Source: a virus. From it: a DNA stretch of 33,967 nt. The notes beneath the pieces were generated by a model. It did not search any database. It worked only from the letters and a program-made list of their open reading frames with translations, and was not told where the DNA came from. The stretch's first letter is position 1. Every line of letters starts with the position of its first letter. The DNA lies in IMG/VR virus record IMGVR_UViG_3300045135_001378, positions 1-33,967 of that record; one strand, 5' to 3'. Below, one piece after another: positions 1-33,967 of this stretch. A program made the position numbers and the translations under genes.

Positions 1-182
1 GCTATATCAACATCAGATCCTCCTGATTTTTGAATAAAAGCATCTACTTGAACAGTTCCTGCAGCTTGATGAGATGTTTGTAATGATTTTACAATAATAG
101 TTGCATCTGAGGGACAAGTTAAAATATCCGTTACATCAGTGGTTGTTAAATTAAATGTGTCGCTTTTGTATCTAATTGTCAT
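1..182 (-). CDS. Partial small virion-type protein (N-terminal 60 residues)
   Basis: The reading frame begins MTIRYKSDTFNLTTTDVTD and is cut by the left edge of the window after about 60 residues, so the length is unknown. The visible part is rich in Thr, Ser, Ile and Val with no charged clusters, as in beta-rich phage structural proteins. The ATG overlaps the TGA of the preceding gene as ATGA, which suggests translational re-initiation. It lies downstream of the tail nozzle candidate, so a virion role is an inference from position. I do not recognise the family. Confidence 0.6.
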   Translation of the reverse strand, partial: MTIRYKSDTFNLTTTDVTDILTCPSDATIIVKSLQTSHQAAGTVQVDAFIQKSGGSDVDI

Positions 183-343
183 GATAAAAAATAATTAAAA
201 GTATCCTGTTCTTGTTTCAAGTCAAATTGAAAAGAAAAATTTAATTGATCTTTAAGTGTATCAATAGCCTCTAGTATCTGTCTTTGATTAGACGAATCAT
301 ACTGCTCTTTAGGTTCTGGTAAATAAATATTTATCTTAGCCAT
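179..343 (-). CDS. Small hypothetical protein, 54 residues
   Basis: A 54-residue frame starting MAKINIYLPEPKEQYDSSNQ and ending in a TGA that overlaps the next ATG. Its own ATG overlaps the TAA of the upstream gene as TAATG, so it is joined to both neighbours by one- or four-base overlaps. That packing is the main evidence that it is real. The protein is mildly acidic with a probable helix in the middle (QILEAIDTLKDQLNF) and has no transmembrane segment or metal motif. Function unknown; position suggests a minor virion or tail-assembly protein. Confidence 0.62.
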   Translation of the reverse strand: MAKINIYLPEPKEQYDSSNQRQILEAIDTLKDQLNFSFQFDLKQEQDTFNYFLS

Positions 344-1131
344 TATGCTTTTCTTGCTCTTGAAGCCGCTTCATAAGAAGCAGAGAATTTTCTAGGTGCT
401 TTAGATTTAGGTGCTGAGTAACTTATAGTCTTACTTCCTCCACCATGTATTGCTGCACCTTTGTCTTGTGATGAAGTTGGATTCGCATTAGCAGGTGCTT
501 TTCTACCACCTGTTAATTTAAGTTCTAAATTTCTTTGTGTAATATTTGGATCGTTTTTTATTAAATTCATTGCTTTTCTATCCATAGCTTGTTTTTCTTG
601 TAACATGTTTAATCTATTTGTAAGATTAGTTGTGTCTTTTCCAGCAGCTTCTAATCTTTTCAGACCAACATTTCGTATAGTGTCAATTCTTTTTTGGTAT
701 GCATTATCTAAACCTAATGTAGGAGGTTCACCAAATTGACCACCCGTTAATGTATAAAGACCGCCTCCAGAAACAGGATTGTATCCTTGCATCATTGGAT
801 CTTGTCCTAAACCTGCATAGTAATCTCTTGTGGCAGTAACGACAGGATCTTGTTGAGGTAACATAGCACCCAACATGTTAGCCATCATAGTTCCAGGTAA
901 CATTTGTGGTAAACCAAATTTAGATGCTATTTTACTTTGAATAAAACTTTTTGCAGCGTCTTTCATGCTAGGAGCATTAGACACTAAGTTATTGTACATT
1001 CCACTTATACCAGTGTTAGAGGTATTGCTTAAATCTGGTCTTTGATACATTGAGGCGAATTGATCGTAGCTGTATTTATTTTGATAATTTGGATTATCTA
1101 CATACATTTGTAAAATTTGTTCTTGATCCAT
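343..1131 (-). CDS. Hypothetical virion-associated protein, 262 residues
   Basis: The N-terminus (MDQEQILQMYVDNPNYQNKY) is polar and Tyr/Asn-rich. A Met-rich, weakly hydrophobic segment follows (about residues 70-95, with GTMMANMLGAML), then a Gly/Pro linker, a predicted helical region (145-200, QKRIDTIRNVGLKRLEAAGK) and a Lys/Arg-rich tail (220-262). Helix plus basic tail would fit an internal or ejected virion protein, but no catalytic motif is visible. Its ATG overlaps the stop of the 724-residue tail protein by one base (TAATG), so the two are probably translationally coupled. I do not recognise a named family. Confidence 0.7.
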   Translation of the reverse strand: MDQEQILQMYVDNPNYQNKYSYDQFASMYQRPDLSNTSNTGISGMYNNLVSNAPSMKDAAKSFIQSKIASKFGLPQMLPGTMMANMLGAMLPQQDPVVTATRDYYAGLGQDPMMQGYNPVSGGGLYTLTGGQFGEPPTLGLDNAYQKRIDTIRNVGLKRLEAAGKDTTNLTNRLNMLQEKQAMDRKAMNLIKNDPNITQRNLELKLTGGRKAPANANPTSSQDKGAAIHGGGSKTISYSAPKSKAPRKFSASYEAASRARKA

Positions 1132-3305
1132 TATCTCATACCATCTGGTTGTGTATCAGCTCTAAATGTACCATATCTCCAAGTTTGGTTTACTGACGTA
1201 TTTTCTACTTTTAAACTAGCAAATCTTGCTCTAGCTCTTGTGTCTACTTTATTAGTTGTGGAGTCTATTGTAAAGGGTCCCAGTGGAGATGTTCTTTCTG
1301 TGTCCGTTGGATAGTCTTTAAGAAGAATTGATATTTTAGCATCTCCTGTTAATACTTTAAAATCTGGAACAAATCTTCTCATACTCATAAAAAATTGACC
1401 ATTACCTTCAACATCTAAATCAAAGTCTCCAGATTGAATAAATGATGTTATAGCTGTAGATACTCCAAGATTATCGACTTCATTAGTTCCGATTTCATGC
1501 GCATAATATGTGGATGCACCATTTCCACTTGTAACACCATTAATGGTTGGAAATGTAGGTGTTCCCGATCCGTTAAATTTTGTTGCATAAGGGTTATCAA
1601 ATAAAGTAGCGTCAAAGTATGAAGTCCTTGCTAATGTTCCTGTAGTCCAAGTGTTTTCATTATAATTATAAGTCACTACTCTGTTTATAGCGGTAGTTCC
1701 TGATTTTGGATAAAACCAACTTATTTCCATAAACAAAGTGTTAAGTCCCGCATATACTAATTCACCAGAAGCATAATTAATTCCAAGACCATCCCCCTCA
1801 GTAGTAAAAACAAAATCTTCAACTAAACAAGGTAAAGCTTTTACTGTACCATCAAACACAAAAAAACCACCAGCTTGACCCATCCAATATATATTACCGT
1901 TTACATACTTAATTGCTTTTTGACCCAATGCTCCACAGTTAGACCCAACCTGCCTTATTGAAAAAGTAAACGGAGGACCTACAAACTGCATCATATATGC
2001 AGAGGTATCTGTCAAAATAAATATATAATCTTTAGCTTTAACAGCGCCCACAATCTTTGTTCCAGAGTCTAGTCTAAAAGTACCAGCGGTATTAATAGAT
2101 GTAGGTTGATAGTCACTAGTGCTTTCTTGATCAGAAAATCTTATAAAAAGTTTATCTTGTGTTGAAGTATCTCCAACTGTTGTTTCTGTACCAAGCATTA
2201 TTAAATGTCTATCTCTTTCAGACACAATAGACATCACAGATCGAGTAGGTGCACCAGATAAAATTGTGGCTCTGGTTGATAGAGCATTTACGTTATTATG
2301 AATTGGTTGCCATCCAAAAGATTCACCATTTTTAACTGTTGCAATTAATTGTTCTCCGAAATTATCTAATGACCAGTTTCCAGGATCAAGTGTTAAATTA
2401 GAAGTTGTAGTTGCAATACCCCATCCAACAAAATCAGTTGCATCTAATACTGTCGAGTTATCTGCATGTGCAGATCTATTTGAACCAGACACAGCTCTAG
2501 TTATTCCTAAAAAATTTGTAGCGTTTGTAGATGTGTAAGAAATTAATTCTGAACCTACCAAAATAGTTCCCGATGACGGAAACCCTGAAGTTGAGTCGAC
2601 TGTTACTTGAGTAGATGGAGACCCTCCAGTTCCAAATGCATCATCATTTAAAGCACCATCAAGTATAGTTGAAGATGCTCCAGAAACTGTTCCACCAAAT
2701 AAACCTGTGCCCCATCCAAAACCAAAAGTTTGATTTAAAGGTCCTGCAGTTATGTATGGGTTAATTGTTGCTGATCCGGTGGCCGTTGTTGTTCCTGATG
2801 CAGCCGTTGCGAATTGAATTGTAAATGTATTTGTAGTTGCAGACAACACTTCAAAAGGATTAGCTTCTAGCTGTGCTGCTGTGTATCCAGATCCTGTAGG
2901 CGGTGTAACTGATGTGAATGTAAATAAATCACCAGTTTCTAAACCATGAGCTGCTTTGTTTACAGTTATTGTTTGTGGTGTCCCTGTAGCTGAAATAGTG
3001 AATGTTGCTCCAGTGACAGCTGCACCTAAAGGTGTGATGTCGTAAAAAGTACCACTGTAATAAACAATAAGTGCTTTGTGAGTACCAATAGCAGCATAAG
3101 CTCTACCATCTAAATCAGACCAAACGTGTTGCTCTCTAGCTGCTCCAACAAGTGTATCACCAGTAATTTGTTCCCAACCACCAATTTTCTCTGGTAATCC
3201 ATATCTAAATCTTACATTATCACCATCAGTCCACTGTCCTTCAGCTCCTGTTTCTGTGATTTGTTTGTTAAACCCTGGTCTTATATTTACACTTGTTAAT
3301 GGCAT
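1131..3305 (-). CDS. Tail nozzle / tail tubular protein B-like virion protein
   Basis: The 724-residue protein opens with the pattern PLTSVNIRPGFNKQITETGA followed by GQWTDGDNVRFRYGLPEKIGGW, a start I associate with large beta-rich tail proteins of marine short-tailed phages (the T7 gp12 / P22 gp10 nozzle role is inferred). Two inserted modules are visible: residues about 119-180 carry the HGLETGDLF pattern of phage beta-sandwich inserts, and about 230-290 a STSGFPSSGTILVG...ELISY module also common in tail proteins. The C-terminal half has repeated short beta-strand blocks. There is no Shine-Dalgarno sequence before the ATG; instead a sigma70-like promoter ends five bases upstream, so the transcript may be leaderless. 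The gene is followed by virion proteins with one-base overlaps. Confidence 0.78.
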   Translation of the reverse strand: MPLTSVNIRPGFNKQITETGAEGQWTDGDNVRFRYGLPEKIGGWEQITGDTLVGAAREQHVWSDLDGRAYAAIGTHKALIVYYSGTFYDITPLGAAVTGATFTISATGTPQTITVNKAAHGLETGDLFTFTSVTPPTGSGYTAAQLEANPFEVLSATTNTFTIQFATAASGTTTATGSATINPYITAGPLNQTFGFGWGTGLFGGTVSGASSTILDGALNDDAFGTGGSPSTQVTVDSTSGFPSSGTILVGSELISYTSTNATNFLGITRAVSGSNRSAHADNSTVLDATDFVGWGIATTTSNLTLDPGNWSLDNFGEQLIATVKNGESFGWQPIHNNVNALSTRATILSGAPTRSVMSIVSERDRHLIMLGTETTVGDTSTQDKLFIRFSDQESTSDYQPTSINTAGTFRLDSGTKIVGAVKAKDYIFILTDTSAYMMQFVGPPFTFSIRQVGSNCGALGQKAIKYVNGNIYWMGQAGGFFVFDGTVKALPCLVEDFVFTTEGDGLGINYASGELVYAGLNTLFMEISWFYPKSGTTAINRVVTYNYNENTWTTGTLARTSYFDATLFDNPYATKFNGSGTPTFPTINGVTSGNGASTYYAHEIGTNEVDNLGVSTAITSFIQSGDFDLDVEGNGQFFMSMRRFVPDFKVLTGDAKISILLKDYPTDTERTSPLGPFTIDSTTNKVDTRARARFASLKVENTSVNQTWRYGTFRADTQPDGMR

Positions 3306-3310
3306 AGCGC

Positions 3311-3339
3311 ATTATAACACGATCAAGGAGCTTTGTTAA
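3311..3339 (-). promoter_or_regulatory. Sigma70-type promoter giving a near-leaderless mRNA
   Basis: On the minus strand TTAACA (3339-3334), a 17-base spacer and a perfect TATAAT (3316-3311) are followed by five bases (GCGCT) and then the ATG at 3305. The predicted start site therefore falls on or next to the start codon, and no ribosome-binding sequence is present. It overlaps the end of the preceding small gene. Box quality and spacing are seen directly; activity is inferred and chance matches are common in AT-rich DNA. Confidence 0.5.
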
Positions 3340-3556
3340 CATCGGGGTCTTCAGTATCCTCACCATAAGTAACTAAATTTTTAGTTTTTTCATCAAACCT
3401 CAACTGCCACTCAGCCACCATTTTTACCAATATGTTACCAAAATTTTTAAATGACGTAGAGTCTAGAAATAAATTTTTCTTTTCTTGTATAATCTTTATC
3501 TCTTTTTCTGAAAATTCTATGTCACAACTTCCATCAGCATATTGTTTAAACCTCAT
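3323..3556 (-). CDS. Small hypothetical protein, 77 residues
   Basis: A small soluble protein (MRFKQYADGSCDIEFSEKEI) with a short beta-hairpin-like start, a helical middle (KNFGNILVKMVAEWQLRF) and an acidic end (GEDTEDPDVNK). The sequence AAAGAGG lies five bases before the ATG. It overlaps the end of the upstream oxygenase gene by eleven bases and its own 3' end carries the promoter for the tail gene. No family recognised; small proteins of this kind often sit at the ends of accessory cassettes in marine phages. Function unknown. Confidence 0.65.
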   Translation of the reverse strand: MRFKQYADGSCDIEFSEKEIKIIQEKKNLFLDSTSFKNFGNILVKMVAEWQLRFDEKTKNLVTYGEDTEDPDVNKAP

Positions 3557-4196
3557 AAAAACCTCTTTCCTTTAATTGTTGTATTTTATTGTCTGATAAA
3601 GTTAAAAAACAATTTATAGAATATCTACTACCTTTTGTAATTTTTTCTGTGCCGTGTATCCATATTGGTTCTGCTGGGAAAAACATTGTATCACCTTTAC
3701 CTAAGACAACTTTATGTCTGCCATCAAAAAATCTAAATTCACCACCCTCGTAATCATCATTTAAATTTATCGTTAATGAACCTCTAATTTGTTTAGTAAT
3801 ATCTGAGTGATCTTTTATTTGAGTTCCTTCTTCGTATTTTAATATTCTTATATTATCAGTTTGACTAATATGCATATCATTAAAAGTAGGACAAATTTCT
3901 TTTTGAATATACTCAACATAAGTTTTTAAACAATAAGATACAATCTCTACAGCTTTAGCAAAAACAGGTTGAAGTATTTCATTTTTGATATGATGTTCTG
4001 ATAAACTTAAACACTTATAGTTATCCCACACAATTTTTTTTTCATCATACTTATAGCTTTGTTCCTTAGTTTGTAAATTTGGAAATTTATCAAACGCCCA
4101 CTTAAAGCGTTCACACCAATAACTCGAAACAAATTTTTTCTGTATGTGTATTAAATCTGTAATTTTAAAATTATATTCGTTCGGGGAGTTTTGCAT
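3546..4196 (-). CDS. 2-oxoglutarate/Fe(II)-dependent oxygenase (prolyl 4-hydroxylase-like)
   Basis: With the start at 4196 the protein has 216 residues. The double-stranded beta-helix motifs are clear: H130-x-D132 (IKDHSD), a GGEFRFFDG strand turn at 151-159, the distal His181 (WIHGTEKI) and Arg191 (GSRYSIN) for 2-oxoglutarate. The family oxidises C-H bonds with O2, Fe(II) and 2-oxoglutarate; the substrate here is unknown. I chose ATG 4196 because GGAAG stands eight bases before it; upstream ATGs at 4229 and 4259 lack a ribosome-binding site and would deepen the overlap with the preceding gene (26 bases as annotated). It is the last of three consecutive oxygenase genes. Close relatives act on proteins, but small-molecule substrates are possible. 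Confidence 0.85.
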   Translation of the reverse strand: MQNSPNEYNFKITDLIHIQKKFVSSYWCERFKWAFDKFPNLQTKEQSYKYDEKKIVWDNYKCLSLSEHHIKNEILQPVFAKAVEIVSYCLKTYVEYIQKEICPTFNDMHISQTDNIRILKYEEGTQIKDHSDITKQIRGSLTINLNDDYEGGEFRFFDGRHKVVLGKGDTMFFPAEPIWIHGTEKITKGSRYSINCFLTLSDNKIQQLKERGFYEV

Positions 4197-4743
4197 TTTC
4201 TTTACTTCCAGTTGTATCTCTTTGATCATTCTTGTAATCTTTGTAAGGACCGTTAGCATCTACATAATGTAAAAAAATTTGAGAATGCCAATCACCTTGA
4301 AATTCTTCTCGCCAATGTTCAACCTCACACCCGAGATATAAAACAGCATCACCTGGTTGCATCTCTAATGCTGTGCCTTCTATGTAAATAGGCCAAGGTG
4401 TTTTATCTGAACCAACCATCACTGTGCATGATATCTCACAAGAGGGTCTATCTTTATGTTTTTTTAGATCTGCATATTTTGTATACATTCTCCAAAAACT
4501 GTAAGTTGGGTTTAATTTAAGATTAGTTTCTTCTTCCATTTTTTTTCTTTTGCTTATTAACAATGCATCAGTTGCTGGGTTGCCATAGTTCATTGTGTCC
4601 ATAGTGATTGATTGTTGGGTATCAAATGACGAATCGTTTCTTTGATGAAATAAAATTGTAAAATGTTTTAATAATTCTGTTTCTTCTTTTGCTAAAAAGT
4701 TTTTTACAAGTTTGTATTTTAAATCTCTTATACTGCCCAACAT
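4171..4743 (-). CDS. 2-oxoglutarate/Fe(II)-dependent oxygenase family protein
   Basis: The 190-residue protein carries H96-x-D98 within LKKHKDRPSCEIS, a hydrophobic core strand (TVMVGSDKTPWPIYIEG), a turn LEMQPGDAVLYLG typical of the region before the distal ligand, and His143 in EVEHWREEF. The 2-oxoglutarate Arg expected about ten residues later is not obvious: the region reads DWHSQIFLHYV, with Gln155, so cosubstrate binding may use Arg145 or differ. It is the middle of three overlapping oxygenase genes (16 bases shared with the upstream gene, 26 with the downstream). The protein differs from its neighbours in sequence, so this is not a recent duplication. Substrate unknown. Confidence 0.8.
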   Translation of the reverse strand: MLGSIRDLKYKLVKNFLAKEETELLKHFTILFHQRNDSSFDTQQSITMDTMNYGNPATDALLISKRKKMEEETNLKLNPTYSFWRMYTKYADLKKHKDRPSCEISCTVMVGSDKTPWPIYIEGTALEMQPGDAVLYLGCEVEHWREEFQGDWHSQIFLHYVDANGPYKDYKNDQRDTTGSKENAKLPERI

Positions 4744-5303
4744 ACTGCTGAATACCTTATACCTTTCTCTACTGGTGTTACTCTATGAGGAAACATAAAA
4801 TTTGAAGGCCAAACAATCATTCTATTTTTCTTAGGTTCAATTTCTAAACTTTCATCTTTTGCAGGAAAAGCAAATTGTAATTTACCACCTTCGTAACCAT
4901 CATTTAAATAAAATATACAACTTATTTTTCTGTTTAAATAAAGTCCATGATCTACATGCCAAGTGTAGTGACCTCCAGGTTCATATTTTAATATTTGTGA
5001 ACCTTCAAGTCTTGATATTGTTTGCGAAGGTAATTTATTTTCTTCGATATATGAACCAATACATTCTTTAAAAATTTTATTAAAAACATGAGCCCAATGA
5101 ATTTCAGTCATTGATTGAGAATCGAATTGCAAATGTTTCACAAGTGTGTTTCTAGTTTCTTTTTCAATAAATCCTTTATCTTTTTTTTCATTCAATATTT
5201 CAGCATATTCAAAATTTAAGTCTTTGACCCATTTTAAAATAACTTCTAAAGTTTCATTGTTAATAGTGTTATCTATTATTTTTATACAGTCTTTTATTTC
5301 CAT
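4728..5303 (-). CDS. PKHD-type 2-oxoglutarate/Fe(II) hydroxylase
   Basis: A complete 191-residue PKHD/prolyl-4-hydroxylase-type domain. ILKYEPGGHYTWHVDHG gives His116 and Asp118; CIFYLNDGYEGGKLQF is the hallmark strand-turn-strand; FPHRV gives distal His173 and KGIRYSAVCW gives Arg183. Residues 1-100 are the usual N-terminal helical half. It is the first of three tandem oxygenases and overlaps the upstream DUF6065-like gene by ten bases. No strong ribosome-binding sequence precedes the ATG, consistent with coupling. The family hydroxylates protein side chains or small molecules; I cannot tell the substrate from sequence. Confidence 0.9.
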   Translation of the reverse strand: MEIKDCIKIIDNTINNETLEVILKWVKDLNFEYAEILNEKKDKGFIEKETRNTLVKHLQFDSQSMTEIHWAHVFNKIFKECIGSYIEENKLPSQTISRLEGSQILKYEPGGHYTWHVDHGLYLNRKISCIFYLNDGYEGGKLQFAFPAKDESLEIEPKKNRMIVWPSNFMFPHRVTPVEKGIRYSAVCWAV

Positions 5304-6037
5304 GATTTTTTAGACCAAAAAACTGTTTTGTATGCATGCATTAATTTTTGTTTTAATTTAAAACCAGTCCATCTTGGATCTTCTTTTGCAACTTGTACTT
5401 TCATTTTCCAAGCATCTCTTTTAAAAGGAATTACTTGTGCAACAGGTGTGTCCACTTTTATAGTTGTAATCATCTCTGGATACTTATCACCATTAAGTAT
5501 TATTGGAAAATTTATATGTAAGTTATATTTATCTGTATCAACTATACCTGGAATAATTTGAAATCTGTCATCTGGATTATTCATAGGTGGTAAAAACAAA
5601 CAAGAGTAACCTGGTGGTGTTTGTATTAGCCAAGGGTTCATTATTTTATAAAAAGGTAAATCTTTGTTTTTTTTTAAGTGAGGGCATTCACCGACTTGAA
5701 AAGGTGCATGTGTTTCTCTATTGTCAAAATTTAAATTAAGACCTTGATCTATAACCCATTGCCCTAAAGATTCATAACCCCATTTAACAAAACTATCTTT
5801 ATTACCATCATTATTAGTTACATTATGCTGAATTAGCATATCTTGTGGCATTTTTATTAAATAACCTGATGTTAAAGAATCTAAAATAGGCATACAACCT
5901 TTCATGGTAGGTATACCAACATTATGTTTTAAATCTTTAAACCATTTGGGTATATGTAACTTTATTGGTTCTGGAAGTGCAACGTTTTGATCTAAATACT
6001 CTTTTGGCGCTGAAAAAATTATTTCCTTTTCAAACAT
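5294..6037 (-). CDS. DUF6065-like protein, 247 residues
   Basis: The pattern PWLIQTPPGYS (135-145), GIVDTDKYNLHINFP (164-178) and TPVAQVIPFKRDAWK (197-211) matches what I remember of the phage family DUF6065; the family name is from memory and not verified. The fold looks beta-rich, with possible metal or substrate residues (His175, Asp167, Asp169), but no known catalytic set. It is the first gene of a block that continues with three 2OG oxygenases, overlapping the next gene by ten bases, which suggests a shared modification pathway or shared substrate. The N-terminus (MFEKEIIFSAPKEYL) has no signal peptide. Confidence 0.7.
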   Translation of the reverse strand: MFEKEIIFSAPKEYLDQNVALPEPIKLHIPKWFKDLKHNVGIPTMKGCMPILDSLTSGYLIKMPQDMLIQHNVTNNDGNKDSFVKWGYESLGQWVIDQGLNLNFDNRETHAPFQVGECPHLKKNKDLPFYKIMNPWLIQTPPGYSCLFLPPMNNPDDRFQIIPGIVDTDKYNLHINFPIILNGDKYPEMITTIKVDTPVAQVIPFKRDAWKMKVQVAKEDPRWTGFKLKQKLMHAYKTVFWSKKSWK

Positions 6038-6053
6038 CCATGTCTTTTACTAC

Positions 6054-6512
6054 TTATAGACAAAGCTGTAAAGGACTAACATAATCTTGACTTATGCTTT
6101 CTAGGTATTGTTCAAATGTTTTATCAGTAGGCCAAGTTATTGATGAAGTATCCCAACCATTTAAAAAATTTAAATAAGTTTGTGTTTCAGTTCTAAGATA
6201 TGTTTTTCCATCATCAATCCAAGCTTTACAAGTATCAATGTGTGATTGCTTAATAGCTTCCATCATATTTTTAGCAAGTTCTTGAGTTTCATTTGCTATA
6301 ACATCAGATCTAGTACTAAGTGTATCTCCATCATTACCGTCAAGTTGAGTAGTACCATTTTTAATATTATTAAAAACTGTATCGGAAATTTCTACAACTC
6401 TTATATCACTGCTTACTAAATTTTCAGCAGTAGACCAATCTGAAGTAGATACAATACCTACTACTGATGAATCAGAACCAGATGCAGAGTTTGAAAAAAG
6501 TGCTTTTGCCAT
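6054..6512 (-). CDS. Hypothetical tail-region protein, 152 residues
   Basis: The protein begins MAKALFSNSASGSDSSVVGI, a Ser-rich polar start, followed by a mixed region and a long helix (about 75-115, ETQELAKNMMEAIKQSHIDT) and a Trp-containing end (GWDTSSITWPTDK). AGGAG sits six bases before the ATG. It follows the glycine-rich tail fibre gene by one base, where tail-fibre chaperones or small tail proteins are often encoded; that role is only an inference from position. No named family recognised. Confidence 0.65.
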   Translation of the reverse strand: MAKALFSNSASGSDSSVVGIVSTSDWSTAENLVSSDIRVVEISDTVFNNIKNGTTQLDGNDGDTLSTRSDVIANETQELAKNMMEAIKQSHIDTCKAWIDDGKTYLRTETQTYLNFLNGWDTSSITWPTDKTFEQYLESISQDYVSPLQLCL

Positions 6513-6513
6513 A

Positions 6514-7773
6514 TTACGCTCCTGTATTTTCTAAAATAAATACTCTTCCAGATTGACCATTGTTTCCACCAGACATATTATTTCCTGGCATTGAAGTTCC
6601 ACCATTACCGCCATTACCAAATGATGTAGCAACAAGATAGCTTCTAAAATTATTAGTTAAATCCATTTTTGCACCTGGAGCGGTTCCAGCATTTCCGTTT
6701 GGTCCAGCTTGGTTGTATTGATGATATCCTGCTCCGTTACCAGCGTTAGCCGTTCCAACATTTGTTAACGTAGTTGCAGTTCCTGCATTACCTGCATTAC
6801 CGTTTCCTGGATTAGGGTTTCCACTACCTTTGTTACCTCCTGATCCAACTGTGTAAGGGTAACTAACAGGGGAACTTATTGGAGATCCAAAAAAACCAAA
6901 TCCACCTTTTCCTCCAGTACCGCCAGGACAACATTGTGAACCTCCAGCGCCTCCGCCTCCGCCTCCCCATAAAAGGGCTGCAACATAACCTGCGTTAGCA
7001 TTTGAACTATAGGTTCCAGGACTTGATGCATATAATTTTGGTTCGAATCCACCACCACCTGCACTTCCATCCGAAGCTGCAGTCAATCTTCCTTGAGCAT
7101 CAACAGTGATAGATGCAGAAGTGTAAGATCCAGCAGTTACCGCAGTGTTAGCAAGTTGATCAGCACCAACAGCATCATCTGCAATCATTGCAGATTGCAC
7201 TTGTACTTCACTAATCGCACCTGCTGTCGTAGCACCTAAGACTCTATTGTCTGTTGATGTGTGTTGCATTTTTGCATAAGTCACTTGATCGTCACCGATT
7301 TTATCTGTAGTCACGGCACCATCTGCGATTTGAGCCGCAGCAACTGTGCCACCTAAAGTGTCTAAAGATACTTCGTTTAAATTAGTTCCGTCTGAGTAAG
7401 CTGCATAAATTTTTGCTGCATCAATTGTAAAACCTGTTCCACTTGCAGTTTTAATTGTTAAATTTGTAGGAGCTGTAATTGCTGTACAGTCAAAAATATA
7501 AAATTTTTCAATACTGTCTGGTATCGTAACTATAGTTGCTCCTGTTAAAGTAATTGTTGCGAATTTAATAATCATGTTACGTGCATTTGATAATGCAGCG
7601 TTTGACATTACTAAAGCAGTTGTATCCGAATCTGTAATTGTAACTGATTCGTATCCTGCTACAGCTTGTTGAATTAGATTTAAATTTGTGTTTGTTTTAT
7701 CACCCCATGTACCAGCGTTTTCACCGGTTGCCATTAGTTCTAGTTTAAGGTCACTTGAGTATGTTGATGCCAT
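6514..7773 (-). CDS. Tail fibre protein with glycine-rich tip
   Basis: The 419-residue protein has three parts. Residues 1-130 (MASTYSSDLKLELMATGENA then GTWGDKTNTNLNLI) form a phage tail-fibre head with a beta-rich body. Residues 145-235 contain repeats of the type AAQIADGAVTTDKIGDDQV and SAMIADDAVGADQLANTAVT, which in fibres form trimeric shaft repeats. From about 236 to the end the sequence is extremely Gly/Asn-rich (LLWGGGGGGAGGS, GNPNPGNGNAGNAG), like the polyglycine adhesin domains of T4-type gp38. A receptor-binding role at the cell surface is inferred. AGGAG stands ten bases before the ATG. Tight glycine loops are typically exchanged by recombination. Confidence 0.82.
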   Translation of the reverse strand: MASTYSSDLKLELMATGENAGTWGDKTNTNLNLIQQAVAGYESVTITDSDTTALVMSNAALSNARNMIIKFATITLTGATIVTIPDSIEKFYIFDCTAITAPTNLTIKTASGTGFTIDAAKIYAAYSDGTNLNEVSLDTLGGTVAAAQIADGAVTTDKIGDDQVTYAKMQHTSTDNRVLGATTAGAISEVQVQSAMIADDAVGADQLANTAVTAGSYTSASITVDAQGRLTAASDGSAGGGGFEPKLYASSPGTYSSNANAGYVAALLWGGGGGGAGGSQCCPGGTGGKGGFGFFGSPISSPVSYPYTVGSGGNKGSGNPNPGNGNAGNAGTATTLTNVGTANAGNGAGYHQYNQAGPNGNAGTAPGAKMDLTNNFRSYLVATSFGNGGNGGTSMPGNNMSGGNNGQSGRVFILENTGA

Positions 7774-7810
7774 AAAATTAATTCTCCTAAATAATTATAT
7801 TTTACATTAA

Positions 7811-10800
7811 TCAGGCAGCTAAATCAACTGGTGTCCAAATATTAGCTACACCTGGGTCTATCTCAGACCATGCAGCGATATTAACTCCTGAAATACTGGT
7901 AGTCAATGCTTGGCCTGTAACATCAACTTCAACATTAATTACAGTGTTTTCCTCACCCATAGCCATTGTCATTGCTACCCCAGTAACTTCGTAAGTAGTG
8001 ACTTGAGAAACTTGTCCTGTACTACCTGCTAAAGACGAACCAGTTACAGGAACATCTGCATTAGCTTGAACTGTTTCTGTTCCAATAGATGTGGTTAAAG
8101 AAGATCCAGAAACGACTACATTACCATCTGCTGTGACTATTTCGTTGCCTATCGAACTTGTTAATTCTATACCTGTAATAACAACATCTGCGTTTGCTGT
8201 AATTTGGCTTATTGAACCAATAGAAGTAGTTAATGATGATCCTACTGCTTCTGGAGAAACTCCAATATCAATATTTATAGAATTTACTGCTGTATCAAGT
8301 TGATCTTCAAATACATTTACAAATTGATTACCATCAGCATTAATATCAACAGGACTGATTGACATGTTAGCTTGATTACCCACAATATTGAAAGTTGAAA
8401 CAGGTCCAACACTAGAAGTTAAAGAGATACCTGTTAAAGTTAAATTTGCATCTCCAGTAATTTCTAATTGTCCAGAAGAAGAGGTAATTACTTGACCAGT
8501 CGGTGTTACATTTGCATCTGCTGTAATAGATTCAATAGATCCTACAGACGTAGTAGCAGATACGGATCCTGTTTGAACTGAATACGCATCTCCCCATACC
8601 ATCGTACCCCAAGCATCTCTACCCCAACCAGATCCAATTAAATAATTTTCATCTACGGTTGCTGTACCAACAGAACTACTTAAAGATGATCCAGTGACAG
8701 GCACACCTATACCGATATCTTCTTCACCACCTGTTGCAGTAAGAGTTTGACCAGTAACTAATACGTCTACAGAAGTTCCACCTGCAGGAATTGAATTTAC
8801 AGCAGTACCTAGCGTACGTTTATAATTTGTTACCGCAGTCCCTTCTTCAATTTGTATACCCCAAACTTCAAAACTTAAATCTTCACTAGAGTTGGCATCT
8901 AATTTGAAATGAGTTCCTGCTTGACCACCATCTGATGATGTGTATGTATTAGTAACAGTAACTGCTGAATGATTTTTGTCTATTCTTGTCCACTCAGTAG
9001 TCGATAATGAATTAAAATTTATATTCCAACTACCTTGAGCAGCATTTTGTGGGTTGTTAAATTGTAATGCAGTCGATGATCCACTTACTCTTTTTATATA
9101 AAAAGACGCTTCAAGAGCTTCACCAGACGCTGAATAATTTGTAGCTATTACATCAAAAACGTCAGAGTATGTACCGCCAGGTGTATTATTACCTTGAATA
9201 TTATCAATTAAAGTAGATGTTTTGGTTCCGTCTGGAGCTATTCCGTAATTTGCAGTTGCTGTACAATTACCTCGTTTAGTATAATTTGATTGAGATAAAT
9301 CTTGTGAGTAAGCTTGGAAGTTTGTGCCTGCAAAATTTACAGTGGTTGCAATACCTGTAACATCTGCATCAGAATTTGCTTGTGTAGTTACGGATCCAAT
9401 ACTTGTTGAAGCTGAGCTTCCTGTTACAACAAAATTTGGTTGTAATTCTCCCCAACTGTTTTCACCCCATGAGTCTCCACCCCAACCTTCTTCAATAATG
9501 GCAGTTACAACAGGAGTACCTATTGAACTTGATAAAAGTCCTGCAGTCGTTAGATTTACAACATCACCCGTACCTGGAACAAGTGTTCCAATAGATGATG
9601 ATACTGAAATTCCTGATTGTGAAATATCAACTGAAGTTCCGCCTGCAAAAATTGAACTTACAGCTGTGCCAAAAGTCGGTTTGTAATTTGTTAATGCAGT
9701 TTGTTCTTCTACCTGTGCTCCAAATAAAATAACTCCTGGATCATCAGCTGCCGATCCATTAAGTTGAATTCCTACATTTGTATTTGGTTTGTCAAAACTT
9801 GATTCATACCGGACCGTTAATCTAAACCTATACCAGCCATCTCCATAATCGACTGAATCTCCCTCAACAAAACTAACTTCTGAACTTTGAGCAGTTCCAG
9901 TTCTTACTCCATTCGATATGTTAAATTGTACATTGGCTCTTTGTGCACTATTACCAATTTCCATTTGGAAAGTGCCACCAGTTCCGCCAGCGCTGTTTTT
10001 TGCAAAAATACTAAATGTTTGTATGTCTCCTGGAGATGGAGTGTTGAAACCAAATTTAAATAAAACTTTTGTCCCTGTATCTACTCCATTACCTGTTAAT
10101 GTTGTTGCATCTTTTGTGCCAAAAGGAGAAAGAGCAGCATTACTTGTGACGGTTGCTCTAAATTGATTAGGGAAACTTGAATCTAAATCTACAGAATTAA
10201 CAACTTGGTTTTCTCCTGCAAAATTTACAGTAGTTTGTATACCTGTAACGCTTACATCAGCATTTGCTTGCAATGTTAAAGAACTTGAAACTGCAGCGTT
10301 TACTGTTGGTTTAAAATTACTTATAGAATTTTGTTCTACTTGCGCTCCCCATACTAAAACATCTGCATCAGTTTGTCCTGCATATGTACTCGGGTTATAT
10401 CTCTGGGTTGTGTTTACATTATTTGTAAACGCCAAAATGTAGGAAGTTGCACTTCCAGCTCCGTTAACAGGAGCAATACATCTATACCATCCGTTTCCAA
10501 CATCAATCATAGTTGGAGCAGAAGGTGTATTATAATTTCCTACAGCACCTGTAGTAAGATTGAAATTTGCATATATTACTTGCCCACCACCTGAAGTTAT
10601 TTGTATCCAATCTGGAGCGTTGGCTCCTGTCCCTTTTTTAAAATAAACACTAAATGTACCAGCAATATTATTATCAGGAAAAATACTGTTAAATTCCCAA
10701 AAGTGGTTATTTACGTTAGTGAGCTCATTTACTAAATTTGCTGTATTTGTACCATCAGGTGCTAAACCTACATTTTTTGTTGCGCCTACATTACGTCTAT

Positions 10801-11293
10801 TCCAAGCACTGTTGGTAAAATCTTTTGAATATCTAGCTAGGTTTTCACCTAGTACATTTATTGTAGTTGATACTCCTGTAACTGAAACAGATACATCATT
10901 TTGAGCACTCCAAGAATTTTCAGACCAAGTTAATACTCCCCAGGTGTCAGAAGCAGGTGTGTTTGCTTGTCCACCCATACCAGAGTGTGCTGTACAATAA
11001 TAATATAAAGTTGGTGCAGAATTTGCTACAGAAATTTGAACGTAAGCTCCTACATCTCCTGCGTTTCCAGATGTGGTAACTCCAGTGGTGTATTCACTTC
11101 CTCCACCATGAGATCCATCAGAAGTTGTTGAAAATCTAAATGGGTGTCCACTTACAGAACTGTCGGAAACATCAAATTTATATACGCCACCTTCAGCTAA
11201 ATTTATTGTGGCTTGTTGTACGCCATCAATAAAGTATTTATTGCCCGCTCCAGTAGAAACAACTGTGACTGTAAATGTACGAGTAATTGACAC
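7811..11293 (-). CDS. Large modular tail adhesin with cupredoxin and lectin-like domains
   Basis: The 1160-residue protein starts at GTG, with AGGAG nine bases before it. Residues 1-110 look like a cupredoxin: GHPFRFS gives His50, and LYYYCTAHSGMGG gives Cys100, His103 and Met106, a C-x2-H-x2-M spacing like amicyanin. Three lectin-like sandwiches follow (about 145-340, 355-545, 650-845) with the pattern ENLARYSKDF...APDGT...NGWYRC...VWGAQVEQ. Trp-rich linkers (GGDSWGENSWGEL, GWGRDAWGTMVWGD) separate blocks, and the C-terminal 250 residues carry 22-residue repeats of the VTGSSLTTSIG type. A host-surface-binding virion protein is the likely role; copper binding is inferred from residues only. 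Truncated or alternative forms could arise by recombination between repeats. Confidence 0.85.
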   Translation of the reverse strand: MSITRTFTVTVVSTGAGNKYFIDGVQQATINLAEGGVYKFDVSDSSVSGHPFRFSTTSDGSHGGGSEYTTGVTTSGNAGDVGAYVQISVANSAPTLYYYCTAHSGMGGQANTPASDTWGVLTWSENSWSAQNDVSVSVTGVSTTINVLGENLARYSKDFTNSAWNRRNVGATKNVGLAPDGTNTANLVNELTNVNNHFWEFNSIFPDNNIAGTFSVYFKKGTGANAPDWIQITSGGGQVIYANFNLTTGAVGNYNTPSAPTMIDVGNGWYRCIAPVNGAGSATSYILAFTNNVNTTQRYNPSTYAGQTDADVLVWGAQVEQNSISNFKPTVNAAVSSSLTLQANADVSVTGIQTTVNFAGENQVVNSVDLDSSFPNQFRATVTSNAALSPFGTKDATTLTGNGVDTGTKVLFKFGFNTPSPGDIQTFSIFAKNSAGGTGGTFQMEIGNSAQRANVQFNISNGVRTGTAQSSEVSFVEGDSVDYGDGWYRFRLTVRYESSFDKPNTNVGIQLNGSAADDPGVILFGAQVEEQTALTNYKPTFGTAVSSIFAGGTSVDISQSGISVSSSIGTLVPGTGDVVNLTTAGLLSSSIGTPVVTAIIEEGWGGDSWGENSWGELQPNFVVTGSSASTSIGSVTTQANSDADVTGIATTVNFAGTNFQAYSQDLSQSNYTKRGNCTATANYGIAPDGTKTSTLIDNIQGNNTPGGTYSDVFDVIATNYSASGEALEASFYIKRVSGSSTALQFNNPQNAAQGSWNINFNSLSTTEWTRIDKNHSAVTVTNTYTSSDGGQAGTHFKLDANSSEDLSFEVWGIQIEEGTAVTNYKRTLGTAVNSIPAGGTSVDVLVTGQTLTATGGEEDIGIGVPVTGSSLSSSVGTATVDENYLIGSGWGRDAWGTMVWGDAYSVQTGSVSATTSVGSIESITADANVTPTGQVITSSSGQLEITGDANLTLTGISLTSSVGPVSTFNIVGNQANMSISPVDINADGNQFVNVFEDQLDTAVNSINIDIGVSPEAVGSSLTTSIGSISQITANADVVITGIELTSSIGNEIVTADGNVVVSGSSLTTSIGTETVQANADVPVTGSSLAGSTGQVSQVTTYEVTGVAMTMAMGEENTVINVEVDVTGQALTTSISGVNIAAWSEIDPGVANIWTPVDLAA
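8037..8237 (-). repeat. Tandem 66-69-base repeats in the adhesin gene
   Basis: Three diverged units start at 8037, 8103 and 8169 and each encodes about 22 residues of the form ADVVITGIELTSSIGNE. Similar single units recur elsewhere in the gene between Trp-rich linkers. They lie inside an open frame and change length by multiples of three, so they are protein repeats, not a separate element. Confidence 0.7.
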
Positions 11294-11311
11294 CGAAACG
11301 GGCTCCTATCA

Positions 11312-11761
11312 TTAAGCTATTCTAAGAATTGCAGCAGAAGTTGTGAACGCAGGGAACTGAATTGTAAATGTTCCAGACGTTGCAGTTTTATCTCCACCGA
11401 AATCTAATACAGCTACAGCGTTTGTAGTGTTAGTACCACCGTTTGTTGTTGTATTGTAGATTAAGGCTCCTCTTGCAGTTAAAGTAACTCCAGTAAACGA
11501 AAGATCAGAAAAATCTGTGATCGCTGTTGCTGAAGCCAATGAAGTTCCAGTGTTAACCAAAGCTTTACCACCTGCAGTGTATCCGCTTGGTGAAGAAACT
11601 TCGTTTGTTGCTGCATATCCGACAGTAGAAGCACCTAAAGTAGCAGAGTTTGTGTACATTGCTAATTTATAAGTATCTCCTCCTGGATTTTGAAATTGAT
11701 GCTCACCTTGTAATAATTCTTTTTTGAATGAATTACAGATGGCATTAGTTGTTATAGCCAT
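11312..11761 (-). CDS. Small beta-rich virion protein, 149 residues
   Basis: MAITTNAICNSFKKELLQGE is followed by a Thr/Ala/Gly-rich body (YKLAMYTNSATLGAST, TSLASATAITDFSDLSF) and a hydrophobic end (TIQFPAFTTSAAILRIA). This protein type recurs beside tail adhesins in marine phages; I remember it as annotated structural or hypothetical. AAGGAG lies seven bases before the ATG. The length and beta propensity would suit a decoration, tail-tip or fibre-attachment protein. No enzymatic motif. It precedes the big adhesin by 18 bases and is probably cotranslated with it. Confidence 0.7.
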   Translation of the reverse strand: MAITTNAICNSFKKELLQGEHQFQNPGGDTYKLAMYTNSATLGASTVGYAATNEVSSPSGYTAGGKALVNTGTSLASATAITDFSDLSFTGVTLTARGALIYNTTTNGGTNTTNAVAVLDFGGDKTATSGTFTIQFPAFTTSAAILRIA

Positions 11762-11780
11762 AATTGTTCTCCTTTATTAA

Positions 11781-12437
11781 TTAATTGTTTGGAGATGGTG
11801 AAGGTATTTTTACTCTTGGAACACCGTCATCATACTCCGCACGTCTTCTTCTACCCATTTGTTGTAGGGCAAAATTCTGTACTTCCTCATCATACTTCTT
11901 TTTGTACAGCGTGTATAGGTTATCTGGACCTTTTAAATAGCTGTAAGCTTCAGTTAAGACACCATGTAATAACATCGACTCTTGATAAGTTGATAAAAAC
12001 GTGTTGTTTGATGAAGTAAATTCTGGTGGGTCTATAATATAATTTATTTGAATTGTTAAAGCTGTAGCGGGTATTGGTGCTACAAGAATAGTAAAATCAT
12101 CCCAATTTGCAAAGTATTTAGGTGTGCCTTGTGAACCAGTGCTATTATACTCAGAGATAAAACTAGTGTCTCTTTTTTCTAAAAATGTTCTAGTGCTACC
12201 ATCTATGACTTGAGCAGATCTTATAATCATACAATCTGCAGGAAGCGAAACATATCTATTAGCTGCGGTAAATGTTGAGGTTGAGTATTTTCTTAAATCA
12301 TCATAATCAACTTTCCCCGCAACATCTAATTCAACAGATCTTATAAAATCTTGTATGATTTGATCTGTAAGAACCGAACTTCCTACCTCTGTGTAATCTC
12401 TAACTTGTGTTAAAAATGCTGAATGAGTTATTGCCAT
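11781..12437 (-). CDS. Head-tail adaptor protein (SU10 adaptor-like)
   Basis: The 218-residue protein has a helical N-terminus (FLTQVRDYTEVGSSVLTDQI), a beta core (RYVSLPADCMIIRSAQVIDG), the segment KYFANWDDFTILVAPIPAT, and a helix plus basic tail (YKKKYDEEVQNFALQQMGRRRR). That order matches phage neck adaptors which dock under the portal ring; the SU10 adaptor type is my closest match from memory. The ATG overlaps the stop of the upstream gene (TAATG). Position among neck genes supports a connector between portal and nozzle. Confidence in the exact family is moderate. Confidence 0.78.
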   Translation of the reverse strand: MAITHSAFLTQVRDYTEVGSSVLTDQIIQDFIRSVELDVAGKVDYDDLRKYSTSTFTAANRYVSLPADCMIIRSAQVIDGSTRTFLEKRDTSFISEYNSTGSQGTPKYFANWDDFTILVAPIPATALTIQINYIIDPPEFTSSNNTFLSTYQESMLLHGVLTEAYSYLKGPDNLYTLYKKKYDEEVQNFALQQMGRRRRAEYDDGVPRVKIPSPSPNN

Positions 12438-12865
12438 TATGATATCTCCACTGTAACTGAACCCACTAATGAATCCAGTTGTCTTCTTCTATTTTGTAAA
12501 GAAGGATCTGCTGGTATCATTGCAGAAGTCCCTTGATTAAAAAAAGCAAAATCACCTGGAAGTGATAAATTTGCAACACCTACAATAGTACCACCTGAAT
12601 CAACAAGTGTAGAATCATTAGATGCAAATGTTGGATTTAATGATGACATTTCTTGAGGTTGTTGAAATTTTTGAGGTCTTACATTCTGTAAAGCTATCGC
12701 ATCAGCAACAGTTCTACGTCTTCTAATCTGTGGATGTTTAGGTTCAAACTCAGAATAGTGAACTAAAGATCCATTCCATTCTTTTACCATTTCATCATAT
12801 GGAAATGCCATACCAGATCTATCTGATATTGCTTGTGATCTTTTACCTGTTGCAAATTTTCCCAT
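12437..12865 (-). CDS. Virion protein between neck adaptors, 142 residues
   Basis: The N-terminal part is basic and Trp/Tyr-bearing (MGKFATGKRSQAISDRSGMA, YDEMVKEWNGSLVHYSEFEP), followed by an Arg cluster (QIRRRRTVADAI) and a polar C-terminal half. It lies between two adaptor-type genes and touches both (one-base overlap downstream, two-base gap upstream), and I associate this protein with the neck gene block of marine phages. A head-completion or DNA-contacting neck role is inferred from position and charge. AGGA precedes the ATG by eight bases. No catalytic motif. Confidence 0.68.
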   Translation of the reverse strand: MGKFATGKRSQAISDRSGMAFPYDEMVKEWNGSLVHYSEFEPKHPQIRRRRTVADAIALQNVRPQKFQQPQEMSSLNPTFASNDSTLVDSGGTIVGVANLSLPGDFAFFNQGTSAMIPADPSLQNRRRQLDSLVGSVTVEIS

Positions 12866-12867
12866 TT

Positions 12868-13560
12868 TTAAGTTCCTGGATAAAATGTTTGAGGTGAAAT
12901 ATAAACTGAAGTTCTTTGACCATCTTCTTCAAGAGCTCTTTTTAGTTCGTCCTCATAAATTAATTTATTTTGTTGTACTAATTCTGGTCTAATTTTCATT
13001 GCTAAATAGTAAGCAAGTCCAGCACACATACACGGTAAAAACCGATAAGCAACATCTGCTTGATTTGTATATGCACCAGCATCTTCTATTCTTTTAATTA
13101 CATAATATTTTAAAGTCGTATAGGTATTTAGATCTGGTGTTTGATATAAATATATTATTGGAGTTGTTTGTCTAGAAACATAATATTGTGAAGGTGTACC
13201 AGTTGAATATTTATTAGGTAACGCAGAATAAGCAGATCTGTCAATTTTAGTTAAAGCAACGTCTTGTGTTTCAGAGTTATTGCTTGCTGCCGCTGTGGAA
13301 GATATAAATGCTTCTAATACATCACTTACATCGGATGCAACTGTGTAACTAGCCTGTCCTGAAACTAACGCATTTTCATCAAGCTCAACTTTCCAAAGAT
13401 GAATTCCTCTATTACCCCATTCAGAAAATAATAAGTTTAAACTTGTTCTTGCAGATTTTAAATCATGTCCTGAATTAGTTCTTACACCACATCTTTCGTA
13501 TGCTTCTTGAATAATATCATCAATATTTAAATCAAAAGATGTAGTCCCTGATGTAGCCAT
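12868..13560 (-). CDS. Tail tubular protein A / gp4-like head-tail joining protein
   Basis: The 230-residue protein starts with SFDLNIDDIIQEAYERCGVR, followed by LNLLFSEWGNRGIHLWKVE, a strand-rich core (ALVSGQASYTVASDVSDVLE), the segment PIIYLYQTPDLNTYTTLKYY and a helical end (YEDELKRALEEDGQRTS). This order is characteristic of tail tubular A or P22 gp4-type proteins that form the ring below the portal. The ATG overlaps the preceding TAA (TAATG) and AGGAA precedes it. It and the two genes downstream probably form the short-tail neck with the 724-residue nozzle candidate. Confidence 0.8.
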   Translation of the reverse strand: MATSGTTSFDLNIDDIIQEAYERCGVRTNSGHDLKSARTSLNLLFSEWGNRGIHLWKVELDENALVSGQASYTVASDVSDVLEAFISSTAAASNNSETQDVALTKIDRSAYSALPNKYSTGTPSQYYVSRQTTPIIYLYQTPDLNTYTTLKYYVIKRIEDAGAYTNQADVAYRFLPCMCAGLAYYLAMKIRPELVQQNKLIYEDELKRALEEDGQRTSVYISPQTFYPGT

Positions 13561-13811
13561 TAAATCATTCCTTTATAATATTTCTCATAAGATTTATTAG
13601 AAATACTTTGTCCATCAATTTCAGATTTAATGTAACTCCCATTGTATTGTTCTTTTGTTCCAGGTGCTTTTGATGTAGTTTCTGAAAAAGCTGCTCTTCC
13701 CATGGCTGCTTTAGTAACAGGCACACAATTTGGCACCATCTTATTTCCTTTTTTTTTCATACCTTTTTGAATATATCCATCCCAACAAGTTCCTTGTTTT
13801 GTACGTGACAT
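13560..13811 (-). CDS. Small basic Cys-containing protein, 83 residues
   Basis: The first half reads TCWDGYIQKGMKKKGNKMVP followed by NCVP, a pattern I know from small phage proteins in which two Cys residues flank a Lys-rich loop. The second half is polar (EQYNGSYIKSEIDGQSISNK) and ends with Lys/Tyr residues. A near-perfect ribosome-binding site (TTTAGGAGG) is present. Similar Cys-plus-Lys proteins occur at 18187-18501 and 24207-24482 here, so this belongs to a recurring set, possibly DNA-packing virion proteins; that is inference. Two Cys are too few for a complete zinc site in a monomer. Confidence 0.65.
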   Translation of the reverse strand: MSRTKQGTCWDGYIQKGMKKKGNKMVPNCVPVTKAAMGRAAFSETTSKAPGTKEQYNGSYIKSEIDGQSISNKSYEKYYKGMI

Positions 13812-13853
13812 AAATCCTCCTAAATTTATATTAACATTATTTGATAATTAGTT

Positions 13854-14330
13854 CTAGACTAAGTCTACAGCTTTTCCAATCACAGGTTTATATTTAGTTT
13901 TACCCTCTGATTTATAAGCATGTAAAAATTGTTTCCTAGGTTGATCTGGAGTATAGCTGCAGTGTATCCAACCACTGTTCGGCTCACCAGGAGTATAGAA
14001 TTCCAATATCAATTGGTCATAATCTAGGTTCTTGTTAATCCAATCAGCTAACTCAGCGTTATCTGTTCCCATCACTTCGAAGTCTGCGGCCTCGGCCTTG
14101 GCATGCTGTGAATTTACAGAGCTACCTATTTTTAAACACAACTGTTCTGAACGGAATCCGCTGGTCACCTTGACCCTGCCGAAGTGGTCGCGCACGGGCT
14201 GTAAAATATTTTCACAAAGTGCTTTTAGTTTTTCTATTTGTCCTGAGTTAGGATTGTTATTGATGTCTAATCTAACAGCAGTGTCAGATTTAATTAATTC
14301 TTGTAAACTAAAATTTCTTGAAAGGTTCAT
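13854..14330 (-). CDS. Endolysin, peptidase M15 family (D-Ala-D-Ala carboxypeptidase/endopeptidase type)
   Basis: The 158-residue single-domain enzyme shows VTSGFRS (Arg60), SQHAKAEAADFEV with zinc ligands His76 and Asp83, LILEFY with Glu110 as catalytic base candidate, and GWIHCSY with His123. This is the complete M15A zinc peptidase set, cutting peptide bonds in peptidoglycan stems. There is no signal peptide, so release needs a holin. AGGAG is six bases from the ATG. The coding bases around 14080-14205 are far more GC-rich than the surroundings (27 of 40 in 14161-14200), suggesting segmental acquisition. The gene overlaps the upstream oxygenase by four bases. Confidence 0.9.
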   Translation of the reverse strand: MNLSRNFSLQELIKSDTAVRLDINNNPNSGQIEKLKALCENILQPVRDHFGRVKVTSGFRSEQLCLKIGSSVNSQHAKAEAADFEVMGTDNAELADWINKNLDYDQLILEFYTPGEPNSGWIHCSYTPDQPRKQFLHAYKSEGKTKYKPVIGKAVDLV

Positions 14331-14854
14331 ATGTATCTCCTATCTTCGTAAGCGTTAAAGCTTAACGCATATTTTGGAGTGTTGCTAGTGTTCCTGTTCG
14401 TATAATGAAACAGAAAACCGCTAAATATAGCAAAAGCTCCAGGTTCTGGTTTTATTTCTTCTCCAATTTGAGGAAAAAATAATTTCTGATCACTACTGTT
14501 TAAGTAAATAACTCCACCAAAAACAGATGGGAAATGTTTATGTTTTTTTGTATAACCACCCTTTGGTTCAATTAAACCCCAAACTTCTTCAATCATATAA
14601 CTCTCATAAAACAAATTATTTTGTTCTATGTAATCTTGTATAGGAAAAAAAGGAGTCCAAAACTTTTCATCTTTAGCAAAAAAATGCCAATTAGTCATTC
14701 CTCCCATGACATTAGTTTTTCCATTTAAATTATCATTACTCAGAACTTGTTCATCTATTTTTTTTTTAAAATATTCAGTATCTATATCAAGAACACCAGT
14801 CATATAGACATAATCCTGTAGTATTTGTTTTTGGACTATTTTATTTAATTTCAT
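14327..14854 (-). CDS. 2OG-Fe(II) oxygenase with H-x-H motif
   Basis: The 175-residue protein has YTKKHKHFPSVFGGVIYLNS, giving His105-x-His107 in place of the commoner H-x-D, then LFFPQIGEEIKPEPGAFAIF, the distal His150 in FLFHYTNRN and KYALSFN with Lys161 in the usual Arg position. I associate H-x-H with the family Pfam calls 2OG-FeII_Oxy_5 (name from memory). Fe(II) and 2-oxoglutarate binding are inferred. It lies between the M15 lysin and a conserved hypothetical gene, overlapping both by four to fourteen bases. GGAAG precedes the ATG. It belongs to a different subfamily from the 3.5-5.3 kb oxygenases. Substrate unknown. Confidence 0.8.
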   Translation of the reverse strand: MKLNKIVQKQILQDYVYMTGVLDIDTEYFKKKIDEQVLSNDNLNGKTNVMGGMTNWHFFAKDEKFWTPFFPIQDYIEQNNLFYESYMIEEVWGLIEPKGGYTKKHKHFPSVFGGVIYLNSSDQKLFFPQIGEEIKPEPGAFAIFSGFLFHYTNRNTSNTPKYALSFNAYEDRRYI

Positions 14855-15497
14855 TCTGATTTTTTTCTTCCATATTATAAAACATTTTATCAGAATCTTC
14901 AGTTACAAATTTAGAATTTTCTGCATCCCAATACGTAGTTTGGACTTTATAATCTGGCCAACTGTTATCAGTAGTGTAACTATTAACATGCCACAAAATA
15001 CGATTATTAGGCTGAGCTGCATAATTACCGTTAGCAAGAGCCAATATATGCGCACACTTATGTTCTTGAGGAATTTCAGAGTGCTCCACATCCAAGATAT
15101 TAGTATCTGGATGAGCCCAATCAACAGTGAATAAATACTGTCCATGATAAAACTTTTTATCAAGGCCCAAAAATTTGCCATCTAAACCAGCCAACCAATC
15201 AAAGCGATGAACACTAGGCCAATAACTAAAACAATTCCACAATTCCAACTCGTGCGTCTGCATATCCGGCACATTGGTTCTATCATACGATTTTTGGAAA
15301 AACGCTGAGATAGGCAAACGCCAAAAGCATGCACCATTAGGTAACATGATATTAAATAAGATCGCACGTCCTGAAATACTTGTAAGACCGAAGACAACAC
15401 AGTCTTCACTCTCTCCATGATGTTTTTTAAGGTCATACAAAAACTCCTTACGTATTTTACAATAAATAGGTGGAATATTTGCGTTCAGATAAGCCAT
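14841..15497 (-). CDS. Conserved marine-phage hypothetical protein, 218 residues
   Basis: The protein starts MAYLNANIPPIYCKIRKEFL and is rich in Trp, Tyr, His and Asp throughout (ELWNCFSYWPSVHRFDWLAG, HGQYLFTVDWAHPDTN, ALANGNYAAQPNNRILWHVN). I recall proteins with the same start in many marine phage genomes, always without assigned function. There is no transmembrane segment. The many aromatic residues with Asn/Asp suggest a beta-rich binding or structural fold. No clear ribosome-binding site precedes the ATG, five bases after the stop of the upstream gene, so coupling is likely. It overlaps the H-x-H oxygenase gene by fourteen bases. Confidence 0.68.
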   Translation of the reverse strand: MAYLNANIPPIYCKIRKEFLYDLKKHHGESEDCVVFGLTSISGRAILFNIMLPNGACFWRLPISAFFQKSYDRTNVPDMQTHELELWNCFSYWPSVHRFDWLAGLDGKFLGLDKKFYHGQYLFTVDWAHPDTNILDVEHSEIPQEHKCAHILALANGNYAAQPNNRILWHVNSYTTDNSWPDYKVQTTYWDAENSKFVTEDSDKMFYNMEEKNQNEIK

Positions 15498-15502
15498 TCA
15501 TA

Positions 15503-15835
15503 TTATTGTGCTAAGGGGTTAGAACTTTTTAATTTAAGCTCATCTAATTGATTTTGTAAAAGTTGTATTGTTTTTTCATTTACTAAAATCTTTGTATGTC
15601 CATGTTCATGATCGTGTTCTTCTATCTCATGTGTGTGTGAAGTATCTGCATTCCTCAATGCATCAACTTTTTCTTCAAGCACAGCTATTTGTGCTGAGTA
15701 ATCTACAGATTGTTGATTTTCTAATGCATCTAATTTAGTGGTAATTTCACCATATTTAACAAAACCACCACCAATTGCAGCTATTACACCTAATAAGGCA
15801 GCTACTCCAGCTAATTGATTTTTTATTTTATCCAT
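15503..15835 (-). CDS. Membrane-anchored coiled-coil protein with His-rich segment
   Basis: Residues 6-27 (NQLAGVAALLGVIAAIGGGF) form one N-terminal membrane helix with no cleavage site. Two helical coiled-coil stretches follow (about 32-62 and 84-103, QLLQNQLDELKLK), separated by a polar segment HTHEIEEHDHEHGHT with six His at 67, 69, 74, 76, 78 and 80 and several Glu/Asp. That segment could bind Zn or Ni; this is inference. GAGG is nine bases before the ATG, and the gene overlaps the end of the upstream exported protein by eight bases. Position between exported proteins and the M15 lysin makes a spanin-like or envelope role possible. Confidence 0.7.
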   Translation of the reverse strand: MDKIKNQLAGVAALLGVIAAIGGGFVKYGEITTKLDALENQQSVDYSAQIAVLEEKVDALRNADTSHTHEIEEHDHEHGHTKILVNEKTIQLLQNQLDELKLKSSNPLAQ

Positions 15836-17195
15836 TTTGTAATACCTCGATTTCTTTTAACAGATTTTGCCTTTCTTGTAAAAGGTTGTCAAGTTGTTGT
15901 TTTTTTATAAAAATAGGATCATTTTGTTTGTATGATATCAAATCTTTCGTGTAAATTATTCTATCATCTTGTATTTGTGCTTGATCTTCGTATATAATTT
16001 TAGGTTCATAGAAAGGAATATTATATGCATCAAGAAGATTTCCTGATGACATTACTTTTAGTTTTACTAGGTTTTTTAACATTAAGTTTTTATCTATTTG
16101 CTTAACTTCTTCATCAATTTTTTCTAAAATTCCTTCAAGTCTTGCTGTTTTAGTTTCTTTCTGTTGTACGTTTTTTTCTTGTTTCGTATCACTTTCATTT
16201 TCAGCATTGGAAGTTTCAGTAGTTTCGCTATTGGATTCTTCTTTTTCATTTTCCTCCTCTTTAACAGCTTCTGTTAACATTTCAATTGGCTCCTCTTCTT
16301 TTTCTTCTTCAGTGAATTCTTCTATTTCTTCCATGATAGGTTCTTCTTCAAACTTTTCTTCTTCTTTCATCGCTACCATAACAGGCTCTTTCATTTTTAT
16401 TTCTTCTTCCATTTTTATTTCTTCTTCAAAGAAGAATTCTTCTACAATTTTATCTATTTCCTCAAACTCATCACCAATGTCTTCAAATACATCATCTATT
16501 TCATCTTTAATTGCAGGAGGTAGTGGTGAATAAAATATATCTAATAATATTGCTTTTAATTCTGCACCCAATAAATTTGGACCTACAGCATCGGTGCTAT
16601 TAGGGTCGTTACCATCTATACCAGTCCACTCCCAGTCCCATTTTCTTGCACCCTCACCAGTATAGGTAATTGTGTCTGTGTATGTGTGAGTATTGCTGTA
16701 ATATCCTGAATCTTTATTTCTGTTTTGTGTAACTGTTGCAAGTTCCTGATCGTTTTCATCTAATATAGTAACTGTTGTAGAATAACTATCTTGTCCAGAT
16801 GTTGCTTGACCGCATTGATAAGCAGATCCTGTCCACTCACAGTTTTGTACTTCTGTTTTTGATGTGAGTGTGACTCCACCGTCTAAACTGTCCGCTGTAG
16901 TTGTGAACTGTCCACCAGTTTCCTTTTCTGTTGTAATATTTAATAAACTACCACTAGCTGAAACTGTACCAGTTCCTTGTGCTTCTAACTCACCATATTG
17001 TGAAAAATCAGTAATACCACTATCTAAAGTCCATCCAGAAGAGCTATTAATTCCATCAATATTTCCAGATTGATTTTGTGTTGATGTCGTTCCTGTTCCA
17101 GCGTTTGGTAATAAGTTACCGCTTGTCGCTGTTTCTGCTGAAGAAGTTGTATGGATTAACATCATCAGCAAAATTGTTGATACGATTGATCGCAT
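15828..17195 (-). CDS. Exported Glu-rich protein with C-terminal coiled coil
   Basis: The 455-residue protein has a signal peptide (MRSIVSTILLMMLI followed by HTTSSA, cleavage probably before ETATSG). Residues about 20-210 are a Ser/Thr/Gly-rich beta region containing an isolated Cys pair (NCEWTGSAYQC). Residues 220-345 are extraordinarily acidic, with long Glu runs broken by Lys and Met. The last hundred residues form a coiled coil (IFIKKQQLDNLLQERQ). I chose ATG 17195 because AGGAG stands six bases before it; a TTG two codons upstream abuts that site. It follows a second exported gene. I do not recognise the family; an envelope or lysis-related role is only inferred from the export signal. 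Confidence 0.72.
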   Translation of the reverse strand: MRSIVSTILLMMLIHTTSSAETATSGNLLPNAGTGTTSTQNQSGNIDGINSSSGWTLDSGITDFSQYGELEAQGTGTVSASGSLLNITTEKETGGQFTTTADSLDGGVTLTSKTEVQNCEWTGSAYQCGQATSGQDSYSTTVTILDENDQELATVTQNRNKDSGYYSNTHTYTDTITYTGEGARKWDWEWTGIDGNDPNSTDAVGPNLLGAELKAILLDIFYSPLPPAIKDEIDDVFEDIGDEFEEIDKIVEEFFFEEEIKMEEEIKMKEPVMVAMKEEEKFEEEPIMEEIEEFTEEEKEEEPIEMLTEAVKEEENEKEESNSETTETSNAENESDTKQEKNVQQKETKTARLEGILEKIDEEVKQIDKNLMLKNLVKLKVMSSGNLLDAYNIPFYEPKIIYEDQAQIQDDRIIYTKDLISYKQNDPIFIKKQQLDNLLQERQNLLKEIEVLQNG

Positions 17196-17228
17196 AGCCA
17201 ACTCCTATTATCATTATAATTAACCAAA

Positions 17229-17882
17229 TCATTTAGGCGACTCCCAATTTACAGGTTTCTTTTTAGGAACAATTGTTTTATCCATTTGTTCCATTTCTTT
17301 TGTAATTAGTTTTTGTTCTTCCTCGTTTTTCTTCTCTATAATTTTAAGATTGTTTACATACTGATCATAATCAGGTCTTAACTTGTCATATTTTTTCCAA
17401 GCAGCTTTTGCTTCTTTTCCAATTTTACCTTCAAACGGACATGGGGTTCCCGCCTGTTCCATTGCAAAAAAAACTCTTTCGTCTTGACAAAGTAGAGCAA
17501 CTGCTGCAACTTTCATTCCTAATGTATTAAGTTCTCTTGATAATTTTATTCTTTCACAATTTTTGTCTCTAAAAGACTTGCCACCGGATACACCAATACC
17601 AAATGTCTGCACTCCCGCGCTCGCGCCCGCGAGACAAACATCAGAACCAGAATTAGTTACTCCTGGAGCAGATGCTGTTGGAGGAGCAGATTTTATATTT
17701 GAGGTGCTATTGTTAGTTGTAGTGGTGTTATTTGAGCTACCGCTCTGGTAGGTATTGGTAGCAGATGACGTGTAACCCCCAGTTATTGAGGTATTTGACC
17801 CACTAGTATTATTCTGGGTTGTATTAGCAAATAATGCAGTTGTAAAAAAACTAAATAATGTTAATAATATTAGTGTCCTCAT
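17229..17882 (-). CDS. Exported Ser/Thr/Asn-rich protein with conserved Cys core
   Basis: A signal peptide (MRTLILLTLFSFFTTALFAN, cleavage about residue 19) is followed by a low-complexity Thr/Ser/Asn region (20-70), then a core SDVCLAGASAGVQTFGIGVS with Cys residues recurring in NCERIKLSREL, VALLCQDERVF and TPCPFEG. The C-terminal third is Lys/Glu-rich and helical. I remember this Cys core as a hypothetical protein in marine phages. The start codon is buried in a 13-base-pair hairpin while AGGA lies in its loop, so translation may be regulated by folding. A short GC-rich patch at 17608-17636 encodes the ASAGVQ part. Function unknown. Confidence 0.72.
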   Translation of the reverse strand: MRTLILLTLFSFFTTALFANTTQNNTSGSNTSITGGYTSSATNTYQSGSSNNTTTTNNSTSNIKSAPPTASAPGVTNSGSDVCLAGASAGVQTFGIGVSGGKSFRDKNCERIKLSRELNTLGMKVAAVALLCQDERVFFAMEQAGTPCPFEGKIGKEAKAAWKKYDKLRPDYDQYVNNLKIIEKKNEEEQKLITKEMEQMDKTIVPKKKPVNWESPK

Positions 17883-17918
17883 CTATAATTCCTATCTCAA
17901 ATACGATTATAGATGAGG
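17877..17918 (-). promoter_or_regulatory. Start-codon hairpin, perfect 13-bp stem
   Basis: The arms 17877-17889 and 17906-17918 are exact reverse complements (CCTCATCTATAAT with ATTATAGATGAGG) around a 16-base loop. In the minus-strand mRNA the ATG of the exported protein lies in the 3' arm and the AGGA ribosome-binding site in the loop, so the stem would hide the start codon. The plus strand has five T after the stem, but no plus-strand gene needs a terminator there. Confidence 0.6.
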
Positions 17919-17920
17919 TT

Positions 17921-17947
17921 TTTATATAAATCTACTAAGTGGGTTAA
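17921..17947 (-). promoter_or_regulatory. Weak promoter candidate upstream of the exported-protein genes
   Basis: Minus-strand TTAACC (17947-17942), a 15-base spacer and TATAAA (17926-17921) would start transcription at about the first base of the start-codon hairpin. The spacer is short and the -35 box matches at four positions, so this is a low-confidence call. Confidence 0.3.
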
Positions 17948-17952
17948 ATTTA

Positions 17953-18048
17953 TTAGCCTTTAGGTAATGAACTTTTTAACCAGTCCATTAATTTATTCCA
18001 AGGCCAACAAATAATTTTCCAAATCCATTTGATAATTTTTTTTATCAT
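17953..18048 (-). CDS. Nested 31-residue cationic amphipathic peptide
   Basis: An in-frame internal ATG begins MIKKIIKWIWKIICWPW and ends DWLKSSLPKG, 31 residues with five Trp, seven Lys and hydrophobic Ile in helical periodicity. It looks membrane-active, like a cationic antimicrobial or small holin-type peptide. The start is supported by AAGGAGG, one of the strongest ribosome-binding sites in the window, five bases upstream (18060-18054). No terminator or separate promoter is seen, so it would be made from the same mRNA as the Cys-rich protein. A role in lysis or membrane depolarisation is an inference from composition alone. Confidence 0.5.
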   Translation of the reverse strand: MIKKIIKWIWKIICWPWNKLMDWLKSSLPKG

Positions 18049-18186
18049 AGAATCCTCCTTGATTATTTTGACGATTTCGTGAACACATTCAACACAACTA
18101 CATGTGTCGCAGGTTTGTTTACTTACAAAGTAACCTTGACCAATACAGTGACAAACGTGCCCACATTCTAAACATGTTTTCCTCAT
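17953..18186 (-). CDS. Cys-rich protein fused to an amphipathic cationic tail
   Basis: The 77-residue protein has eight Cys at 5, 8, 12, 14, 26, 29, 31 and 34 in CLECGHVCHC and TCDTCSCVEC, with His at 10, 13 and 36: a zinc-ribbon or metallothionein-like knot. Residues 47-77 are quite different, a Lys/Trp-rich amphipathic helix. A strong ribosome-binding site inside the gene precedes Met47, so the tail can also be made alone (see the nested entry). Start follows the upstream stop directly (TAAATG) with only a distant GGTGG. The product may be one fused protein or two. Zinc binding is inferred. Confidence 0.65.
   Translation of the reverse strand: MRKTCLECGHVCHCIGQGYFVSKQTCDTCSCVECVHEIVKIIKEDSMIKKIIKWIWKIICWPWNKLMDWLKSSLPKG
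18054..18060 (-). promoter_or_regulatory. Internal ribosome-binding site AAGGAGG
   Basis: AAGGAGG followed by ATTCT and an in-frame ATG, located inside the Cys-rich gene and encoding its Lys-Glu-Asp codons. It decides the nested start at 18048. Confidence 0.65.
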
Positions 18187-18501
18187 TTAACATTTCCACC
18201 TTCTTCTTGCTTGCCTTAATCTTGAATTAGGGTCTTTTGCAGCTTTAGGAAATTGTTTCATTTGCCCTGCTGATCTTGCGCAAAATGATTTACGCCTTTT
18301 AGCAGCTTTTGATCCTGGTTTAACTTTACCAGTCACAGCTGTTTTTAATTTAGATCCTGGATTGTCTCTTCTATACCTCGCAACCCCTGCAGCAGTCATA
18401 CCTGCTCCAGATTTTGTAGATCTAAAATATTTTTTAGTCTTAGGTGGTTGTATGTCTCCACCTCTTCTAAAACCTATAACTTCTAGTCCAGTTTTATTCA
18501 T
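18187..18501 (-). CDS. Small Arg/Lys-rich protein (DUF6321-like)
   Basis: The 104-residue protein is strongly basic. Its hallmark is AGMTAAGVARYRRDNPGSKL, then KRRKSFCARSAGQMK and the end SRLRQARRRWKC. I recall this as DUF6321 in marine phages (name unverified). The basic charge and two Cys near the C-terminus suggest nucleic-acid contact, perhaps as a packaged virion protein. It overlaps the upstream gene stop by one base (TAATG) and its own stop abuts the Cys-rich gene start. A homologous CAR motif occurs at the start of the protein encoded at 24482-24925. Confidence 0.7.
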   Translation of the reverse strand: MNKTGLEVIGFRRGGDIQPPKTKKYFRSTKSGAGMTAAGVARYRRDNPGSKLKTAVTGKVKPGSKAAKRRKSFCARSAGQMKQFPKAAKDPNSRLRQARRRWKC

Positions 18502-18776
18502 TACTTGTCTAGCAATATTGTAGCCACCATTGAAGTTGTTAAAGCAGAAACTGTCATTCCACCTTCAAATAAAATTCCATCTTCTGGAATATTGAAAGCA
18601 AAAACATCTCCTGCTGGACAATCACCTACGAATTGTGTGACTGAATTTCCATCTTGTAAAGTTATTGCTCCAGCACCTGCAGTAGGATTAGAAAGAATAA
18701 TTCCTCTTAATCTTGTTCTTCCTGCGAATACAGAACCAGTACCTGTAACTCTTACTGCTTTTACATCTGATTTCAT
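18501..18776 (-). CDS. Small virion or head decoration-like protein, 91 residues
   Basis: The 91-residue protein begins MKSDVKAVRVTGTGSVFAGR and is beta-rich with Gly/Ala/Thr turns (LSNPTAGAGAITLQDGNS) and a hydrophobic end (SALTTSMVATILLDK). It resembles small jelly-roll virion proteins that decorate heads or tails. I chose ATG 18776 because AAGGAG is six bases upstream; an ATG at 18869 would add 31 residues reading through a stable hairpin and the upstream gene. It follows that hairpin by about twenty bases. Function inferred from composition and place. Confidence 0.72.
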   Translation of the reverse strand: MKSDVKAVRVTGTGSVFAGRTRLRGIILSNPTAGAGAITLQDGNSVTQFVGDCPAGDVFAFNIPEDGILFEGGMTVSALTTSMVATILLDK

Positions 18777-18793
18777 AAAGTTCTCCTTAATTC

Positions 18794-18813
18794 GGTGCTC
18801 CCGAAGGAGCACC
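18794..18813 (-). other. Stable cUUCGg hairpin between head genes
   Basis: Minus-strand RNA reads GGUGCUCC-UUCG-GGAGCACC, a perfect eight-base-pair stem with the very stable UUCG tetraloop closed by C-G. It lies 17 bases after the stop of the upstream gene and before the AAGGAG of the next. No U-tract follows, so it is more likely an mRNA-processing or 3'-end-protecting hairpin than an intrinsic terminator. Confidence 0.65.
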
Positions 18814-18829
18814 AAGTTAAATATTAATA

Positions 18830-19228
18830 TTACGCTATTGTTGCGCCATTGTTTCCAACAACAACCCAACCAGCTGCGCCATAAACAAGCACTACACCAT
18901 CTCCAACGTCATTGAAAGTTATTGTAGTTCCACCAGCAAGAGTTGTTGGAGTAAGAGTTCCGTCTCCTCCGTCAACGACCATAGTAATGATCTTAACTTG
19001 ACCCATAGATCCGTCAGCAAGAGTTAATGCATCTGCACCAGTAGTAGTGATTTCAGTTATAAGATCTGTAAGATTAACAGCTCCTGCTCCTGATAAAGAT
19101 TGTCTACTTCCAGTAATGATATCTGAGTAAGACGTACCTACAGTGATTGCACCAGTTGTTGTATTTTTAGAAATTGATTCAAAACCATTCTCTGATCTTA
19201 CTGGTCCTGAAAAAGTTGTATTTGCCAT
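18830..19228 (-). CDS. Beta-rich virion protein, 132 residues
   Basis: The protein MANTTFSGPVRSENGFESIS is followed by Thr/Gly/Ala-rich repeats (ITTTGADALTLADGSMGQVK) and a strand-rich end (GTTITFNDVGDGVVLVYGAA). This is a common head- or tail-decoration type in marine phages; I infer a capsid or fibre surface role. AAAGGAG is seven bases before the ATG. It is the first gene after the capsid terminator and would be read from the new promoter inside that terminator, with an 80-base leader. Confidence 0.7.
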   Translation of the reverse strand: MANTTFSGPVRSENGFESISKNTTTGAITVGTSYSDIITGSRQSLSGAGAVNLTDLITEITTTGADALTLADGSMGQVKIITMVVDGGDGTLTPTTLAGGTTITFNDVGDGVVLVYGAAGWVVVGNNGATIA

Positions 19229-19314
19229 AATATTCTCCTTTGTATAGCTTTAATTATGTAGTCTCTATACCGTCTGCCTAGCCAGTCTACATAACAATTA
19301 ATCTAGGTAATTTT
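19229..19314 (-). other. Structured 5' leader between capsid terminator and next gene
   Basis: About 80 bases without a gene. On the minus strand TTATGTAG and CTACATAA form an eight-base inverted repeat around a GC-richer interior (ACTGGCTAGGCAGACGGTAT), ending just before AAAGGAG. It would be the untranslated leader of transcripts from the promoter at 19315-19343. No open frame or tRNA-like fold is visible. Confidence 0.45.
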
Positions 19315-19343
19315 ATTATACATAAAAAAAGGGGCGATGTAAA
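19315..19343 (-). promoter_or_regulatory. Sigma70-type promoter embedded in the capsid terminator
   Basis: Minus-strand TTTACA (19343-19338), 17-base spacer and perfect TATAAT (19320-19315). The -35 box is in the loop and descending arm of the terminator hairpin and the spacer includes its T-run. It would restart transcription immediately after the capsid gene terminator. Confidence 0.55.
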
Positions 19344-19354
19344 ACACCGCCCCT
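19323..19354 (-). terminator. Intrinsic terminator after the major capsid gene
   Basis: On the minus strand GGGGCGGTG-TTTTA-CATCGCCCC (nine pairs, one G-U) is followed by seven T. It begins 24 bases after the stop codon of the capsid gene. Stem, loop and U-tract are all canonical. Confidence 0.85.
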
Positions 19355-19378
19355 AATTAGTAATACTGTTAATTAGTA

Positions 19379-20296
19379 TTAGCTAGTTGGTAAATTTCCA
19401 TTACCAAATACACATCTTGGATCAGAAAATCCAAAAGAGTATCTTTCTCTAGCTTTAAATCTAACGTTACCAGTATCGAAGTCACCTTCCATCGCTGTTT
19501 TGATTGGTGATCTAACGAACATTTTGAATCCGTTAGGTACATCAGTCAATAAGAAGTATGAATCAGTGTCAGTTAGGAAGTTGTTTACAACATACCCTTC
19601 TGGTACCATACCCATGCTTCTGATAGCGTTGATATCGTTATCTGCAGTTCCGACTCTCATTGGAGACTTCATCAATCTCTCAGCAGTAAATTGTAATTCT
19701 TTTGGAATTATCATTTTTCTACCTTGAGTAGCGATTTTTAAGCCTCTTTCATCAACGAATCCTGCGATGTCGATTAACGATTGCTCAAGTGAAGTTTCGT
19801 TAAGGTCTGCAGCAGTTGAAAGAACATTTGAGAAAGTTCCACCAGTTGCAAGTGGGTGAGAGTTATTAATTAATGAAACTCCGTCACCACCAGTAACAGT
19901 TGTTACTTGCGCGTTGTTCAATACATTAGCAGCTTTAACTTGCTTCGTATTTGCCATAGATCTTGCAAGAGCTCTTGTGTATCTTGCAGCTAATCTATCG
20001 TATAGGTTGTCTTCGATTGCTTCCTCAGTGATTGAGAATGCTAATGCGATTGTCTCGTGTGAGTATCTAGAAGTGAAAGTTTCACTAGCTTGATCAAACA
20101 CAACTCCAGCACCTTCTTGTTTAACAGGTGCAGAAGCGAAACCGCTTAACATTACTTCCTCTTCGAAAGCTCTGTCAGATGTTTCAGTAGCATAAATCTC
20201 AGCGTGCTGATTTTCATATCTACTATATTCCAGGCCGAATAAAGCATTCAAACCTGGCTCTAGTTCCTTAACTAGTTGCGAACGTGATATTGCCAT
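19379..20296 (-). CDS. Major capsid protein, HK97-fold (Mu gpT-like)
   Basis: The 305-residue protein has the pattern of the gpT-type major head subunits: a start MAISRSQLVKELEPGLNALF, the helix-rich SITEEAIEDNLYDRLAARYT, the core ARSMANTKQVKAANVLNNA, the loop NNSHPLATGGTFSN, and C-terminal strand segments RMSMGMVPEGYVV-like (IRSMGMVPEGYVVNNFLTD) and VRFKARERYSFGFSD. It would self-assemble into the icosahedral head on the scaffold encoded upstream. AAGGAG is seven bases from the ATG. The gene is followed by a strong terminator. Subfamily assignment is from memory; the capsid role is well supported by scaffold neighbours and high expression signals. Confidence 0.88.
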   Translation of the reverse strand: MAISRSQLVKELEPGLNALFGLEYSRYENQHAEIYATETSDRAFEEEVMLSGFASAPVKQEGAGVVFDQASETFTSRYSHETIALAFSITEEAIEDNLYDRLAARYTRALARSMANTKQVKAANVLNNAQVTTVTGGDGVSLINNSHPLATGGTFSNVLSTAADLNETSLEQSLIDIAGFVDERGLKIATQGRKMIIPKELQFTAERLMKSPMRVGTADNDINAIRSMGMVPEGYVVNNFLTDTDSYFLLTDVPNGFKMFVRSPIKTAMEGDFDTGNVRFKARERYSFGFSDPRCVFGNGNLPTS

Positions 20297-20316
20297 AGTT
20301 TATTCTCCTTATTCTA

Positions 20317-20895
20317 TTAAGCTAAGCCCGTACCACTTCTGTAGAAGTGATTGTTTATTCTTACAAGAATATTTGCATTAGCTGATGCAGTGTCAGAATT
20401 ATCTGGATCTTGCGAAATGTCGATCGCTTGAATAGCGAAAGTAGTCGCAGTTCCTGATACTGATACATCAAGTTGTGCTTTTGATATTCCTGTTTGTGTA
20501 ACACCAGTAGTGTTAGTAACAGAGTAGTTTTTAAATAGATCTGCTCTAGTAAAAGCCGCGTCTGCGTCTACTAAGAACACTGCATCTGGATCATCAACAA
20601 CAAACGCAGTAATGTCGCTTGCAGCTATTGAACCAGGGTAGTAGTTCTTGTAAGTTGGCTTTTGTGTAGTTGGATCAGTGTAAAAACATCCGTTAAAAAC
20701 GCCCACAACAGCATCTGAAGTGTTAGCACCATGTTTCTGAATATTACCAGACGCTAGTGGTTCCACTAGATCACCTTGGTAAATTGCAGTCGCATAGCCA
20801 CTAGCAATAGTGTATCTGTTTTGAGCTCCTACTAATGGTGTACCGTCAAGTTTTCTGTAAGGTCTTAGACCGAACTTTTCACTTACGTTAGCCAT
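20317..20895 (-). CDS. Head virion protein, probable capsid decoration or accessory
   Basis: The 192-residue protein is beta-rich (NRYTIASGYATAIYQGDLVE, ALVEPLASGNIQKH-like turn PLASGNIQKHGANTSDAVVG) with an insert NGCFYTDPTTQKPTYKNYYP and an Asp-rich stretch (VVDDPDAVFLVDADAAFTRA). I recall it directly before the gpT-like capsid gene in many marine phages. It is likely a decoration or minor head protein; no catalytic motif is visible. AAGGAG precedes the ATG, and 21 bases separate it from the capsid gene. Confidence 0.75.
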   Translation of the reverse strand: MANVSEKFGLRPYRKLDGTPLVGAQNRYTIASGYATAIYQGDLVEPLASGNIQKHGANTSDAVVGVFNGCFYTDPTTQKPTYKNYYPGSIAASDITAFVVDDPDAVFLVDADAAFTRADLFKNYSVTNTTGVTQTGISKAQLDVSVSGTATTFAIQAIDISQDPDNSDTASANANILVRINNHFYRSGTGLA

Positions 20896-20956
20896 AGTTG
20901 TTTTCTCCTTTTTAACATTTATTTAATCCAAGCTACTTGTAGGTATCGCAAAAATA

Positions 20957-21424
20957 TTACTTTTTACGAGAACCGCCAAAGGTAACTCTAGACTGCCTAT
21001 CAATATTGATTGGCATGTCCGGGTGTTGTTCCTTCATAAGATCCCTATCAATCGCGTCTGTTCTATCTTGAGTAATTTTTCTAAAATACTCAGCACGTTG
21101 TTTTAGAATCTCCTCTGGTATCCTTGCCAACACAAGGCCACCAATTCCAATGAGACCAGCATGTTTTCCTTCTGTGATGATCGGATAATCGTGTTCGCCA
21201 ATTTCACTTAATAGTGTTTCAGCTTTAACGAATTCCCAACCCTCTCGAAGTTTTTTGGAAACGTTTGCAACGTCCTCCAAACCTTGAGTCGCAGTACGGA
21301 TCCATCTATGACAGTATCCCTGCGGTGCAGCTGGCGCATCCAAACTGGATGGTGGAGTCCAATCTTTTTTTCTAGATTGTTTAATTCTAGATTCAGACTC
21401 GCGTGAAGTTTTTATTTTTTCCAT
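20957..21424 (-). CDS. Conserved head-module protein, 155 residues
   Basis: The start is basic (MEKIKTSRESESRIKQSRKK) and is followed by DWTPPSSLDAPAAPQGYCHR, WIRTATQGLEDVANVSKKLR and EGWEFVKAETLL, a series I associate with a conserved protein in the scaffold-capsid interval of marine phages. A hydrophobic strand HAGLIGIGGLVLARIPEEIL occurs in the middle, and the end is basic. It follows the scaffold gene by one base. Possible roles are head maturation or capsid vertex protein, both inferred. AGGAG lies six bases before the ATG. Confidence 0.68.
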   Translation of the reverse strand: MEKIKTSRESESRIKQSRKKDWTPPSSLDAPAAPQGYCHRWIRTATQGLEDVANVSKKLREGWEFVKAETLLSEIGEHDYPIITEGKHAGLIGIGGLVLARIPEEILKQRAEYFRKITQDRTDAIDRDLMKEQHPDMPINIDRQSRVTFGGSRKK

Positions 21425-21425
21425 G

Positions 21426-22427
21426 TTATACTCCTTCCTTCACGTATTTTGCGTATTCCTCTAGTGGCACCCCTAATTTCTTAGCGATAACTACCTGTGA
21501 TTTGGTGAGCTTCACAGACTTGCGTCCACCTGATCTTCTACTAACAGAAGCTACGTTTTGGACGGGTGCAGCTTTTGGTGTTTCTTCAGCAGAAGATTCG
21601 GCAAACTTCTGAGGGAAATATTCCTTCATACGTTTGTTTATTTGATTATAATACTCGTCACTTTCCCCGTCAATTCCCTGCTGAATAAGATCTTCGTGGA
21701 TACTCATTGCAGCACCAGTCAGCACTCTATCAGTACCAAACCAGTCGTTTTCTTCAGCCCATTTCTGTGCTCTTTGACTAATTGGTGCTTGTGGTTGCGC
21801 CTCCTGTTGGACTTGAGGTTGTGACTCAGCTTCTTTTTTCTTTGCCTCTTTTTCACTTAGAGACATAGAAACCTTTTCTTTTTCTACAGCCAATTTGGTA
21901 AGCTGATCATTAGCCTCCATAATTGCATCTGTATCATTAGAATCTAATGCAAGTTTTAATTTATTCTTTGCTTTATCTCTCTCAGAATCAATTCTTGCAT
22001 CATACTCTTTAAGATAGTTTGTATCTGTTTCATCGTATTTCTTTTCAACAGAATCATACCTATCCTTAAGACCTTTCGCATAATCCATAGCAGCTTTTTC
22101 TCTTCTCTCTGCTTCACGAATTTGAAAGGTAAGTTTTTTTATTCTTTTTTGAACTTTTTCAGAATACTCCTCTAAATCACCTTTATCATCTTCTTCTTCT
22201 GGTTTTTTAGTTTCTACGGGTTCAGGTTTTTCTTCCTCAACTTGTTTAGTTTCTTGTAGAAGTTCTTTTGCGGTTTTACCACCAGTTACATCTGTGTAAC
22301 CAAGGTCTACATTTTCTTTTGGAGCAAAAGACTCATCTGGTTCATTTGCTTCAGGGATGTCAACATTTGTTTCATTGACACCATCAGTATCTAACTCCAC
22401 TTGGGGAGCTTTGTTTTCTTCAGCCAT
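21426..22427 (-). CDS. Capsid scaffolding protein
   Basis: The 333-residue protein is highly charged and helical: acidic N-terminal 80 residues, then coiled coil (SEKVQKRIKKLTFQIREAER; ARIDSERDKAKNKLKLALDS; KLAVEKEKVSMSLSEKEAKK), a Gln/Pro linker (QPQVQQEAQPQAP), and a basic C-terminal segment (SVSRRSGGRKSVKLTKSQVV) likely to touch the capsid shell. This order and its place before the capsid gene are those of phage scaffolds, which are removed during maturation. AAGGAGG lies close to the ATG. No protease motif is visible in this or the neighbouring genes. Confidence 0.82.
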   Translation of the reverse strand: MAEENKAPQVELDTDGVNETNVDIPEANEPDESFAPKENVDLGYTDVTGGKTAKELLQETKQVEEEKPEPVETKKPEEEDDKGDLEEYSEKVQKRIKKLTFQIREAERREKAAMDYAKGLKDRYDSVEKKYDETDTNYLKEYDARIDSERDKAKNKLKLALDSNDTDAIMEANDQLTKLAVEKEKVSMSLSEKEAKKKEAESQPQVQQEAQPQAPISQRAQKWAEENDWFGTDRVLTGAAMSIHEDLIQQGIDGESDEYYNQINKRMKEYFPQKFAESSAEETPKAAPVQNVASVSRRSGGRKSVKLTKSQVVIAKKLGVPLEEYAKYVKEGV

Positions 22428-22436
22428 ATATCCTCC

Positions 22437-22883
22437 TTAATAATGGTGCAAGATATCTCTTGGATTTTTAATTGTTGAAATAACTTCATCATCATTCAAC
22501 ACTCTTACTTCTCCACCTTCAATCTTGAATCTTGAACCTGCGTACCTACTGAAAATAATCCAATCGTGTAGTTTACACCAAGGCCCTAACGGAAATTTAT
22601 CTTTGTCTCTGTAACAAAGATTACCCATTTTAAGAACGAGACCACAAACTGTAGTCATCTGTATGGTTTCTTGCGTTGTATCAGATAGGATAATACCACC
22701 CTTTGTTTTTTTAGGGCCAGCATAAGGCAATACTAAAATTCTATAGCCTGTTGGTGTTGGTAATCTATCTAATAATTTATCATTGATCGCTTTTGGATCT
22801 AGGACTGTTCTAACTTCTTCTTCGCTTTTATACGAGTCTTCAAGTTTACCAGTCCGTTTCGGTTTTACCGTGGACATTGTCAT
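22437..22883 (-). CDS. Phage GroES-like co-chaperonin
   Basis: The 148-residue protein has a ~40-residue N-terminal extension and then a Cpn10-like barrel: TPTGYRILVLPYAGPKK (44-59), KGGIILSDTTQET at 61-73 corresponding to the GroES mobile loop that contacts GroEL, VCGLVLKMGNLCYRDKDKFP, and WCKLHDWIIFSRYAGSRF with GGEVRVLNDDEVI. It would cap host GroEL for folding the capsid protein, as T4 gp31 does; that role is inferred. AGGAG precedes ATG 22883 by seven bases and the gene overlaps the upstream one by 38 bases. Confidence 0.85.
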   Translation of the reverse strand: MTMSTVKPKRTGKLEDSYKSEEEVRTVLDPKAINDKLLDRLPTPTGYRILVLPYAGPKKTKGGIILSDTTQETIQMTTVCGLVLKMGNLCYRDKDKFPLGPWCKLHDWIIFSRYAGSRFKIEGGEVRVLNDDEVISTIKNPRDILHHY

Positions 22884-23067
22884 CTTCTAACTCCTGTTTA
22901 TCAAGCAGGTCCTTTAGTTCCTGTTGCAAATCCTCAAGGGATTTGATTTGCCCTCTAACATATTGTAGTTGATCCATTGTGTCAACACTATATATAGCGG
23001 TGTCCTTGAGTTGAGCTAGTCTTTTTTTCAAATGTCTCTGCACTAATGATATTGTTTCAATATCCAT
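22846..23067 (-). CDS. Small coiled-coil protein, 73 residues
   Basis: A short, mostly helical protein: VQRHLKKRLAQLKDTAIYSV, MDQLQYVRGQIKSLEDLQQE and LKDLLDKQELEDDN show heptad-like Leu/Ile spacing. GAGGAG precedes the ATG. It overlaps both the upstream oxygenase (eleven bases) and the co-chaperonin. It could be a chaperone or assembly factor, but no family is recognised. Confidence 0.68.
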   Translation of the reverse strand: MDIETISLVQRHLKKRLAQLKDTAIYSVDTMDQLQYVRGQIKSLEDLQQELKDLLDKQELEDDNVHGKTETDW

Positions 23068-23590
23068 ATAACTCCTCCAATAGTGGAAAATAATTTATAT
23101 TAATGTTCATTCTGCAATGCGCATCAGTAGAAGTAGTTCCTCGATGTTTGATATTAGAACTAAAAATTATTAATCTATTTTTACTGCTTTCTATTTTTTC
23201 TCCAGTTTCAAATTCAGTAAATCCATTATTGGAATTTACATAATAAATTGCAGTTAAATTATCTTTGTAATCAATATGAAAACCATGTGTAATTATATTT
23301 TCTGTCATTGGTATACAATTTGCTTTTACTCGTACTAAAGATTTAATTTTCATTTTTTCTATTAATGGTTCAAGTGTAGGCCAAGCGTTTGACATAATTT
23401 TGTGTTTAAAATAAAAAGTATGTACAAATTGAAACTGGTGGTTAGGTTTTTCTTGTAGATGGTCAAATTCTGGATTTATTGAAGAAGAATAATACCATGG
23501 AAAAAAAGGATGTGTAAATTCTTGTTCTATTTTATCTGCTTCTTCTATACTTAGAAAATTATCTATTATTTTTACGTTTTCTGAAGACAA
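23057..23590 (-). CDS. 2OG-Fe(II) oxygenase, paralogue of the terminase-adjacent oxygenase
   Basis: The 177-residue protein contains FPWYYSSS (30-36), FVHTFYFKHK, the iron motif GFHIDYKD (His105, Asp107), YYVNSNNGFTEFETGEK, the distal IKHRGTTSTD (His149) and HCRMNININY (Arg160). The same series of motifs occurs in the protein encoded at 32461-32946, so the two are diverged paralogues. TTG is used as start codon, with GGGAG ten bases upstream, and the gene overlaps the methyltransferase gene by nineteen bases. It is unlike the PKHD types at 3.5-5.3 kb. Substrate unknown; pairing with a methyltransferase suggests protein or metabolite modification. Confidence 0.82.
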   Translation of the reverse strand: MSSENVKIIDNFLSIEEADKIEQEFTHPFFPWYYSSSINPEFDHLQEKPNHQFQFVHTFYFKHKIMSNAWPTLEPLIEKMKIKSLVRVKANCIPMTENIITHGFHIDYKDNLTAIYYVNSNNGFTEFETGEKIESSKNRLIIFSSNIKHRGTTSTDAHCRMNININYFPLLEELYGY

Positions 23591-24186
23591 ACTTTGTTTT
23601 CTCCCTTTTCAAATGTTTTGAAACCCCAATAAGACAAAACTTTGCTAATTAAATTCATATCATACACAAAATAATCATCAAAAATAAATCTTGTTCCTTT
23701 TCTAGATTTATCTGCGAACCATATAGCTTCTCTCATAACATCCATTGTTTTATGTGGCCCATCAAAATGAACTAAGTCAAAAATTTTTTTAGTTGAGTTG
23801 AATAAATTCATAAACTGAATGTCTGTTAAGTGATAAAAATTAAAATTTTTATTATTATTAAAATCTTTTACTAATTGTATCCTCATCTCGTCTGGATATA
23901 CAGGTGGTTTATCAGTCCACTTTCCATCTTGTTTCCATTTTAATCCACGTTCTTTCTGATTATCAAAATGCTCGTACTCTAAGCTTCCATAGGGATCGAC
24001 AGCTATATGCTCATATGGTTTATTACCAATTCTAGCTTTTGTAGCTAACATAATAACTTGTGATCCTAAACCTTCTCTAACACCTATTTCACATGTTGTA
24101 ACTGATTTAGGTTCTTCGAAAAATGGTAATGTCTCACACCATTTTTTTAGTAAATCGTATTCTGTTGAATCCCCTCTGATTGCCAT
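23572..24186 (-). CDS. Class I SAM-dependent methyltransferase
   Basis: The 204-residue protein has the Rossmann SAM motifs TCEIGVREGLGSQVIM (motif I, 31-46), EHIAVDPYGSLEYEHF (motif II with acidic Asp64) and FDLVHFDGPHKTMD (motif IV, FDxxHxDGxH as in small-molecule type methyltransferases). RFIFDDYFVYD follows. The target is unknown. A promoter-like sequence ends six bases before the ATG, and no ribosome-binding site is present. It is overlapped by a 2OG oxygenase gene, a common combination in sugar, amino-acid or nucleobase modification, here only inferred. No DNA-methyltransferase NPPY motif is visible. Confidence 0.82.
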   Translation of the reverse strand: MAIRGDSTEYDLLKKWCETLPFFEEPKSVTTCEIGVREGLGSQVIMLATKARIGNKPYEHIAVDPYGSLEYEHFDNQKERGLKWKQDGKWTDKPPVYPDEMRIQLVKDFNNNKNFNFYHLTDIQFMNLFNSTKKIFDLVHFDGPHKTMDVMREAIWFADKSRKGTRFIFDDYFVYDMNLISKVLSYWGFKTFEKGENKVCLQKT

Positions 24187-24192
24187 AGAGGC

Positions 24193-24220
24193 ACTATAAA
24201 GTTTATTTAAGCTTTTGCAA
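24193..24220 (-). promoter_or_regulatory. Promoter candidate for methyltransferase, near-leaderless
   Basis: Minus-strand TTGCAA (24220-24215), a 16-base spacer and TATAGT (24198-24193) are followed by six bases and the ATG, with no ribosome-binding site. The -35 box matches at four positions and the -10 at five. Part of it overlaps the end of the preceding gene. Confidence 0.4.
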
Positions 24221-24482
24221 ATGTTTTGACGTTTGTTGGTTTAGGGCCAATGTTCGGGACTTGGCGCTTTCTGGCAACAGCAGATGCCTTTTGCGACTTT
24301 GTCATCCGAGTGGCCTTTGCAAGTGGGACGCACTTTGGGTACTTCCTTTTTGAAGATGTTGCAGATTTTCTGCCACACTCTTGATACTTGCCACCTTTTT
24401 TCTTTGCTCCAATATCTACCCATTTTTCATTGAACCATTTCTTCAACCCACCTTCTTTCATGTATTGAATATTTTTTTGCAT
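24207..24482 (-). CDS. Small basic Cys-containing protein (DUF5872-like)
   Basis: The 91-residue protein has GGLKKWFNEKWVDIGAKKKG, then YQECGRKSATSSKRKYPKC and VPLAKATRMTKSQKASAVARK, a pattern I recall from the marine-phage family DUF5872 (name unverified). Two Cys with intervening Lys/Arg suggest a small zinc-ribbon-like or DNA-binding protein; one metal site per monomer would need extra ligands. It overlaps its upstream neighbour by one base. The codon usage in the Ala/Arg-rich C-terminal half is GC-richer than nearby. Confidence 0.7.
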   Translation of the reverse strand: MQKNIQYMKEGGLKKWFNEKWVDIGAKKKGGKYQECGRKSATSSKRKYPKCVPLAKATRMTKSQKASAVARKRQVPNIGPKPTNVKTFAKA

Positions 24483-24925
24483 TACACCAAATCTTTGTAA
24501 TAATCTGCCATTCCACCTTTTGACATCTCTGGAACTTTTCTTCCTTTACCTGCATTACCATATCTACTAGTTGTAGTGTCTATTGTCATTGCATAAGGTA
24601 AATCACTTTCTTTTTGAAATCTAGGTTTCTTTTTTGGATGTATTCTTTTTTTTAATGATTTTAATTTACCTGTAATTTTTCTAACAGCGTCCATATCAAG
24701 ACCAGATTTTTCTAATCTGCCTTTTCCTGATTGTGAACCTGCTGTAGTGTTTACAGATAAACCAGTGTTTGCTTTCTTAGGTCCCCAATCTTTTCTCTTC
24801 TTACCTGATGGATCTTTTATTTTACCCGCACAAATTTTACTAGCATATGCGTTCGCGTATGCACTGGGGTAAACTGCAAATTTTCTTTTAGCGGCAGCTT
24901 TGCCTCTTGCACAAAGTTTTGTCAT
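24482..24925 (-). CDS. Basic Ala/Lys-rich protein, 147 residues
   Basis: The N-terminal 45 residues (MTKLCARGKAAAKRKF, YPSAYANAYASKICAGKI followed by KDPSG) are a motif I know from marine phage genomes. The rest is Lys-rich (GKLKSLKKRIHPKKKPRF) and ends in a Gly/Met polar tail. Two Cys (5 and 33) might pair. It is likely a nucleic-acid-binding virion protein; no enzymatic site is visible. The start ATG overlaps the TGA of the 51-residue gene upstream. Confidence 0.7.
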   Translation of the reverse strand: MTKLCARGKAAAKRKFAVYPSAYANAYASKICAGKIKDPSGKKRKDWGPKKANTGLSVNTTAGSQSGKGRLEKSGLDMDAVRKITGKLKSLKKRIHPKKKPRFQKESDLPYAMTIDTTTSRYGNAGKGRKVPEMSKGGMADYYKDLV

Positions 24926-25077
24926 ATCTGTTGCATCCTTGGGTCATTTGATAAAATATTTTTTTCTGCTTTTGGTCTAGCTTTTGAATCTTTTGATCTC
25001 TTACGAAGCTGAGCTATAGCAGATTCTTTTTGACTTTTTTCTTTTTTCAATTTGTATAAATCTCTGTGTAGGTTCAT
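24922..25077 (-). CDS. Small basic helical protein, 51 residues
   Basis: A 51-residue frame, MNLHRDLYKLKKEKSQKESA followed by IAQLRKRSKDSKARPKAEKN, is joined to both neighbours by ATGA overlaps. AAGGAGG stands six bases before the ATG, one of the strongest ribosome-binding sites here, so the gene is very likely translated. The sequence is Lys/Arg-rich and helical. No family recognised; it follows a holin candidate and may be a virion or regulatory protein. Confidence 0.65.
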   Translation of the reverse strand: MNLHRDLYKLKKEKSQKESAIAQLRKRSKDSKARPKAEKNILSNDPRMQQI

Positions 25078-25466
25078 TTTTTACCTCCTTGGCCATTACG
25101 CCATATTTGAGTTCCCTTTATACCATAAACGCTCGCCACGACAAGGATCCACAAATTTGTGAACCAGGTCGGCAGCTGTGAGAAGTATTCGAAGAATAAT
25201 TTTACCTTATCCATGGAACTCGGATCCTCCGATACCACCGCCCACGCCAAAACCAACACGGGCGCTGAGAGAATTAAAAGTATGAACTCGTCTTTCCAGT
25301 CTGATTGGCGTGCTTCTAATAATTTGCCCGAATATTCTAACTCCCCCTGAGCCATGCGTTCGGCTTGTTTACGGGCAGCATCCGCCATCAACATTTTAGT
25401 CTCCTGGCGTTTCTTAAATATGTGTGTACCAGCTTGGGCAGCAATTTTGAAAGCGCTTAACCACAT
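25074..25466 (-). CDS. Holin candidate / two-helix membrane protein
   Basis: The 130-residue protein has a charged, helical N-terminal half (KKRQETKMLMADAARKQAER; KDEFILLILSAP) and two membrane segments, about 61-79 (FILLILSAPVLVLAWAVV) and 100-117 (TWFTNLWILVVASVYGIK), linked by an acidic loop. The end is basic (RNGQGGKK). It resembles phage three-helix holins with the first helix replaced by an amphipathic region. AAGGAG precedes the ATG by nine bases, within the upstream endonuclease frame. A role in lysis is inferred; the M15 lysin lies 11 kb away. The gene is locally GC-rich relative to the flanks. Confidence 0.62.
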   Translation of the reverse strand: MWLSAFKIAAQAGTHIFKKRQETKMLMADAARKQAERMAQGELEYSGKLLEARQSDWKDEFILLILSAPVLVLAWAVVSEDPSSMDKVKLFFEYFSQLPTWFTNLWILVVASVYGIKGTQIWRNGQGGKK

Positions 25467-25764
25467 TTTTATATTTCTCCTTACGTCTTAAACATAAATA
25501 ATTTATCATCATATTAAGCACTTGGAAAGCCTTAGCACCTGTAACTTTCCATCTGTAAATTCTTTGTCTATTTTCTCTTTCTTTTTCAAAATAAGTAAAT
25601 CCACACCTAAAAAAGTGTTTAAACCTTTTAATTAAGTCTTCATCTACCATTCCAACACTTAATTGGAACTGTCTTCGACTTTTTCCGTGACTGTGGTACC
25701 CAAAAGAACCTTCTCCATCAAAAAGTCCTGTTAAAAATATTAACTTAGCTTTTTTGCTTAACTT
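25414..25764 (-). pseudogene. LAGLIDADG homing endonuclease reading frame without start
   Basis: Reading the frame from 25764 gives KLSKKAKLIFLTGLFDGEGS and FGYHSHGKSRRQFQLSVGMV, so LFDGEGSFG is a clear LAGLIDADG-type motif followed by the usual helix. Downstream are RIYRWKVTGAKAFQVLNMMI and the basic end LRRKEKYKNVV. The in-frame region has no ATG, GTG or TTG before the motif; the first ATG (25650) would omit it. The frame opens inside the preceding 61-residue gene, in a +1 relation, and its last 53 bases run into the holin gene. It is either a decayed endonuclease or one expressed by frameshift. Confidence 0.7.
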
Positions 25765-25948
25765 ATCGTAGTCCGATAAATTTTTTACCTGTGACTTGTA
25801 CTTCCTTGATGCCTTTAATGTCAGATTTAGCTCCTGGTTCTCTATGAGGGCATCCTCCTGTTTTAAGACCTTGTGGTTGGGGTCCTTTTTCAGGTGGTGG
25901 CCCTTGTTTTATTCCACCGCTTGTTCCATTTAAATTATTTTTTTTCAA
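25763..25948 (-). CDS. Small conserved protein, 61 residues
   Basis: The sequence GGIKQGPPPEKGPQPQGLK followed by GGCPHREPGAKSDIKGIKEV and VTGKKFIGLR matches a small protein I remember after portal genes in marine phages. A Cys-His-Arg loop and a basic end are conserved features. No ATG exists in frame; TTG 25948 is the best start, overlapping the portal stop by fourteen bases, so coupling is plausible. A LAGLIDADG frame follows in the +1 phase. Role unknown; a head-neck or DNA-contact protein is possible. Confidence 0.6.
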   Translation of the reverse strand: MKKNNLNGTSGGIKQGPPPEKGPQPQGLKTGGCPHREPGAKSDIKGIKEVQVTGKKFIGLR

Positions 25949-28265
25949 GTTTCTGTCTCGCTACTTCTAATCTTTCATCAGATTGTTGATCTTGTGTTGC
26001 AAGTCTATCATATTCAAAGTTTAATCTTTCTTGCGATCTTTGATTTTCTTGTTCTTGCTTAAATTGTGTTTCTTCAGCTTTTCTTTGCATGTCCATAGCT
26101 CTTAAATCTACTTCTTGCTGTTTAATTCTAACAAGTGGGTCTTGTTTAGCAGCGTTTGCCTGCATTTCAGACTGTACAAGCTCTTGTGTTATCTGTGCAG
26201 CACGTTTTGCGACCTCTGCATCGTACATAATTTGAAATTGTTCTGGATTTTGTTGTTGCATTTGTGCCATTTCTGGATTTTGTGCCATCATAGCGTTTAC
26301 TTCTGCTCTTGCTTTAAAAGAAATGTGATCAGAAACGTGTGATTGTAGTAATGCATACACCTGTGGGTTAATCTGAACCATTCTTGAACTCATAAATGCC
26401 ATGTGAGTAGCTAAATGAGCATCGTGATCTTGAAATTCGAATGCTGTAAGTAGTTGCATCTGTAATGAACGTGCATTTTCTTTCGCAGGATCCATCGGCT
26501 CTGGTTGTTTTGGTGGTGGTTTAAGTAAACTTTCAATTTGTTTTGTTCCTAACGCTTCATAAACACGTCTGTAAGCCTCATGTAGGTTGTGCATTTGAGG
26601 ATTTGAACTAGCAATTTGTAATTGTGTCTGTGCAAGTGTTACTCTTTGTGCCATAGACATGATATTTGGATCTGCAACAGGTAAAATATCGACTCTTCCA
26701 TCAAAATCTGCAGATTTAATTTGTCTTGGACCACCGTAAACATCAAACGGATACTCTGGTGGAAGGTAATCAGCACAAATTCTTGCTAAAATTTTAAATT
26801 CTAAACGCATTGCGTAGTAACAACGCTTATGAACACCACTCATAACTCTACTTCCACGTTCCATAAGTGCAATTGTTGTACCTACAGCTCTGTTTTGAGT
26901 GTCATTTCCAATATTGGAATCTGTTATTGCAGCAAATTTTTGTCCTGCTTGTACTACAAAACCTAAAAGGTTGTATAAAGTTACACTTGGTTCACTAAAA
27001 GGTAGTGGAAAAAATTGATCTCTAATGTTACCACCAGGTGCATCTACATCTCTGAACTCTCCTGGTTGCATTGGTTGGTCATCATCTCTAACTCTAATAC
27101 CTCTAGACTTAAATCCTGCAGGTAAATTTTTTAAAGTTCCTGCATCAATTAATTGCCTCAATGATTGAGTGGCTGCTTGTGACAAACCACCAATCATGTG
27201 AGTCAAACCAAAACCGTAAAATCCTAAACCAGGAAGAAATTTATAATGAACAAAGTATTCTATTCTGGAGTAATTTAAATCATCTTGCCTGTAGTTACGG
27301 TAAATTGATAGTATTTCCCCTGAGCCCTCATCTATTGTTACAACATAAGGAATTTTTATTTTCTTAGCTTCTTTGTCTAAATTTTCATATTCATCTAAAT
27401 TTAAATCTACGTGCATTTCTAATACAGTGTGTAAATAATCGTCACCTGTTCTTTTTACACCTTCAAGTTCGTTTAATTTTTTTTGTAAATTATCTGGTTC
27501 CGTTGAGCCTTCTGAAAGTTCTATGTCTCTATAGAAACCTGCAGCCATTTTTTTATTGATTTCATTTCTAGTCATTTTGATGACATGTGTAATTCTCTCA
27601 CAATCTTTTAAATCTGATGCATAGTAAGGTACTACAATATCCTCAGCAGGTATAAATTTAGAAACAGGTCTTGTTAGTAATGCATCGTAATATACTTTTT
27701 TAAAAGTGCTACCGGACAATGGTAAATAAAATAACATTTGATCCATGTCAGTTGTGTATTCTTCCATCTCCTCCATAAGAAGAAAGTTCATGTAATCTTT
27801 AACTCTGTCTGCTTGTTGTTCTATTGCAGGTGATTTAAGTCCAACAGTTTGTGTTCTTACTGGACCATCAGATGGTACTAATTCTTTAAAAGCTTGTGCT
27901 TGAAATTGTGTGACTGCTTCTGCAAGCATTGGGTGAGTAACATTTGAAGCACCTTTAAAAGGTCTTGTTACATTCATGTATTTAGTTCCAAGTAAATCTA
28001 AACCTTTGATATATGCATCTTCCCAATCTTTTCTGGATAGTTTATCTTTTTTATATTCGTCAACTAATTCATTAGCCATGGATCTTAGGTCTCTTTCATC
28101 CATATCCTCTGCTAAATTTGCATTAAAATCGTCTTGAGGTCTCTCTTCTACAACTTCTTCTTCACCCTCAATAGTTATATCTACAGGCATACCTTCTGGT
28201 TGTTCACCTTCAGTAGAGACTCTTGCTTCTTCTTCAATAATTTCGTTATTCTTTTCAACGGCCAT
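25935..28265 (-). CDS. Portal protein (SU10-like)
   Basis: The 776-residue protein has an acidic start, the helix MANELVDEYKKDKLSRKDWE, the substrate-like motif GASNVTHPMLAEAVTQFQAQ, and a core FQAQAFKELVPSDGPVRTQT with VSKFIPAEDIVVPYYASDLK. The loop DTQNRAVGTTIALMERGSRV with a long helical tail (QITQELVQSEMQANAAKQDP) and Gln-rich end follows. These match phage portals that form the dodecameric DNA gate at the head vertex; the SU10 type is my closest match. It follows a 640-residue protein by two bases. The position between terminase and scaffold is typical. Confidence 0.88.
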   Translation of the reverse strand: MAVEKNNEIIEEEARVSTEGEQPEGMPVDITIEGEEEVVEERPQDDFNANLAEDMDERDLRSMANELVDEYKKDKLSRKDWEDAYIKGLDLLGTKYMNVTRPFKGASNVTHPMLAEAVTQFQAQAFKELVPSDGPVRTQTVGLKSPAIEQQADRVKDYMNFLLMEEMEEYTTDMDQMLFYLPLSGSTFKKVYYDALLTRPVSKFIPAEDIVVPYYASDLKDCERITHVIKMTRNEINKKMAAGFYRDIELSEGSTEPDNLQKKLNELEGVKRTGDDYLHTVLEMHVDLNLDEYENLDKEAKKIKIPYVVTIDEGSGEILSIYRNYRQDDLNYSRIEYFVHYKFLPGLGFYGFGLTHMIGGLSQAATQSLRQLIDAGTLKNLPAGFKSRGIRVRDDDQPMQPGEFRDVDAPGGNIRDQFFPLPFSEPSVTLYNLLGFVVQAGQKFAAITDSNIGNDTQNRAVGTTIALMERGSRVMSGVHKRCYYAMRLEFKILARICADYLPPEYPFDVYGGPRQIKSADFDGRVDILPVADPNIMSMAQRVTLAQTQLQIASSNPQMHNLHEAYRRVYEALGTKQIESLLKPPPKQPEPMDPAKENARSLQMQLLTAFEFQDHDAHLATHMAFMSSRMVQINPQVYALLQSHVSDHISFKARAEVNAMMAQNPEMAQMQQQNPEQFQIMYDAEVAKRAAQITQELVQSEMQANAAKQDPLVRIKQQEVDLRAMDMQRKAEETQFKQEQENQRSQERLNFEYDRLATQDQQSDERLEVARQKLEKK

Positions 28266-28267
28266 AA

Positions 28268-30190
28268 TTAATTATACCTTCTTGTTTTAAATATATCTAC
28301 CACAAGACCACCAAGAGCTTTATAGGTTTTTTGTGTGTTTCTCATTAAAGGGGACACCTTAATAGCAAATGCATCAAAATACAACCTTGGATCATTTTCT
28401 AAAATTAACTTATAGCCTTTTTTTGGATCTTTAATAGCATCATCGTGATAAGTATTTGTAAGTTTTTTTCCTTTCATTACGGTTTCTGGGTATCTGAAAG
28501 AATCGGTTTCAACTTTTTTATAAGGAAGTTTTGGATCTGATAATGACAATTTTTGAGAACCTGCTGAAGAATTATAAAACCTTGCAACTCTTTTCATAAT
28601 ATTTGGCATTACTGCTGTACCTTTGTTACCAATACCTTTACCAGATGCATATCCGTAAAATCTTTCATTACCCGCTTTATATCCTTGACGGAAACTTAAC
28701 TTGTCAAACGGGGCAACGGCAACGTAATCAACATTCTCTCTTGCAGCTTTTTGTAAAAGATATTTTAAAGCATGATCTCCATATGCATCTGCTTCAACAA
28801 AAGGATAATAATTTTTAGAATCTCCATATACACCTCTGTTTTTTGTCATCAACTGAACTTTTTTATTTATGTCTGATAAAGTTTTACTCAAATAAGTTAC
28901 ACGTCCTGAATCTTGTGTATTTATTGCTTTGTTTAAATCATCCATTAAACTTGATCTTTGTGTTAATAACATCTTCATTTCTAAATCAGCTTGAAAAGGA
29001 TTAAATCTTTTTTCTCCAGCTAACTGTTGTGCTTTTGATAAACTTTTTGCAACACCTTGGTTTACATCAGATTGTATTTCATTAATTAAAAATACTTTTT
29101 TACCTTCTGGAGTAAATCTTGTATCATACCTAATGTGATAAATATTATTTGTTTCACTTGGAAGAGCTTCACTAAAATGACCTCCCTTGTTAAAGGGTTG
29201 TGAGTTTGTTGGTATTGCATCATCTAATACCATAATAGTTTCTCTATAATCTTTACCACCTTGTAATGTGTAGTTTGTTTCTTTTCCATAATAAGTTTTA
29301 GATTTTTGCATTGGTGCAATAGATTCACTTATCTCTCCTAAAACTTTATTCATAAGTTTTCTATCACCAGGATCCACACCAGGAAGATTACGAGCTCTTT
29401 TTAATTCATCGCTAAATTGACCAAAAGCACCTTTTCCTACATCATTTTTTAAAGCTCTTAAATTATAAATTGCTTCTCCCAACTGTCCCGTTACATCATT
29501 TGCAGAGTCGCCTGGAAGAGTTGAGTATTTTTTAGATAAAGAATTTAATGTGTCATCAGCGTTTTTCATAACACTATCAAATTTTTCAGTTACACCTTTT
29601 GGCATACCTAGTTCTATAGGTCTTAATCTATTTACAGGATTTAATTTAATCATTGCACCAATTTCATTAGCGTCTAGTTTTAATCCAAACTTTTTAGCAG
29701 CAAATAATAAACCACCTGTTAAATCTCCTGCTTCATTGAATATAGCTAAGTTAGAATCAAATAATTCTTCAGAAGAAACATTAACTTCTTTACCTGCGAA
29801 AGGGCCTCGGTCATACTTAAATCTTTTTTGATCTCTAACAGTTTTTTGTGCAGGCTTACCAAATATTTTAAAATTTACTTTTCTTGTTGATGTTAAATGA
29901 TCTAACCATTCGTCTGCTGTATATTTACCAGCACCTTTTCTCATTACCCAATCATAAGTAGAGGATCCAAAAGCAGGGGCAACATCATCACCCATGTGAA
30001 GTTCTTTAGTTGCTTTTCTTACAATAGGTGGATTTCGTATTTCACGTACAGCTAACTCTTGTCCAGTTTCCTGTGATGGTTTTGGAGTGTAAGTTATCTG
30101 TTTGGTTTGTTGTCCGGTAGCCGGTGTTGCTGAAGGCTTTTTGGCCTTGAGGAACTCCTTACCAAGTTGAAGTAATCCTTTAAGGGACAC
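28268..30190 (-). CDS. Large protein with polyvalent-protein-type EIQSD domain
   Basis: The 640-residue protein starts at GTG with AGGAGG just upstream. Residues about 60-290 are helical. From about 300 comes a domain with YRETIMVLDD (315-324), HF (338-339), IYHIRYDTRF (350-359) and VFLINEIQSDVNQGVA (366-381); later YLLQKAARENVDYVAVAPFD at 474-493. I recall this E-I-Q-S-D module from large phage polyvalent proteins described by Iyer and colleagues; its biochemical activity is unknown to me. It is encoded between terminase and portal, where packaged or ejected proteins often lie, so delivery into the host is plausible but inferred. Confidence 0.7.
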   Translation of the reverse strand: MSLKGLLQLGKEFLKAKKPSATPATGQQTKQITYTPKPSQETGQELAVREIRNPPIVRKATKELHMGDDVAPAFGSSTYDWVMRKGAGKYTADEWLDHLTSTRKVNFKIFGKPAQKTVRDQKRFKYDRGPFAGKEVNVSSEELFDSNLAIFNEAGDLTGGLLFAAKKFGLKLDANEIGAMIKLNPVNRLRPIELGMPKGVTEKFDSVMKNADDTLNSLSKKYSTLPGDSANDVTGQLGEAIYNLRALKNDVGKGAFGQFSDELKRARNLPGVDPGDRKLMNKVLGEISESIAPMQKSKTYYGKETNYTLQGGKDYRETIMVLDDAIPTNSQPFNKGGHFSEALPSETNNIYHIRYDTRFTPEGKKVFLINEIQSDVNQGVAKSLSKAQQLAGEKRFNPFQADLEMKMLLTQRSSLMDDLNKAINTQDSGRVTYLSKTLSDINKKVQLMTKNRGVYGDSKNYYPFVEADAYGDHALKYLLQKAARENVDYVAVAPFDKLSFRQGYKAGNERFYGYASGKGIGNKGTAVMPNIMKRVARFYNSSAGSQKLSLSDPKLPYKKVETDSFRYPETVMKGKKLTNTYHDDAIKDPKKGYKLILENDPRLYFDAFAIKVSPLMRNTQKTYKALGGLVVDIFKTRRYN

Positions 30191-30197
30191 TGTCCCT
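30183..30197 (-). promoter_or_regulatory. Hairpin over the start of the polyvalent-type gene
   Basis: AGGGACACTGTCCCT is an inverted repeat with arms of seven bases around one base; in RNA it would fold as a five-base stem with a CAGUG loop. It covers the GGAGGGACA ribosome-binding region and the GTG start lies at its centre, so it could lower translation. Confidence 0.35.
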
Positions 30198-30198
30198 C

Positions 30199-30978
30199 CT
30201 AGTATAATTTAGTAGGTTTGTTTTTACCTAGTTTGCATGCAACTTTAATAGACTTACCAGATTTATAACCCATAGGCTTTTGCATCATGCCACCACCCAT
30301 TTTACCAGTAACTCTAGAAATAAATCTATCTGCTTTCATAGGTGTGTTTTCATCAGTAACAGTATCTAACATACCAGCGATCGCAGAAGTAACTTTAAAA
30401 TTTTTATACTTTTTTGGTTTAGATTTTTGTCCTGCTCTTCCCGCAGGTCCTCTTCTTTTAGCTAGATCAGATTCTTCTGCAGGGCCTCCTGAAACTCTTT
30501 TAATCATGCCACCACCCATTTTTTTATCTTTCTTCATTTTAGATTTTAAAAATTGATGTGCAGCGACTCCTGCTCCAACTATAGGAAGTAATATTTTTCC
30601 AACTCTAGTTGCTTTCACTGCCTTAGCAACTCTTTCCCTACCTGTTCCAGTTTTTTTATCAATTACACCTTTTTCTTGAAGTTCATATTTTTTAGAAAAT
30701 GAATCATCATCTTTTACTCTAATACTTTTACCAACTCTTGCTTTCATAATTTTACCAGGTTTCATTTTTTCATCTTGTAAACCTTGACCTCTGCCTTTTG
30801 CTTTTTCTGCTTTTAAGATTTTAAAATCTTGTGCATCAATTCTGTTGTTATTATTTTTATCTAACTTCTTTTGTTTTCCTTTAAGACCACCTTTAGAAAA
30901 TTTGTCTTGTGACTTTTCTTTTTGCATAGCCATAAATTTTTTTCTTTTCTCAACATACTTTGGATCTTCTCTTCTCAT
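30199..30978 (-). CDS. Basic virion-type protein with EF-hand-like loop
   Basis: The 259-residue protein is strongly basic. Residues 40-51 read DKNNNNRIDAQD, which matches an EF-hand calcium loop at positions 1, 3, 5, 7, 9 and 12 (Asp40, Asn42, Asn44, Arg46, Asp48, Asp51) except that position 12 is Asp rather than Glu. The rest is Lys-rich with two GKMGGGM/KMGGGMI segments and a short hydrophobic stretch (KILLPIVGAGVAAHQFL). I recall DKDGDGKI-type loops of this sort in marine phage head proteins. Calcium binding and a capsid-internal, DNA-binding role are inferred. AGGAG precedes the ATG. Confidence 0.68.
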   Translation of the reverse strand: MRREDPKYVEKRKKFMAMQKEKSQDKFSKGGLKGKQKKLDKNNNNRIDAQDFKILKAEKAKGRGQGLQDEKMKPGKIMKARVGKSIRVKDDDSFSKKYELQEKGVIDKKTGTGRERVAKAVKATRVGKILLPIVGAGVAAHQFLKSKMKKDKKMGGGMIKRVSGGPAEESDLAKRRGPAGRAGQKSKPKKYKNFKVTSAIAGMLDTVTDENTPMKADRFISRVTGKMGGGMMQKPMGYKSGKSIKVACKLGKNKPTKLY

Positions 30979-30986
30979 AATTACTC

Positions 30987-32468
30987 CTAATAATATTTGT
31001 ACTCTTTTTCTAATTTCATTGGTGGGTCATCCCAATCATCAGAATAGGTACTTACAAATCCACCTTGTCTATATCTTAACACAGCTTGGGTCATACTGTC
31101 TACATAGTCATCATATTGACCATTAGGAAAAGCAGCACATTCCTCAATTACTTCTTGAGCAAAGTGCTCATCTAATGGAGCATATACCATACCCGATTCA
31201 AACACAGGGGCACAGCTATTTATACGTGTATGCTTATCTCTACCCCTTGCTGGAACATAATCAATAACAGGTATACCTGCACGTCTTAACTCATGTATCA
31301 AGGGTTGTCCTGAAGCTTTAGCCTCTACAATTACGGTTTCCGGTTCCCAGTATTGATATTGCTCTAAAGCAACATTTTTTAAATCGGGAAAGTCATAACG
31401 ACCCTTTTGTGCATCGAGAAGTATTATACATTTTTCATAACCTTCTACAGGTTCAAATATACCCCAGGTGGTGATTGCAGAATAATCAGCAGTTTCTTTT
31501 TTAGAAAATGCAGTATCATAACTTTGTATGACATGGAGCAATCTAGGGAGGTAATCCTTATCCCAGTCTTGCCACCATTCACGTTTTATGATTGCACCTT
31601 CTTCTGAAGTTGGGTCCTGCATGTATTGTGCGTTCCAGTTCTTCGTTGAGATAGATGCTTTGACAGAGTCTAAATCTTCTTTACTCCAATACTCAGGCCA
31701 TACAGGTTTATCGTTTGGTAGAATTGCAGGGAACTCAATTACTTTCCACTTGTCCGCTTTTGGTTCTGATTGAGCCTTCACTAAACGACCAGTGAGATCG
31801 TCTACCGCCCACCGGGTCATGACTACAAGAATACGGCCACCGGGTTGTAAACGTTGTCTTGGCCCAGAGCTATACCACTCGTAAGCACGATCCATGGCTG
31901 AATCAGACATTGAGTCTTGTTCAGTGTGTGGGTCATCGATAATAAGTAAATCCGCCCCTCGTCCTGTAATAGAACCGCCAACTCCCGCTGCAAAGTATTC
32001 TCCCCCGTGATTAGTCTCCCAACGGCCTTTTGCCTTACTATCTTCTCTGAGTGTAACATTTCCGAAGATCTGTTTATACTCCTTGGTGTTCATTAAGTTT
32101 CGAACCTTACTACCGAACCTTGATGCTAGTTCAGCATTGTGTGATACCTGCATTATTTTTTTCTTTGGATACTTTCCAATATACCAAGCAGGAAACAAAT
32201 AAGATGCAAATTCAGATTTAGTATGTCTAGGAGGCATATTAATGATGAGCCTCTTTGCATCCCCGTCAGCTATATCTTGAAATGCTTCAGCGATAATTTG
32301 GTGGTGCCCATATTTCTTTGGGTCCTTTGTTTTACGATAAATAAAATCTTGCCATACAGCTTCTGCAAAAATCAAAAAATTATCTTGGCATAACTTGATC
32401 CACTGTAATTGCTTCTGGAGTATTAAATCTTTTAATTCTTCTTCTGAAAGTTGATCTGTATTAAACAT
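30987..32468 (-). CDS. terL: Terminase large subunit (ATPase and nuclease)
   Basis: The 493-residue DNA-packaging motor has an ATPase domain with the Walker A-like MPPRHTKS (78-85), Walker B LLIIDDP (174-180), motif III RILVVMTRWAVDD, and a nuclease domain with QSYDTAF (Asp318), VEAKASGQP (Glu382) and QYDDYVDSM (Asp453 and Asp457). It cuts concatemers and pumps DNA through the portal. It overlaps the preceding oxygenase gene by eight bases. No small terminase subunit was recognised beside it, although one of the unassigned genes to the right could fill that role. Confidence 0.95.
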   Translation of the reverse strand: MFNTDQLSEEELKDLILQKQLQWIKLCQDNFLIFAEAVWQDFIYRKTKDPKKYGHHQIIAEAFQDIADGDAKRLIINMPPRHTKSEFASYLFPAWYIGKYPKKKIMQVSHNAELASRFGSKVRNLMNTKEYKQIFGNVTLREDSKAKGRWETNHGGEYFAAGVGGSITGRGADLLIIDDPHTEQDSMSDSAMDRAYEWYSSGPRQRLQPGGRILVVMTRWAVDDLTGRLVKAQSEPKADKWKVIEFPAILPNDKPVWPEYWSKEDLDSVKASISTKNWNAQYMQDPTSEEGAIIKREWWQDWDKDYLPRLLHVIQSYDTAFSKKETADYSAITTWGIFEPVEGYEKCIILLDAQKGRYDFPDLKNVALEQYQYWEPETVIVEAKASGQPLIHELRRAGIPVIDYVPARGRDKHTRINSCAPVFESGMVYAPLDEHFAQEVIEECAAFPNGQYDDYVDSMTQAVLRYRQGGFVSTYSDDWDDPPMKLEKEYKYY

Positions 32469-32946
32469 AATTTATATTTACATTTATTCTTAAATTCTCA
32501 TCAGTTTGCGTGGTGCTTCTATGGTCTTCTAATCCATTAAACAACAGCATTCTATTCTCTACTGAATAAACCTTCTCTCCTGAACCTTTAAACTGTGTAT
32601 AACCATTATTACTATTTACACTAAACAAGGCTACTTTATGTGGAGAGTCTCTGTCAACATGGTAATCATGAGTTACAGGGTCCTTTACATATGTATAACA
32701 ATTAGCACGTACATGTAATATATGTTGAAAATTTAATTGTCCTAATATTGGATGTATAAGATCAAACCAATCACTTAACTGTTTACCATCTCTATAAAAG
32801 TTGTGAACGAAATAAAAACTTTTATTTTTTTCATTCTTAAATGCAACGTTATCACTATAGTACCAGGGAAAATCTTTATCAAAGAATTTATTTTTTAATA
32901 AATTCATTGTGTTTGGGTCCTTTATAAAATTATCTATAAACTTCAT
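32461..32946 (-). CDS. 2OG-Fe(II) oxygenase at the head of the late operon
   Basis: With ATG 32946 the protein is 161 residues: FPWYYSDN (26-33), YFVHNFYRDGK, VRANCYTYVKD, iron ligands His96 and Asp98 in HDYHVDRD, then NSNNGYTQFKGSGEK, His142 in EDHRSTTQTDE and Arg153 in LRINVNINY. It is paralogous to the oxygenase at 23057-23590. A GTG at 33108 would add 54 residues, but that stretch overlaps hairpins and the promoter candidate and aligns with nothing in the paralogue, so I reject it. The gene is the first of the terminase operon. Confidence 0.82.
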   Translation of the reverse strand: MKFIDNFIKDPNTMNLLKNKFFDKDFPWYYSDNVAFKNEKNKSFYFVHNFYRDGKQLSDWFDLIHPILGQLNFQHILHVRANCYTYVKDPVTHDYHVDRDSPHKVALFSVNSNNGYTQFKGSGEKVYSVENRMLLFNGLEDHRSTTQTDENLRINVNINYV

Positions 32947-32961
32947 ACCGTTTGGGACCCT

Positions 32962-32989
32962 AGTATATTTATGTATATTGCTTTGTAAA
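32962..32989 (-). promoter_or_regulatory. Late-operon promoter candidate
   Basis: Minus-strand TTTACA (32989-32984), 16-base spacer and TATACT (32967-32962) lie 15 bases before ATG 32946. It is preceded by small hairpins and a transcript-boundary inverted repeat, and would drive the oxygenase, terminase and downstream genes. Confidence 0.45.
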
Positions 32990-33089
32990 CCTCTTTGCAC
33001 AGCAAAGCCCACGCCTGAACGCGAGTTGTGAAGCGTAGTTGCTTCGTTAAGGTCGTTGGGATTTAAGAGCCTTCTATACGATAGATACA
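32990..33089 (-). other. Non-coding leader with small hairpins
   Basis: GC-richer than its surroundings. It holds CTTTGC-TGT-GCAAAG (32993-33007) and GAAGC-(6)-GCTTC (33030-33045). No recognisable tRNA, promoter or conserved frame other than the promoter candidate next to it. It lies between small right-hand genes and the late operon. Confidence 0.45.
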
Positions 33090-33116
33090 CCAATGGCGTG
33101 ATATACACGCCATTGG
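33090..33116 (-). terminator. Perfect 11-bp inverted repeat after small gene, possible terminator
   Basis: CCAATGGCGTG and CACGCCATTGG are exact reverse complements around a five-base ATATA loop, ten bases after the stop of the 87-residue gene. The stem is strong but the following bases (TGTATCTATC) form only a weak U-tract, so it may be an RNase or stability hairpin or a protein site rather than an intrinsic terminator. Confidence 0.5.
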
Positions 33117-33126
33117 TTAGTGTTTA

Positions 33127-33390
33127 TTATTCTTCTGTATTAAGTAACGCTTGGGTTAGCGTACTAAACTTTGTGAGTATGTTATTCTTAAACTCATCTA
33201 TAATAGGATTGCCAACATTCTCTAGAATATGTTTTTCACATTCTCCCATTAGTAATTGAAACATAATCTCATAGTTCAACTGTTTCTTTTGCCCATTACT
33301 AATAACCATGTCAGCAAGTTGTGTTGGCGATTTCTCGCCAACTCTTTCAGCTAATACTTGTGCTATATTAATTAAACTATTGTTGGGCAT
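33127..33390 (-). CDS. Small hypothetical protein, 87 residues
   Basis: The sequence MPNNSLINIAQVLAERVGEK and SPTQLADMVISNGQKKQLNY EIMFQLLMG is helical and polar, with a second helix near the end (EFKNNILTKFSTLTQALLNT). ATG 33390 is preceded by GGAG at eight bases; upstream ATGs at 33396 and 33459 lack comparable sites. It overlaps the upstream gene by fourteen bases. No family recognised; the three genes at the right edge could be regulatory or replication-related, but the sequence alone does not say. Confidence 0.6.
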   Translation of the reverse strand: MPNNSLINIAQVLAERVGEKSPTQLADMVISNGQKKQLNYEIMFQLLMGECEKHILENVGNPIIDEFKNNILTKFSTLTQALLNTEE

Positions 33391-33709
33391 CTGCATCACT
33401 CCCAATAGCTTTGTACTCGCTATAATGTATTTCCTTTTGGTGTTCATTCCATAAATCAATATGATTTATTTTGAACTTATCCTTATCAAAAGATTTTCTT
33501 TTTCTGTTAATCTTTTGAATACCAAAACTATTGCCATGTTCGTCTTGAACTATAACTAGGTTTTGATTAGTTCTATCGAACACATTAACAATAGATTGTT
33601 TCATTGTGTCCAACTCTTTAGCTAGTCTATTAGACTTCAGCTTTAATTGAGCATAAGCAAGTACAACTTTTTTTTCGTCTTGCTTTAGCTTCTTTATTGC
33701 ATTTGTCAT
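33377..33709 (-). CDS. Small helical protein, 110 residues
   Basis: The N-terminal half is a Lys/Leu-rich coiled coil (KKLKQDEKKVVLAYAQLKLK, SNRLAKELDTMKQSIVNVFD); the second half is beta-like and basic (FGIQKINRKRKSFDKDKFKI, LWNEHQKEIHYSEYKAIGSD). AGAGG lies five bases before the ATG. It precedes the boundary region and overlaps the next gene by fourteen bases. A DNA-binding or regulatory role is possible given charge and location, but no family or motif is recognised. Confidence 0.62.
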   Translation of the reverse strand: MTNAIKKLKQDEKKVVLAYAQLKLKSNRLAKELDTMKQSIVNVFDRTNQNLVIVQDEHGNSFGIQKINRKRKSFDKDKFKINHIDLWNEHQKEIHYSEYKAIGSDADAQQ

Positions 33710-33758
33710 TTTTACCTCTTTTGTTGTTTTGACTATTAACTCTTATCAAATCCCATGA

Positions 33759-33770
33759 GTATTGCAATAC
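33759..33770. promoter_or_regulatory. 12-base perfect palindrome, possible operator
   Basis: GTATTGCAATAC reads the same on both strands and lies one base downstream of the stop of the partial right-edge gene, in the only gap (about 62 bases) between it and the next ATG. Palindromes of this size are typical of dimeric repressor sites, but short ones also arise by chance in AT-rich DNA. Confidence 0.3.
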
Positions 33771-33771
33771 A

Positions 33772-33967
33772 TTAATTTAACTTTTTTTTATCTTTTTTAT
33801 TAAGCATATTACTAATGGTATCAGCATTTGGCTCAACCTCTAATTGTGTGTCTATTCCTTTTAATAAGGCTTTAATAAATTTGGTGAACTCTTGCTGGTG
33901 CCGTTCCCCAGCTTTTAGTTTTGTTTTATCTTTATCATTAGCCAACCGAGAACGAGACGAGCCGACA
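33772..33967 (-). CDS. Partial basic protein, C-terminal 64 residues
   Basis: The frame enters from the right edge reading VGSSRSRLANDKDKTKLKAG and continues ERHQQEFTKFIKALLKGIDT with an acidic patch and a Lys-rich end (NMLNKKDKKKLN). The N-terminus is outside the window, so length and start are unknown. The Lys/Arg content would suit a nucleic-acid-binding protein. The edge bases (VGSSRSRLA codons) are GC-rich compared with the rest. Function unknown. Confidence 0.55.
   Translation of the reverse strand, partial: VGSSRSRLANDKDKTKLKAGERHQQEFTKFIKALLKGIDTQLEVEPNADTISNMLNKKDKKKLN

Follow-up and report, generated by a model that had tools for sequence, protein, structure and literature searches.

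Six 2-oxoglutarate/Fe(II) oxygenase-like genes in a pelagiphage genome fragment and the probable misnaming of two of their families

Six genes (p1 to p6) in a viral DNA fragment of 33,967 nucleotides (IMG/VR record IMGVR_UViG_3300045135_001378, analysed over its whole length and referred to below as the window) encode proteins which, as regards fold and metal site, are almost certainly all small Fe(II)-binding oxygenases of the PHD/P4H type, as judged from profiles, conserved triads and the predicted structures of p2 and p6. The six open reading frames lie on the minus strand at the positions where a first-pass annotation, made from the letters alone, had placed six 2-oxoglutarate (2OG)-Fe(II) oxygenases, and each was found to be a double-stranded beta-helix (DSBH) protein with a conserved metal triad, contrary to what would have refuted the earlier proposal (most of the six without a DSBH or without a triad). 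The high number of 2OG genes per genome is already published; the new part is the re-identification of two families, in that the p2 family (PHROG 2954, named 'ferrochelatase') and PHROG 274 (named 'DNA endonuclease V') have predicted prolyl-hydroxylase-like folds and are very probably misnamed. With the labels corrected, neither a heme enzyme nor an enzyme of DNA repair is left, and a wrong lead is removed.

The window comes from an HTVC023P-type pelagiphage, as indicated by the identity of its terminase large subunit (TerL) to that of HTVC023P and by a gene order and neighbours common to both. Phages of the HTVC023P type infect SAR11 in the ocean. The terminases of HTVC023P, HTVC027P and 023Pt_psg01 are 61–70% identical to that of the window, the backbone order TerL-portal-GroES-capsid-tail is the same, and 2OG genes likewise lie near the PHROG 3287 tail gene; the isolates, however, carry 3–4 2OG genes each, compared with 6 in the 34 kb of the window fragment. 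Both p2 and p3 are present in HTVC023P, and p2 is absent from HTVC027P. That marine phages carry 2OG genes in several copies has been reported repeatedly and is unexplained: 'eight distinct' 2OG types and an adjacent 'ferrochelatase' were described for HTVC023P-type phages (PMC9599517), 24 2OG genes for the cyanophage S-SCSM1 (PMC9602691), and about 20 were counted here in HTVC008M. Relatives with any such gene had 3–11 (genomes of roughly 50–63 kb). The substantial chemical programme that had been read from six copies is a reasonable suggestion, but the gene count itself is ordinary for HTVC023P-type phages.

Table 1. Positions of the oxygenase genes and of neighbouring features in the window
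Feature	Position	Strand	Remarks
Tail/virion structural protein bordering oxygenase slot	1131..3305	-	PHROG 3287
p1, PHD/P4H-like 2OG-Fe(II) oxygenase	3546..4196	-	PF13640, PHROG 61; H130-x-D132 (H130-S-D), H181, R191
p2, PHD-like DSBH protein	4171..4743	-	PHROG 2954 'ferrochelatase'; H96-x-D98 (H96-K-D), H143
p3, PHD/PKHD-like 2OG-Fe(II) oxygenase	4728..5303	-	PF13640 (1e-21), PHROG 61; H116-V-D, H173
DUF6065-like protein	5294..6037	-	PHROG 7084; 10-nt overlap with p3; conserved gene next above the p3-p2 pair
152-aa protein, flanked by the fibre and DUF6065-like genes	6054..6512	-	
Gly-rich fibre protein, candidate substrate	6514..7773	-	PF21722
Tail fibre protein, long and repetitive, the other candidate substrate	7811..11293	-	
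p4, oxygenase	14327..14854	-	PF13759, PHROG 81; H105-x-H107 (H105-K-H107), H150, K161
p5, oxygenase	23057..23590	-	PHROG 274 ('DNA endonuclease V'); H105-x-D107 (H105-I-D), H149, R160
TerL	30987..32468	-	70% identical to HTVC023P; identifies phage group
p6, oxygenase	32461..32946	-	PHROG 274; H96-x-D98 (H96-V-D), H142, R153; PHD-like AlphaFold2 model
p6 cassette borders	32462..32942	.	In relatives, upstream DNA runs straight into TerL (gap of about 0–16 bp)

The six proteins are distributed over four PHROG families (61 for p1 and p3, 2954 for p2, 81 for p4, and 274 for the paralogues p5 and p6, which are 35% identical), in agreement with the at least four subtypes proposed earlier. The Pfam search that had been suggested was successful for p1, p3 and p4, which scored above cut-off, while p5 stayed below it and p2 and p6 gave no 2OG match; a PiuC-type NCBIfam match of p3 was also below cut-off. 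The DSBH assignment is accordingly based on Pfam for the first three, on AlphaFold2 and Foldseek for p2 and p6, and on the identity to p6 for p5. In cleaned alignments of relatives, dereplicated at 90%, the triad was kept in p1 (12/12), p2 (73/74), p3 (109/109), p4 (12/12), p5 (38/39) and p6 (20/20), and hence the motifs are not due to chance. The 2-His-1-carboxylate arrangement H-x-D...H is nearly invariant in p1, p2, p3, p5 and p6, with Asp as the carboxylate in 102 and Glu in 7 of the p3 relatives; only in the p4 family is the carboxylate missing, the motif being H-x-H...H in all 12. An Arg, expected to bind the C5 carboxylate of 2OG, is found 10–11 residues past the distal His in p1, p3, p5 and p6; p4 has a Lys at this position, which is Arg in half of its relatives. 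The gene described as lacking the usual Arg is p2, in which R85, R145 and Q155 are conserved instead. The starts of p1 and p6 are internal ATG codons, of a longer open reading frame in the case of p1; the 54 residues upstream of p6 belong to an extended TerL N-terminus in relatives.

Structure prediction, also proposed in the first-pass annotation, was carried out for p2 and p6 and gave PHD/P4H-like DSBH models for both (AlphaFold2 pLDDT 93 and 96, respectively). On comparing p6 and p2 with the PDB by Foldseek, PHD, PHD2 and P4H were the top matches of both (E values of 2.6e-7 and 9.5e-9), and the best 50 matches were PHD/P4H enzymes or a bacterial 2OG oxygenase, with no AlkB or TET among them. 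The best matches, PHD2/EGLN1 and Pseudomonas P4H, have the H-x-D...H triad in common with p2 and p6, but the sequence identity is only about 10–18%, and p2 differs from them in having no 2OG-binding Arg in the usual place; sequence searches of the PDB with the profiles of p2 and p6 were unproductive, and only the fold comparison was informative. The name 'ferrochelatase' is used in PHROG, in GenBank and in the literature (PMC9599517; PMC11561400), from which a heme/iron partnership might be derived, with p2 acting as a ferrochelatase alongside the oxygenases. This reading is already contradicted and practically untenable, since the ferrochelatase profile PF00762 was found in 0/12 phages searched as against 8/14 control genomes and matched none of 45 p2 relatives, and p2, with its PHD-like fold, has 190 amino acids against the about 317 positions of the profile. 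As for 'DNA endonuclease V', PF03013 (T4 DenV/pyrimidine-dimer glycosylase) is absent from the window and from phages of the HTVC023P type; P-SSM7 has it at 130731 and Mosig at 114605, in separate genes, which are not those bearing that name. If p2 has a prolyl-hydroxylase-like fold, the published partnerships of oxygenase plus ferrochelatase would therefore be partnerships of oxygenase plus oxygenase, and the ecological conclusions drawn from PHROG 2954 (PMC9599517; PMC11561400) would concern a pair of prolyl-hydroxylase-like proteins.

The gene p3 is a near-constant partner of p2: it was located directly upstream in 51 of 75 distinct p2 genes, mostly with an overlap of 12 or 15 nt (16 nt in the window). 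In 16 contigs p2 is fused to a 2OG domain, and in most contigs with the fusion a tail-collar or collagen-like fibre gene precedes it. It is likely that p3 and p2 work together. The pair lies between the Gly-rich fibre gene and the tail gene, and p1, which overlaps p2 by 26 nt, is a third, variable gene of this tail-side block. Of 40 loci selected on the PHROG 3287 tail gene, without reference to oxygenases, 40/40 had one or more 2OG genes in the slot, 38 had p3 and 33 had p2, although IMG/VR contigs are partly redundant and the locus counts are not independent. The density of 2OG genes was 0.42 per kb at this slot and 0.020 per kb around the terminase (891 kb), a difference of about 20-fold. 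For 38 of 47 p2 genes, a fibre-family or Gly-rich open reading frame was present within 3.8 kb upstream; an [ST]APGA (Pro-Gly) motif in many of the Gly-rich fibres was, by eye, suggestive of co-variation with p2, with only two p2-negative loci having that fibre. In G002 the PHROG 3287 tail gene is present but 2OG genes are lacking, indicating that the tail can do without 2OG chemistry.

The best explanation of the whole, which stands an even chance of being right, is that of a fibre-maturation block with separate p4 to p6 units. In such a module, the canonical 2OG hydroxylase would be p3; p2, translated together with p3, would be its variant partner, and p1 would be a third enzyme that can be exchanged. 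In the late phase of infection, p3-p2, with or without p1, would most likely hydroxylate side chains of the tail fibres encoded just upstream, which could alter the stability or receptor binding of the fibres, while p4, p5 and p6 would be single-gene units of the late structural operon acting on other targets. The fibre as substrate is put forward tentatively, at somewhat less than even chances, from the fact that the main cluster adjoins fibre genes; of the substrates named in the first-pass annotation, a virion protein is thus favoured by position for the p3-p2-p1 block, whereas no support was found for host surface or metabolites. With the concentration at the tail slot, what had been auxiliary metabolic genes without an assigned role come with a claim that can be put to the test (+16 Da on HTVC023P fibres).

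The same four PHROG families occur in the T4-like marine phages HTVC008M, Mosig EXVC030M, P-SSM7 and S-SCSM1 (the first three were searched here), which differ from the window in having larger genomes with about 12–24 copies. In Mosig EXVC030M, a run of 2OG-like genes is located downstream of a tail fibre gene; the p2 homologue of P-SSM7, in contrast, is situated in the replication region, adjoining clamp-loader genes and dam, and not among fibres, which counts against the fibre as substrate. A p2 homologue followed by a P4H-like oxygenase is also found in a bacterial operon (Rhizobacter Root1221, Massilia atriviolacea), which is unlike the phage locus in being chromosomal, in encoding a GTEMSPG-repeat protein, an FkbM methyltransferase and an aldo/keto reductase, and in having no fibre genes. 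This operon suggests peptide repeats as the substrate; a literature search for the GTEMSPG repeat found no paper. It is conceivable, if doubtful, that p3-p2 is a two-enzyme system hydroxylating Gly/Pro-rich repeats, namely those of receptor-binding fibre tips in phages (where, as in collagen, glycosylation might be the next step) and of the GTEMSPG-repeat protein in some bacteria. If so, abundant ocean phages would rely for their fibre specificity on oxygen-requiring post-translational chemistry.

Other roles have to be weighed against fibre maturation. The Foldseek matches, among them the P4H of P. putida and the complex of this enzyme with EF-Tu (4iw3), bring to mind a hydroxylation of host proteins, for example EF-Tu, on which the Pseudomonas P4H acts, or ribosomal proteins; a resemblance in fold does not give the substrate, however, and the late-operon position beside fibres makes this role rather unlikely. 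Consumption of 2-oxoglutarate or altered host nitrogen/energy signalling, as proposed for cyanophages (PMC3037559), would agree with the existence of phages with 20 or more copies (PMC9602691) and with the raised expression of host iron uptake genes during HTVC027P infection (PMC12753301). A single enzyme would be enough to consume 2OG, and the proposal leaves unexplained the divergence into four families, each with conserved motifs of its own, the pairing and fusion of p3 and p2, and the concentration at the tail slot, so that it is considered quite improbable. AlkB/TET-like modification or repair of DNA is judged very improbable: the label 'DNA endonuclease V', the position of the P-SSM7 p2 homologue and weak PF13532 (AlkB-like) hits in 2 of 45 p2 relatives point in this direction, but PF03013 is lacking in the pelagiphages of the HTVC023P type, P-SSM7 and Mosig encode true DenV by a gene of its own, and the best 50 fold matches are of another kind. 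With respect to p4 to p6, it might be argued that they are selfish mobile cargo of no strong function, tolerated in late-operon slots, in view of relatives in which the p5 and p6 sites are cleanly empty, the unrelated GNAT-like gene that can occupy the TerL slot, and the loss of the triad in some PHROG 274 paralogues. The triads of the p4 to p6 families are nevertheless kept almost without exception, indicating that most copies are under selection, and the cargo explanation is regarded as unlikely.

Both p5 and p6 are demonstrably mobile cassettes, each consisting of a single gene that is cleanly absent from many relatives; that of p6 comprises about 480 bp at the TerL start. The TerL slot is not entered by oxygenases alone, as the GNAT-like gene is found there in L011, L038 and L016. 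The genes p4 to p6 are not beside fibre genes, an observation counting against the fibre reading. The slot of p4 lies between a conserved gene (14841–15497) and an M15 peptidase, and in one relative it is filled by a PHROG 274 oxygenase.

The window, 33,967 b long, is a single linear record of viral DNA, in which every gene treated here lies on the minus strand. Its terminase is 70% identical to that of Pelagibacter phage HTVC023P, and its late genes follow the order seen in HTVC023P-type phages. Known genomes of this type are ~58-61 kb in size; hence, the window is a fragment and its six predicted 2-oxoglutarate (2OG) oxygenase genes are a minimum. The first-pass annotation had proposed six ORFs with iron motifs, and both positions and motifs were confirmed in the sequence. 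The six proteins, here p1 to p6, fall into four PHROG families. The motif is H-x-H in p4 and all its relatives; p2 lacks the Arg usually found after the distal His and conserves R85, R145, Q155 and H159 instead. Three PHROG 274-like paralogues devoid of the H-x-D motif are possibly decayed or non-enzymatic.

Features of the window and of related loci (triad: H-x-D...H metal motif, or H-x-H...H for p4, counted on cleaned alignments of distinct relatives; L-numbers: loci of relatives)
Feature	Position	PHROG	2OG match in Pfam search	Triad kept
p1	3546-4196	61	PF13640	12/12
p2	4171-4743	2954	none	73/74
p3	4728-5303	61	PF13640	109/109
p4	14327-14854	81	PF13759	12/12
p5	23057-23590	274	PF13640 (weak)	38/39
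p6	32461-32946	274	none	20/20
p6 cassette, ~480 bp	32942 to 32462
DUF6065-like protein	5294-6037
218-aa protein	14841-15497	3704
GroES-like co-chaperonin	22437-22883
Methyltransf_24 protein	23572-24186
Paralogues without H-x-D	L155:1104-1583, L323:13002-13460, L329:3515-3994	274-like
DenV-type gene (PF03013), P-SSM7	GU071103.1: 130731-131240 (L433:732-1241)
Fibre, fused p2-oxygenase, GT25-like row	L175:2-919, L185:5779-6627, L335:856-5393
GTEMSPG-repeat operons	L332:2046-8092, L336:435-5857
GNAT-like gene in p6 slot	L011:1384-1902, L038:3737-4189, L016:4453-4905

A high 2OG gene count alone is already known: 24 such genes were published for S-SCSM1 (PMC9602691) and eight distinct types for HTVC023P-type phages (PMC9599517). 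When four PHROG searches were merged, other HTVC023P-type records having any contained 1-11, several had none (two of these being 44-54 kb), and ~20 were counted in HTVC008M and 12 each in Mosig and P-SSM7. One 63-kb relative has counterparts to p1, p2, p3, p5 and p6.

PHROG 2954 is labelled 'ferrochelatase' and PHROG 274 'DNA endonuclease V'. AlphaFold2 models built with relatives reached pLDDT 96 for p6 and 93 for p2. The top Foldseek matches in the PDB were the prolyl hydroxylases Dictyostelium PHD and human PHD2 for p6 (E 2.6e-7, TM ~0.65), and human PHD2 and Pseudomonas P4H with its EF-Tu complex for p2 (E 9.5e-9, TM ~0.65); among viral predicted structures, the p2 matches were a 'ferrochelatase' from a Synechococcus phage and several prolyl-hydroxylase-like proteins of phages. 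A genuine ferrochelatase domain was found in 0 of 12 phages searched (8 of 14 control genomes were positive), which together with the PHD-like fold rules out the first name. In P-SSM7, the gene named denV (PSSM7_188) is a PHROG 274 oxygenase, and the genuine DenV domain lies in another gene, annotated 'hypothetical protein'; this and the PHD-like p6 fold rule out the second. Hence, on the modelled folds and the domain searches, both database names are evidently wrong. This matters, as the reading of adjacent genes as an oxygenase and a heme-iron enzyme (PMC9599517) and the listing of enrichment for PHROG 61 and for PHROG 2954 as two categories (PMC11561400) depend on the PHROG 2954 name. The 218-aa protein, assigned to PHROG 3704 'ferredoxin' (E 1e-78) with no Pfam match, may carry another wrong label.

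In the window, a DUF6065-like gene is followed by p3, p2 and p1, with overlaps of 10, 16 and 26 nt, and then by the tail gene PHROG 3287. Among 75 scored distinct p2 genes, 51 have p3 immediately 5', the commonest overlap being 12 or 15 nt, and in 16 contigs an N-terminal p2 half is fused to a C-terminal p1/p3-like oxygenase; it is therefore very likely that p2 acts jointly with a canonical oxygenase. The third slot of the block holds a p1-, p4-, p5- or p6-type gene in relatives, or is empty. The DUF6065-like gene neighbours p3-p2 in 40 of the 67 loci scored and possibly belongs to the module.

The block is biased towards tail and fibre genes, in counts whose independence is overstated by contig redundancy. 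Eighty loci, the best of >600 hits, were selected by tail gene similarity independently of any oxygenase; every one of the 40 whose upstream sequence extended for 3.5 kb or more had at least one 2OG gene there (p3 in 38, p2 in 33), a result valid for tail genes similar to the window's own. The density was 0.42 2OG genes per kb in the tail slot versus 0.020 in 891 kb of terminase-selected loci. In terminase-chosen genomes with an intact PHROG 3287 gene, a 2OG gene lay within ~1.5 kb in 10 of 12; genome G002, with this gene intact, has none in its whole record, and the only one in DSL-LC04 is 6.5 kb away. A Gly-rich or fibre-family ORF occurred within 3.8 kb upstream of 38 of the 47 p2 genes with sufficient upstream sequence; the strict Gly-rich class alone gave 28 of 47, compared with 1-4% of points placed at random in five long genomes of relatives. 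P-SSM7 is an exception, its p2 homologue being within the replication region. We infer that p3-p2, perhaps with p1, hydroxylates tail fibres.

In other phages, fused p2 genes lie downstream of tail-collar-like genes, of which some contain collagen or C1q repeats; DegT aminotransferase and GT25-like genes come after several of the fused genes. Three loci have a collagen-like/collar fibre gene, the fused gene and a GT25-like glycosyltransferase gene in a row, an arrangement that recalls how collagen is hydroxylated and glycosylated. In Rhizobacter sp. Root1221 and Massilia atriviolacea, a p2 homologue is inside an operon encoding, in order, a GTEMSPG-repeat protein (22 and 15 TxMSPG units at L332 and L336), a possible second oxygenase, an FkbM methyltransferase, p2, a P4H-like oxygenase and an aldo/keto reductase. 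A literature search for the GTEMSPG repeat found no paper. The operon looks like a repeat-peptide modification system and suggests that p2 enzymes may act on repetitive peptides.

p5 and p6 behave as cassettes. That of p6 sits precisely at the start of the terminase large subunit gene; among the 82 loci that could be compared, this slot is empty in 73, mostly with a gap of ~0-16 bp, and holds a p6 relative in six and an unrelated GNAT-like gene in three. Clean absence of p5 was observed in 18 of 34 comparable loci, and one relative has a PHROG 274 oxygenase at the p4 slot. The GroES-like gene is in the head operon, and many relatives have a Methyltransf_24 gene at the same slot as the window.

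Follow-up and report, generated by a model that had tools for sequence, protein, structure and literature searches.

What does a run of oxygenase genes do among the virion genes of an ocean phage? The question is raised by a 33,967-nt stretch of DNA (IMG/VR record IMGVR_UViG_3300045135_001378, positions 1 to 33,967), the whole of which is here called the window and which, as a query, has only two short DNA matches to cultured phages. The original prediction was of a modification cassette comprising four genes, a DUF6065-like protein (D6065) followed by three oxygenases (A, B and C), bounded by a virion gene to which that reader gave the label 'nozzle'. The features that bear on it are the following.

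6514..7773, minus strand: tail-fibre tip, with a conserved N-terminal part and a Gly/Pro-rich C-terminal Gly_rich_2 domain (PF21722, 30.7 bits, cut-off 24.3)
6676..6678, minus strand: codon of Pro366 in 'TAPGAK' of the tip, a candidate modified proline
6054..6512, minus strand: 152-aa protein between tip and cassette, with a similar-sized protein here in most relatives; no Pfam family
5294..6037, minus strand: D6065, 247 aa (phrog_7084, E 1.3e-37)
4728..5303, minus strand: oxygenase A, 191 aa, prolyl-4-hydroxylase-like 2OG-Fe(II) (PF13640, 78.0 bits)
4171..4743, minus strand: oxygenase B, 190 aa, annotated 'ferrochelatase' in phages (phrog_2954)
3546..4196, minus strand: oxygenase C, 2OG-Fe(II), 216 aa counted from the conserved start, within an ORF open from 4259 (PF13640, 39.7 bits)
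3323..3556, minus strand: conserved 77-aa ORF overlapping C by 11 nt; no Pfam match
1131..3305, minus strand: virion protein ('nozzle') bounding the cassette (phrog_3287, E 1e-86)

The four predicted genes are present and overlap serially on the minus strand, by 10 nt (D6065/A), 16 nt (A/B) and 26 nt (B/C). The last overlap requires that C start at an internal ATG, position 4196, a start also used by the close relatives L008, L010, L012 and L014 (L-numbers denote surveyed relative loci). Overlap by itself means little, because 19 of 42 consecutive gene pairs in the window overlap, and it was ruled out as the sign of a special operon. The proteins are also not recent copies of one another: A and C both fall in PF13640, B matches only phrog_2954/3531, and D6065 has a sub-threshold match to DUF6065. 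The predicted position within the virion genes also holds, the cassette lying between tail-tip genes (6054-7773, Gly_rich_2), in which the Gly-rich stretch of the tip begins at about residue 269, and the virion gene (1131-3305, phrog_3287). Homologues of the latter are annotated as stabilization or needle-head proteins; it is 61% identical over 78% of its length to that of Pelagibacter phage HTVC023P and has one match only, a weak one, among PDB sequences.

Gene order was computed on relatives of the locus, with the interval from tail tip to nozzle defined as a slot and 130 slots surveyed in pelagiphage-like contigs. The conserved order is tail tip, a protein of about 150 aa, D6065, A, B, the 77-aa ORF and nozzle, with the tip upstream of A/B in almost every relative. 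Dozens of contigs have D6065, A and B in this order between tip and nozzle; independent occurrence of the genes, which the original prediction had named as counting against it, is not what is seen. A unit of exactly four genes was not borne out: C follows B directly only in the window's clade (a C homologue is fused to B in cyanophage ACG-2014f), while the tip gene and the 77-aa ORF (3323-3556), which extends the block past C and is retained in most relatives and at most A/B loci, also belong to it. Counted on 84 deduplicated slots, A and B form the constant core, occurring together in 58 and both absent from the remainder save one with B alone; D6065 accompanies them in 41 of the 58. A 2OG ORF is present in 127/130 slots, and most such ORFs in these loci (259 of 274) lie within the slot; no oxygenase was found in the slots of L200 and L202, and none in that of L188 by the profiles used. 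Slots hold from 0 to 4 detected oxygenases, and the idea of a three-step oxidation of one substrate is unsupported.

The oxygenase set can be predicted almost perfectly from the type of tip. In the 130-slot survey, Gly tips occur with A+B in 103 of 104 cases, a 'KVSG' Gly-rich tip with a 224-aa oxygenase in 16 of 17, and a collar tip with a 177-aa oxygenase in 5 of 6. L161 and L155, exceptions among the Gly and collar tips, were rejected as rule-breakers, since oxygenase homologues lie there on the opposite strand. Mapped on the nozzle tree, the Gly label switches at least 7 times, and in 7 independent tree pairs A/B changed in the same direction 6.6 times and in the opposite direction 0 times (median p 0.016). 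The best reading of the locus is a putative tail-tip modification cassette, supported by genomic association, to which we give a probability of roughly 55%; the original prediction stands as regards modification, but not in its four-gene composition, its three-step detail or its treatment of overlap as special.

Tip and enzymes are adjacent, so recombination at conserved flanks could produce co-switching with no functional link. The main rival builds on this: the tip-to-nozzle interval would be a recombination hot spot in which the oxygenases are passengers with another role, and co-switching would be linkage. Consistent with such block exchange, unrelated genes build up in the hypervariable slot, and in some slots (L155, L161, HTVC027P) oxygenases lie on the opposite strand. 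However, retention of a 2OG enzyme in nearly all slots is unlike random cargo, the pairing recurs in myoviruses with different flanks, and A/B are kept beside fused and separate Gly tips alike. We consider this rival unlikely.

A and C both exceed the PF13640 cut-off of 27 bits. Sequence matches of A in the PDB include a prolyl 4-hydroxylase (E 4.5e-7) and EGLN1/PHD2 (E 1.1e-6); its iron ligands H116, D118 and H173 are present in 117/117 relatives, and its distal 2OG-binding Arg183 in 111/117, with Lys in 4. In C the HxD...H ligands and distal Arg are all present in 11/11 relatives. B is recognized by PHROGs only (phrog_2954/3531), the source, together with deposited annotation, of its 'ferrochelatase' name; Pfam gives it no significant match, no ferrochelatase profile is matched in Pfam or NCBIfam, and its own profile gives only chance matches against PDB sequences. 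Structure models were predicted for B and D6065. That of B (pLDDT 94.1) is a predicted double-stranded beta-helix of prolyl-hydroxylase type, with best matches to P4H, PHD2 and other 2OG enzymes at Z about 15-17, among them bacterial P4H 4j25_G (Foldseek E 1.7e-8, VIA Z 16.2) and PHD2 8z31 (Z 16.3). Its iron ligands H96, D98 and H143 (HxD...H) are invariant in 123/123 relatives. Across the 123 aligned relatives of B, no canonical 2OG-binding Arg/Lys follows the distal His: W/Y, H and Q predominate at positions 152, 153 and 155, and the invariant Arg145 lies just two residues past that His. Cosubstrate binding by B is uncertain for want of the usual Arg, and oxygenase activity is likely though short of established.

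As judged from sequence and predicted structure, A and B resemble prolyl hydroxylases; peptidyl-proline hydroxylation is a putative activity. With the known enzymes (bacterial P4H 4j25 and 4iw3; HIF PHD2/EGLN1) they share the predicted fold of B, the sequence similarity of A and the HxD...H motif; they differ in that identity is about 12-18%, that B lacks the canonical 2OG-binding Arg, and that the window's enzymes are phage-encoded and arrayed beside a tail tip. Prolyl-hydroxylase-like folds serve many substrates, which counts against the cassette.

In published work such genes are read as auxiliary metabolism (PMC3037559; PMC9599517; PMC11561400): the oxygenases would use 2-oxoglutarate or oxidise a host metabolite, and B would act as a ferrochelatase on iron or haem. 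The haem oxygenase and bilin reductase genes that adjoin the oxygenases of Mosig are in keeping with this, but B was rejected as a ferrochelatase on the lack of a ferrochelatase Pfam match and on its predicted oxygenase fold, and metabolism predicts neither the position in the virion block nor the tracking of tip type. We hold this explanation to be distinctly unlikely.

D6065 scores 19.4 bits against PF19541 over residues 134-211, a local profile similarity below the curated cut-off of 26.6. Its model (pLDDT 91.3) is predicted to have a dUTPase-like beta-clip fold; the best 50 structural entries are all dUTPases (Z 8.8-10.1 over about 110-129 residues), led by 2y8c_B (Z 10.1, 119 residues, rmsd 2.4). 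The similarity is moderate, with a Foldseek E of only 0.015. A working dUTPase is disfavoured, since, with the dUTPase motifs aligned by eye, motif II (PRSG) is missing from the family; at the motif III position, which is the catalytic Asp in dUTPases, the family has D, E or H. DUF6065 relatives adjoin thymidylate synthase in haloviruses and lie near ribonucleotide reductase in S-RIM4, with no tip adjoining, which also weighs against the cassette. A role in nucleic acids, with the oxygenases acting on DNA bases by hydroxylation or repair and D6065 as a dUTPase-superfamily nucleotide enzyme, is highly improbable. In its favour are the predicted fold, the nucleotide-gene neighbours and a proposal in PMC2984593 that homologues adjoining uvsX/uvsY in cyanophages serve DNA repair; but D6065 lacks PRSG and some members have Glu or His for the motif III Asp, A and B are closest in structure or sequence to prolyl hydroxylases and other 2OG enzymes rather than to AlkB or TET, and the genes are located among virion genes.

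For tip modification, we infer that the tip is the substrate and proline the modified residue. The Gly/Pro-rich tip domain (6514-7773) would be oxidised post-translationally by A and B, plus C in the window's clade, the likeliest chemistry being proline hydroxylation, for example at the Pro conserved in APGA. Proline makes up 6.9% of A/B-linked tips versus 1.8% of tips served by another oxygenase, a contrast that is in effect one between two phage groups, its rank-test p counting related sequences as independent. Of 78 non-redundant A/B-linked tips that have a residue in the Pro366 column, 67 have proline; the Gly-rich domain is otherwise variable. D6065, for which the original prediction proposed a part as scaffold or substrate binder, would bind or position the tip and, if trimeric like dUTPases, would fit a trimeric fibre. 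Sibling slots contain glycosyltransferases, sulfotransferases, carbamoyltransferases, halogenases or radical-SAM maturases. Hydroxyls introduced in this way may, in related phages, serve as attachment points for glycosyl-, sulfo- or carbamoyl-transferases; alternatively, halogenation or radical-SAM chemistry may act on other residues. A receptor-binding surface of varied chemistry would result.

Glycine-rich phage adhesins, such as S16 gp38, have a Gly-rich, hypervariable distal tip. Gly_rich_2 (PF21722) tips share this character, and here they are Pro-rich when they adjoin A/B; we know of no modification of Gly-rich tips or adhesins of either kind. Phage genes do modify the phage's own virion proteins in phage-encoded glycosylation, from which the present proposal differs in invoking oxidation, with swappable enzyme sets.

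The adjacency of 2OG and 'ferrochelatase' genes in HTVC023P-type pelagiphages has been published and read as a pair of auxiliary metabolic genes (AMGs; PMC9599517), as have such pairs in PMC11561400. The phage group and gene pair of PMC9599517 are those considered here; the difference is that B is predicted to have an oxygenase fold. In cyanophages, 2OG oxygenases have been read as nitrogen/2OG signalling (PMC3037559). The cyanomyovirus 2OG-Fe(II) oxygenases, the T4-GC615 'ferrochetalase domain', prnA and carbamoyltransferase of that study belong to the same enzyme families, and their cyanomyovirus members often lie close to genes for tail fibre and neck; they had been assigned to nitrogen signalling or DNA repair, or left without a role, whereas tip modification is proposed here. 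As far as the literature searched shows, the linkage of 2OG/'ferrochelatase' genes to tip type is new, and the search, which covered few subscription journals, turned up no paper describing oxygenases that modify tips.

More broadly, marine phages may hydroxylate and then further decorate Gly-rich tips, by glycosylation, sulfation, carbamoylation, halogenation or radical-SAM chemistry, in modular, swappable fashion, with an enzyme set per tip type, and many '2OG oxygenase' and 'ferrochelatase' AMGs may be virion-maturation enzymes that diversify the receptor-binding surface; we advance this generalization tentatively, at somewhat less than even odds. These genes are common so-called AMGs of marine phages and are used in ecological inference. 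Were tip modification true, they would be host-recognition genes, the ferrochelatase label would be wrong for the B family, and phage host range would gain a chemical layer invisible in sequence alone.

The same tip/oxygenase neighbourhood is found in cyanomyoviruses and other pelagiphages, and Gly_rich_2 proteins immediately precede oxygenases in Mosig and HTVC033P. B homologues in S-T4 and ACG-2014f come without a Gly_rich_2 match, a further point against the cassette. A scan with cyanophage B yielded 8 loci, mostly near-copies of S-SM1, and was left out of the analysis. In 8/8 complete genomes with both, the distance from B homologue to Gly_rich_2 is at most 7.6 kb (combined p 8e-4). HTVC023P has two Gly tips: the P-rich one adjoins 2OG-2OG-B, and the P-poor one adjoins its own oxygenase.

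The original prediction, that a DUF6065-like gene and three oxygenase genes form a candidate modification cassette, concerned four genes that are indeed present and do overlap, by 10, 16 and 26 nt. The locus, which begins with the tip, a Gly/Pro-rich tail-fibre end protein, and runs to a virion protein named the nozzle in that prediction, is laid out as follows.

7773-6514, minus strand: tail-fibre tip, first in reading order
6512-6054, minus strand: 152-aa protein, between the tip and the DUF6065-like gene
6037-5294, minus strand: DUF6065-like gene
5303-4728, minus strand: oxygenase A
4743-4171, minus strand: oxygenase B
4196 (conserved start) to 3546, minus strand: oxygenase C
3556-3323, minus strand: conserved ORF of 77 aa that separates the oxygenases from the nozzle, with no family match
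3305-1131, minus strand: virion protein (nozzle)

C in turn shares 11 nt with the 77-aa ORF, and overlapping neighbours are frequent in the window (19/42 gene pairs). The window makes up an entire virus record of 33,967 bases. Other window genes include matches to terminase, portal and major head protein. Because the best cultured relatives of the nozzle include HTVC023P (61%) and HTVC027P (53%), the phage is, by sequence, a relative of the HTVC023P-type pelagiphages.

The order tip, small protein, DUF6065-like gene, A, B recurs in 19/19 IMG/VR contigs retrieved with the DUF6065-like protein as anchor, as far as each extends. One additional ORF separates A from B in four of these (L020-L023), several have extra genes ahead of the nozzle, and C directly follows B in the closest relatives only. 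Use of B as a second anchor gave the same arrangement, with the DUF6065-like gene absent from some loci. The nozzle and the tip N-terminus were anchors picked independently of the cassette; the best 80 matches per scan, and thus a sample of close kin, gave 84 tip-to-nozzle intervals (slots) after deduplication, with A and B in 58, B only in one, and the DUF6065-like gene accompanying A and B in 41. The idea of a modification cassette is strengthened, with putative chemistry and the tip as putative substrate, but the unit differs from that predicted: it comprises tip, DUF6065-like gene, A and B, with C optional. The same elements (Gly-rich tip, DUF6065-like gene, A, a B-like gene and nozzle) occur on a contig filed as bacterial (NZMJ01000157.1), probably a phage contig binned into a Maricaulis MAG.

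Tip type and enzyme set go together. When all anchors were pooled and deduplicated (130 slots), Gly-rich tips were paired with A and B in 103/104 cases, 'KVSG' Gly-rich tips with a 224-aa 2OG enzyme in 16/17 and collar tips with a 177-aa 2OG enzyme in 5/6; the A/B share is inflated because part of the set was collected with B or the DUF6065-like protein as anchor, a choice that does not equally affect the pairing. In two exceptions the oxygenase homologues sit on the opposite strand. A 2OG ORF is found in 127/130 slots, and the slot, at 30% of bases, holds 259 of the 274 2OG ORFs of these loci. The main rival explanation is block exchange by recombination, which could make tip and enzymes switch together without any functional tie. 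The Gly label changes at least seven times on the nozzle tree; across 7 independent pairs, A/B presence tracks the label in 6.6 and opposes it in none (median p 0.016).

As to chemistry, A and C are PF13640 oxygenases by profile match, and A resembles prolyl 4-hydroxylase (E 4.5e-7) and EGLN1 (E 1.1e-6) among PDB sequences. B carries a 'ferrochelatase' label in PHROGs (phrog_2954) and phage records, and a Pfam search with it gave nothing significant; its predicted model (pLDDT 94.1) matches P. putida P4H (Foldseek E 1.7e-8) and PHD2 (E 5.1e-8), both with a VIA Z of about 16. The iron ligands are invariant among relatives of A (117/117), B (123/123) and C (11/11). The 2OG arginine is kept in C (11/11) and in 111/117 relatives of A, and is absent from B. 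One 362-aa protein of cyanophage ACG-2014f holds both B and C homologues. Given the likeness of A and B to prolyl hydroxylases, the most probable reaction, albeit putative, is hydroxylation of peptidyl proline. Proline makes up 6.9% of A/B-linked Gly domains versus 1.8% of KVSG tips, which are about as rich in glycine (rank test p 4.5e-11, counting related sequences as independent), and 1.3% of the first tip ORF's N-terminal 200 residues at the same loci. One proline, Pro366 in the window, lies in an APGA-like motif and is conserved in 67/78 non-redundant tips.

Similar neighbourhoods occur in other phages. In the myovirus Mosig EXVC030M a Gly_rich_2 (PF21722) protein and a 136-aa protein precede several 2OG genes in a row, one of them a B homologue, and in HTVC033P oxygenases and a B homologue come after a Gly_rich_2 protein. 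HTVC023P has both a proline-rich Gly tip adjoining 2OG-2OG-B and a proline-poor one adjoining a 224-aa oxygenase; HTVC027P is of the collar type. Among 11 complete records, ten have a B homologue, nine a Gly_rich_2 domain and eight both, always within 7.6 kb (8/8; combined p 8e-4), the records having been chosen for oxygenases or DUF6065, not Gly tips, and the cyanophages being mutually related. Of the 11 searched, S-T4 and ACG-2014f gave no Gly_rich_2 match despite having B.

The predicted model of the DUF6065-like protein (pLDDT 91.3) has dUTPases as its closest folds (Z 10.1; Foldseek E 0.015); the protein lacks the PRSG motif, and the motif III Asp varies across relatives. Outside these phages, a DUF6065-like gene on a Devosia contig (L265:3709-5726) directly follows a Gly-rich tail-fibre gene with a 4-nt overlap, and on three others (L267, L268, L271) a relative lies near tail genes. 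On a Tepidisphaeraceae contig the relative is isolated, in two haloviruses (L001:5860-6732; L002:5860-6729) it adjoins thymidylate synthase, and in S-RIM4 it lies near ribonucleotide reductase. Perhaps the family has more than one role; from the predicted fold one may guess that the window protein acts as a trimeric tip adaptor.

In passages of earlier papers, pelagiphage 2OG/'ferrochelatase' pairs are read as auxiliary metabolism (PMC9599517; PMC11561400), cyanophage 2OG genes are tied to nitrogen signalling (PMC3037559) or DNA repair (PMC2984593), and EGLN-like structures in marine phages are noted with Phold (PMC12774648); tip modification is not proposed in those passages. In relatives, the slots encode a DXD glycosyltransferase, sulfotransferases, a carbamoyltransferase, a tryptophan-halogenase-like protein, an HD-2OG fusion, a cupin, a kinase and a cytidylyltransferase. 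One slot (L177:3632-8979) combines a tip of no recognised type with a GT9-like protein, a sulfotransferase, an APS-kinase/oxygenase fusion, a TylF methyltransferase and oxygenases. Such enzymes would suit macromolecule decoration better than central metabolism.

The halogenase-like protein lies between tip and nozzle at L068:4971-6131 and in L097-L102, and in S-RIM44 two halogenases follow Gly_rich_2 proteins. Carbamoyltransferase genes of the NodU/CmcH type occupy the slot at L063:5812-7467 and in L018 and L049. A DUF6817/HD-like domain is fused to a 2OG oxygenase at L046:7761-8657, with relatives in several slots. At L188:4892-10560, two Ig/invasin-like proteins, oxygenase-like genes and a radical-SAM/SPASM protein, closest to peptide or sulfatase maturases, come directly after a tail-fibre gene.

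Follow-up and report, generated by a model that had tools for sequence, protein, structure and literature searches.

The DNA analyzed here (the window) is a 33,967-base virus record whose nearest match is the Pelagibacter phage HTVC023P (83% identity over 16% of the query). Its minus strand displays, in order, a DUF6321 gene, the nested gene that is our subject, two genes for probable exported proteins, one for a one-span coiled-coil protein, a phrog_3704 gene, another gene and an M15 endolysin (Table 1), which bears out the original prediction of a region that holds exported and lysis genes. The nested gene is an intact 77-codon ORF running from 18186 to 17953 (window protein P0001, MRKTCLECGHVCHCIGQGYFVSKQTCDTCSCVECVHEIVKIIKEDSMIKKIIKWIWKIICWPWNKLMDWLKSSLPKG), the ATG of which directly abuts the TAA stop of the DUF6321 gene (TAA then ATG). 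Eight cysteines had been predicted for its upstream part and are indeed found there, at residues 5, 8, 12, 14, 26, 29, 31 and 34, with all of them in the first 34 residues. Codon 47 (M47, 18048-18046) is an in-frame internal ATG, with AAGGAGG at 18060-18054 and a five-base spacer (ATTCT); this configuration had been called with no strand given, and we confirm it at 18060-18046 on the minus strand. The short ORF that opens at M47 has its frame and stop codon in common with the long ORF and encodes the 31-aa peptide MIKKIIKWIWKIICWPWNKLMDWLKSSLPKG, which features seven lysines, one aspartate and a net charge of +6. Of its earlier description as a 31-residue peptide rich in Lys, Trp and Ile with a basic tail, the length and lysine content stand, whereas the tail (LKSSLPKG) is only mildly basic.

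Table 1. Features of the nested gene and its neighborhood, in window coordinates.
Feature	Position	Strand	Evidence or remark
DUF6321 protein, immediately upstream	18187..18501	-	PF19846, E 7e-13
Long ORF, 77 aa, Cys-rich module and amphipathic tail	17953..18186	-	In-frame relatives L001-L024; purifying selection on the relatives' Cys module
Cys-rich module, probably metal-binding, C5 to C34, CxxC-x3-CxC ... CxxCxCxxC	18085..18174	-	Alignment with relatives
Internal Shine-Dalgarno AAGGAGG with a 5-base spacer to the internal ATG	18054..18060	-	Relatives retain the GGAG core at synonymous sites
Nested short ORF, 31 aa, cationic Trp/Ile-rich peptide	17953..18048	-	Standalone homologues L034, L042 begin at the same Met
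Probable exported protein, immediately downstream	17229..17882	-	phrog_20531; HTVC023P gp45 homologue
Probable exported protein	15828..17201	-	HTVC023P gp46 position
One membrane span and coiled coil, inner-membrane-spanin-like topology	15503..15835	-	No significant family match
phrog_3704 protein; directly precedes the peptide slot in most relatives	14841..15497	-	E 1e-78
M15 peptidase endolysin	13854..14330	-	PF08291, E 6.5e-15; phrog_894 endolysin, E 1.5e-41

Members of the phrog_3704 family bear conflicting names: GenBank phage records call them phosphoribosylaminoimidazole synthetase (PurM), whereas the matching RefSeq records call them ferredoxin. Elsewhere in the window, the products of 3546-4259, 4171-4743, 4728-5303, 14327-14854, 23057-23590 and 32461-33108 have, by eye, the look of 2OG-Fe(II) oxygenases, families of which are reported to be expanded in such phages (PMC9599517).

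We scored Shine-Dalgarno (SD) strength as the duplex energy with the anti-SD and compared 144 in-frame internal ATGs and the starts of 19 window genes. The site before 18048 scores -11.2 kcal/mol, against -6.3 for the best of the 144 internal ATGs of these genes, and it also exceeds all 19 gene starts tested (best -11.1), so that the strong internal ribosome-binding site claimed from inspection is borne out; the long ORF's own start at 18186 scores -7.6 in the same measure. In the window the internal site outranks the long-ORF start, as it does in 10 of the 13 relatives compared; in one more the two are equal. Conservation of the internal ATG and its SD had been proposed as a check, and every examined junction of the relatives that has an internal ATG keeps both, across several unrelated upstream modules. 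Each of these junctions has a GGAG-type site, the core of which is constant while the amino acids encoded there vary (KEDS, EEDN, GEN, TEEN, GEDN, VEEN). When the seven upstream codons of each junction are re-drawn with the synonymous codon usage of the window (GAG 23% of Glu, AAG 18% of Lys, ACG 6% of Thr, GGG 5% of Gly), the SD at synonymous positions exceeds expectation with a combined Fisher P of about 5e-6, taking one junction for each of eight head types as independent, an independence that is only approximate. Seven of the eight junctions individually reach 0.01-0.06; that of L157 is not significant because its amino acids alone largely dictate the SD site, and the L001, L003 and L144 junctions display no individual excess over the codon-usage expectation.

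A search with the 77-aa protein recovered 24 viral contigs, the tails of which mostly share M[VI]KKIIKWIW..xSWPFKK..xWL, whereas the heads belong to several unrelated Cys/His types (CGHRCHC; CHPCHC; EHDCHC; GMGF...CPHCGH...HTH; EHKHR; CGHRHRG). A second search, with a DNA pattern lying within the peptide only and hence neutral to frame and to upstream sequence, recovered 23 viral contigs: 21 in-frame fusions to a Cys/His head and two standalone peptides. In the latter (L034, L042), the peptide directly follows phrog_3704 and has the homologous Met start, its own GGAG site and no Cys module; therefore, the internal ATG serves as an independent start in some genomes. These observations leave a chance origin, namely the Lys/Ile-rich end of an ORF with an accidental SD in an AT-rich genome, with a probability of practically nil: AT-rich DNA does favor Lys and Ile codons, but the conservation of peptide, frame, ATG and SD in more than 20 contigs, together with the standalone copies, refutes it.

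The upstream module is likewise under constraint. Comparison of synonymous and non-synonymous differences in close pairs of relatives gives a head-region pN/pS of about 0.06 to 0.32, indicating purifying selection and, therefore, translation of the head. The frame is kept at all eight head types (binomial P 0.003, counting two non-fused arrangements against, HTVC023P out of frame and L143 separate). Accordingly, judged from sequence comparison, we take the ATG at 18048 to be a genuine start, homologous to those of the standalone peptide genes, and the Cys-rich module upstream to be translated in frame with the peptide. One reading frame thus very probably gives two products, a Cys-rich long form and the 31-aa peptide; this two-product claim of the original prediction is well supported by comparison, with the junction ATG and SD kept and standalone peptides in existence.

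A single fused protein, in which the helix is the membrane anchor of a metal-binding Cys protein and the internal SD-ATG is left over from the fusion of two genes, would account for the frame being kept in 21 of 21 fused loci. It would also accommodate the fused tails that have no internal ATG (L081/HTVC027P gp12 and L140), the existence of which means that the short form is not obligatory, and the reverse-order fusions, where one ORF encodes a basic amphipathic peptide followed by a CxxC or Cys-rich module (L094, L106, L107, L132, L135, L145, L161). Against it, lineages that have diverged to a pS of up to about 0.3 still preserve the SD at synonymous sites, the SD is stronger than the long-ORF start in most genomes compared, and standalone peptide genes are common; we therefore consider this alternative unlikely. 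As modules join at SD-ATG boundaries, the SD could nevertheless be partly a fossil of cassette shuffling. Across the relatives, all three arrangements, long only, short only and both, occur.

Other fusions display different tails. At L009:4992-5282, the CGHRCHC head continues in frame into a different tail, the hydrophobic segment of which ends in a lipobox-like LLSC; this tail resembles that of a membrane lipoprotein and replaces the cationic peptide. On the minus strand of L157, a Cys-rich head runs in frame through GGGAGGAAAAATG into a single-span membrane peptide, the same nested layout with another kind of tail. A host origin was considered and rejected, one scan of genome contigs having found no relative.

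Neither the Cys module nor the 77-aa protein has a significant match in Pfam, PHROGs, NCBIfam or PDB sequence searches, and tblastn at E<=10 found no homologue of the protein in annotated phages. The label of a zinc-ribbon-like pattern did not hold up, as the window protein has no zinc-ribbon Pfam match in profile searches; the GMGF/HTH module of a relative matches zinc ribbons below threshold only (E 0.017). Identity with the Lar restriction-alleviation proteins was rejected since the window protein has no such match, and HTVC027P gp12 attains 18 bits against a 28.6-bit cut-off (PF14354, E 0.003). Bacterial metallothioneins were also rejected: the CxC/CxxC spacing of the Cys-only relatives is similar, but there is no Pfam match. 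Beside the slot described below, we repeatedly noted small ORFs rich in Cys that is spaced as CxCxxCxC (e.g., VCTCDKCECK; L073, L097, L104, L107, L134, L135 and others); their spacing is metallothionein-like and they have no Pfam match. No peptidoglycan-hydrolase domain was detected in the long form by Pfam or PHROG matches of the window protein. The AlphaFold model of the 77-aa protein has a mean pLDDT of 65.7, with 53-60 over the Cys module, and places residues 36-73 in one helix with a mean of 84 (82 over residues 51-70).

The peptide itself is Trp-rich, with Lys interrupting its hydrophobic run, and its hydrophobic moment is marginally above that of its own shuffles (p 0.065). We scanned the slot anchored on the end of phrog_3704, blind to what follows, and obtained at least 106 distinct usable sites. 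Among the matches listed, standalone cationic amphipathic peptides (16-33 aa) occupy 37 of these 106 slots, single-span peptides of about 33-42 aa occupy 25, and the others hold head-plus-peptide fusions (8), reverse-order peptide-plus-Cys ORFs (6), Cys-only ORFs (3) or none of these (27), counts that come from manual sorting, the automatic classes being wrong for some sites (e.g., L069, L112, L097, L122, L147, L100, L146). The 36 machine-classified standalone peptides among the matches listed have a median charge of +5.5, Trp in 35, and, in 19, a hydrophobic moment above that of their own shuffles at p<0.05, where about 2 are expected. The usual order downstream is the slot, an optional small one-span gene, a one-span coiled-coil gene and the M15 endolysin. 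The last lies at most 4.3 kb downstream in at least 26 anchored loci; among the matches listed, 16 anchored loci whose sequence extends more than 4 kb downstream have no M15 gene there. The fused cassette occupies at least two genomic positions, since it follows the DUF6321 gene, not phrog_3704, in the window, L002, L004-L006 and relatives.

The composition, the helix prediction and the exchange with single-span peptides in the slot make it likely that the peptide acts on a membrane, a reading that fits the family composition and the position near the M15 endolysin. As genes for exported proteins come next in the window and some relatives, the peptide might instead serve these neighbors, e.g., as a small membrane part of a secretion or surface system. 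In most relatives, however, such genes are absent near the slot and the peptide is followed by one-span coiled-coil genes or the endolysin, which makes a role of this kind very unlikely. The two products might also belong to a non-lytic set of host-takeover or counter-defense micro-genes, the peptides binding host membrane proteins or nucleic acid. The micro-genes are small and turn over rapidly, as is typical of such sets, and sub-threshold Lar matches occur in relatives (that of HTVC027P gp12 and another to phrog_6422, E 0.015). The window protein, however, lacks a Lar match, and the envelope is the better fit to Trp-rich cationic helices that are exchanged with single-span peptides and neighbor one-span coiled-coil and endolysin genes, so that we also rate this non-lytic alternative as improbable.

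Several cultured pelagiphages can be compared at the slot. HTVC027P gp12, in the same type of slot after the phrog_3704 gene, combines a Cys/His head with a short WKKIISWLT tail as does the window gene, but has no internal ATG before the tail; one-span genes lie between it and the M15 gene gp17, and the main text of the published HTVC027P transcriptome makes no mention of gp12 (PMC12753301). In HTVC023P (MN698239.1), an unannotated 30-aa basic amphipathic ORF, MIDKYLYKFFDALDKFGSLIDNLFKRKKKK, is found at about 29,171-29,263, between gp44 and gp45, with a strong hydrophobic moment (p 0.005). This is the same slot after phrog_3704, but in contrast to the window the peptide frame is offset from the Cys-rich frame, whose end it overlaps and for which no start codon is evident. 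As neither frame has a clear SD, the HTVC023P copy may be decayed or dependent on other signals. The slot of phage 023Pt_psg01 holds a 34-aa single-span peptide, and HTVC033P has different basic micro-genes after its phrog_3704 homologue. With regard to spanins, one-span coiled-coil genes lie nearby, and the protein of one relative weakly matches the Rz-like spanin phrog_89 (E 0.035).

Taken together, we regard as moderately probable the complete reading of a nested two-product micro-gene of an HTVC023P-type pelagiphage, combining a membrane-active lysis peptide with a metal-binding long form. Ribosomes entering at 18186, probably coupled to the DUF6321 stop, would make the 77-aa long form, and those entering at 18048 via the strong SD would make the 31-aa peptide, probably the more abundant product. 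In this reading the peptide, a cationic Trp-rich helix, would insert into the host envelope. Drawn from the rapidly swapped micro-genes of the lysis region, it might act as a disruptin-like or holin-like envelope disruptor together with the nearby M15 endolysin. On the strength of the neighborhood and the disruptin analogy, we place such a role in lysis just short of an even chance; annotated-phage and profile searches found no homology to known lysis proteins. The long form would be the same helix tethered to a metal-binding head, and its most likely task would be to modulate the short form, in the manner of other phage lysis genes with dual starts; that it does regulate the short form, by analogy with dual-start holins and internal-start endolysins (PMC4777826, PMC9430671), we nonetheless consider doubtful. 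Distinctly unlikely is a metal-gated lysis switch, with a free lytic peptide and a long form whose metal- or thiol-binding head restrains the peptide until the membrane or redox state changes. Were it true, this switch would be one member of a hypervariable cassette whose heads and lytic peptides are traded among ocean phages.

A slot close to the endolysin in which 16-33 aa cationic or single-span peptides replace one another is a testable candidate for how these phages open SAR11 cells, and it bears on the question, posed in PMC12819732, of how phages with no identifiable spanins disrupt the outer membrane. Gene callers can overlook such micro-genes or the nested start.

Several known systems invite comparison. 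In dual-start holins of the lambda S107/S105 type, long and short membrane-acting lysis proteins are made from one frame, and the long form is often inhibitory. The starts of the lambda-type holins are, however, separated by a few codons and the product is a membrane-spanning protein, whereas in the window gene a 46-residue Cys-rich head lies between the starts and the tail is a predicted peripheral-type helix. Two-polypeptide endolysin genes (PMC9430671, PMC4777826, PMC7098653) likewise yield two polypeptides from one gene of the lysis region by way of an internal start, with a common frame and stop, and the window gene displays this defining arrangement of an in-frame start with its own SD (AAGGAGG-N5-ATG). 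Those endolysins are enzymes of phages with Gram-positive hosts, with a cell-wall-binding domain as the short form, while the window gene encodes a 31-aa cationic peptide as its short form and has no enzyme domain. Disruptins are described in PMC12819732 as short amphipathic antimicrobial-like peptides whose diversity hampers their prediction; as related there, their archetype from phage phiKT (Holt et al. 2022) is likewise a short phage cationic amphipathic helix that resembles antimicrobial peptides, is directed at a Gram-negative host and is encoded near an endolysin. The window peptide conforms to this type in its positive charge and modelled helix, with the family moments (19 of 36 among the matches listed) pointing the same way and its own being marginal. 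It differs in that no sequence relation was detected between the 77-aa protein and the phage collection at E<=10, a collection that may not include phiKT, in that peptides of the window type are often nested in frame within a Cys-rich ORF and swapped between genomes, and in that the lytic role here is a predicted one. The combination with exchangeable Cys/His heads at a micro-gene slot of abundant marine phages was not found in the literature or profile libraries searched; its two ingredients, nested in-frame starts in phage lysis genes and phage cationic peptides, are both already known.
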